Origin: Lamellibrachia satsuma
Lineage: Eukaryota > Annelida > Polychaeta > Sabellida > Siboglinidae
DNA length: 64,000 nt
Reading direction: 5' to 3'
Assembly (NCBI GenBank): GCA_033239005.1
Contig: BSQZ01000061.1
Span: forward strand, 2,191,501-2,255,500
The notes under the pieces are model-generated. The model searched no databases. It was not told the origin of the DNA and worked only from the letters and a program-made list of their open reading frames with translations. Each line of letters opens with the position of its first letter. Position 1 is the first letter of the stretch. This document shows positions 1-64,000 of the stretch, piece after piece. Made by a program: the position numbers and the translations under genes.

Positions 1-2264
1 GTCAGTAGTCTTCAATGTTAAGATGTTTTGTATGCTGTGGAAACAAAATGCTGGTCTTAACCCCAGGGTGACTCTGGGGATAAAGAATGTCTTAGTGAAA
101 AGGTAGCTTTTTATGTATGCTATTTTTTCAGTTATTTTTAGTCTGGTATGCTAAATTGATGTAATTAGCGTACTGAGTCTTTGTGTGCAGCATAACTCAC
201 AATGGGAAATTTTCAAACAGTGATTTGGATTTTTTCAGTATAATGTTTACACGTATATTATATAATATATACTTTTTCGGCAATCACTGTCACTGACACT
301 GCATGAGTTATGAATGTTATGTTACTTGTTTAATTGTTGTACTGATGCCAGTGGCAGTATCACTGATGACATTTGTTGCACCACCCACTAGTCTAATGCA
401 CTATTTCGATATTAGTCATTAGACATTATTCATTACCATTATTACTACGTAACGTCGTAGGCCTACGTACATTAGTAGGGATGTCAATTGATAACAATTT
501 CAAATTGCCGATGTATTTTGTTTTACATTTTTATCATATGGATGCAGCCGTGAGAAATTGAAATGTGAAACAAGTTTCAGAATTGGTAATTAAAGTACTT
601 TTCGAGATATTAAGTTTTCAAGACATCAAACTGAACACAGTTAGTTGCACAATGCCAGGAATGCAATGCCAATGCCAGTGGCAGTAGAATGACAATGTTA
701 ATGCGTGGTCAATGTTAATTATAGTTTATATTGAAGTTCAAAAATCACTGATCAGCTAATGGTGTTTTCTCCCAAATCTGCCAAAAAATTTCTAAAATAC
801 GTGGCAGAACACCATACTGAAATTTTAATATGTTGTAAAGGGCTATATGTCTATAATTATGCACAGCGCAAAATCAGCAGGAAATATAGTTTCATTTTGC
901 CGTCATCTGAAAACCTACCTTATTAATATTGCCTATCCTCCTTAGCTTCTTGGCACGTCCATCCATCTAGCTGTTGACAACTTTTCGCATTGTACATGAT
1001 CACGAGCTAGAATGCCTAATCCTTTGGTTTTGTTGTACCACTGAGCTTGGATTTTCTGAGGAGATTGGCGCCAAAGAAGTCATTTTATTTTTATTAAAAA
1101 TGCTGATCTTGTCCCACGTTCATCATTATCATTTCGGGTGCTGAAATTCATACTATATTAAATAGTTTAAGGCTGAATTATTCTGATCGTAAAGTAAGTA
1201 AATACCAACTGAACTGGATATTATTGGCAGTATTCCTGACAATAGATGGTACAGCAATCTGGACATGTACTGTACGTACTGTACTACAACAATGAAATAT
1301 ATACAGGCTGCTGAAATCACTTTATTGTGACCATGTCAGCATTGCTACCAGTGATCAGTTAAGATATGTGACCATACCAATTACCAGTGATGATAGCAGC
1401 TGGCTGGAAAGCAACAAAAGTGACCATATTACCTGGCTCACTTCGCGTAAATTAAGAATACCTTCCAGGAAACTACCCGTGCAATATAAACAAAAATAGC
1501 ACATGCGAGATATACCTATTACAAATAGTATTCTTTAAAAATCTACAGTTAACAGAATGTACCAACACATTTCTAAAATCAGTGACACAGACTTAAATTG
1601 TGACAAAGGATTTTGGCTTTTTACTTATTCTCAGTGTATAGAGTTTCACCAATTTTTATGAGTGAGACGTCATACCTGTTTCGTCAGACTTGTGTTTGAT
1701 GAATTTCCAGAATAATTGTTGCTGATGAGACCAGTTTGCAAGGTTTCAGTTACAAATCCCATCTAGCTTTATTTGTGGCTTCTGTTGTCTCTTTTGTGCT
1801 GTTTGTATTTATTTCCGTCCTGGTCCATGTAATATCCAGTGTTGTTTTTGTGTTGTTTCAGGAAGTCACGATTAGAGCTGCTGCTTTCTTCCATGTGGTT
1901 TTTAGTTGCAAGTAGTATTAATTTTGGAGTTTCTAACATGTCAGTTCTGTTTTAATACTAATAGCTACATAGATAAGGTGCTAAGTAATAACATGTGCAT
2001 GTTTGTTTGGTTTAATTTATGATGTGGATGATGTTTAATTACACATGTGGTCATTGAGCTTTTAAATGAGTCCAAACTCTAAACACTGTGTATTTCTTAA
2101 TAACAAAACTGGTAAAATAAAAGTAAAACAAACTCAGTTTATAACATGCTGCAATATGCAGATTATGCTCACATTAAATAAATTCTTTGTCAGAATGTAT
2201 GTCTTAAATTTTTATATAGACACAGATCCAATTATAAAACTTTATTATGCGAGGGTAGCAGTGA
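1..2264. repeat. 2.27-kb tandem repeat, unit R1
   Basis: This is the first unit of a long tandem repeat. The next unit starts at 2265 with the same GTCAGTAGTCTTCAAT opening, and further units lie at 47.1-51.8 kb. The unit contains a perfect hairpin (CCCCAG, loop, CTGGGG at 61-79). A short hydrophobic reading frame near 1740-1915 is open in later units but shifted here. No transposase, reverse transcriptase or RNA gene is recognised inside it. The array may continue left of the window. Confidence 0.85.
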
Positions 2265-2515
2265 GTCAGTAGTCTTCAATATTAAGATGTTTTGTATGCT
2301 GTGGAAACAAAATGCTGGTCTTAACCCCAGGGTGACTCTGGGGATAAAGAATGTCTTAGTGAAAAGCATCTGTTACTGTTAGTAGGTAGCTTTTTATGTA
2401 TGCTATTTTTTTCTGTTATATTTAGTCTGGTGAGCTAAATTGATCTAGTTAGCGTACAGAGTCTTGTGTGTGCAGCATAACTCACAATGGGGGATTTTCA
2501 AACAGTTATTTGGAT
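2265..2515. repeat. 2.27-kb tandem repeat, truncated unit R2
   Basis: The first ~250 bases of the unit are repeated, including the hairpin at 2325-2343. Similarity to R1 stops near 2515, just after the GATTTTCAAACAGT motif, where single-copy sequence begins. This marks the right edge of the left array. The sequence from 2516 to 2918 shows no gene. Confidence 0.8.
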
Positions 2516-2918
2516 GTTACGCACATCGGGCGCCACAGGTTACCAGTTTCTTTGTTTATTGACATGCTGCAGCCAATACATGTAGGGGTGTTCACAGTCA
2601 CATCCATGGGTGCCAAAATATCCTCCAACACGTTTAATTGGTCATTGATATGACTTCTCCCTGAACAAATATTTTGGTAAAATTATTCCGTTCTACAATT
2701 TGCCTGTCACTAGCAAAAGCCTGTGAAAAAGAAGGAACCTGTCTATGGTGTTTCTGTTTTATGTCAAAATCAATCTTGAAATCAAGTTTATTTTATGAAA
2801 AAGTTATAGATTACATGATATTCTTTACAATATTACATATTATTACATTTTGTGAGTTGGGTCAGCTGGCTATACATGCACCTGGCATGCAATATAATCA
2901 ATAATACTAAAAAATGGT

Positions 2919-3612
2919 CAGGGTTGTTTGATTTAAATCATTTGATGTAAATCATGATTTAAATCACTCCAAAAAATAATTGATTTATGATTTTTTTATT
3001 TCCGATTTTTTTTATTGCTGATTTATATGAATTTAACAAAAATAATTGTTTACAAGCATCAAGATCAACAAAGTTTTGTATGTTTTTTTAGTACAAAAGC
3101 ACAATGTGCACACACCTGTGTAATTGTTTGTCACCAGATAGCCTGATGGTAAAATATTTTATGACACTGTGTATGTTTGAGCTATTCCCTTTCTAAATGT
3201 AGTGAAGCAAATTGTAGAACTTAGTCCACTTAGAGCTTGTGCTAGTTGTTACCAATTCAGTATGTTGACTCCAGTTAGACAGTGTTGGTGACAATTGTTT
3301 AACACTGCACTGCTACAGCCACAGACACACAGCATGCTTTCCTCTGGAAGACATATTATGCAACTACAGGGGGTGAGGCCTTGTGGACATTGGCTAATGT
3401 CTTTACATAAGCAAAAATCTTTTAAGACAAGTACCCAAATTGATTTGAATAGAACACGTTTGAAAGAGTTTATAAACATAAACATCTAAATAAATGTCTA
3501 TATACCAGATTTAAAAAAAAAATCAAGCAACTAAAAAATCAAATAAATCTGATTTAAATGAAAAAAATCCGATTGAATTTTTTTTTTAAATCATGATTTT
3601 TTTTCAACACTG
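2919..3612. mobile_element. hAT-like non-autonomous element (MITE) with ATTTAAATCA termini
   Basis: A 694-bp element starts CAGGGTTGTTTGATTTAAAT and ends in an imperfect inverse (AAATCATGATTTTTTTTC, then AACACTG). The eight flanking bases are AAAATGGT on the left and CCAATGGT on the right, six of eight matching, as expected for an old hAT target duplication. There is no transposase frame. A second, truncated copy is nested in another hAT element at 43432-44258. Sequence from 3613 to 3954 holds nothing I recognise. Confidence 0.65.
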
Positions 3613-3954
3613 CCAATGGTTGCTTGCTGGGTGGCAGTGTTGTGGGTTTTTAAAGTGGACATTCAGCATTCAGTGCCACTAACATTGACATTGTAAGACA
3701 TTTTGCTTTAGTCAGTGCTGAACAGTATCCCTTTCAGGCCAGATTTTAACCCTCCACTGCTATGTGTTTGACCCAAATAACAAATCTATATACCGGTATG
3801 TTGTACAAATATAGTTCTGTAATTTAAAACCTTCAGGATATGGCTAGTTAAAAATTTGATTTGTATGTCCTAAATTGATTAAAGTGAAAAACAGGCTTCC
3901 TTGGCTCGGAATGTTCTGGAAATCTAATGTACAGGATCCATGATTTATGAAATA

Positions 3955-5710
3955 TTGAAATTGACCTACAATTAAATTGTGTGACTGGTTTTAGCTAATA
4001 TATATATAATTTAGCTGTCAAACAAATAACGATGATGTGAAAAACAGGGGTGTTCCAAACGTGTTTGTGACATGATTAAAAACGCTGGAGGTATGTGATT
4101 TTGAAAAAAAATTTGAGAATATCAATAATATGATGTTGGTGGCTGTGAATTTTTATATTTTTTTGATGGTCTTGTTTTCTTATAATCAGACAAAATGTTA
4201 TTATGGCCACTAATGCAATAATTCACTGTGATCTGCCCTCTATTGGCTTAAGTAGCTTTACGCCTATACGTCTGCTTTCCCACAGGCAGTTGATAAATTA
4301 TTTATGTATATATCACCTCATTATCTGTGTGACATTCCAGACTTCAATGGCCATGTATACATACTGTACAGTGTATTGCCCAGTCTTCGGTGGACATTCC
4401 CAGATGCCCCTACAGCTGACAGACATTGCATGACCCAGCGCTGGAAGGGGCTCTCCTCAGATTCAATGACAATGGTGATATTCTTTCTGTCTGCATCTTG
4501 TTTCAACATCCCTGCTGTGTTACTGTTAGTGAGGTGTCACCTCTGTGGACCCACCTGCATCCCATTACTCTAATACTCTTACATCATATTGTCCAGGCTG
4601 CTGCAAGCCTTGTGTGTACTAACCCAAACCCCTACTGTGTATTGAATGGTAATTGTTTCACCTCACTGATTCCCTTCAGTTTCCCCTGTTATTGAAGCTG
4701 CATGAGATGGGGGGGGTCTTTACTGGCTGCAGCTGAGAACAGCAAGGCTTGCTGACAACAATTTCCGCTGCATGTGATTGACAAAGTAATAAAAAATTTG
4801 CTTGTGATTTACAAATACATACAAAGTAATAACAAATTGAAATTGACCTACAATTAAATTGTGTGACTGGTTTTAGCTAATATATATATAATTTAGCTGT
4901 CAAACAAATAATGATGATGTGAAAAGCAGGGGTATTCCAAACGTGTTTGTGACATGATTAAAAGAGCTGGAGGTATGTGATTTTGAAAAAAAAATTGAGA
5001 ATATCAATAATATGATGTTGGTGGCTGTGAATTTTTTATTTTTTTGATGGTCTTGTTTTCTTATAATCAGACAAAATGTTATTATGGCCACTAATACAAT
5101 AATTCACTGTGATCTGCCCTCTATTGGCTTAAGTGGCTTTACGCCTACACGTCTGCTTTCCCACAGGCAGTTGATAAATTATTTATGTATATATCACCTC
5201 ATTATCTGTGTGACATTCCAGACTTTAATGGCCATGTACACATACTGTATTGCCCAGTCTTCGGTGGACATTCCCAGATGACCCTACAGCTGACAGACAT
5301 TGCATGACCCAGCGCTGGAAGGGCTCTCCTCAGATTCAATGACAATGGTGATATTCGTTTCTGTCTGCATCTTGTTTCAGCATCCCTGCTGTGTTACTGT
5401 TAGTGAGGTGTCACCTCTGTGGACCCACCTGCATCCCATTACTCTAATACTCTTACATCATATTGTCCAGGCTGCTGCAGGACTTGTGTGTACTAACCCA
5501 AACCCCTACTGTGTATTGAATGGTAATTGTTTCACCTCACTGATTCCCTTCAGTTTCCCCTGTTATTAAAGCTGCATGAGGTGGAGGGGGTCTCTACTGG
5601 CTGCAGCTGACAACAGCAAGGCTTGCTGACAACAATTTACACTGCATGTGATTGACAAAGTAATAACAAATTTGCTTGTGACTTACAAACACATACAAAG
5701 TAATAAGAAA
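3955..5710. repeat. 882-bp tandem repeat, two copies
   Basis: The segment starting at 3955 repeats at about 4837 with near identity. A third, partial copy of its right part (CATCCCTGCTGTGTTACTG onwards) sits at the junction of the second FH block near 51820. Short frames in it are not recognisable proteins. The 5711-6603 interval that follows is the presumed FH1 upstream intron or promoter region; I found no exon there. Confidence 0.8.
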
Positions 5711-6603
5711 TTTGCTTGTGATTTACAAACACATGCAGAGTGCATTACTGTATTGTGGTATATACTGCAAAACATTATTCGTGTCACCTTTGTGAAGCAG
5801 TAAACATTCAACGTGAACCACACCTGCCCGTGTATCGATAAAATAGTGAAATATAACATGTAGTATGTTTCCCACATGTATATCTAACTATAATCTATGT
5901 AAAATCTTTACACTATTACTTTTTTCAATGTGCTCGTGCCATTTGGACCTCATTTTAGTGATGGCGTGACATCTGCTGTAGCATTGCCTTGTCCACGTGA
6001 TAAATAAACATGTGTTTTACTGTTGTTGCATCATTCTAGTCAGCATAATCTGTATCGTGATATGTATCGTATTGTGACCCTGTATATCTCGATACGTATA
6101 ATAAAGTGAAGTAGTTGTTCCGGCCATTGTGAATGATCCAAGCCATTTGTACACAGCCTAGATGACACCTAAGAATGCTGGGGCTGTTCAGGTTACCTTA
6201 GGATTTGTGTCCTACTTTGGGCAGGAACTCAGCTGGGCACCTGTCATGCAACCACCCCTGGTGCCTAGGTGCCACCTAGGTGATAAATAGCCTAACTTGG
6301 GTTGGAAGTTGATTTAGGCCTGTGTCATGCAACTGGCCAATGGAGTTTAATCTTATAATAATTGAGGCACCTTGCAAAATGTATCCATGCGTCCAACTGT
6401 CTGGTAACATTCATGAATTTACATCCAAATTAAATCTAGTAAATGGTGCAGAAAACTTAACTGAGATTCAAACAAATGTGATGAAGTACAGTATTTTTAC
6501 ATTAAAACCTGACAAATACAATTTATATAGACTCATTGGAATTTATAGTAAAAATTCTCAGCTCCCAATATAGTTAAATCATTCAGTGTGTTGTGTGTTT
6601 CAG

Positions 6604-8614
6604 AGGGCAGAATACGACAGTCTGGGGAGGTGCAGGTGCCTGCTGACAAGTACTATGGAGCTGTGACAGCGAGAGCTTACACAACCTTCAAGATTGGTGG
6701 CAGTACAGAACGAATGCCGGTGGGCATCTACACTCAGTTTTATTGCAACGCCACTCAGTTTTATTGCAACTCTGCTCAATTCTCTTGCAACTCCGTTCAG
6801 TTCTGTTGCTACTCCGCTCAGTTGTCTTGCAACTCCATTCAGTTCTGTTGCTACTCCGTTCAGTTGTCTTGCAACTTCGCTCAGTTCTCTTGTCCTCCGT
6901 TTGTTCTCTTGCAACTCCAATCAGTTCTCTTGCAACTCCACCCAGTTCTCTTGCAAATCTGCCAGTTCTCTTGCAACTCTGCTCAGTTCTCTTGCAACTC
7001 CACTCAGTTCTCTTGCAACTCCGGCCCAGTTCTCTTCTCACCTCCTACAATCAGCCCTATTACATCTTCTATTTACTCCTGACAGAATAGGAAATGTACC
7101 TTATTTTGCTACCCAGAATTAAAACTGTCACATTTTTGCGATAGACAAACAGACTATCAGAAATATTACCACATACTTCACTTTGTGCTATGATTAATTT
7201 GTGAAAAGTGGAAAAAACATGTTTGTGGATGTATTGAGATCACACAGGATAACTCAGTCCTTAGGCTTCACTAAATGTCTTGCCACCTGTAATGACAGGA
7301 TTACTGGATTCTTGTTTTCAGCTTGAAGTCATCCACGCGTTGGCTATACTGAAAAAGGCAGCAGCAATAGTGAACAAAGACTATGGCCTTGACCCAAGTA
7401 TAGCTGACATTATTGTCAAGGTAGTAGAAGAGGTAGGTATAACAGTCAGTCCATGTGGGTGGACCAGTATACTATACAGAGAATTAAAATATATAAATTT
7501 ATGAGGTTGTTAAAGCATGTTTACGTATCCTTGAAGAGCCACTGGCTGATAATCCAGGTATGTCTAACTGAGAAACTGTGCAGTTTTCAATGGCTCTAGG
7601 TGGAGCTGCTTGAGGTCATCCAGAGTCTGATAAACATGAACATAAACTACACATTCTCATATTAATATAATTATGTCTTGTGGTTAGAGTTGATAACAAA
7701 CATATATATTTTCTATTTTAACCTCAGTGTATAGCTTGCTTGCTTTAGAACAGATGTGCCTTTAATTATCTGCTAGGATACACAGTTGTTAATCCTTCAC
7801 AAAAATTAATTACCTATAACATCCTTTTTTAAATTGTAAAAATGTTATACATTATTTTGAGGCTTTTTCAAATCTAGTATTGTAACATCATTTTATATAA
7901 ATTCATATATGGAAATTTTATTTAGATTTTCACCTCCCACCTGACAACTTTGAAACATAATTTGCAGACTTTCCAGTGGAAGCCCTATGCTTGACAAGAA
8001 CAGATGACTGTGAGCGATGTTTGTCTTTGACAGGTGCTCGATGGCAAGTTGGATAAACACTTCCCTCTGGTGGTGTGGCAAACAGGCTCTGGCACCCAGA
8101 CCAACATGAATCTCAATGAGGTGATTTCCAATCGCAGCATCGAACTGCTCGGAGGCAAAATGGGTACAAAGAAACCTGTCCATCCTAATGACCACGTCAA
8201 CAAGGGCCAGGTGGGTGTAGTGATTGAACATGATTAGAAATGGTAATATCTCTCCAAAATATGTACGCTGGTAGTCTTATGTGCTTCGTCCTATACGGGT
8301 GGACATGTGTACTTGTATTGATCCATTCTGTTGGGTGGATCGTGGTGTATTTAAAATTCATAGTATGCAAATGTTACACAAAAATGTATTACACAACGTC
8401 TATGCCACGATTCATGTCTAACCATTGTATTCTATCTGCAGAGCTCCAATGACACGTACCCAACGGCAATGCACATTGCAGCTGCTACAATGATCCACAA
8501 GTGTCTTATGCCTGGTCTGGAACGTCTCAAAGAATCACTAAAATCAAAAAGTGATGAGTTCAAGGACATTGTAAAAGTGGGCCGCACACATACTCAGGTA
8601 TGGGTGCTTACACA

Positions 8615-8646
<32 letters not shown>

Positions 8647-8838
8647 CACACACACTCAGGTATCGGTGCTTTCACACACACTCAGGTATCGGTGCTTTCA
8701 CACACACTCAGGTATGGGTGCTTTCACACACACTCAGGTATGGGTGCTTTCACACACACTCAGGTATGTTGTGCTTTCATACACACTCAGGTATGGGTGC
8801 TTTCACACACACTCAGGTATGGGTGCTTTCACATGCAT

Positions 8839-8877
<39 letters not shown>

Positions 8878-11800
8878 GGTATGGGTGCTTTCACACACAC
8901 ACACACACACTCGGGTATCAGTGCTTTCACACACACTCAGGTATGGGTGCTTTCACACACACTCAGGTATGTGTGCTTTTACACACACTCAGGTATGGGT
9001 GCTTTCACACACACTCAGGTATGGGTGCTTTCATACACACTCAGGTATGGGTGCTTTCACATGCACGCACGCACGCATGCACGCACGCACACACGCAGGT
9101 ATGGGTGCTTTCACACACACACACACTCGGGTATCGGTGCTTTCACACACACTCAGGTATGGGTGCTTTCACACACACTCAGGTATGTGTGCTTTCACAC
9201 ACACTCAGGTATGGGTGCTTTCACACACACTCAGGTATGGGTGGTTTCATACACACTCAGGTATGGGTGCTTTCACACACATTCAGGTATGGGTGCTTTC
9301 ACATGCACGCACGCATGCACACACACACACATCTACCTTACCTTTATTTAGATAGACATTCTCATATACAGTTGACAATCTAACACAAGTAACATTGCGC
9401 AAGAAGCAGATCTACCACTTTTCTTGATGTGAGGGCAGTAGGTGAAGATCTGGTGCCGCGGGCCTTGTACCACGTTGTGAGGGAGGAGTGTGGAAGCAGT
9501 ACGTTTCCCATTCTTACAGAAAATGTTTCAGTTTGAGGGTATATTTACTTCATTCTGATGCATTTTCTACGTGAAGGGGTGGCAACAACCAAATTTGATG
9601 CTGTAATAAAATGTCAGATAGAATAAAATTATGTCCTTAGTTTCTTGGCAGATTGTCTTAATGCTTTGACTGCTTACTGCGCAGACAGTTGCTCTTCTCT
9701 GATCTTTAATATTTACATCAGTAAATAAGAAAAACATGCCAGTCAGGCATGTCTACAGAAGGAATTTAAATTAACTTATAAAATTTTTTTGTTACAATTG
9801 ATTCTTTCATTTTAAACTCCCTCCTCAATTCATGTTTTAGCCTGTTGTGAATCAGATTCGCTGCTGTTCATATATGTAGTGTGTGAATAGTTTATGTGGA
9901 CTGACGTCAAGTTAGTCAAAACTATCCCACAAATTGCTGCATAATTTCACCTACCCAAGTGGCGCGCTCTGGCAGAGATCGAATTGAGGAAGCACCTTTA
10001 ATACAAGTTATATTGTATAGTGTTCTCGATTTGTGACTGCAGTGAAATGATAGTTTGATGTGTCATTATACTTATGTCTAGCAGAGTAGCGTCTAGCCTG
10101 GTATTATGTATAAGCTTCTCAGTTATTCAGCTACTCATTCTGATTGTGAGACTTGGGAGAGATTTAACATGATTTAACAAGATTGCCATCTCGAACAACA
10201 AGTTCCTGATGGCAAGTGGACAAGGAAGCCATTGGCTTATCGAGAGTCCAACAATTTTCTCATCTATGTGTAGCCCGCCCTTATCAGATATCTGTCAATT
10301 CTATTTTTAAACATATTCACACTACTAGCATTAACACAATCATTTGGCAGTTTGTTCCATTCATTTATCACCCTCTGTGAGAAAGAGTACTTTCTCATGT
10401 CCAACCTACACTGCTCCTTAACTAATGCTGCTTTGTGTCCTCTGGTTCTAGTGCCTTCTTTAAGTTAGAAGAACATATTGCTATCAACATCCTCATAACC
10501 GTTCACTATTTTAAACACTTCTATTTGGTCTCCTCTTAGTCTCCTGGTCTATAGTGTTGTCAAACCACATTGTAATAAGCGACTTTCGTAACTTAGGTCT
10601 CTTAATTCTGGAATAAATTTAGGTGCTCTTCGTTGTATTCTTTCTAGCTTATCTATATCTTTTTACGAATACAATATTCCAAATGTGGTCTAGCTATTGC
10701 TTTGTACAGGGGTACAATTAGATGTTTGTCCTTATACGTGATAGTTCTCCTTATTGGCTCTAGAATTTGATTTCCTTTCGAAACAGCAATCCCACATTGC
10801 TCTGAAACTTTCATGTCAGCATTAAATGTTACTCCTAAATCCTTTTCTTGTGTGGTTCTACCTAGTACAGCATCCCCCATTTTATATTCCTCGTCCATAT
10901 TTCCATGTCCTATGTGTATACATTTACACTTCCCAAAATTTAATAACATTTGCCATTTTTCTGACCATTTAACTAATTTTTCCAGATCATCTTGTAAACT
11001 TTGGTTATCTGTATCATTAGTAACCTTTCTGAATACTTTTGTGTCATCTGCAAATTTGAGTACTTTGCTAGATATGTCATCCTCCAAATCATTTATATAT
11101 ATTCAAAACAGTATAGGGCCTAATACTGATCCCTGTGGTACCCCACTCAAAACAGATTTCCAGTTTGAAATCTCACCATCTACTATTACTCTCTGTCTTC
11201 TGTGTGTAAGCCACTTTTCTATCCAGTTGATTACATCATCACCTATGCCATGGGCTTTTAGTTTAAGTAACAATCTTTGATGTGGCGCTTTATCGAAAGC
11301 TTTCTGAAAATCTAAGTAGACAACATCCACTGGTGACCCGTCATCTACCCACTTTGTAATTTCTTCTAAGAAACATAAGAGATTGGTTAGACATGACCTT
11401 GCTTTTAGGAATCGATGTTGAGATGTATTTATTAATTTATGTTTTACGAGGAATTCCACCATGTGGTCTCTAATTAATGTTTCGAGTAATTTACATACAA
11501 CTGATGTGCAGTGCATGAGAGATGCCAATAGTTCCTACACATAATCCTTCCAGGATGCTGTACCACTGACCCTGGGTCAGGAATTTAGTGGCTACTACTG
11601 CCAGATGGTTCAAGCTATCGACCGAATCAACGGCACATTACCGCGACTCTACCAGCTGGCAATAGGTGGCACTGCCATTGGCACAGGACTGAACACGCAC
11701 GTTGGGTTTGCCGAGAAGGCTGCCGCACAGATTGCTGCATTGACAGGTATGCTGGATGACTCGCATGTTTGTCCTATTATACATCAACTGTCAGCAGATA

Positions 11801-14675
11801 TCTCATGAATGTTAGTTACAGTATAATTGGGTGTCTGTCTGCATGGATTGTCTGCAGTCATGGTTGAGTGTCAGCAGTCATGGTTGTGTTATCAGTCATG
11901 GTTGTGTCATCAGTCATGGTTGTGTCATCAGTCATGGTTGTGTCAGCAGTCATGGTTGGGTGTCACCAATGATGATTGAATATCAACATTTATCATTGAG
12001 TGTCACCAATGATGACTATGACTAATATGTACTGGAGTTATTAATGTGCTCCTAACATTGTAAAATGATATGACCAGTTTATGTGTATGTTTCACATTGT
12101 TGTCACCTTGCAGACCTGCCATTTGTGACAGCCCCCAACAAGTTTGAGGCACTAGCCACCAAGGACACAATGGTTGAAGTGAGCTCAATCTTAAACGTCA
12201 TCGCAGCAAGTCTCATGAAGATTGCCAATGACATTCGCTTCCTTGGCTCCGGTCCTCGCTGTGGGCTTGGGGAACTCTCCCTGCCTGAGAATGAACCAGG
12301 AAGCAGCATCATGCCAGGTATGTCAGCAGTGCATGTTGTGTCAGCAGTATGTGTGTGGTGTCAGCAGTCTGTGTGTGGTATCAGCAGAGCATGTTGTGTC
12401 AGCAGTATATATGTGGTGTCAGCAGTGCATGTGTGGTGTCAGCAGTGCATGTTGTGTCAGCAGTATGTGTGGTGTCAGCAGTACATGTTGTGTCAGCAGT
12501 ATATATGTGGTGTCAGCAGTGCATGTGTGGTGTCAGCAGTGCATGTGGTGTCAGCAGTATATGTATTAGTGCCCTGCACTGGCCAGGCTTTGGGTCCAAG
12601 CCGGGCCTTTAAAAAATTTGCGGGCTGGGCCTACATATTGCGGGCTGGGCCTGGGCCTACATATTGCGGGCTTGGGCAATATTAATAAAAACTTATTATA
12701 AATCGTATTTCCGGTTAATAATGTTTAAAATGATTTCTTTAGTATTACATAGTTGCAAATTATGAATGACATCAGTGCTTTATATATTGGAATGTAGTTT
12801 AACCTCTCTTCAACAATGTGACTTCCAATGGTATCATTTTAATAATGTGCATTCTTTTAATAGACATTCCATATAGTAGCAATGCATAGTCTTACATACA
12901 CAGCACACATTACACAGTACATATTGCTGCTACATGGTACATACAGAATTCAGATGCTACAGATGCATATTTGTTGTATAAATGTAGCCTTTTGCATAGA
13001 TCTAATGACCCCATAAGTTCACTTGGCTGGAAATAGCCAGCCCCAAATGTTTACTTTAAACATATTTGCAGACCATGATTAACCATCAATGTATCACCCG
13101 TTGACCCTACCAGTGGACATTCTATTGTGTCCCTCCAACTTGGCTGGAAATAGCCAGCCCCAAATGTTTACTTTAGACATATTTGCAAACCATGATTAAC
13201 CATCAATATATCACCATTTGACCTTACCAGTGGACATTCTATTGTGTCCCTCCAAATTTTGCCTGCCTGAATGACCTGCCCAGTGGCAACTGCCCACTGC
13301 CCAATGCCAACCCCAGTTGGTAGTTTGTGTCAACTAGTGTCTACTGCTTAGTGTCTACAATTTCCCCAGTACTGATTCATTCACACTTGTACTAATTCAC
13401 ACATGTCTGAACCTGATCTGTCTCAGGTTAGAGACTGCAGACCTGCTGGAAATGCCACTGGGTGTCAGTGCCAGTGGGTGACATTTAATTGAAATATAAA
13501 TGAATACCAAATTAACTGCCTTTACTGGTAACATTAACTAATTAAATTAAGTTAACTTAGTTGAGCTAATTCAATTATTAAATTAGGGTTATGGTTTGCA
13601 TTAGGGTTAAGTTAGGGTCAGATAAACAAATCTCCTACCCTAACCATAAGCCAATAAATTAAAGCTATATATAATAATATGTTATAATACTTAATAGTAA
13701 TGACAATTAAGAGTATTTTTCTTCAGAATATTCGTCCGTTTGAAGCAGTTGGTTGTGCTGGATTTCTAGAACTCGTCCAGCACACTATGGACAGTAAAAA
13801 GCAGACTAGTAGACATTATACAATGTTCATACATTATTTTTTTATGTCATTTCACAAAACAATACGTATGTAATACAGTTTATTTGTGTTTTGTTTTTAT
13901 TATTATAAGATAATAGGTTTTTACCTTTTAAAAATTTAGTGGGCCGCAGGCTTACCCGTCTTTGGCCCGAGGGTATGGGCTAGGGCTGGAATGTGCAGGC
14001 CGGGCCAGGGCCAAACATTAAGTCTGGGTTGGGCTTAGGCCTAAATTCTAGTTTGCGGGCCTTGACTGGGCTTGACAAATTTTTGCGGGCCTGGATTCTA
14101 ACTGCTAATTGCGGGCCGGGCTTGAGCTCGAATTATAGGCCCATGCAGGGCATTAATATGTGTGGTGTCAGCAGTCCATGTTGTGTCTGTAGCACATAAG
14201 CAGTGCCTGTGGTGTCAGCAGTATGTGTGGTGTCAGCAGTATGTGTGGTGTCAGCAGTGCATGTGGTGTCAGCAGTATGTGTGGTGTCAGCAGTGCATGT
14301 GGGGTCAGCAGTATGTGTGGTGTCAGCAGTGCATGTGGGGTCAGCAGTATGTGTGGTGTCAGCAGTGCATGTGGTGTAAGCAGTATGTGTGGTGTCAGCA
14401 GTGCATGTGGGGTCAGCAGTATGTGTGGTGTCAGCAGTGCATGTGGTGTCAGCAGTTCATTGATGTAGTATGTGCATCTGTGGAAGACATCTTAAGTGGT
14501 AGTTTTTATTGGTTCATAGTTACATTTGGCTTATGTTGCTTTCTTTTATCTTTACTTATGGTACTTCACTTTGAACAGTCCCAAGGACTGGATACCGCGC
14601 TATATAAGTATGTACCTTTACATTTATAACAACATATTATCAGCCATGTCATTATTTGACATTTTGTCTGCTGCG

Positions 14676-14711
<36 letters not shown>

Positions 14712-15863
14712 GTTTTCTTTAGTTTGGCTGCACTATAACACATTGTTTTACTTGCATCTGGACAGAGCATGAAGATAGCGGCTATTTTCCATAGTTCTTC
14801 TGTTAACTGATAAGTCCACTGAAACAAGACAACTTCCCCAGTGTGATGACCCTTTCGGGAATATGGTGAAACTGGAATTCCGCATGAGTATTTCTATAAG
14901 ACGAACTAAAATTTATAAGAAGTACTAGGTTTGAAAGTGTTATATTCTGATTTTTGGGAATACAATATAATGTTGGCTTTATTTGGACTTTATTGGGAGC
15001 AGAAAATAATGACCATGATGCTGATAAAATGATGAAGGTTAATAAGGGACCTTGCCAAAATACCCACCAGTATGGTGGAAAACAGTCACTTATTTAATAG
15101 TAATATTTATTTATTTTTGGATATATATTATATATATATACAGCAGCCTGATCAAATGTACATTAAATAAGTAATATCAGTTACTGCCATTGCTGAACAA
15201 TTGAAAAATGACCACAACTGAACAATATAGTACCATTGATGAATGTACAAAGACATTATTTATACTTTAGACATGACGAATGCCCATCAACGAATGTAAT
15301 ACTGATGTACAGGTATAGCCAAACCAAATCTAACTATGGAAAATAAAAACTACTACATAAGTCGCGCTTGGTCTTCCATAGTTCTGTGCATTCTGTAATT
15401 TGAATATTCTATTTATGAATATGCTATTTGTATTGTAGGTAAAGTCAACCCGACTCAGTGTGAGGCCGTCACAATGGTTGCCGCTCAGGTAATGGGAAAC
15501 AATGTCGCAGTCTCGATTGGTGGTGCAAGTGGCCATTTTGAATTGAACGTGTTCATGCCATTGATCCTGCGTAATGTGCTGCAGTCAATTCGTCTGCTAG
15601 GCGACGCGAGCCACTCCTTCGCAGTGCACTGTGTCGATGGAATCACAGCTAATCACAGCCACATCGACAAACTACTCAATGATTCCCTAATGCTTGTCAC
15701 AGCTCTCAGCCCTCACATTGGCTACGACAATGCAGGCAAGATCGCGAGGAATGCACACGAGAAAGGCCTCACATTGAAACAGTCCTCTGTTGAACTGGGT
15801 CTTGTCACGGAGGAACAATTTAACAAGTGGGTCAGGCCTGAGCTGATGCTGGGCCCCATGTGA
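6604..15863 (+). CDS. FH: Fumarate hydratase, class II (copy 1, FH1), seven exons
   Basis: This enzyme interconverts fumarate and malate in the TCA cycle and works as a homotetramer. Exons: 6604-6719, 7322-7432, 8034-8210, 8442-8597, 11554-11746, 12114-12317, 15439-15863 (stop TGA). All junctions are AG/GT and phases agree throughout, giving about 459 residues; mature animal FH is about 466. Visible signatures are [27 protein letters not shown] (catalytic His region) and the GSSIMPGKVNP loop, which is split by the last intron. The 111- and 177-bp exons equal the human exon sizes as I remember them. No exon with a start codon and mitochondrial leader was found, so the annotated region is 5'-incomplete. 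Exon 1 here differs from FH2 by a cluster of changes ([11 protein letters not shown] versus [11 protein letters not shown]). Confidence 0.95.
6733..7040. repeat. 21-bp minisatellite in FH1 intron after first visible exon
   Basis: About 15 degenerate copies of a CAGTTCTCTTGCAACTCC-type unit start 13 bases after the splice donor at 6719. The array is open in several frames on both strands, which explains the long Cys/Gln/Ser-rich frames; these are not proteins. FH2 has a shorter version at 53537-53755. Confidence 0.9.
8591..9335. repeat. 26-bp minisatellite seeded from the FH1 exon 4 splice donor
   Basis: The exon ends ACACATACTCAG and the intron begins GTATGGGTGCTTACACAC. The array repeats CACACTCAGGTATGGGTGCT with TTCACA, so each unit carries the last six exon bases plus the donor. 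There are roughly 23 units, interrupted by (CGCA)n and (CA)n runs. Long His/Thr-rich frames over it are not genes. Confidence 0.92.
10164..11516 (-). mobile_element. CR1-like LINE insertion, 5'-truncated and inactive
   Basis: A 1353-bp insertion in an FH1 intron is flanked by the direct repeat GAGAGAT (10157-10163 and 11517-11523). FH2 has the empty site. Read on the minus strand it encodes a non-LTR reverse transcriptase: [29 protein letters not shown], a TGA stop, then IYINDLEDD and KFADDTKVF (YADD-type box). It ends with the C-terminal region [16 protein letters not shown] as VRxxYSFSQ-like text. At least one stop and one frameshift (near 10667) break it. The 3' end is a short direct repeat, ATGATTTAAC. 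This is typical of CR1/L2-type elements. Confidence 0.92.
11850..11965. repeat. 18-bp minisatellite in FH1 intron
   Basis: Six or so copies of TCATGGTTGTGTCATCAG-type units start about 100 bases after the exon ending at 11746. The FH2 equivalent is at 57100-57230 and has a different unit composition. Confidence 0.8.
12318..12566. repeat. 17/18-bp minisatellite, left part, beside FH1 exon 6 donor
   Basis: GTGTCAGCAGTGCATGTG-type units begin immediately at the splice donor (CCAG, then GTATGTCAGCAGTG). The array is interrupted by a hAT element at 12567 and resumes at 14156. Confidence 0.9.
12567..14155. mobile_element. hAT-type non-autonomous element inserted in a minisatellite
   Basis: The element starts TAGTGCCCTGCACTGGCC and ends GGCCCATGCAGGGCATTA (CACTA in the FH2 copy), so the ends are inverted repeats. 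Flanking octamers are ATATGTAT and ATATGTGT, seven of eight matching. The ends are rich in GCGGGCC/GGGCCT motifs, and the centre has a two-copy repeat of about 117 bp (13022-13256). No transposase frame is present. The same insertion at the same site is in FH2, so it predates the duplication. Confidence 0.8.
14156..14457. repeat. 34-bp (2x17) minisatellite, right part
   Basis: This is the continuation of the 12318 array after the hAT element: alternating GTGTGGTGTCAGCAGTGCAT and GTGTGGTGTCAGCAGTAT units. It is open in three + frames, giving Cys/Val/Ser-rich frames that are not genes. Confidence 0.9.
14555..14620 (+). mobile_element. SINE 3' tail fragment
   Basis: ACTTTGAACAGTCCCAAGGA followed by CTGGATACCGCGCTATATAA matches the 3' tail of the SINE at 41155-41500 and of the fragments at 25565 and 34300. 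The GCGCTATATAA ending is widespread in L2/CR1-mobilised SINEs. A pure (AT)n tract lies just downstream at 14680-14709. Confidence 0.6.
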
Positions 15864-16135
15864 GCTCCTGTCATCAACTGAGCTGATGCCGGGCCCCAAG
15901 TGAGCTCCTGTCACCACAAGGCCTGAACTCATAGTAGGCCCACTTGATACCACCACAAGGCCTGAGCTCATAGCAGGCCCACCTGATACCACTACAAGGC
16001 CTGAGCTCATACCAGGCCCACCTGATACCACCACAAGGCCTGAGCTCATACCAGGCCCACCTGATACCACCACAAGGCCTGAGCTCATACCAGGCCCACC
16101 TGATACCACCACAAAACCTGAATTGATTATTGGAC
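15820..16135. repeat. 39-bp minisatellite derived from the FH1 stop-codon region
   Basis: The last codons and stop (CAGGCCTGAGCTGATGCTGG, then GCCCCATGTGAGCTCCTGTC) are repeated downstream with drift as CAAGGCCTGAGCTCATACCA plus GGCCCACCTGATACCACCA, about seven to eight units. The array lies in the presumed 3' UTR. FH2 has one or two fewer units (61180-61405). Confidence 0.88.
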
Positions 16136-16387
16136 CAAAGGGCTGATCTCATGCTGGTCCTAAATTGATCTCATACCACCACAAGACTTGAACATATCGA
16201 TCTCATACCACCAAAAGGATCTAATGTAATGGATGAAAATGAACACCATTGTCAAACAAATCCTGAAGGTGAAGAATCTCAAGATGTTATGTAAATTATT
16301 TTCTTTGCCTTTCTTGGCAAATGTGATAACTTGATAGAGTGGCATGGTTTTGCCGGCATAGTGTAAACATACTTAGGCATTTTGGCA

Positions 16388-17045
16388 CACTAGGGTAGCA
16401 TAAGAAACAATACAGTGGCATGGTTTGAACAACACTAGCCAGGCATAGTGTAAACAATACTTTCTAGGCATGGTTTGAGCAACACTAACCAGGCATAGTG
16501 TAAACAATACTTTCTAGGCATGGCTTGAGTAACACTAGCCAGGCATAGTGTAAACAATACTTTCTAGGCATGGTTTGTGCAACACTAACCAGGCATAGTG
16601 TAAACAATGCTTTCTAGGCATGGTTTGAGCAACACTAGCCATGCATAGTGTAAACAATACTTTCTAGGCATGGTTTGAGCAACACTAGCCAGGCATAGTG
16701 TAAACAATATTTTCTAGGCATGGTTTTAGCAACACTAGCCAGACATAGTGTAAACAATACTTTCTAGGCATGGTTTGAGCAACACTAGCTAGGCATAGTG
16801 TAAACTACTTTCTAGGCATGGTTTGAGCAATATACTAGCAAGACATAGTGTAAACAATACTTTCTAGGCATGGTTTGAGCAATATACTAACAAGGCATAG
16901 TGTAAACAATACTTTTTAGGCATGGTTTTAGCAACACTAGCCAGGCATAGTGTAAACAATACTTTCTAGGTATGATTTGAGCAATATACCAGCAAGGCAT
17001 AGTGTAAACAAAACTTTCTAGGTATGGTTTGAGCAATATACTGGC
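16388..17045. repeat. ~48-bp minisatellite downstream of FH1
   Basis: About 14 units of ACTTTCTAGGCATGGTTTGA plus GCAACACTAGCCAGGCATAG plus TGTAAACAAT. FH2 has around 22 units (61625-62660), so copy number differs strongly between the two blocks. The sequence between 17046 and 17540 has no recognisable gene. Confidence 0.92.
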
Positions 17046-17540
17046 AAGACACCATTCCGTGTAGAACATTCTAGTCTGCTGTATGAGAAATGTTTGTTTT
17101 TACTAGTTCACGGCTATTTGCTTTGTGATGTATTGATAGAACATTTTCTTTGAAGCCATACTATTTTTCTAGTTTTTCTTGATTTAAGTTATCATGTACA
17201 TATAACTCGTATTTTATTAAATGTAGGTTGTTTTCTCCATATGACATGTCACCAGCACAAGATGACTATGGGTTTAATTTACATGAAGGTTTATAACAGT
17301 ATCATCATAATGTTAATCTAAAATTATTTACAGTTATTATGTTGTATAAGTATTATTAATATGTTACTGGTGGCTGTTGCTAGTTACATTTGAGACAAAA
17401 TAGAATATTCAGTGTCGAACGAATCCATTGGAAATTGTTATTGACATTTAGCTGTATACAAAGTATCGATTTAGATGGCTTCATACACTATCAATCGTTG
17501 ACGATTATTACGTTCATATATTTTTGGTCCAACGTGCACA

Positions 17541-17789
17541 TCATTTAGAGTTGTTTATGTATATGAATTTCTGTTTAATGATATCCTCCTTGCGGAAATT
17601 GCGGTGTGCGACACCAAACAGCTTGGTGGCGATATCTTGCCAAAACTTCTCTCTTTTAATCGTTATCGAGCTTTGTAACTTCTTTGTGATCATTACTTTA
17701 TTATTGGCAATGTCTTCAGTCATGCATAGAATATCTTCATCTTTCGTTTGCTTTTTGATTCTGCTTTCTGTCATGAACAACTCCTTCAC
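17541..17789 (-). pseudogene. Myb/SANT-like DNA-binding fragment
   Basis: The minus frame reads KKLQSSITIKREKFWQDIA, then TKLFGVAHRNFRKEDIIKQK. This resembles the Myb/SANT-like domain of NAIF1 or transposon-associated regulators (Trp in helix 2, then a V/KEDIKKKW-like helix). It is about 82 residues with no partner exons found, so it is probably a transposon-derived remnant. The FH2-block copy (63137-63431) has a stop in the middle of this frame. The family call is by eye and tentative. Sequence from 17790 to 18922 shows no gene. AATAAA on the minus strand at 18181-18186 could serve PARP1. Confidence 0.4.
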
Positions 17790-18922
17790 TTCGCAGGTTG
17801 CACAGTTTGTATTTGAAACAATAAAGGTGATATGGAATATTTATTCTGTTGTGTTATTTAATTTGTCTAATTCTATGTCGCTGATCAGTGCATAGATTTG
17901 TGTAGCATTGGAAATATATTAACACAAGCTTAATGACTAAAATGAGATGTTCTGTTGTTAACAGGATTCTCCTATTTTCATAAATAGGTTAAACACAAAA
18001 TTAACCATTGGTGACCATGTTCATTAAAATATAATTGAGAAATGAATGAATAAAAAGGAGGCCTTCCGTATCAGAAAGACACCTATCATGACCCAAGACG
18101 AGGGAGGTACTGTCTCAGCTACGTGTGGGACAGCCTGCTTGTCCCAGCATCTGAACGTTAATTTCGATAGTTGCGTCATTTTTATTCACAAAATTAACTT
18201 CACAGAAATCAAAGAATGATAACAGCAGTCTGATTATATTCAAATGAAACACCAAACTCGGGTAACATGATGTATATTTGAGGATCAGCTTTACATTACA
18301 ATTACTTTGTCACTATCACCAATCACAAGTAAATTCCATTTTCAACAATGTGAAAAAAGGATTGAAAAAATATTAAAAAGAAAACATTTCTAAATTATAC
18401 CTTAAAAGTAGGCACATGCACTTAGCACATGCTGTATCACAAGCAAAACTAATCTGAGTGTATCATTTCAAATAAACATTAATAACAAGCAAACAGTATG
18501 GGAGCATGATATTATACAGGGAACACTGCAAAGAAACATCTTTCAACATTTAGGTCGTAATCCGAAGCCTTTGCATTTAGAAAGGCTGGTTTGATATGAT
18601 TTAAATGATTTATGATTAAAAGTAAGTTTAAAATGATACCAAAAATGGCAGCAACTTTGACGGAAAACAATATATGACACCGACTTCACGGGAAGCCATC
18701 AGGTAACAACCAGTCAATGACAACTCTTCATAGAATTATCAGATGAAACCAAATCGGTGACAACTCTAGACAGATAACTTGTGTCATATTCGAGATGACT
18801 GGCAGGAACCAAAGAATGTCTTGGAATTGACAGGAACAATCACTACTCAAGATGACACCAGTCCACTACTCGGGGGTGTATAGTCACACCAGTCCACTGC
18901 TCGGGGGGTGTATACAGTCATT

Positions 18923-21900
18923 TTACCACTTGAATTTAAATTCTGTCTTCAGCAGATATTTCGCTTGAATCTGTGCAACATCATAAACAATATATCTGCA
19001 ACAAGTAAAGGATATACTGATCTATACATTGGCAGCTTTGCAACAGACAAACAGTAATTCAAAGAAAATGTCAAAGAAAAAGGCTAGAGAGATTAGGTGA
19101 CCATTTTTATTCTGTAAAACGAATGTTAGTGCAAAGACGCTGAAGAAAATCAAACCAATCTGTCTGATCTAAAATTCCAATATCTTATGCTAAATCTGAT
19201 GGTGTCAGTTCACCCCAAGTTTGTTACCCATGCTTTCATCTACATCAACATATGTTACCCATGCTTTCATCTACATCAACATATGTTACCCATGCTTTCA
19301 TCTACATCAACATATGTTACCCATGCTTTCATCTACATCAACATATGTTACCCATGCTTTCATCTACATCAACATATGTTACCCATGCTTTCATCTACAT
19401 CAACATATGTTACCCATGCTTTCATCTACATCAACATATGTTACCCATGCTTTCATCTACATCAACATATGTTACCCATGCTTTCATCTACCTCAACATA
19501 TGTTACCCATGCTTTCATCTACATCAACATATGTTACCCATGCTTTCATCTACATCAACATATGTTACCCATGCTTTCATCTACATCAACATACTGAACT
19601 CGCTAGTCTGTGAGTTTGTGTTCACCAAACACAGTGCAATGTAACTAGTGATTGTATTGTATTGTATTGCCTACATGTTCCTATACCTACCTTTGGTGCT
19701 GTGTTTCCCTTTGGGTAACTTGTCGACATACTTAGACTGGGTCAACTCATACCTACAACCATACAAGGGTTCGTCCCATATGCAATCTTCACTGAACACG
19801 TCTTACAACGTATCAATGCCCATAAGCCAACACAATGAGTGCTGTGCACATGCCCTGCGCCAGGTAGTTCAATTCTCTACTATTTTTGGACAATGACACA
19901 TAAAAGGTGTAAATAGAATAAATAAGGTTTGTGCATATTTTGCTAAAATACTCAATTGTTTAATTATGATTGTAAGCAACAGTAAAACATCTTTCAGATT
20001 GTACTCGGTTTATGACGTTATAGTTTACCAGTGGTGACTAATTATGATGCAATTATATAGTCTAATAAATGTGTTGAGCTAAGCTTTGGCATATCATTTA
20101 GTATTCAACCTCCCACAATCCACGCAGAAGGGAGATTATTCAGTAGAGACACCTGGTGAGAATGGAATACACCACATCTATTCCACCAGGTAGTGAATTT
20201 AGTGTAAGGTGATGACTGAAATACACGTATTGTTTGTATTCACATAGCAACACCAAGGAGATGAGAACTTACATGTTGCCAAAAGCAACCTCACACAGCA
20301 TGAGCAGGCCAACAGGGCTGGACTTGTTAACTCTGCAGTAGTTAGCACTCTTGGACACCATATCAGCAAAGTAGACGCCTTTACCAAACATGTAACCAGT
20401 CTGAAACATATCAACAAGATAAATTGTCAGTAAACGTTTTTATAATCATGTTATAATGGCTACGGTGCACAGTCCTTGTAGGGAGAGATTCCTTTCCCCT
20501 GTCGTTCAGATGAGGGACTGGGGCACTCACGGGACGGGGCACCGGTGGACAGGGGCACTTGGGAATGGGGACATCTGGGGGTCGGGGACACCAAGTGGAT
20601 TGGGTCATCTGAGGACAGAAAAGAGACACAGAAAGAGGGACGGGACACTTCATGATATTTATGGTAACCCAAAGTATGTACAAGTCTCAAACAAAACAAT
20701 TAATGTTAAAGATATATACATATCACAAAATGTTTTTGTACCATGTAGTGCTCCAGGCACTATGTATGCCCCATATCTATGCACCATTTAGTGTTCCAGG
20801 CACCATGAATGACTAGTATCTGTGCACCGTGTAGTGCTCCATGCATCGTGTATGCCCCGTATCTGTGCACCATGTAGTGCTCCAGGCACTGTGCTCACCA
20901 GAAGACATTTGTTTTTCTAGGAAGTTGTCAAACAGTTAGGCACATTCTTAAGCCTGACTGCTTTCAAACAATCCCCAAAATGTCACTGAGGTGACAATGT
21001 TAAGTGGGTAAATTGTAAATTATTTGCCCTAATTTTTTTTTAAATATATACATGTGCATGTTGCAGGATTGTATGTACATAAATACAATGGTTTTGTTTA
21101 TCAAGGGTGGGGGTAGGTGTGCACCTGTAAGTAGGTATTCTAATTAAGGTACGAGGTAATTAATTTTGCTTGTTTCATAACAAAGCAGACTTGTTATTTA
21201 AAATAAACAGGGCTGTGCTGAATTTCATGGGCAACACATCTTCTTCATCCCCTGACTGGGACGGTCATAGGGGTGCCATGATCACACAGTCCTCGCCAAC
21301 GTTGTCTGTCCTCTGCTATGCGTAGCAGGGTCAGTAGGTCTTGATGTGTCCATTGCTTTATGTTGTCTACTAGTCAGTTTTTCTCTGGCCCTCCAGGGTG
21401 CCTTGCAGAATAGTTTTTATAATGGTGTTGTGTCGAGTCACAAGTGTGACAACCTAACCAGGAATGCTTGCATTGTTTAACTGTTGCCAACAAGGGCTCT
21501 TGCTTTCCAGCGAGGGAGTCTACTTGTCTCACATATTCGTTTGTCTTGTGTTCAATGTATGAAATGCGGAGGAGTCTCTTGAAGCATTTAGTTTCAAATG
21601 TTTGTACACGTCTCTCTGTCTCTGCTGACAGAGTCCAGCTATCGCATCAGCAGAGGAGGATGGATACAGCAAGTGCTCTGTAGAGATTAAGTTTGGTTTG
21701 TAAGCTGATGTCTCTGCTCTTCGCTAGCACACATGGCCACTGCAATCCTTATTTTGATTTCCTTTGTTGAGGTGCCATCTTTGCTTAAGGTGGACCCAAT
21801 GTTGAAGAGAACTCCAGGCACAATGTATGCCCCGTATCTGTGCACCATGTAGTGCTTCAGGCACCATGTATGCCCCGTATCTGTGCACCGTGTAGTGCTC

Positions 21901-24900
21901 CAGGCACCATGTATGCACCGTATCTGTGCACCGTGTAGTGCTCCATGCACAGTGCTCACCAGAAGGCATTTGTTGCTCTAGGGAGTTGTCAAACAGTTAG
22001 GCACATTCTTTAGCCTAACTGCTTTCAAACAATTCCCACAATGTCAGTGAGGTGGCTATTCTATTTTGGGGCGTAGAACTGCAACTTAAGCAACTATTTG
22101 CTACCAATTTATCTCATTATTTTGACAATTCCCACTGACCCTATCAATCTAAAATTAGATTTCAATATGAGAAAGCCATTATGAGATATTAAGGCCAAGA
22201 TTGTGATGTCACATGTAATTTACTTACCACTGGCGCCTCTGGTGGAGCGATACGCAGGCCTTGCGAGAGAATTCCAGCGTAGTTGGCCGTGCCTGAGCCG
22301 TGCCACAGCAACTGACGGTTGTTTAAAGCCTTGAATGGCTTGTAACGTTTACGTTCACCCTCACACTCTACCTTGAATATCTATAAACACAGATCATCAT
22401 CAAAGTGAACTACATGCCTGGAACCAACACCTACCTTGAATATCTATTAACACAGATCATCATCAAAGTGAACTACATGTCTGGAGCCAACACCTACCTT
22501 GAAGATCTATAAACACAGATCATCATCAAAGTGAACTACATGCCTGGAGCCAACACCTACCTTGAATATCTATTAACCCTTTTAACACTTTCAACTGCCG
22601 AAAATGGTTGTTGTCGAATATCCTCATAATGGCCACATATGGCTTTGCATAGAGGCCAGGACCAATTTTCGTATAACAATTAGTATCTGACATGAGAACA
22701 ACTAGTATCAATCGAAAGCTGATTGATTCTTCTTTCCGTCTCATATTTATTCATGACCGGTTTCAAAGATAACTAGTGAGACCATAGTTTAGAAAACACA
22801 TGATATAGTTGGTGTCCACATTTGGCAATTTGACTACTCTCTGCACAATAAATAAAAGGATAAACCAATGGAAAGTTCCGTGATTGACCTTTTCGAATAA
22901 ATTTACACGAATAACCTGACTTTATGCAGGGAATGAGAGTTGTGATTACAAAACACGTGCTGTGGCTCCGTTCCCTGCCACTTGTTGACACATGTCCACC
23001 ATCTTGTTGTCTCGCCGCCTCTCACTTCTGTTACATCGCATTATTTCAAGTTTCAGCGTCAATATTTTGACAAAACAACATAAGTGAATTATGTTATTAT
23101 ATTAGTTAGACAGAATGACTTTGCAGGCGTCTTTGAGATGAATATTCAGCGAGTTGCCAGGGGGATTTGCGTTGTTGGTGGCAACCGGCTCTGCGACGAT
23201 AAATGTGGTTTTTAGCCTGTCTGAGGCAGCCTAGTTCAAAGCTGGCAAAAATCTTTAAAATAAAAACTTTTCAACATAATTGATTCCTTTTTCTTTTATA
23301 TTGCAGTTACCATGTATAGCTACATTTGTCTCATTTGTCTCATTATAGCGACTCAGTAATTATCTTGTGAAAAAAACTGAATTGTCTTGCCTTGGTGAAA
23401 TTCAGGAGTAATAACCCTTGATTAAATGATGTGATGTTTATTATCATAGTATTACCAACAAATTGTAATAGGCATAGACGATGTAGAAACTGTTGATAGT
23501 TTAACTTATCTAGGCTCAGTTATGGATGCAGACAAAGGTTCAGCAGCAGATATAAGTGCACGCCTAAAGAAAGTGAGAGCAGCCTATTATAAACTGAGGA
23601 AAGTGTGGGCATCAGACCAATACAGAAGGAAAACAAAACTCAGAATCTACAAAAGCAATGTGATGTCGGTTCTAATATAAGCCATATGTAATTGTAATAA
23701 AGCATTTCATTAGCAATAAAATAATACCTCATTCATATTTTTATGATGATTATTAGTAAAGTTATGATTTTTTAAAGTAACTGTACTACAGAGGATTACC
23801 ACAGAGCATGGCTAGGCCTGGGTAATAAGAGGAAACTGAAATTATTTTCACCATGACAATCAAAGGTTAACATACATTAAAAGCCTCATTTTAACAACAT
23901 ATTTGTGGTTATTGCATTGCTAGAGTTTGGGGAAATGTAACTAAGATTCCCTGACATGTACTACTCCTAAAATGCAAATGCAGTGACAACAGTGGGCAAA
24001 TAAAAAAATTTTTTATAAATTATTTTCTGTTTGGTGGTGTTGCACCTTAATTTAGCATGTATTCACGAAAAACCATCTTGAAATGGGAAACTTGACTTGA
24101 CAAATAAACAGATTTGAATACACAGCTTTCATCTGTACATATATAATATACAACCCATGTAAATAACCTCTGCATTAGCCGAGGAAATATAGCCCGACAT
24201 ACATGTTAAAAATCTGCTTCCATTTCCAACAATGCCCGTGGAGAACTGGGTAAAGTGACGGGACAACATTTATATACACGTTAGGCTATGCTTAAAGACT
24301 GTCTCTCACCTCCTGCACATTGAGGCCATACTGGTTGTGTGTAGACGCATGTGTGTTGGCCACATATTCCGTCAGTCTCTTGTATTCCTCGCTCTCCTTG
24401 TCTAGAGGCTACAACAAGTCAAGACCATCTCCAGTCAACTCTACCAAACTTTATCTAGCTCCTTCCTCAATCCATTTAGCCCATTGCGAATCAGGTTCGT
24501 TGAAGTTCATGCCTGTAATATGTGAATAGCTTACATAATGTGCACAGTCGGTCTAACAGAAGAGTGCATATTTTGTTAACACCAACAAAGGAATTGGCTT
24601 CGATCATCAGATGAGGTAACTTGCAAGTGTAAATAGCTTTATGTCATAGCACATCAAAAATAATTTAATAGTTTGTCACTGGGGTTTTATAATACAACAG
24701 CAACATAGCATATTAATAAGTGGTGCATATCAAGAAGTGACATATCTAGATATATTCATATAATTCTATATATTCTAGCCACAATGAGTACCTCTAACAA
24801 TTCAGACATCTTTCTGGTTACGGTTGAATGTTTTGAACTACTACCTATGCAGCAATAACTCCATATATTATGGTCAATATGGACTAACAGATTTTCTGAT

Positions 24901-27288
24901 GCACAACCTTTCCGATCAATAAAAGATGTGGAGACTTCAACAAAACTTAAAATCACAACTTTTAAGTAAATCCCACTGCATTTATCTTCAGTCCGTAAGC
25001 ACACTGACCTATAGATCTGTCTTAAGCAAGTCCGCTGACCTATATATATAGGTCTTAAGTAACCTCTATATATATCAATCTTAGGTATACCCACTGACCT
25101 ATAGATATGTCCTAAGTAAGCACACTGACCTGTAGATCTGTCTTAAGTTTCTCATAGTGTAAGTCTATTGGGTCTTTGGTGCTCTCGTCTCCAGCCGTCA
25201 GCATGCTGTAGGCGATCTCAAAATCAAGTAGATTCTGCAGCATCTCCGTCTTCATCTACAATGGACAACATCACAATATCACAGACACACAAAAGTGATG
25301 AGTTGTTGGTCATAGCAACTACGAGTGGTAAAAATGTTGTGTTAATTAATATATATCAATAAGGGGTTGATCCACAGTTTGGCATTGATGGGGGCAGGTG
25401 GGTGTAACTATCAACATTCAAACCTACCCCAACATATTACACGTAAACAGAAATGTTAGCCAAACATTTTTTGGGGGTCACAAAAAGCATAAAATATAAT
25501 AGTACATGCCACGATATATCCACACCTGCAAATAATGTGAAACAAATTTTCATGTTGTAATTGCACCATGGCTGAATGCATCCCAAAGAAGTGGAGTTGT
25601 TGGAAGAAACAGGTCTGTGAGAGGGTGAAGTGTAAGGCACATTGAGTGGTCCTACAGACTGGATACCGCATTATATCAGAAGTCACCTTTACCTTTTATA
25701 CCAACAAGTCTCTGGCTGCAGCAAGTTCATGGAAACTGGATGACTTCACAGGACACGTCGCACTTATCAACAGTACACAATGTGCTTCTACTTGAACTAA
25801 CGACCTTTTCAGCTAAAATATATGGTTGCATTATAAGAAATAAGGCATTCACACAACTTACTTTTATAGTCTCTGTACTGCTGAGTACAGGGGGTTTCTT
25901 CATGCCAAAGTCATGAGGGATGAGCGTGTAGAAGCGATTTGAGGCGTCTAGAAACTGTGTCGGTGTTCCGCCTTTCTCAATCAGCTGCAAGCAGACTCCA
26001 AGTGAGAAACTACTCCCACTCTATATTCCCTCATCTTGTGGCAACCATGGCAAAACATCACGTCTAAAAACGATCCCATTAAAGCATACACAGACTTACA
26101 AGTTATGAAACAGCAATGTTCAACCAATTCTACAATGTTTCCTAAAGTTGAACTTTTTAATTTGTTGGTAGAACGCTGGTAATGTTTTAACCAATGTACA
26201 AAATATTCCCAACCAAACAACAGTAGCATGGTACACTGGTCCAGTTTACATGACAGTAGCATGTTAAACTGGCCCAGCTTACATGACAGTAGCATGTTAC
26301 ACTGGTCCAGTGAACATAACAGTAGCATGTCAAGCTGGTCCAGTTTACATAACAGCAGCATCTTACACTGGTCCAGTTTACATAACAGTAGCATCATACT
26401 ACTGTCACAATGGTCCAGTTTACATAACAGTAGCATGGTACACTGGTCCAGTTTATATAACAGTAGCACATCACACTGGTCCAGTTTACATAACAGTAGC
26501 ATGTCACATCGGTCCAGTTACATAACAGTAGCATGTTACACTGGTCCAGCTTACACAACAGTAGCATATTACACTGGTCCAGTTTACATAACAGTAGCAT
26601 GTTACACTGGTCCAGCTTGTGGTTTCAGTCCATGTTGTGCACATGCACCAGTATATCATAAGCACATACACAGTGCTGCTCACCGTTTTGTTGCATCTGA
26701 CTCAAGCAGCTGAAATTTGTAGTAGGAGTTTGTGCCTCGGACAAGGTCAACTAATCCGAGAACGGCGTTGTAGAGTTCATCCTTAACCTTCAGCACATGG
26801 GCTTTGTCCTCAAGACCTGTAAATGTATCGTAAATAGCATACTCAATAATAGCAGCCTCAAGTGTGTGTGCGTGCGTGTGAGGCACGGATTAATTAAATT
26901 GTTAACTGAATTAATTAATTAACTATTCCAGAAAGACTAATTTAATTTAATTAACTTTAACAAAAGGGGTTCATTTAATTTAACTGAAAAATTCCCAATT
27001 AACTCTCAATTTAGTGCTCATTTAACAGTTGATACTACTGGATAGTTCACAACTATGTTGTCCAGGTGTTTACAGAAGGCCTACAGTCACAACATAGATG
27101 CACACAGACACTGTCTGAACCAACTGGGCTGGTCATTCAGGCACCTGTGAATTGGAGGGAAGGCCTAGATAATAGAATGCTGTCTGATAGGGTGATAAGT
27201 TGATGGCTAATCTTGGCTTCAGCAAATTTCTGTTTGAAGTAAACATTTGGGGCTGACAACCTGCAACCAAGTGGACCTATGGCGTCAA

Positions 27289-27353
<65 letters not shown>

Positions 27354-27361
27354 TGTGGTGT

Positions 27362-27421
<60 letters not shown>

Positions 27422-27441
27422 TGTGGTGTGGGTGTGGGTGT

Positions 27442-27527
<86 letters not shown>

Positions 27528-30500
27528 ATATAACCGTTAATGGGGAGATGTAGAGAAAGGTAATATAGTTTAAGTTTGGGATCTTTTTACAGTGCCAACT
27601 CAAATCAAAAGCAAGCCAATTCTAGTGATGCATAAAAAATAGTGTATACATAGTGTGCAAAGGAGAAACCTAATGATTTAGTATAAAACACTGCATAAAT
27701 AATAACTTGGCGCATATAAATTATGTATGTAGTTACCTGGTTTTGTTAATTTGTTGGTTGAATATAGGAGGAAACCCCCTTACACCTGCAAATCTGCAGC
27801 ACAACATCTCAATCCTTTCAGATTTTTTTTACAAGTATCTACAACTTTTAAAATGTGATCAAATGCCCCATGAATAAATGTCTTGGCATGTAAATATTGC
27901 ATGAGCAAATCTCTTTCCAACAAAGTTACATAACAAATTTCTGTTACAAGTCTTGTGATTTTAAAAATGTTTTAAATGTGTAAACATTTCTACTAACTTT
28001 AATTATTAATTGAATAGAATTAATTGTTTATTTAATTTAATTGAAGAATTTGGGAGGTTAATTTAATTGGAGAATTTCCGAGTTAATTGTAATGTAGTTA
28101 ATTAACTTTTAAAGTTAGTTGCCCCATGCTTGGTTTGTGTGTGTAAGTGCCACATAGAATACATGAAAATGACTTGTTCACCATAGCACCATTATTCATC
28201 ATGAATAGGTAATTTACAAATATCAGTCATAAAAAGTAAGATGCTCTACTTTCGACCAATTATGCATAGTTTATTGGTTCAGGTCCATAAAACACGAGAC
28301 AGAAAAATACAATGTAATGTTGCTAGAATCGATCTATCAATTACCCGAGTCTGGATCTACTGCTGCACCTCCTTTCACCGTCATCTTCATCGTCGACGGA
28401 ACGCTCTTTGTGAACATTTTTTCTGTAAAATAATGGCAACCACAAATATAAACTTTTATTACTTTCTTTTAACATTTTACACTTTCAGGATCTCTGCTGA
28501 TTTCCAGAACCAAAATTCAAGAAATGTTGCACATTATGATTGTTATATGGGTAACAACACCAAAGACATCTATGATATCACTTATGAATAAAGACTCCAG
28601 TTAAACACTGTAACAACCTGTTGACAGCCATTACTCCCACTGCCCTTGGGAGTAATGGGGGCAGTGTGAAGGGAGCAGTCAGTTTCTCTGGGGAGACTTT
28701 GTGACAGACAGTCAACACTGCAGACAGCCTGTGTATCTGCCTCCCGTATCAGGTCAACATTCTTACCATGGCTAACATCTCATGTACGCCGAGTTAGTAG
28801 AACTTAGAAACTATTAAATTAGCCATAAAAGATTTCTAAATGTGAATCAGTTGGAATATTTCAACAGATCTCCCTGAATGTGTGTGCCAGATGGATACAG
28901 TAACCATGGCAGCACAAACCGTCTCCTAGTCAGGATGTACACTTAGAATGTTAGGTTCTGCATGGGACAACACGTTTCTTCAATTTAAATATTTAAGGTG
29001 AATTTTTTTAATTTAAGGAAATTAATCTATTGAAATAAATGTATTCAATATACCCCAGGGCAGGTCTTAACAAGATATGTAGACCAATGACAGTGGGCGT
29101 ACCTTCCTTCTCTTTTCTCTTTGTGCTGACACTCTTCATTGGCCCATCAACCGCATCACCCAGTCGATCCAGTGGCTGAACAAGGAGTAAACAACACCTT
29201 TTGTAAGAATTGGCAGCAATAAGACCTTCTTTAGTCTAGGAATCACGTTTTAATCACACAAAAATTAATCATTGTGCATAAATCACTAAGACTGGTACTG
29301 ACGAGAAAACCCACGACACATAGATTTTCGATTTAGTTATAACTGTCTTTGAGGGACCTACTTTTACTTTTGATGGAAAATTGGAAAAAAGAAAAACAAA
29401 TGAAATAAGTTACAGTAATATGATGATCTCACAACATTGACGCAAGGCACTAAATGAAGCTGATTTCAACAGGGCAGTAGCCATTTCATTTACGGCTGTA
29501 TTTTCACTGAAAAAAAACATTGTCTATTTATGATCAAAGTTGATATGGGTGCTGACTTTGAGCATAGTTGATATGGGTGCTGGCTTTGAGCAAGGTTGAT
29601 ATAGGTGCTGACTTTGAGCACAGTTCATATGGGTGTTGACTTTGAGTATAGTTGATACGGTGCTGGCTTTGAGCACAGTTGATATGGGTGCTGGCTTTGA
29701 GCACAGTTGATATGGGTGCTGACTTTGAGCACAGTTCATATGGGTGCTGGCTTTGACCACAGTTCATATGAGTGCTGACTTCAAGCACAATTCATATGGG
29801 TGCTAGCTTTGAGCATGGTTGATATGGGTGCTGACTTTGAGCACGGTTGATATGGGTGTTGACTATGCGCACAGTTCATATGGGTGCTGACATTAAGCAC
29901 AGTTCATATGGGTGCTGATTTTGAGCACAATTCATGTGGGTGCTGACTTTGAGCACAGTTCATATGGTTGCTGACTTTGAGCACAGTTCATATGGGTGCT
30001 GACTTTAAGCACAGTTCATATGGGTGTTGACTTGGAGCACATGCTGGCAGTTTTGAGTTATGACAGCCAAGGTGACACACAGGTTGATATAATTCAACGT
30101 TTCCTGTAATGGGATGATGAGGGTAAACAATATTAGTTTTGTGCAGCGTCAGCTGCGTCATACATCAGATCATCTCTTATATTCACAGTGCAATACAGCA
30201 ACACGAAAATACGGCAGCAGACAAAATGTATGACTGCCACAAAGCGTACCTGACTGCCACAAGACGTACCGGACTGCCACAAGATGTACCCAACTGCCCA
30301 AGAAGTACCTCATTGCCTCAAGATGTACCTCACTGATCCAAGATGTATCTGACTGCCCCAAGACGTACCTCACTTGCCCAAGACGTATTTGACTGCACCA
30401 AGAAGTACCTCATTTACCCAAGATGTACCTCACTGCCCCAAGACATACCTGACTGCCCCAGGACGTGCCTCACTGCCACAAGATGTACCTCACTGCCACA

Positions 30501-33500
30501 AGATGTACCTCACTGCCCTAAGATGTACTTCACTGCCCCAACACGTACCTTACTGCCCCAAGATGTACTTCACTGCCCCAAGACGTACCTCACTGCCCCA
30601 AGAGCAGATGGAATGTTGTTTAATGAGTAGAGCTGCACCACCTTTCTTGACTGCTTCGACAAATCCAACGTCAACAACCTGGATATCACCGTCTTTGGCT
30701 TCTTTCATCAGCTTGCTGTTCTTCTCTACCTCCGCTGTGAGGAACAACACGCATTCTTAATGAAACCATTCCGTGCATCGTTACATGTATAATTCAATAC
30801 ATTTTTGTGTTTAACTATCTTGAATTTGAACAATTATCTTACCTCTACGCGAAATCTTAAGTCGAGAAATAAAAAAAATTGTATTAACTATCTTTCATAT
30901 ACCTAATTAGCATGCAGATTTTTTTCATATAAACAAACTACACAAATACTCAACGTGCCTTTGATACTGATGCAGGCAGCCGTTTTCTTGTCGACCTTCG
31001 TGACGACATTTCCTCCCGTTTCGGTGATTGCCCGAGTCACTTCTTTTCGGGGTTTCTCCATCTTCCCAATAACGACAAACTTCATTCCATTCAGGGGTTT
31101 GTTCCCACCGGCATCCCCAGCCCCAGACATACTCGCTTCGGTTACGGCTGGGAAGACTCTGTCCCTTTTTACGTACTTGTACTTTTTTCTGAAGAAAAAT
31201 ACATTCATATTTCCTTCTGAATTTATGGTTACCATGGCAGTAATGGCTGTTGAATCCGGCGGAAATCACAATGGTAACTTGCTTATATCTACTTCAAAAA
31301 AGCCTGCAACATCATTCTGTCTGAACTATAACATGATTCGCTAATGCTGTCATGCAATTTACCGAAATATTGACGTGGAAACTTGAAATAATCCGGCCTA
31401 AAGTGAACCAACACAGAACAAAGTAGGAAAACAAAATGGTGGATTAGTAAATAAAAAGCCCAGAGCAGCCAAGACAACATGTGTTTGTAAAGACGATGCT
31501 CTTTCGCAGTATATAACCAGCTCACTCAGTCACATATATTTGAATAGGCCAATCACAGAACTTTCCTAAGGTATAATGTGTGACATATTCAGATACCATG
31601 AATGGAAGCATAGTAAAAGCAGCCAAATATGGGCACAAACTATATGACATGTCTTGTAAGCTAGATTGTTACTACCAGGATAACTATCATTTGATTATGC
31701 TCAGAAAAATATGAGACAGAAAGACTAGTGACTTGGCTTTCCAATGACACCATTTGTTTCTGTGTGAGGCACTATTGACAACAACAAGAATTGTTACTCC
31801 ATACCAAAATCTACCCGAACACATTACGCACTGATCGTGTGGGACAAATTCGGCCCTGTGGTCCCTCCTAGGGTTAAAAAAGGGTGAATTAAATGTATTT
31901 AGTATTTCAACTATGAATTATGTACAAACTATTCAATTGGAAATCTTCAACTGTGATAACGAGTGTTTGGAATAAAATTCCAGAGCGCCAATTCCAACTT
32001 CAAACCTTGGATTTCACCTAAAGTAAAATATTTATAAATATTAAAGGTAAATATGATAATTAAGTTGGCCTTAAATGGAGAGAATACCTGTCATTTAAGG
32101 GAATTTTGGACAGCATTCACAACAATCTCTGTATTTACATATTAATAAAAATGTAACCACCATAAACGTGAAAACATCCCAAAGCCTGCAGTAGCGTCTC
32201 TGCCTTACTGCTTGTTAGGATTCCCTTTTTACATCTCAGCCTATTTTGTTGATGACTGAAGACAACAATTGGCGGTAGAGGCACTCACAGACAAGGAATG
32301 TCTTTGTACTCAGCGTCGATGACAAACAGCTTCCTAGGTGGTTTCTCGACCACAGCTTGACACTTTGTCCACTCGGTGGCATCACCTGTACATCTGTAGC
32401 CACTGGCAGGACAGATAAGAGCAGACTGTGAAGACAACTACTTCTCTTACAATGACAAGTATCAAACATAAGTTGCCCAATATCTGTAGAACTACAGGGT
32501 GTTCCTAAAACTGTACAGCTAGAGGGTGTTCCTAAATTATCTTTCTTATTTGAATGTCAATAAAAATAATTAAAAATAACAAATAGACATACAAGCATGC
32601 AGTTTGCACCATCTAGTAATCCAACCCAAAGAATGTTTTGTCACATGTCGGTAGACTTCCATGCATGTGCCACTGACGACTCTTAAGATACCTAACCAAC
32701 ATTCTCTTCCAGCCCAAGTTTACTGCAAGTCGTCTACAGTCACACAGGTGGAGGGTTTAACTCAACCTGCTCAAGATATGATGCGACTACTGCAGCATCA
32801 CTGACCTGCTGTACTTGAGTTGGCCGCCACATTCAGCACACGGCTTTAGTGCACCAAAGAACATAACGTCTGTGAGTGCATCAAGTACCTAAAAAACCAA
32901 TATGACGTCTGTGAGTGCATTAAGTACCTAAAAAAACAACATGACGTCTGTGAGTGCATTAAGTACCTAAAAAACCAACATGACGTCTGTGAGTGCATTA
33001 AGTACCTAAAAAACAACATGACGTCTGTGAGTGCATTAAGTATCTAAAATAAACAACATTTGTCTGTGAGTGTATCAAGTACCTAAAATAAACATCATGA
33101 CTTAGAGTTAGAAATATATAGAAGAAATGAAGATGGCAGGGAAGACCTACGACTGAACTCGACTGGCTCACCCAAGACCGAGTGTGAAGTATGGTCATAT
33201 AGAAGAGATGAAGATGGCATGGAAGACCTATGACTGAACTCGACTGGCTCACCCAAGACCGAGTGTGAAGTATGGTCAATGTTTACCAACAAAATGTAAA
33301 ATAATAATATACGAAAAGCATTTGTCTGACAAAAGTTTTATAGTTAGAAATAAATTTCAATCATATGAAAGAAATGTAAAATATGCTCACAGTGTAAAAT
33401 ATGGAGCAACTGTTAGTGTTACCATAACATGCAAGAAACTACATCAGGAATATAAAGAGAAACAGGAGCCACAAATATGTAGGAAGAACAGTGGAGTAAA

Positions 33501-33802
33501 AAGTCAACTTAGTTGAAAACGATAACATATTCAGAAGACAAAATAATAACCGATAAGACAAGAGGCACTTGCCTTCCTTAAAAAAATGCTGCTATCTGAA
33601 ATGATTGGGATGAGGACATGACCGTGAGTGATTTACAAGCTATCTGGTGAGTCGTACAACAGGGGAATGTGACCAGTCAGATGACCGCTGTCCTCACCCG
33701 ACTCTCCCCGACTGGAATGTCCTGGTTGTTGTTACTCAGCAGACTTTTCTTTACGTCATTTGGCACCTCCTTGCTTAGAGAGTCGCGCAATAGGCAGGCA
33801 GA
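18923..33802 (-). CDS. PARP1: Poly(ADP-ribose) polymerase 1-like gene, 15 exons found, incomplete
   Basis: PARP1 is a nuclear DNA-break sensor that builds ADP-ribose chains from NAD+. Exons 5' to 3': 33698-33802, 32806-32888, 32289-32402 (PADR1/zinc finger 3, with [10 protein letters not shown] and [11 protein letters not shown] keeping all four Cys); 30959-31188, 30589-30734 (BRCT); 29103-29175, 28345-28422 (linker, [10 protein letters not shown]); 26684-26816 (start of [19 protein letters not shown]); 25862-25984 ([18 protein letters not shown]); 25130-25255; 24310-24408; 22228-22380 (LLWHGSG, catalytic His); 20273-20400 ([20 protein letters not shown]); 19691-19752 ([10 protein letters not shown]); 18923-18995 (YIVYDVAQ to stop TAA). 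Phases agree at every junction except two gaps. About 125 residues (rest of WGR, start of the helical domain) are missing between 26683 and 25985. About 40 residues are missing between 19690 and 18996. Zinc fingers 1 and 2 were not found up to 36.5 kb. The gene may be broken, misassembled or diverged there. Confidence 0.9.
19217..19592. repeat. 31-bp minisatellite in PARP1 3' region
   Basis: About 12 nearly perfect copies of ATGTTACCCATGCTTTCATC plus TACATCAACAT. It is open in all three + frames because 31 is not a multiple of three, but closed on the gene's strand. It fills the interval in which the penultimate catalytic exon of PARP1 should lie. Confidence 0.95.
20739..20990. repeat. 42-bp repeat cluster, left copy
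   Basis: Units of CTCCAGGCACCATGTATGCC plus CCGTATCTGTGCACC plus ATGTAGTG are followed by a non-repetitive tail (CACCAGAAGACATTTG, TTAGGCACATTCTT). The same cluster and tail recur at 21815-22055. The two copies lie on either side of an RTE-like LINE fragment inside a PARP1 intron. Confidence 0.75.
21225..21705 (-). mobile_element. RTE-like LINE fragment (reverse transcriptase C-terminus)
   Basis: The minus strand encodes [12 protein letters not shown], stop, [15 protein letters not shown], then [20 protein letters not shown] and [13 protein letters not shown]. This is the conserved region after the polymerase domain of RTE/craniiform LINEs. A TGA replaces the usual Tyr in the LLYGCDSW motif. 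It ends with the family 3' text around GGGACGGTCATAGGG. The element is inactive and lies in a PARP1 intron, in the same orientation as the gene. Confidence 0.8.
21815..22055. repeat. 42-bp repeat cluster, right copy
   Basis: This is the second copy of the 20739-20990 cluster, with the same tail (CACCAGAAGGCATTTG, GTCAAACAGTTAGGCACATT). It probably reflects a local duplication of about 1.07 kb or repair around the LINE fragment between them. Confidence 0.7.
22370..22575. repeat. 63-bp tandem repeat copying a PARP1 exon acceptor
   Basis: On the minus strand each unit contains the acceptor, the first nine bases of the catalytic exon at 22380 (ATATTCAAG, coding Ile-Phe-Lys) and then GTAGGT. There are three full units and a partial one upstream of the real exon. 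The upstream units therefore look like 9-base in-frame micro-exons with good splice signals on both sides. Confidence 0.88.
23462..23680 (+). mobile_element. LINE reverse transcriptase fragment
   Basis: A 72-codon open stretch reads [35 protein letters not shown] and [15 protein letters not shown], then stops. The FTYLGSV, DISARLxKA and TKLRIYNSNVLSVL blocks belong to the region after the polymerase domain in RTE-type LINEs. It is a small remnant in the long PARP1 intron between 22380 and 24310. The rest of that intron shows no gene. Confidence 0.75.
24960..25136. repeat. ~33-bp repeat copying a PARP1 splice donor
   Basis: The exon ending at 25130 reads CTTAAGACAGATCTACAG then GTCAGTGTG on the minus strand. 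Downstream, four or five degenerate units follow (CTTAAGACAGATCTATAG with GTCAGTGTG, and CATATCTATAG with GTCAGTGGG). At least three keep a usable GTCAGT donor. Confidence 0.85.
25565..25690 (+). mobile_element. SINE 3' fragment
   Basis: CCATGGCTGAATGCATCCCA, AAGAAGTGGAGTTGTTGGAA and the tail ACTGGATACCGCATTATATC match the middle and 3' end of the SINE at 41155-41500 in the + orientation. It lies in a PARP1 intron. Confidence 0.6.
26222..26620. repeat. 33-bp minisatellite in PARP1
   Basis: About 12 units of ACACTGGTCCAGTTTACATA plus ACAGTAGCATGTT. It occupies most of the 700-base interval between the exons at 25984 and 26684, exactly where the exons for the rest of the WGR domain and the start of the helical domain are expected. 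It is open in several frames on both strands, but these frames are not proteins. Confidence 0.95.
26880..28131. mobile_element. Possible AT-rich element with degenerate inverted ends
   Basis: Both edges are TTAATTAA-rich. The left starts near GAGGCACGGATTAATTAAAT; the right reads as AAGCATGGGGCAACTAACTT on the other strand. The pairing is weak and no clear target duplication was found. It lies in the intron between PARP1 exons at 26816 and 28345 and contains the long (TG)n tract. Confidence 0.3.
27293..27524. repeat. (TG)n microsatellite, ~230 bp
   Basis: A nearly continuous GT/CA tract is broken only by two GGTGTGGTGTGGG interruptions. Such runs can adopt Z-DNA. It lies in a PARP1 intron. 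The long His/Thr and Cys/Val frames over it are spurious. Confidence 0.98.
29525..30045. repeat. 28-bp minisatellite in PARP1 intron
   Basis: About 18 units of CATATGGGTGCTGACTTTGA plus GCACAGTT, about 350 bases upstream (in gene sense) of the exon at 29103-29175. No splice junction is visible inside the unit. Confidence 0.92.
30235..30606. repeat. 20-bp minisatellite copying the PARP1 BRCT exon donor
   Basis: The BRCT exon ends CTTGGGGCAGTGAG, followed by the donor GTACGT. The array repeats CTTGGGGCAGTGAGGTACGT about 18 times further into the intron (read on the minus strand), with drift. Each unit therefore holds 14 exon bases plus a donor. Confidence 0.93.
32866..33095. repeat. ~38-bp repeat copying the PARP1 zinc-finger-3 exon acceptor
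   Basis: On the minus strand the real exon starts TTTTTTAG then GTACTTGATGCACTCACAGA. Upstream lie five more units, each with a TTTTTTAG- or TTATTTTAG-type acceptor followed by the first ~27 exon bases. The splicing machinery therefore sees about six tandem candidate acceptors. Confidence 0.93.
33110..33280. repeat. 81-bp repeat, two copies
   Basis: AGAAGAGATGAAGATGGCAT and GACTGAACTCGACTGGCTCA occur twice, 81 bases apart. Stop-interrupted frames suggest a transposon remnant, but I cannot name the family. Sequence 33281-33697 holds nothing recognised. Confidence 0.8.
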
Positions 33803-33883
33803 CTGGGAAGAGTTTGGTGCTTCTATGTGACCTTAGGACAGACTGACTGCAGTCCTTAGTGACCTTAGCAAAAGCTGTCTGCA

Positions 33884-33921
33884 GGGAGGGAGGGAGGGAG
33901 GGAGGGAGGGAGGGAGGGAGG
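33884..33921. repeat. (GGGA)n microsatellite
   Basis: A pure purine run of nine GGGA units lies about 80 bases upstream (gene sense) of the first PARP1 exon found. Polypurine tracts of this kind can form triplexes or G-rich structures. Confidence 0.95.
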
Positions 33922-34299
33922 GGGATGGAGAGGGAAATGACGACATCAGCGACTCGAAAATAGGCGGCTTCGACAACGGCGACAAAGTGGAGGTACTTTG
34001 AACAGTACAAATAACTGGAGACAACGAACATACTTTTCCTGCCTATCTGCCTGCCACCCTCCCTGTCTGCTTCCATCCCCGCCTACACCCCTCGTGCGTG
34101 AGTGCGTGTGACTCATATGTAAGGAGCGGTCTTATTTTATCCACATTAAAGTCACACGTACATTTACTGCAGAACACTGAATGCACACCAACTGGTGTGA
34201 ACTATTGATTTTTGTGTGTAAATGTTTTAAGAAAATTGCTTTAAACAGAATGATTACGTATTCTTGACATACAAATATGCATGTGTCGATACAATTGGG

Positions 34300-34412
34300 A
34301 TACCAGAATAATTGCTTCCAAGAGAAGTTGAGGTGGATTTTGAACGAACATTTCTGCCATGGGTTGAACTGTAAAACACTTTGAACAATCCCAAGGACTG
34401 GATATCACGAAA
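34300..34412 (+). mobile_element. SINE 3' fragment
   Basis: AATTGCTTCCAAGAGAAGTT, GGGTTGAACTGTAAAACACT and CCCAAGGACTGGATATCACG match the 3' half of the SINE at 41155-41500. The surrounding 33922-35456 region has no recognisable exon. Confidence 0.6.
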
Positions 34413-35456
34413 GCATTGTTCCTGCCTGTCAAATGGCATACTGTGTATGGCCTATCATGACTGAAGAACAACCAATTGAAGAAATATGGAGGAGTGTGCA
34501 AGACGGTATTTCGTGTGCTATATCCGTGTTGACTTGCATGATATCTGTATACATTGTATGTCCATAGCACACACTGCGTGCTTCCTGTGGTGTTGTCTGT
34601 AAAAGCTGATATCAGCTAAATAGGTAGAAGTGCATTGCGTTGACAGCCAGTCGGACGAAATGGGTGAACAAAGAAATGCTGCAAGACAGCTACTATGAAA
34701 ACAAAAGGTGCATTATAAACAACGAATTTATGACCTAACAGAATGCGGATGGTTTATGTATAAACGTCATTTGGTTATGTAGATAAATAATATCTATACT
34801 ACGGAGTACACATATTTGATATGGTGTTAATTTCGATACATATTTCGAGGATGGCTCTACGAAACTATGAGACTCGGTGACTGTGGATTGGTCTCTCCAC
34901 CGACCGATACGAGGTGCAACCAATTGGCTGATAATGGCTAAGCGTCATTCACATCATTGGTCTCTTATTTTTTAAACAAAAGAATATCGATCATTACATA
35001 TTCAGATTCACTTTATTATTCTCGATTTGCATTAGTTGATCAATCAGCATCAGTTTTATTGTCATCGTACCAAACGTCTGTTAATCCTTAATCAATTACA
35101 TGTCAATTATTATGTTGATGTCCTTCCTTGCATTTTAGTAACTCAATGCTTTAATTATATCACTCTACGTCACTCCCAAAACAAAAAGGCTATATAATGT
35201 TAGAGTTTTATGGCACTCCAGCACATATGCAAATTTGTTCTCTTCGAAGAACAGCCAGGTCACACTGTTAAGCTAATGCTTTCCACAGGTTTTGATTTTA
35301 CTGTGCTTCTCTACATACAATCTAAAGACTGACACATAAGGAAACGTCTTGCAACATATTGTGCACACCTAATCGATTCAAATAGACATGCAACATTTAC
35401 CCTACCAATAATAACAAACTCGGATTAACTTGCATTTAACTTTAATGTGGTGTCTG

Positions 35457-35690
35457 TCATCCAATGGAAGATTTTGTGGAGACGATCCCTGAGCTAGTTT
35501 TAGAAGTGATTTGTATCTCGTGTAGCCAAAATAGCATAGGTCTGTGATTTATTAGCATACACTTGGTGATCCAAGTTGTGATGTTGGATAACTGATCCAA
35601 GTAGAGTAGCGTAGAGAGTGAAACACCCTGAGGAACACTGCGTGAAGTAGGGAGCGTAGCTGAGAAACAATTCGCTATCTTCATTCTTTT
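35457..35690 (-). mobile_element. Degraded LINE reverse transcriptase fragment
   Basis: The minus frame has TLPTSRSVPQGVSLSTLLYL, a decayed version of the [14 protein letters not shown] block of non-LTR reverse transcriptases, followed by FWLHEIQITSKTSS. Other blocks are not visible. Sequence 35691-36546 shows no gene. Confidence 0.45.
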
Positions 35691-36546
35691 GTATCTATCA
35701 GTTAAATATGATGAGATCCAGCTCTGTGCCAGTTATGCCACACCACATATACTGTTATTTCTATATACTGCCTGGACCACCTACCCAGTGTCTGGATCCG
35801 CTCAAGTCTGCATGGTTCACCGAATGGTATAAATTCAGTCAACACTTCATCATTTGCTGTGTTGCCAGAACTGTCTGCACTGATTGTCCTTAAACACTTT
35901 CAGGAGAAACCATGTCGCAATGTCTTCATTTCGTTGGACCCCCGACTGCAACGGTATTTCTTCAAATAGCTGAAAACAAACAAATAAACTCCAGCTTGTG
36001 TCACATAACATTGGTCATGTGACACATCCGTAACTTCAGTCTGCTGAAGAAGACTGCGAGATGCAGTTGAAATATACAGAACGAACACTAAGCTTCTTGA
36101 GAGGTAATTATGCTTAATAAATAAACATGAGCTATAACATTTACATCCATTTAAATTTAACCAAAGTAATAATAAATACATTTGTATGTGGGCGTTTTCA
36201 CGTAAAGGGTACACTTTTGCCAAAATGCACTTTCCTGCATACTATTGAAACAATTAATTGTGTAATATTAATTCAGTTTGATTACCATACAATTTTTTAG
36301 GCTGAGCGGGATTGAGAGACTTTACATGAAACCGCCAATATTCTGTATATCTGGACAGAGGTCTTTAAAAACAAAGGCGCTAAAATACGAATAGATGAAA
36401 CGTGATATGTCTCTGTCATGGTTTCATCAATCATAGCAAAAACGAATTCATTAATTTCCCCCTAAATTCGCTAGGGAAACTCCAGCACATGATCACAGAA
36501 CAGAATTAACTAATGAAATCTAAATATATATTGCTTGCTCACTTAC

Positions 36547-36633
36547 CATATGCTTCTGGGAACATCTCAGCGGATGGATACACAACAACCAACTCACTTC
36601 TTCGTGGTGAAGTCCACAGCTGACCCATTGTGT
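36547..36633 (-). CDS. Candidate exon, gene unknown
   Basis: An 87-base minus-strand stretch has a good acceptor (CATTCCAG) and donor (GTAAGT). It is open in two frames. One reads MGQLWTSPRRSELVVVYPSA then EMFPEAYG and looks like protein. It could be the next exon of the unrecognised gene upstream, but the phase fits only if a weak donor is used there. Sequence 36634-38758 shows nothing else convincing. Confidence 0.3.
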
Positions 36634-38758
36634 CTGGAATGACATACACAGAAGTCGTCATTTCATCCTCCCAAAGGCCAATAAATGAATGGGACAAATT
36701 ATCTATAGTTTCTATTAATGAATATGTTAAAAAACAAAATTTACAAATATCTTGTTACACATAGTTAAATGCTTCCTTTTCTGTCTGAATCAACCAATGG
36801 TTACATTTCAAAAATATATAATTCTAACTCGATCAAACATTAAACCTATATTACAGATAGGTATATTATGTAAGAACAATATAAACATTTAAATGAGTAA
36901 CACATGTTGAATCATGATGGAATGATAGGATGAACATTTGAAGCAGTATGCTGAAGACCATGGGAGGATGAACATTTGCAGCAGTTAGAATACCCCAAAA
37001 AGCCATCTTGGTGCACCCTGGGGCAAGACAGTCACCCATATACCTCGAGCAGTTCGGTCTACAACTCCTTCCCCCGTGTGGTTTTTAGTTCTGTCATATT
37101 TGATCGCCCTGACAGTACATGGTAAAGTCAGTTTAGGTTGCCCAACCATCCATAACATTGTGCTCTTTGACTGCCGAGTACAACAAAGATACGTCATACT
37201 GATCGAACGCAGCAACAAGTTGAATGTTAAGCCTCTAGAACTAACCATGCATAAAATGCCGAAATAGGGAGTTATGTACCATATTGGTTCGTCCATGTAA
37301 ATATGGATGAAACATGGCCTGAATAATAATATATACACACATGCAAAAAATGTCAAGTAAAAATGGAGTTAGCGCATAAAATATACCTTCCAATTCATAA
37401 ATTGGTGAAATATTATAAAAGTGTTCCATGCACATATTTGGACAGTGACTGGGTGTGGTAGTGTTTGAATGTTTAGTGTCATTGTAAAATTACAACAAAT
37501 GCCTCTTTCCTTTGTTTACAGGTGATACAATTCAGAAAAGACTAATAAGTTATCGTACTCAATATAACAAGGCTGCATGTAATTCCAGAAATAATGCCCC
37601 GAACGCGGCGGTGCGCACAAGAGTTGCACGAGTCATGGTATGTTTACTAACCCAGTCGTACAATCACGGAAACAACTTTTTTGCTAGTAATGCAGTGGCG
37701 TGACACGTAGTAAAAGTTAAGCAATGTACGCTTCATATAAATTAGCATCTCTCCTGATTGTATCCCTACCAATATTAACTGGACAATATCACATCAACTC
37801 CATAGACAATATTCCGGAAATAGTGTTTATCAGACAATATCTCTTCAGAAATATATCCTGGATATTGTTCTGCTACTGCATTACACACAGAATATCTGCA
37901 AATTTTCCAATTTCCGAAGTTGATTTCGGCTGTCTTTGCAGATGAAAGCGTATAATTGAATTACGGTTAGCTGATAGTAAGTTATTATCACACCATTGAA
38001 AAATGTAATTTGCTGGCCCAGTAACTTGATTAAATACAAATTTTAAGGTGGCTCCTCGAATGTGAATTTGATTTCTTTTCCTAAATAAAAGCATTCTTCT
38101 TCATATAACGGGCGGGTCCAGTCTCAGAAAAAAGGGGTGCCCAGTTTTCCAATAAAACACAAGGAACAGCAATTATAGTTATCCACATTTCAACACTTTC
38201 TAGCACAGTACAGTGGAAGGTAAATACAAAATTAATTTTTTTTATTACATAACCTAGTATATTCTAATTTACTGAAATATATAATTCTTGAAATTCTAGA
38301 TCCTGTCAATGTGACTTATCAAAGTTGTTATTGTGGATATACTGAAGGTGTGGTTCCACCCTCTCTATGGAGATGACCTTGAATGATACCAAGGTCACTG
38401 AGCCGGGCTGTGTGCTGATCATGCCAAGGAATCAGGTCACGTTTCATGTAAGTACATGTTTGTACTCAGAGCACACTGCAAACACAGCAGTGAGCTAGTG
38501 ATTCACTTTTCATTATTCAAGCACCTGATACTGATATGTCGCGTAGTATCAAAAGAAAGCTGATATGATCATAATCAATGTTTCAATTTGGATTACTTCA
38601 AAAGAAAACTAAGCTTTTATTTGTATATTTGATATAACTGTGGATGTCAGAGTATATGTGATTGATGGCCCACTGAAAATCACGGTCTCCATCATGAAAT
38701 ACACCTTTTCCAGGTATATTTGAATATTTTCCCAAGAATACTTGGGAATTGGACCTAC

Positions 38759-41700
38759 CAGAGATGAGATGCTTCGCTGACAACATGTGTTTATGCTGGT
38801 GGGTACGGTGAACGTCTGGAAGCGTTGTGGGCCCTGTCCCACTGACTCTGAGTGCTGCAGAATCACCTGCACAGCTCCCAAAATTGTCAAGTAGGCTATC
38901 TCAATCCATTTCCCACTCAGAGCTGAAAACAGTCAAGCAATGTACAATACCAAAACAACCCTGCTTCACAGGAGCAACTTGCACATTAGCGTAACAAATA
39001 TAATCAACACATCTAAATGAGACGTCAGTCTTAAGTGTAGTTTCTATGAATTAGTCAGTATTTATAACTTTTAGTTTTAACATTCTAGTCAAATGTAGCA
39101 AGCACCTGTTTTGGTGGTGAGATAGACACTGAGGGCTGTGATACGGTCCCCACTATGGTCTCTGTCCTTCATACACAGCGGGAACTTCTGCATATCTGTA
39201 GGTAGGATGCAGAAACAACAACACTCAATCAGCTTTAGTTTTCAATGTCTGCATACACATATTCTGTGTACTCTATCTAATCTATAAAGAAGTGTATGTT
39301 GGCCTGTCTGTTGTGTCCTATTCACGGACGTATTTGTGGGCCAATCTAGATGAAACTCTGACGAACATGGAGAGTCAGATGGGGAACCATCCACATTGGC
39401 CCCAGGAGTGGGGGTTAAAATTTTAAAAAGAAACAGAAGCCAGGATGGTGGAAGCAATGTATGAGAGTATAAAAAGAACAGTTATGGTTGGATCTGGGTT
39501 ATCAGAAGAGTTTCCAGTTAATATCGGTTTGAGGCAAGGAAGTGTCCTTAGCCCTTTACTGTTTATCATGGTGATGAAACTTATCAGCAGGATCAGCTCG
39601 AAGGATGTTCTCAGGAAGGTGACGTATGCAGATGATCTAGCCATGATAGCAGAGAGCAAACAAGTACTACAGGAAGTGTTAGTGGAATGGAAGAGGGTGT
39701 TCAAGAAGCACGGACTCAGAATGAGCAAGGAGAAAACAGAAGTGATTGTGGGTTGGACACCAGAGAGAGGGCTTGAACATTAGATTGGATGGTAAGGAGA
39801 TCAACCAAGTGGATGGCTTTGTGTACCTTAAAGGAATGGTTAATGAGGATGAGGTATTCAGATGTAAAAGTGCGATGTCGGATACAAGACGTAGCGAATG
39901 CTTGGGGAAAGGTAGAGGGAGTCATGTCGCACAGAAACATTTTGAAAAAGCTGAAAGGGAAAGTCCTGAGAGCTTGTGTTACACTGGCATGCCTGTATGG
40001 TCTGGAGACAGTGGCGTTGACAGAACAACACAGCAGTTGCAAGTTTGTGAGAACAACTGGGTTTGTAGAATAACAAGAACAAAGAGGGTTGACAAAAGAA
40101 AGATGAACAACCTGAAGAAAGAAGATGGGATGCAATACAGCGTAACAGGATGGATGCAGACAAACTAGCAAAGAGAGCAGAGGTGGAAAAATATTAAGAT
40201 GGAAAGAGGGGGCGGCCGATAGAAAACTATGGAAAGAAACAACAGAAAGAGTGGCTAGACAATACTTCACCTGACCCTAACCCATGTATAAATTGCTTAT
40301 GAGACACAACATTTTAATACAAAGTTTGCTAAATTTTAGCACATCTCTACAAACATGGTGTTATGTGACTATGATGCACCATTTAGAAATCTGGTGCCCA
40401 TGAGAGTGAAAGGATTCTCCTCAGAGCCCTCTTCTCCACACTGACCTATCTCACGCATCACGAGGCCGCCATCATTGCTGACCATGACGCTCCACAACGG
40501 GATGGTGGAGTGGTAGGCGGCGGCCACCATGGATTCATCCATGAGAGATGCCAGTGTGCAGAGTCCTTCATCCTGTCTCACACAAACACACAAGTTACAT
40601 AGATCTGCTTCAATGAAACAGTTCGCACACACATACACACACACACTTTGGTATTCTGCTGAGGAAAATTACAGAATCAACCAATCATATGTATCTATGT
40701 TTGAGCAACAAGCATTTTACCAGATGGTTGTACTCATATAAATGATGTATTCTTCTTGACTGCAGCATGCTTATCAAAACAATATATCCCTTAACAAGAA
40801 GAATGCACAGGGAAAGGATAAATAACAACATTAAACAAATCAAGCAGGTCACCAAAACAAAAGCCATTACCACTCAGAGCCAATACTGATTTACTAAAAC
40901 AACTGTAAAAGTTAGTTTTTCAATCTAATTTGACATTCTCCCCTCCCTCACCATTCATCATTACAATTTTTGCAATGTCTGTTCCAGTCATGAATCCGTG
41001 ACTGGCTTGCTTGCACAGCGGTTTGTCAACTTATGACACCAACCTGTACCAACACACAAAGTGGGGATAGGCAAGAGCGATCCGATTGAAGTGACCCTTG
41101 ATATTGTTCATTCTTGGTCCACCAAAATTGTTCCTGCCTACCGCAGTACCTGTAAAAAGACCTCAAGTAAAGGTATGTTTATGTTTACACAGCACTGTAT
41201 CCAGTCCTTGTTCAACGTGCTTAACAGTTCACCCCCTGGCTGACCTGTTCCTTCCAACACCATCTCAACTTCTCAGGGAAGCATTTGGCCATGCTACAAT
41301 TACTGTGAGAAGATTATTTATTCACATTTAAACTCGTGTCTATACCTGGGTACTCATTTACAGCTGAGTGAACTGTGGTAATGTGAGCGAACAAAATTGC
41401 CTTGATACAGCAGCAATAGGATTTGAACCTGGGGTCCCTCAGCTGAGTCTGGCGTTCTAACATTGTGTGGTAGAAAGACCATGAATAAATTAATTTTTCA
41501 TATTGCTAAGGCATAGGCATATTGAAAGAGATGACAGTCAAATTTATAAAGTTTGTAACTTCTCATGAATACACACATAGACAAATTCCCAAAAGATGTA
41601 TAGTGTACACAACCATTGCCATAACCAAAACATTTACTTACATCTACTGATTTGCATCTTTAATGATTCCATTGCAGATGAAACCCCTCAAGCGTACGAG

Positions 41701-44133
41701 TCAAAAACCGAGGACAACGACGACCCGGTGTATCAGAACATTTCATAATAACAACATCCGGATATGTATCGGTATACTATATATAATTATATCATTATGT
41801 TTAGTTGCATACATCAAGGAGATGTGGATTGCAAGTCGGGTGTGGCCCCGATCAGCAGGTCAGTGTTCGGGACAAACAATGATGGCATCACGGATTCATA
41901 TATATACATATATATCGTGGAATTGCCCACCTGTGCAGCTTCTTCGTACAGCTGACTCGTCATTTGGTAGAATGGCATCTGCTGCTTGGCCTTGTCCGAT
42001 ATATATACTTATTTATATATATAATAAACTGGGTTAGGGTTAGCCCTTAGATATGATGAATTATATATATATATATTTATGCAAAACAACAACACAAGTC
42101 CAGCGTAGATTGAAATAGGCCAAAGAATGACATTTAGATTTATTAATCAAGGAGCAGGAAATTAGGCAAGGATAGACCATCAAAATAAGATACATCAAAT
42201 AATCAGCAAGCATGCCGGCCCCCAAAAGGTGTTTACACATAATTAGTAAATCATGCCTATCAACTACCCACTACCAGTACTATCTGTACCAGTACTGACT
42301 TATATACAATTCACATGGTATCGGTGGGGGTCACTCCGCCGCGAACTAACAATACACATACATGTACAAACAGAAAGGCTGGGGTACTTGATCCCCCAGC
42401 CAAACATGATAAATGAAAAAACTGGGCTAACCACCCAACATTCGCGAACAATTCATAATGAAAATTATGTTAACACAACACACAATGTATAAAGGTGTTA
42501 CGTATCTAGACATTAGTCAACCAATAACTAATAACACATCAGTCCGAGAGGTAGGGCCAAACAGCCACACAAATGTACTCGTAAAAAGTACCTGCACTAA
42601 AAACCCTGTGTACACTACTGAAAACTCAGTGGAGGGAAAAGTGTTAATGCAAAACCTCTTGTACCAAACTATAACAGGGAAAAGCGTAAAAAAATTCAAA
42701 AACTTTGTGAACTACCTCTCTGTCTTCTGTGTTTCACAGTGTATCTACACATAATACACGACTTGAGTTATTAGATAACAACTGGGTAACAACTGTTAAC
42801 GCAATATTAGGGAGGGTGGGTGGGATTTTTCAAACGGAGCGGAATACTGAACAACAAAACTGATTTTGCAATAAAATTAACAAATTCAACGATAACGATT
42901 AACCAGTAACAATAGATATTCGGAAATATTTGCAGCGCAAAGGTCTCACGGCACAAGCTGACTTGGAAATCGAGAGAGGCTGGCTCTAGGTCACGTGGCT
43001 GGTGTATCCCTAAGCGTGAGCGAGTAATTAGACTAATACTCTATCTACTATAACAGGTCTAACCTCAAATTACCTTCATTGCCTTGTTATCTCGCATAAA
43101 ATCCTTTATGCGCCGCTGTCACATAAATTCATTTATGCAAAACAACAACACAAGTCCTGCTTAATCAAGGAGCAGGAAATTAGGCAAGCATACACCATCA
43201 AAATAAGATACATCCAGGGCTGGGTCCAATTACGTAATTGTAATTGATTACAGCAAAATTGTGTAATTGTAATTGTAATTGATTATGGTTTCAAATTTGT
43301 GCTGTAATTGTAATTGTTACATTTTGTATAATTGAAAATTTATTTCAATTACAATCAATTACAGTACGTTTCATATCACAAACTACCTGAACAAACTGTC
43401 AATAAAATATAATTTAAGTCTCATACAGGTTCAGGGTTGTTTGATTTAAATCATTTTGTTTAAATCATTGATTTAAATCATGATTTAAATCACTCCAAAA
43501 AATCATTGATTTATGATTTTTTTTTACTTCTGATTTTTTTAATCAGTAATTTATATGAATTTAGCACAAATAATTGTTTACAAGCATTGAGATCAACAGA
43601 GTTTTGTATGTCTTTTAATACAAAAGCACAAAGTGTGCACACTTGTGTAGCTGTATTGACACCAGATAGCCTGACAGTCAAATATTTTATGACATTGTGT
43701 ATGTCTGAGCTATTCCCTTTTTGAATGCAGTGAAGCTACACAAAGTTGTCTTCCAGAGGAAGTATCTTTTCAAGTCAGAAGCCCTGAGTTAAAGTCCACT
43801 TAGAGCTTGTGCTAGTTGTTCTCAATTCAGTATGTTGACTCAAGTGAGACAGTCTGGGCTACCATTGTTTAATACTGTACCAGTTTGCAGTCTGGTTAGA
43901 GACCCTTAGAGTACACAGGGCTATGGACAGGTGCTAATCCACCCTGTCAGCAAACAATAATTAGCACTGCTACAGCCACAGACACACAGCATGCTTTCCT
44001 TTCCAAGACATATTATGCAACTACAGGAGGTGAAGCCTTGTGGACATTGTCTAATGTCTTTATATAAGCAAAACTCATGTACCCTCTGTTAAGACAAGTA
44101 CCTACATTGATTTGAAAGAGTTTATAAATACAT

Positions 44134-44229
<96 letters not shown>

Positions 44230-45148
44230 CATTTATTAATGTCTATATACCAGATTTAAAATATATATTTATATAATAAAAATATGTTTAAACGGCTGTC
44301 TTTTTATTTAGTACAATTCAAAATTCAAGCCACAATTCTTCAACAATTTACAACCATTACCGTTATATTTGTTTATCAATTGTGTACAAAATATTGAAAT
44401 TCAGCAAAAGTGCAAAACGATATAATTAACAAATGCTGAATATATTTGGTTCCGCATAATGTAATTGTAATTGAAATTTAAACAGTGTAATTGTAATTGA
44501 ATTGAAAAATTATGAGTGTAATTGTAATTGAACTAAAAATTGAAAAGTAATTGTAATTGATATAATTATGTGTAATTGAACCCACCCCTGGATACATCAA
44601 ATAATCTCAGCAAGCATGCCAGCCCCCAAAAGGTGTTTACACATAATTAGTAAATCATGCCTATCAGCTACCCACTACCAGTAATATCTGTACCACTACT
44701 GACTTATATACAATTCACATGGTATCGATGGTGGTCACTCCTCCACTATAGGTCACTCTGTATATATATAGCTTCATAATTTGACAGTTATGTGAAATAT
44801 ATTTTTAATGAATACAAACTTTACAAATCTAGTACAAGTGTGAGGACAAATTTTATTTAAACCTGAACAAAATATTGCCATCTTCATTTCATGTAGCGCC
44901 ATGCACTCCAAATATACAAGGACCAAAACAAAAGATCACACAGCAATATCAATATTTCTTACGTCCACATGTGAAAATGTAAGCTGAATGTTTCTCAGCT
45001 CAAACTCACCCTGCAACTGGTGTCAGAGGGTAAACTGAGAAGGCATCAGAAAGACATTTTGAAACCTGCAGGGTTGCAATGCATGTAGTGGGACCTGTAT
45101 CGATTTTGGGGACAAGACAGCGGTATCCATAGATTCCATACACATCAA
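38759..45148 (-). CDS. Unrecognised multi-exon gene, four exons in phase
   Basis: Exons 5' to 3': 45010-45148 ([18 protein letters not shown]...), 40446-40576 ([38 protein letters not shown]), 39106-39195 ([20 protein letters not shown]) and 38759-38922 ([33 protein letters not shown]). Each has AG/GT borders, and the phases join without error (2, 1, 1, 0). The chain of about 171 residues reads as a folded protein, possibly part of a beta-rich domain, but I do not recognise the family. The 5' end lies beyond 45148 and the 3' end below 38759. The intron between 40576 and 45010 carries the SINE, the 1.06-kb duplication and the hAT element. The intron between 39195 and 40446 carries a LINE remnant. 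Confidence 0.6.
39425..40270 (+). mobile_element. RTE-like LINE fragment with frameshifts
   Basis: The + strand encodes [34 protein letters not shown] (catalytic YADD box intact) and [14 protein letters not shown]. Then, in other frames, come [40 protein letters not shown] and [20 protein letters not shown]. At least three frame changes are needed, so it is inactive. Its 5' part is missing. Confidence 0.88.
41155..41500 (-). mobile_element. tRNA-derived SINE, near full length
   Basis: On the minus strand a tRNA-like head has TTAGAACGCCAGACTC and a B-box GGTTCAAATCC (41405-41420). A middle block (CACAGTTCACTCAGCTGTAA, ATGAGTACCCAGG) follows. The tail TTGAACAAGGACTGGATACA ends in GTGCTGTGTAAACAT. 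Head, body and tail together define a Pol III SINE. Three other fragments in the window share the tail. Confidence 0.72.
43432..44258. mobile_element. Nested copy of the ATTTAAATCA MITE, right end lost
   Basis: From CAGGGTTGTTTGATTTAAAT the sequence follows the 2919-3612 element (CAAGCATTGAGATCAACAGA, ACACACAGCATGCTTTCC) and then dissolves after a pure (AT)n run. It has two extra internal stretches relative to the first copy. It sits inside the hAT element 43215-44590. Confidence 0.75.
44133..44228. repeat. (AT)n microsatellite
   Basis: A pure TA run of about 95 bases lies inside the nested MITE. It is likely unstable and prone to cruciform formation. Confidence 0.98.
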
Positions 45149-45238
45149 CTATTAAAAATTTTCATCTGACACCCTAGACATAAAATAAATAAACTATAAA
45201 TTAAAAACCCTTTCAGTTGTATTAAAGATACTAGTCTT

Positions 45239-45535
45239 TTAGTGGTATGTACCACCCACAGCGCATGCGCACAGACCACCACAAACTCCTGCGTTAGCCA
45301 AAGATTGGGCTGTTTGGAGTGTAACCACTTGAAACTTGACAAAAACGTGCCAGCCGATATTGCCGGGTAACATATCAAATACACGAGAGAGAATTGTATA
45401 TATCAGGGTTTCTCCGTACCCTGTTGGAAGTATTCCCATCACACAACGTCCATCAGCAATGTTCTGGATGCAGGCAAACTGTTTCTCTCTCAGTGCAAAT
45501 TCTAAATTTAACGACTCTTGCTCTGTCGATAGCAC
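45239..45535 (-). pseudogene. RecQ/DEAD-like helicase N-terminal fragment, Walker A mutated
   Basis: The minus frame from the Met at 45535 reads LREKQFACIQNIADGRCVMG, then ILPTGYGETLIYTILSRVFD. This is the Q-motif/Walker A region of RecQ-type helicases (usual GxGKS). The invariant Lys is Glu here, which would abolish ATP binding. After FVKFQV the similarity ends and the frame stops. No downstream helicase motifs follow in the window. It is likely a dead gene copy or a transposon-carried fragment. Confidence 0.65.
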
Positions 45536-46204
45536 GTGCGACTCGTAGCGACTCTATTTTTTGTATTTCTATAGGCGTTACTGGAGGAAGTGCCAGCAGC
45601 CAATCAGCGTTATCATCGAGCTTAATGAGCTACTTATGTATACGCCTAGAATATCCCCCCTATACGTTTTACTAACGGGTGTTCTATTTATGTCTATGGT
45701 CCAGGCGAGAATCGAGGCAAGTGGTGAACTGATAAACATGAGCACATTTGCCTAATCATCTCCAACCAAATTGTCGCGACTACCATCAACCAATCAGTGG
45801 GCAAACATTTACATACGTGTCAGAAAGATGACCAATCGTGGCAGCCCTCTCATTTATGCGAGGTCATTGAGGAAAGTAGCTGTTCACGTATCGATGACGA
45901 TGTCAGTTGTTTATACTGAGGGGTGTGTGGCGGGGTTCTGAAAGTCCGATCTCCCACCTGCTTGGGAGACCAGCTTCCCATGTGTTTGTGGGGCCAATCT
46001 TCCACCTCCCAGTGCATTTCAAAATTTACCTTCAATCCCACATCCCACCTATTTTTGAGGCCCCTTCATTGTGGTTCTCAGTCACGTGATCAAAATAACC
46101 CCGCCTACCGACGGCAGCCATGATGTGAGTCAAGCGACTTAATAGCGTCATTAGCGACCGCCATTGTTTCAATTAAAATTTACTCCCGCGCTTGTCAATA
46201 AATC

Positions 46205-46493
46205 ATGAATTCGTCTGTGTCTACATCAAAGAAGAAAGTCAACTATGCAGAATCGTTAGATAATTTTACAAGGAACCGGTATCAGGCCAAATTAGAGTTG
46301 ATTAACGGTGAAGGTCCGTACGAAATGCCGAAGAAACATATGGAACGTTGACCCCGACAACCTTCCCAGTATTTCGTATCCTGACATCGTGAACCCTAAC
46401 CAAGAGTGCATACACATTGAGCGATTTAAAAGGCCACCAAATTATGACAGTTGTGTCAGTGTTACTCGAAGCGTATGCACGTTAGCTAGCTAG
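46205..46493 (+). pseudogene. YqaJ/SWIM-type protein N-terminal fragment, frameshifted
   Basis: From ATG 46205 the frame reads LDNFTRNRYQAKLELINGEG then PYEMPKK and hits a stop at about 46350. The next frame continues WNVDPDNLPSISYPDIVN. Together they match the start of the abundant invertebrate proteins that carry SWIM and YqaJ-recombinase domains (PYELPKxEW..D.D..P.ITYPDIVNYL). One frameshift lies near 46340. The expected continuation after DIVN is absent. Confidence 0.55.
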
Positions 46494-46773
46494 CTGATTG
46501 TCGATTTAATCCACTTATTACTTAACTTGATTTTTATTTAAACCAGGCATGACGCAACATGTTTACGCGAGGTTGGCTGTTTACTCGTGTGGGAGCTAGT
46601 TCCCTGTACTCACCAATAACGTGGCAGTTTACAAGTGGATCCAGTGATGCCGCCAAAGCGTGATTCTTAAATCCTCGAGAGCACACGTGTGTCATTGAGC
46701 GTTTGATTCGTAGGTTTTACGTATTTATAAACACGTCACACGTCAGGGGTTATTTAAATATCGACGGGTCCGG

Positions 46774-46883
46774 TATAAAAGGCGCAGTTTACGGATGAAC
46801 TTTACGAAGTGATGTTGTCGAACAACATTAACGGTACGAACATGAAGCTGGACAAGAAGTTGGACGAGACGCCGACCGTGCTG
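46774..46883 (+). promoter_or_regulatory. TATA box with candidate first exon
   Basis: TATAAAA at 46774-46780 stands 32 bases before an ATG at 46812. The frame MLSNNINGTNMKLDKKLDET ends in a donor (GTGCTG then GTAATT, exon end 46883). The coding bases are much richer in GC than the surroundings. No second exon is identified, because the 2.27-kb repeat array begins within the intron. The arrangement suggests a real promoter, but the gene is not recognised. Confidence 0.4.
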
Positions 46884-46920
46884 GTAATTTTTTTCAGTAT
46901 AATGTTTACGCGTATATTAC

Positions 46921-47130
46921 ACTCTGTAGTGCAAGATCGATCAATTAACTCATTTAAAAACAAATTAGACAAATTCTGGTCTACCCAGGCAATAATATAC
47001 GACTATGAATCTCCTTTAACAATAACTAATGGAACCGGAAATAATGATATAAAAATATTTGATTCTGAAGATCTGATCATGGAGGAACCAACTGGATCCT
47101 GCGATCAGAATCGTCATAAGGTATCATAAG
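46921..47130 (+). mobile_element. CR1-like LINE 3' end fragment
   Basis: The + frame reads DRSINSFKNKLDKFWSTQ and later EEPTGSCDQNRHK, typical of the extreme C-terminus of CR1/L2-like ORF2. It ends with a short tail repeat, CATAAGGTATCATAAGGTAT. The other 2.27-kb units lack this segment and read straight from GTATATTA to TATAATAT, so it is an insertion in the first unit of the right array or the unit's ancestral edge. Confidence 0.7.
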
Positions 47131-49143
47131 GTATTATATAATATATACTTTTTCGGCAATCACTGTCACTGCATGAGTCGTGACTGTTATGTTACTTGTT
47201 TAATTGTTGTACTGATGCCAGTAGCAGTATCAGTGATGACATTTGTTGTACCACCCACTAGTCTAATGGCACTATTTCGATATTAGTCATTAGACATTAG
47301 TCATTACCATTATTACTACGTAACGTCGTAGGCCTACTTACATTAGTAGGGATGTCAATTGATGACAATTTAAAATTTCCGATGTATTTTGTTTTACATT
47401 TTTATCATATGGATGCAGCCGTGAGAAACTGAAATGTGAAACAAGTTTCAGATTTGGTAATTAAAGTATTTTTCGAGATATTAAGTTTTCAAGACATCAA
47501 ACTGAACACAGTTAGTTGCACAATGCCAGGAATGGCAATGCCAATGCCAATGGCAATAGAATGACAATGTTAATGCGTGGTCAATGTTAATTATAGTTTA
47601 TATTGAAGTTCAAAAATCACTGATCAGCTAATGGTGTTTTCTCCCAAATCTGCAAAAAAATATATAAAATACATGGCAGAACACCATACTGAAATTTTAA
47701 TATGTTGTAAAGGACTATATGTCTATAATTATGCACAGCACAAAATCAGCAGGAAATATAATTTCATTTTGCCGTCATCTGAAAACCTACCTTATTAATA
47801 TTGCCTATCCTCCTTAGCTTCTTGGCACGTCCATCCATCTAGCTGTTGACAACTTTTCGCATTGTACATGATCACGAGCTAGAATGCTTTATCCTTTGGT
47901 TTTGTTGTGCCACTGAGCTTGGATTTTCTGAGGAGATTGGCCTCAAAGAAGTCATTTTATTTTTATTAAAAATGCTGATCTTGTCCCACGTTCATTTCGG
48001 GTGCTGAAATTCATACAATATTAAATAGATTAAGGCTGAATTATTCTGATAGTAAAGTAAGTAAATACCAACTGAACTAGATATTATTGCCAGTATTCCT
48101 AACAATAGATGGTACAGCAATCTGGACGTTGTACTGTACTACAACAATGAAATATATACAGGCTAGCTGCTGAAATCACTTTATTGTGACCATGTCATTA
48201 TTGCTACCAGTGATCAGTCAGGTGTATGACTATGTCAGCATTGCTACCAGTGATCAGTTAGATATGTGACCATGCCAATTACCAGTGATGATAGCAGCTG
48301 GCTGGAAAGCAACAAAAGTGACCATACTACCTGGCTCACTTCCCGTAAATTAGGAATACCTTCCAGGAAACTACCCGTGCAATATATACAAAAACAGCAC
48401 ATGCGAAATATACCTAATAGTATTCTTTAAAAATCTACAGTTAACAGAACATACCAACACATTCCTAAAATCAGTGACACAGGCTTAAATTGCGACAAAA
48501 GATTTTGGCTTTTTACTTATTCTCAGTGTATAGAGTTTCACCAATTTTTAAGAGTGAGACGTCATACCTGTTTCGTCATACTTGTGTTTGATGAATTTCC
48601 AGAATGAGACCAGTTTGCCAGGTTTCAGTTACAAATCCCATCTAGCTTTATTTGTGGCATCTGGTGTCTCTTTTGTGCTGTTTGTATTTATTTCCGTCCT
48701 TGTCCATATAATATCCAGTGTTGTTTTTGTGTTGTTTCAGGAAGTCACCATTAGAGCTGCTGCTTTCTTCCATGTGGTTTTTAGTTGCAAGTAGTATTAA
48801 TTTTGGAGTTTCTAACATGTCAGTTCTGTTTTAATACTAATAGCTACATAGATAAGGTGCTAAGTAATAATATGTGCATGTTTGTTTGGTTTAGTTTATG
48901 TTGTGGATGATGTTTAATTACACATGTTTTCATTGAGCTTTTAAATCAGTCCAAACTCTAAACACTGTGTATTTCTTAATAACAAAACTGGTAAAATAAA
49001 AGTAAAACAAACTCAGTTTATAACATGCTACAATATGCAGATTATGCTCACATTAAATAAATTCTTTGTCAGAATGTATGTCTTCAATTTTTATATAGAC
49101 ACAGAACCAATTATAAAACTTTATTATGCGAGGGTAGCAGTGA
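47131..49143. repeat. 2.27-kb tandem repeat, unit R3
   Basis: This unit matches R1 from position ~250 onward. The left edge begins at ~46886 (TTTTTTTCAGTATAATG) and is interrupted by the LINE tail at 46921-47130. It carries a 70-codon hydrophobic frame at 48582-48794 also seen in R4. No known family. Confidence 0.9.
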
Positions 49144-51421
49144 GTCAGTATAGTCTTCAATGTTAAGATGTTTTGTATGCTGTGGAAACAAAATGCTGGT
49201 CTTAACCCCAGGATGACTCTGGGGATAAAGAATGTCTTAGTGAAAAGGTAGCTTTTTATGTATGCTATTTTTTTCTGTTATTTTTAGTCTGGTAAGCTAA
49301 ATTGATGTAATTAGCGTACTGAGTCTTGTGTGTGCAGCATAACTCACAATGGGAAATTTTCAAACAGTGATTCGGATTTTTTTCAGTATAATTTTTACAC
49401 GTATATTATATAATATATACTTTTTCGGCAGTCACTGACACTGCATGAGTTATGAATGTTATGTTAATTGTTTAATTGTTATACTGATGCCAGTGGCAGT
49501 ATCAGTGATGACATGTGTTGTAACACACACTAGTCTAATGCACTATTTCGATATTAGTCATTATAGACATTAGTCATTACCATTATTACTACATAACGTT
49601 GTAGGCGTACTTACATTAGTAGGGATGTCAATTGATGACAATTTCAAATTTCCGATGTATTTTGTTTTACATTTTTATCATATGGATGCAGCCGTGAGAA
49701 ATTGAAATGTGAAACAAGTTTCAGAATTGGTAATTAAAGTATTTTTCGAGATATTAAGTTTTCAAGACATCAAACTGAACACAGTTAGTTGCACAATGCC
49801 AGGAATGCCAATGGCAGTAGAATGACAATGTTAATGCGTGGTCAATGTTAATTATAGTTTATATTGAAGTTAAAAAATCACTGATCAGCTAATGGTGTTT
49901 TCTCCCAAATCTGCAAAAAAATATCTAAAATACATGGCAGCTAGAACACCATACTGAAATTTTAATATGTTGTAAAGGACTATATGTCTATAATTATGCA
50001 CAGCGCAAAATCAGCAGGAAATATAGTTTCATTTTGCCGTCATATGAAAACCTACCTTATTAATATTGCCTATCCTCCTTAGCTTCTTGGCACGTCCATC
50101 CATCTAGCTGTTGACAACTTTTTGCATTGTACATGATCACGAGCTAGAATGCCTAATCCTTTGGTTTTGTTGTACCACTGAGCTTGGATTTTCTGAGGAA
50201 ATTGGAGCCAAAGAAGTCATTTTATTTTTATTAAAAATGCTGATCTTGTCCCACGTTCATCATTACCATTTCGGGTGCTGAAATTCATACAATATTAAAT
50301 AGTTTAAGGCTGAATTATTCTGATAGTAAAGTAAGTAAATACCAACTGAACTAGATATTATTGCCAGTATTCCTGACAATAGATGGCACAGCAATCTGGA
50401 CGTTGTACTGTACTACAACAATGAAATATATACAGGCTAGCTGCTGAAATCACTTTATTGTGACCATGTCATTATTGCTACCAGTGATCAGTCAGGTGTA
50501 TGACCATGTCAGCATTGCTACCAGTGATCAGTTAGACATGTGACCATGCCAATTACCAGTGATGATAGCAGCTGGCTGGAAAGCAACAAAAGTGACCATA
50601 CTACCTGGCTCACTTCGCGTAAATTAGGAATACCTTCCAGGAAACTACCCGTGCAATATATACAAAAACAGCACATGCGAAATGTACCTATTACAAATAG
50701 TATTCTTTAAAAATCTACAGTTAACAGAATATACCAACACATTCCTAAAATCAGTGACACAGGCTTAAATTGCGACAAAAGATTTTGGCTTTTTACTTAT
50801 TCTCAGTGTATAGAGTTTCACCAATTTTTAAGAGTGAGACGTCATACCTGTTTCGTCATACTTGTGTTTGATGAATTTCCAGAATGAGACCAGTTTGCCA
50901 GGTTTCAGTTACAAATCCCATCTAGCTTTATTTGTGGCATCTGTTGTCTCTTTTGTGCTGTTTGTATTTATTTCCGTCCTGGTCCATATAATATCCAGTG
51001 TTGTTTTTGTGTTGTTTCAGGAAGTCACGATTAGAGCTGCTGCTTTCTTCCATGTGGTTTTTAGTTGCAAGTAGTATTAATTTTGGAGTTTCTAACATGT
51101 CAGTTCTGTTTTAATACTAATAGCTACATAGATAAGGTGCTAAGTAATAATATGTGCATGTTTGTTTGGTTTAGTTTATGATGTGGATGATGTTTAATTA
51201 CACGTTTTCATTGAGCTTTTAAATCAGTCCAAACTCTAAACACTGTGTATTTCTTAATAACAAAACTGGTAAAATAAAAGTAAAACAAACTCAGCTTATA
51301 ACATGCTACAATATGCAGATTATGCTCACATTAAATAAATTCTTTGTCAGAATGTATGTCTTCAATTTTTATATAGACACAGAACCAATTATAAAACTTT
51401 ATTATGCGAAGGTAGCAGTGA
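49144..51421. repeat. 2.27-kb tandem repeat, full unit R4 (2278 bp)
   Basis: This is a complete unit bounded by GTCAGTA at both ends and nearly identical to R3 and R1. The 70-codon frame (50862-51074) reads SLPGFSYKSHLALFVASVVS, then a hydrophobic stretch. It differs at one residue from R3, so it could be under no constraint. The hairpin is present with a changed loop. Confidence 0.93.
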
Positions 51422-51811
51422 GTCAGTAGTCTTCAATGTTAAGATGTTTTGTATGCTGTGGAAATAAAATGCTGGTCTTAACCCCAGGGTGACTCTGGGG
51501 ATAAAGAATGTCTTAGTGAAAAGGTAGCTTTTTATGTATGCTATTTTTTTCTGTTATTTTTGTCTGGTAAGCTAAATTGATGTAATTAGCGTACTGAGTC
51601 TTGTGTGTGCAGCATAACTCACAATGGGAAATTTTCAAACAGTCGTTCGGATTTTTTTCAATATAATGTTTACACGTATATTATATAATATATACTTTAT
51701 CGGCAATCACTGTCACTGACACTGCATGAGTTATGAATGTTATGTTAATTGTTTAATTGTTATACTGATGCCAGTGGCAGTATCAGTGATGACATTTGTT
51801 GTAACATCCAC
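51422..51811. repeat. 2.27-kb tandem repeat, truncated unit R5
   Basis: This unit matches the first ~390 bases and then switches at about 51811 into the right part of the 882-bp repeat (CATCTTGTTGCAGCATCCCT). That switch is the left junction of the second FH block. Confidence 0.88.
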
Positions 51812-52084
51812 ATCTTGTTGCAGCATCCCTGCTGTGTTACTGTTAGTGAGGTGTCACCTCTGTGGACCCACCTGCATCCCATTACTCTAATACTCTTACA
51901 TCATATTGTCCAGGCTGCTGCAAGCCTTGTGTGTACTAACCCAAACCCCTACTGTGTATTGAATGGTAATTGTTTTGCCTCACTGATTCCCTTCAGTTTC
52001 CCTTGTTATTGAAGCTGCATGAGATGGGGGGGTCTTTACTGGCTGCAGCTGACAACAGCAAGGCTTGCTGACAACAATTTCCGC

Positions 52085-52290
52085 TGCATGTGATTGACAA
52101 AGTAACAACAAATTTGCTTGTGATTTACAAATACATACAAAGTAATAACAAATTTGCTTGTGATTTACAAATACATACAAAGTAATAACAAATTTGCTTG
52201 TGATTTACAAATACATACAAAGTAATAACAAATTTGCTTGTGATTTACAAACACATACAAAGTAATAACAAATTTGCTTGTGATTTACAA
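52085..52290. repeat. 38-bp repeat, about five units
   Basis: Units of AACAAATTTGCTTGTGATTT plus ACAAATACATACAAAGTAAT. The FH1 block has only two to three units here. Confidence 0.9.
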
Positions 52291-52736
52291 ACACATACAA
52301 AGTGCACTGCTGTATTGCGATATACACACTAATAAACTATATCCGTGTCACGGTACACTACGATATACAATAGCGGTAGGCAATACATTATTCGTGTCAC
52401 CTTTGTGAAGCAGTAAACATTCAACGTGAACCACACCTGCCCGTGTATCGATAAAATAGTGAAATATAACATGTACGTTTCCCACATGTATACCTAACTA
52501 TAATCTATGTCAAATCTTTACACTATTATTTTTTTCAATGCGCTCGTGCAATTTGGACCTCATTTTAGTGACGGCGTGACATCTGCTGTAGCGTTGCCTT
52601 GTCCACGTGATAAATAAACATGTGTTTTACTGTTGTTGCATCATTCTAGTCAGTGTACTCTGTATCGTGATATGTATCGTATTGTGACCTCTGTATCTCG
52701 ATACGTATAATAAAGTGAAGTAGTTGTTCCGGTCAT

Positions 52737-52944
52737 AGAAATAAGAGCAGTTATATCCTAATGAATTTGTGCAGGAGTCAAATGACACATGGACGACATT
52801 AATGATTCTGAAAAAAAATACTCATTAAAAAACAGAACATTAAAAAGCTGACTATCATCATTTTTAATATTATATATCAAGAAGACTAAAGACTTAGTAA
52901 TCCCTGCACACACAATTTCTTAAAAAAATTCCCCTAATATACAT
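52737..52944. other. 208-base insertion present only in the FH2 block
   Basis: The FH1 block reads CCGGCCATTGTGAATG. Here the same point is split after CCGGTCAT by 208 AT-rich bases ending ATATACAT. Only CAT is shared at the ends. No terminal repeats or coding content are seen, so it may be an insertion here or a deletion in the other copy. Confidence 0.8.
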
Positions 52945-53408
52945 TGTGAATGATCCAAGCCATTTGTACACAGCCTAGATGACACCTAAGAATGCTGGGG
53001 CTGCTCAGGGTTACCCCAGGATTTGTGTCCTACTTTGGGCAGGAACTCAGCTAGGCACCTGTCATGCAACCACCCCTGGTGGCTAGGTGATAAATAGCCT
53101 AACTTGGGTTGGAAGTTGATTTAGGCCTGTGTCATGCAACTGGCCAATGGAGTTTAATCTTATAATAATTGAGGCACCTTACAAAATGTATCCATGCGTC
53201 CAACTATCTGGTAACATTCATGAATTTACATCCAAATTAAATCTAGTAAATGGTGCAGAAAACTTAACTGAGATTCAAACAAATGTGATGAAGTACAATT
53301 AGTTATTTTTACATTAAAACTTGACAAATACAATTTATATAGACTCATTGGAATTTATAGTAAAAATTCCCAATATAGTTAAATCATTCAGTGTGTTGTG
53401 TGTTTCAG

Positions 53409-61179
<7,771 letters not shown>

Positions 61180-61181
<2 letters not shown>

Positions 61182-61405
61182 GCTCCTGTCATCACAAGGC
61201 CTGAGCTGATGCCGGGCCCCAAGTGAGCTCCTGTCACCACAAGGCCTGAACTCATAGTAGGCCCACTTGATACCACCACAAGGCCTGAGCTCATAGCAGG
61301 CCCACCTGATACCACTACAAGGCCTGAGCTCATACCAGGCCCACCTGATACCACCACAAGGCCTGAGCTCATACCAGGCCCACCTGATACCACCACAAAA
61401 CCTGA
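61180..61405. repeat. 39-bp stop-codon-derived minisatellite in FH2
   Basis: The equivalent of 15820-16135. The first unit after the stop retains CAAGGCCTGAGCTGATGCCG, even closer to the coding end than in FH1, which supports origin from the terminal codons. Confidence 0.88.
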
Positions 61406-61624
61406 ATTGATTATTGGACCAAAGGGCTGATCTCATGCTGGTCCTAAATTGATCTCATACCACCACAAGACTTGAACATATCGATCTCATACCACCAAAA
61501 GGGTCTAATGTAATGGATGAAAATGAACACCATTGTCAAACAAATCCTGAAGGTGAAGAATCTCAAGATGTTATGTAAATTATTTTCTTTGCCTTTCTTG
61601 GCAAATGTGATAACTTGATAGAGT

Positions 61625-62660
61625 GGCATGGTTTGAACAACACTAGCCAGGCATAGTGTAAACAATACTTTCTAGGCATGGTTTGAGCAACACTAGCCAG
61701 GCATAGTGTAAACAATACTTTCTAGGCACGGTTTGAGCAACACTAGCCAGGCATAGTGTAAACAATACTTTCTAGGCATGGTTTGTGCAACACTAACCAG
61801 GCATAGTGTAAACAATGCTTTCTAGGCATGGTTTGAGCAACACTAGCTAGGCATAGTGTAAACTACTTTCTAGGCATGGTTTGAGCAATATACTAGCAAG
61901 ACATAGTGTAAACAATACTTTCTAGGCATGGTTTGAGCAATACACTAACAAGGCATAGTGTAAACAATACTTTCTAGGCATGGTTTGAGCAACACTAGCC
62001 AGGCATAGTGTAAACAATACTTTCTAGGCATGGTTTGAGCAACACTAACCAGGCATAGTGTAAACAATACTTTCTAGGCATGGCTTGAGTAACACTAGCC
62101 AGGCATAGTGTAAACAATACTTTCTAGGCACGGTTTGAGCAACACTAGCCAGGCATAGTGTAAACAATACTTTTAGGCATGGTTTGTGCAACACAAACCA
62201 GGCATAGTGTAAACAATGCTTTCTATGCATGGTTTGAGCAACACTAGCCATGCATAGTGTAAACAATACTTTCTAGGCATGGTTTGAGCAACACTAGCCA
62301 GGCATAGTGTAAACAATATTTTCTAGGCATGGTTTGAGCAACACTAGCCAGACATAGTGTAAACAATACTTTCTAGGCATGGGTTGAGCAACACTAGCTA
62401 GGCATAGTGTAAACTACTTTCTAGGCATGGTTTGAGCAATATACTAGCAAGACATAGTGTAAACAATACTTTCTAGGCATGGTTTGAGCAATATACTAAC
62501 AAGGCATAGTGTAAACAATACTTTCTAGGCATGGTTTGAGCAACACTAGCCAGGCATAGTGTAAACAATACTTTCTAGGTATGGTTTGAGCAATATACCA
62601 GCAAGGCATAGTGTAAACAAAACTTTCTAGGTATGGTTTGAGCAATATACTAGCAAGACA
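61625..62660. repeat. ~48-bp minisatellite downstream of FH2
   Basis: About 22 units of the same family as 16388-17045. Blocks of units appear duplicated as groups (for example the shortened AAACTACTTTCTAGG unit recurs). Confidence 0.92.
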
Positions 62661-63136
62661 CCATTCCGTGTAGAACATTCTAGTCTGCTGTATGAGAAAT
62701 GTTTGTTTTTACTAGTTCACTTTGTGATGTATTGATAGAACATTTTCTTTGAAGCCATACTATTTTTCTAGTTTTTCTTGATTTAAGTTATCATGTACAT
62801 ATAACTCGTATTTTATTAACTGTAGGTTGTTTTCTCCATATGACATGTCACCAGCACAAGATGACTACGGGTTTAATTTACATGAAGGTTTATAACAGTA
62901 TCATCATGTTAATCTAAAATTATTTACAGTTATTATGTTGTATAAGTATTATTAGTATGTTACTGGTGGCTGTTGCTAGTTACATTTGAGACAAAATAGA
63001 ATATTCAGTGTCGAACGAATCCGTTGGAAATTGTTATTGACATTTAGCTGTATACAAAGTATCGATTTAGATGGCTTGATACACTATCAATCGTTGACGA
63101 TTATTACGTTCATATATTTTTGGTCCAACGTGCACA

Positions 63137-63431
63137 TTATTTAGAGTTGTTTATGTATATGAATTTCTGTTTAATGATATCCTCCTTGCGGAAATTGCGG
63201 TGTGCGACACCAAACAGCTTGGTGGCGATATCTTGCCAAAACTTCTCTCTTTTAATCGTTATCGAGCTTTGTAACTTCCTTGTGATCATTACTTTATTAT
63301 TGGCAATGTCTTCAGTCATGCATAGAATATCTTCATCTTACGTTTGCTTTTTGATTCTGCTTTCTGTCATGGACAACTCCTTCACTTCGCAGGTTGCACA
63401 GTTTGTATTTGAAACAATAAAGGTGATATGA
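63137..63431 (-). pseudogene. Myb/SANT-like fragment, FH2-block copy, with nonsense change
   Basis: The counterpart of 17541-17789. A T-to-A change on the + strand (CTTACG instead of CTTTCG near 63340) turns a Lys codon into TAA on the coding strand. The rest of the frame (KREKFWQDIATKLFGVA) is intact. Confidence 0.4.
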
Positions 63432-64000
63432 AATATTTATTCTGTTGTGTTATTTAATTTGTCTAATTCTATGTCGCTGATCAGTGCATAGATTTGTGTA
63501 GCATTGGAAATATATTAACACAAGCTTAATGACTAAAATGAGAGGTTCTGTTGTTAACAGGATTCTCCTATTTTCATAAATAGGTTAAACACAAAATTAA
63601 CCATTGGTGACCATGTTCATTAAAATATAATTGGGAAATGAATGAATAAAAAGGAGGCCTTCCGTATCAGAAAGACACCTATCATGACCCAAGACGAGGG
63701 AGGTACTGTCTCAGCTATGTGTGGGACAGCTTGCTTGTCCTAGCATCTGAACGTTAATTTCGATAGTTGCGTCATTTTTATTCACAAAATTAACTTCACA
63801 GAAATCAAAGAATGATAACAGCAGTCTGATTATATTCAAATGAAACACCAAACTCGGGTAACATGATGTATATTTGAGGATCAGCTTTACATTACAATTA
63901 CTTTGTCACTATCACCAATCACAAGTAAATTCCATTTTCAACAATGTGAAAAAGGATTGAAAAAATATTAAAAGAAAACATTTCTAAATTATACCTTAAA

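Follow-up and report, generated by a model that had tools for sequence, protein, structure and literature searches.

The 64-kb window, the whole stretch of Lamellibrachia satsuma DNA that was analyzed, sits within a single tandem cluster containing seven FH-PARP1 copies (c1 to c7). The original prediction had read FH and PARP1 as two unrelated genes; repeat arrays are indeed present in both, but the genes belong to one tandem cluster. Of the open frames flanking the cluster, the 56 listed with the best scores include no clear new gene. The features of the window are listed in Table 1.

The FH exons were set by spliced alignment to human FH, and among the 120 matches listed, FH matches sequences of many phyla at 70-73%. 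The reading frames of all seven FH copies are open over the 1353 bp compared, a comparison in which the first exon(s) were not found, 96 bp of model exon 1 were used and the exon-6 edge of c4 was forced. When each of c1-c6 was compared with c7 (14-34 differences each), pN/pS ratios of 0.23-0.34 were obtained.

The PARP1 copy of the window (c2) is truncated: the regions corresponding to approximately human residues 1-247, 583-717 and 951-988 have no match. Copy c7 contains exons for these regions, including the catalytic-Glu exon, and the exon for residues 951-988 is present in c7 and was not found in c1-c6. The best PARP1 matches are to L. satsuma (97% in the best piece, which covers 53% of the query) and Ridgeia piscesae (81%); Branchiostoma belcheri matches at 55%. 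The L. satsuma and Ridgeia PARP1 proteins, aligned to c7, are continuous across all four array-bearing junctions there.

Table 1. Gene copies and tandem arrays in the 64-kb window
Feature	Position	Strand	Details
FH intron-1 array	6733..7036	+	21-bp unit x14.6; begins 14 bp past donor
FH exon 4, copy c2	8442..8597	+	ends ...CACACATACTCAG; donor GTATGG at 8598; spliced alignment to human FH
FH exon-4 donor array, copy c2	8598..9303	+	26-bp unit CACACACACTCAG|GTATGGGTGCTTT
FH intron-6 array	12321..12564	+	20/58-bp unit; begins 4 bp past donor
FH stop-codon array, copy c2	15838..16121	+	40-bp unit x1.9, then 39-bp unit x5.4
PARP1 truncated tandem copy (c2)	18929..33790	-	alignment
PARP1 acceptor array (exon IFKVE)	22363..22577	-	63-bp unit x3.4
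PARP1 donor array (exon KLKTDLQ)	24995..25148	-	31-bp unit x5.1
PARP1 BRCT donor array	30233..30603	-	20-bp unit x18.6
PARP1 zinc-finger-3 acceptor array	32856..33101	-	39-bp unit x6.3
FH copy c3	53429-61175		second FH in window; FH arrays recur there
FH copy c3, exon 4 (55165-55320) and donor array	55165..56066	+	21 further copies, AG|GT in 21/21
FH stop-codon arrays, copy c3	61152..61405	+	like those of c2

Arrays containing copies of exon-intron junctions

As originally predicted, there are six arrays whose units contain a real gene boundary together with adjoining exon bases, five of them an exon-intron junction and one the FH stop codon. At the FH exon-4 donor (8597|8598), 21 further copies of the junction are located between 8660 and 9287, with AG|GT in 19 of them, and (GCAC)n/(CA)n tracts are interspersed within the array. 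In PARP1, the zinc-finger-3 acceptor (32889|32888, TTTTAG|GTACTT) has 5 further copies (AG|GT in 4/5), the BRCT donor (30589|30588, CAGTGAG|GTACGT), whose position was fixed by the L. satsuma and Ridgeia proteins on c7, has 17 (10/17), and the donor of exon KLKTDLQ (25130|25129, CTACAG|GTCAGT) has 3 (3/3). The acceptor of exon IFKVE (22381|22380, TTATAG|ATATTCAAG|GTAG) has 2 further copies, neither with AG|GT at the junction; the acceptor AG is retained in these copies, and an AAG|GT is present 9 nt inside the exon part of the unit. Junction units and real junctions align base for base in PARP1, as they do in FH. The predicted rows of decoy splice sites are thus present.

Unlike the other five, the FH stop-codon array contains no splice junction. 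The TGA is located at 15861-15863, the aligned coding end being at 15857, and the stop region has one clear copy 40 bp further on and one degenerate copy at 16163 (15/44 mismatches). At the test threshold, no junction copy was detected in the arrays of FH introns 1 and 6.

We estimate that, with equal base frequencies, a 24-mer matches by chance with up to 5 mismatches at about 4e-8 per position, and the junction copies are therefore not chance matches. An origin of the arrays from spliced RNA was rejected, because the exon bases of the units run on without a break into intron sequence. The five junction units of the window look unrelated by eye, and self-comparison of the window gave no long match between the five arrays. 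Introner-like elements, by comparison, are related sequences spread over many intron sites.

The array sets of the tandem gene copies differ in detail. Within ±3 kb, FH c1-c6 contain 20-24 further copies of the exon-4 donor. Copy c7 has the donor and lacks the array, so that the number ranges from 0 to 24 over the seven copies; in c7, the CA-rich exon end directly meets a (GCAC)n microsatellite.

Placement of arrays relative to junctions

Arrays make up 24% of the intron sequence in FH c2 and 22% in PARP1 c7. The original prediction had argued that chance placement of arrays in introns would not bring exon bases into the unit. This argument was not supported: in eight other gene regions, which were not chosen for the pattern, 2 of the 110 junctions were matched versus 1.98 expected when counted per array, and a 24-mer across a junction is less likely to be repeated than one within an intron. 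In FH c7, FH c2 and PARP1 c7, a nearby copy exists for 15-25% of the intronic 24-mers versus 8-15% where the 24-mer includes 6-18 exon bases. The 24-mers inside exons are repeated least (0.2-2.2%).

Both matches in this independent set are located in one unrelated myosin-head gene on another contig (C36), with units of 34 and 71 bp. At the 24-mer threshold, these junctions have 3 and 9 further copies; relaxing the threshold gives 4 and 9, with AG|GT kept in 2/4 and 9/9. Junction-spanning arrays thus recur beyond FH and PARP1, without a demonstrated excess.

Counted per array, with FH entered once (copy c2), 5 of the 55 junctions in FH and PARP1 were matched versus 1.13 expected (Poisson P 0.006), but these genes were chosen for showing the pattern. 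Pooling all regions gave 7 matched junctions versus 3.11 expected (P 0.04). Arrays also cluster within 20 bp of exon edges in PARP1 c7 (6/18 versus 1.97 expected, P 0.01), FH c2 (3/8 versus 0.68, P 0.02) and FH c7 (3/5 versus 0.40, P 0.004); this test covered FH and PARP1 only, and its two FH results are not independent of each other. The edge clustering and the FH and PARP1 excess therefore leave room for real targeting.

The independent set consists of parts of genes obtained from PARP-domain, myosin-head and kinesin searches, and is neither a random nor an annotated gene sample. Predicted exons that were too short or unsupported were dropped on C12 (4/10), C11 (4/14), C26 (1/13), C2 (3/9) and C36 (1/15), and in the kinesin genes (2/6 and 1/5); also omitted were one donor on C12, one donor in a kinesin gene and the outer edges of end exons. 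For PARP1 c7, the Ridgeia-based model contributed 24 of its 29 exons, with four ambiguous edges, the end edge and exons present solely in the L. satsuma-based model omitted. Two borderline arrays stand outside the counts, and including both changes the independent set to 4/111. One lies at the exon-11 acceptor edge of C36 (entered among the 110 as unmatched) and has 18 further copies with one exon base and without AG|GT; the other is a 51-bp x3 array on C38 at a probable kinesin donor, an unverified donor through whose array the frame is open.

Origin and persistence of the arrays

The original prediction had proposed a process that amplifies short segments spanning splice sites. Among such processes, slippage is best supported, by the array-free FH c7, while placement on junctions beyond chance is not supported. 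We consider it probable that ordinary errors of replication, slippage or template switching, gave rise to these junction minisatellites, and that junctions are struck because the introns are crowded with minisatellites, with splice-site targeting not demonstrated. Short tracts of similar sequence on either side of an exon edge would allow such an error to seed an array, which would then expand and contract as any minisatellite does. At FH exon 4, the array at which microhomology was examined, the microhomology would be that between the exon end CACACATAC and the nearby intronic (GCAC)n tract, and the intervening 16-17 bp (about CTCAG|GTATGGGTGCTT) would have been multiplied. The CA-rich exon end of c7, facing (GCAC)n, points to ordinary microhomology slippage that caught the junction in the middle. 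Copy c7 may represent the state before the array, although it could instead have lost it. Wholly exonic arrays are presumably purged by selection, whereas an array over a junction could persist if the true outer junction still functions, because its copies would then end up within the intron as decoys that are probably unused.

A process that seeds arrays preferentially at junctions, be it breakage coupled to transcription, RNA-using repair or the formation of R-loops at 5' splice sites, would account for the excess of 5 over 1.13 and the edge clustering in FH and PARP1, for the two FH arrays that begin 14 and 4 bp past their donors, and for the two uncounted borderline arrays in independent genes, which point the same way. 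We nevertheless regard such targeting as unlikely, given that the eight other regions have no excess, that coverage of junctions is below that of introns and that, for a route through RNA, the units are not copies of spliced molecules. An assembly artefact, in which repeats were collapsed or expanded or haplotypes joined end to end, is suggested by the seven near-identical copies on a single contig; the detailed variation of the array sets among copies, the 951-988 exon confined to c7 and the similar arrays in the C36 gene make this very improbable.

Selection may instead act as a filter, with seeds falling anywhere and mainly AG|GT-bearing units persisting over junctions, a logic reportedly shared with Rogers' tandem-duplication model. 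Since an AG|GT copy can serve as acceptor as well as donor, the correct mRNA would result whichever combination of sites was used. AG|GT is present at 6 of the 7 junctions with copies versus 57 of the 158 without (one-sided Fisher P 0.013), and the seventh, the IFKVE acceptor, has its AAG|GT within the exon part of the unit. However, this tally is post hoc and based on seven cases, and it weakens in donors alone (5/5 versus 41/74, P 0.06) and in acceptors alone (1/2 versus 16/84, P 0.36). Moreover, AG|GT is kept in only 10 of the 17 BRCT copies and in half of the copies of one C36 array, and the 18-copy acceptor-edge array of C36 lacks it. We hold the filter to be a minor possibility, somewhat ahead of targeting. 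A related proposal, which we put forward equally tentatively, is that AG|GT arrays persist as self-cancelling units, each of which combines a 3' with a 5' splice site around an exon of zero length, like the ratchet point of recursive splicing. If so, whichever units were used, the remainder could be removed with the mRNA unchanged; introns could grow from their own edges free of cost, and new introns could arise from such an edge at any time. A testable rule for the survival of junction arrays is suggested by the AG|GT counts.

Comparison with known systems

Most arrays in FH and PARP1 are of the ordinary intronic kind, and ordinary intronic mini- and microsatellites match the junction arrays in how densely they occur, in the length of their units, in the imperfection of their copies and in their changes of length. 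The six arrays differ from them by their exon bases, which by these counts mainly reflects where the seed fell. Claims of targeting need to be tested against a simple null model that takes in the number of arrays, the length of their units and the length of the introns.

Tandem repeats within duplicated genes are also reported to change gene structure in human segmental-duplication paralogues (PMC2812944). Closer is the gain of introns by tandem duplication of AGGT segments, described for potato RdRp, with a fission-yeast 24-bp case cited in the introduction of the same report (PMC4974935). In both systems, a short AG|GT segment is duplicated in tandem, so that additional acceptor and donor sites are placed. 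In the cases of intron gain, this segment either is exonic or lies across the edge of an intron, and it gives rise to a new intron, whereas the tubeworm copies lie within an existing intron, a new one not being demonstrated. At FH, no new intron was found between duplicated segments, the models of the array-free c7 and of c1-c6 sharing their introns (an extra 7-bp exon in the c4 model was judged a model slip).

The closest counterpart is formed by the 'mirages' of amphioxus, minisatellite-like tandem duplications of exon-intron boundaries found in Adh3, the globins BflGb6 and BflGb9, PGBD5 and troponin C, for which RT-PCR suggested that splicing is kept (PMC3087553, PMC3902484). In both animals, tandem units with exon and intron bases lie across a real donor or acceptor, as is the case for five arrays of the window and two on C36. 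Unit lengths are 10-160 bp in amphioxus and 20-71 bp in the tubeworm (20, 26, 31, 39 and 63 bp for the junction units of the window). In both, AG/GT is kept by many of the units, though not by every one, AG|GT being present in most further copies of four window arrays, and copy number varies between gene copies. Mirages are described as unstable in length between haplotypes and in the soma; in the tubeworm, the number of further copies differs between tandem gene copies (0 to 24). The hosts differ: a cephalochordate versus an annelid, in which FH, PARP1 and a myosin gene carry the arrays and one array lies over a stop codon. The tubeworm also offers an array-free FH copy beside array-bearing ones, and its splice junctions were set by sequence alignment, whereas RT-PCR was used in amphioxus.

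We conclude that the tubeworm junction arrays are probably mirages, a kind of repeat already described and, as far as literature searches show, here found in another phylum. FH c7 and c1-c6 form a set with and without the array for the effect of decoy donors on splicing. Mirages once seemed an oddity of lancelets; the annelid cases suggest that they may occur wherever introns are rich in minisatellites.

Six arrays with exon bases in their units

Exons were placed by spliced alignment to human FH (plus strand) and PARP1 (minus strand). PARP1 exon edges were refined by aligning the proteins of L. satsuma and Ridgeia to c7, the last of the seven tandem FH-PARP1 copies (c1-c7) on contig C61 of the 735-Mb, 279-contig assembly. 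Tandem Repeats Finder returned 76 rows for the window. The six predicted minisatellites are all present, and the true junction or stop region and its copies can be aligned base for base. The four PARP1 junction arrays were found in both c7 and c2. Arrays in FH introns 5 and 6 have similar units, of the CAGTCATGGTTGTGTCAT and TGTCAGCAG types, despite lying in different introns.

Coordinates and copy numbers of the features discussed ("further" copies are those besides the true junction)
Feature	Location	Unit	Further copies	Strand	Remarks
FH exon-4 donor array		16-17 bp core	21	plus	
FH stop-region array			one clear, one degenerate	plus	
PARP1 zinc-finger-3 acceptor array			5	minus	
PARP1 BRCT donor array			17	minus	
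PARP1 donor array	window 25130		3	minus	
PARP1 acceptor array	window 22381		2	minus	
FH intron 5 and 6 arrays	window 11855-11958, 12321-12564, 14199-14456				
Tandem cluster	C61:2172500-2397500				window 6624-33790 and 53429-64000
PARP1 deletion 1	c7 coordinates 2369251|2369889				in c2 and c3; close variants in c6
PARP1 deletion 2	c7 coordinates 2378704|2380637				in c2; close variants in c6
Places concerned in the deletions	window 19222-19593, 26219-26615				c7 equivalents 2369889-2370134, 2378300-2378917
Third PARP1 gap	c7 coordinates 2387303|2388275	81 bp			
Reverse transcriptase-like fragment	window 39559-40132				
C36 myosin-head donor array		34 bp	3 or 4, depending on threshold		
C36 myosin-head donor array		71 bp	9		
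C36 myosin-head exon-11 acceptor	C36:2510501-2523000		18		
C38 kinesin repeat	L040, 0-based 3021-3173	51 bp		reverse	three units with ACCAG|GTAGGG

The FH-PARP1 tandem cluster

Within the surrounding 250 kb, a segment with FH and, after it, PARP1 exons is present in seven tandem copies, of which c2 and the FH of c3 fall in the window. PARP1 is near-complete only in c7: the part corresponding to human residues 582-717 was located in c7 alone among the seven copies, and residues ~951-988, present in c7, had no match in any of c1-c6. PARP1_c7 shares 97% identity with an L. satsuma protein in the best-matching piece, which spans 53% of the query, and 81% with a Ridgeia piscesae protein over the whole query; these values place the animal among the vestimentiferan tubeworms, near Lamellibrachia. 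The FH reading frames are open in all seven copies (1353 bp compared), with pN/pS of 0.23-0.34 for c1-c6 versus c7, based on small counts. The stretch that separates PARP1 from the following FH copy holds a fragment resembling a LINE-type reverse transcriptase, with a YADDLAMI motif.

Comparison of c2, c3 and c6 revealed two exon-removing PARP1 deletions. One breakpoint of each falls within a minisatellite array or directly at its edge, and minisatellites may have contributed to this loss of exons. The third gap lies within a single array and reflects a difference in its length.

Origin of the FH exon-4 array

In FH c7, the exon-4 donor (...CACACATACCCAG|GTATGGGTGCTTA) is directly followed by a (GCAC)n microsatellite and carries no array; at this position c1-c6 have 20-24 further copies. 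Because the junction core of the array unit has CACACA on either side, the CA tract at the exon end and the microsatellite opening the intron are the likely slippage partners; slippage between them would have multiplied the core. We infer that c7 represents the earlier, array-free state. Loss of the array from c7 by deletion between the same two tracts would leave an identical picture. Elsewhere in FH, the intron-1 array varies among copies (10.6-15.6 units), and intron 6 carries two short duplications, of 26 and 117 bp, in c1-c6 but neither of them in c7.

Placement of arrays relative to junctions

The original prediction held that chance cannot place exon bases inside repeat units, a claim that the counts outside FH and PARP1 do not bear out. 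The expected numbers assume a random position for the seed of each array within the array-collapsed gene. In eight gene regions that were not picked for the pattern (two PARP-family, three myosin and three kinesin), arrays occur at 2/110 junctions versus 1.98 expected (P 0.59), or at 4/111 if two borderline arrays are added. Coverage points the same way. Near copies within 1.5 kb exist for 14.9%, 24.5% and 21.8% of the intronic 24-mers of FH_c7, FH_c2 and PARP1_c7, and for 7.7%, 15.4% and 7.9%, respectively, of 24-mers with 6-18 exon bases; junctions are thus repeated less often than introns in these genes. Yet in FH_c2 and PARP1_c7, picked because the pattern was noticed there, 5 of the 55 junctions carry arrays versus 1.13 expected (Poisson P 0.006), and in FH and PARP1, the genes covered by this count, arrays ≤20 bp from an exon edge exceed expectation. 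Pooling the sets gives 7 array-bearing junctions versus 3.11 expected (P 0.04). The eight regions came from family searches and comprise parts of genes only, and a twofold excess at junctions may be compatible with so modest a sample.

Junction copies within units, as originally observed, do recur in another gene, which is the strongest support outside FH and PARP1: both independent junction arrays are at donors of a single myosin-head gene on contig C36. Upstream of the exon-11 acceptor of the same gene, copies of the intron end with one exon base form a row of decoy acceptors before the true one. In a kinesin gene on contig C38, a repeat close to where the motor domain ends may be a junction array or, since the reading frame remains open through it, a coding repeat.

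AG|GT is found at 6/7 array-bearing junctions versus 57/158 others (one-sided Fisher P 0.013), in a tally drawn up post hoc with the cases already seen. The fractions are 5/5 versus 41/74 for donors alone (P 0.06) and 1/2 versus 16/84 for acceptors alone (P 0.36). As an AG|GT unit is acceptor and donor at once, a row of such units would have no net effect on the spliced RNA.

Comparison with amphioxus mirages

Minisatellite-like tandem duplications of exon-intron boundaries are known in amphioxus as mirages. According to PMC3087553 and PMC3902484, the units in Adh3 and globin genes measure 10-160 bp and often retain AG/GT, copy number in BflGb6 varies between haplotypes, and the globin authors tie mirages to Rogers' model of intron gain, which is summarised in the introduction of PMC4974935. 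A literature search combining siboglinid and minisatellite found no paper, and the descriptions of mirages that we found, with other work judged by title and abstract, concern amphioxus only. The tubeworm junction arrays are therefore of the same kind as amphioxus mirages and, as far as our searches show, lie in another phylum.
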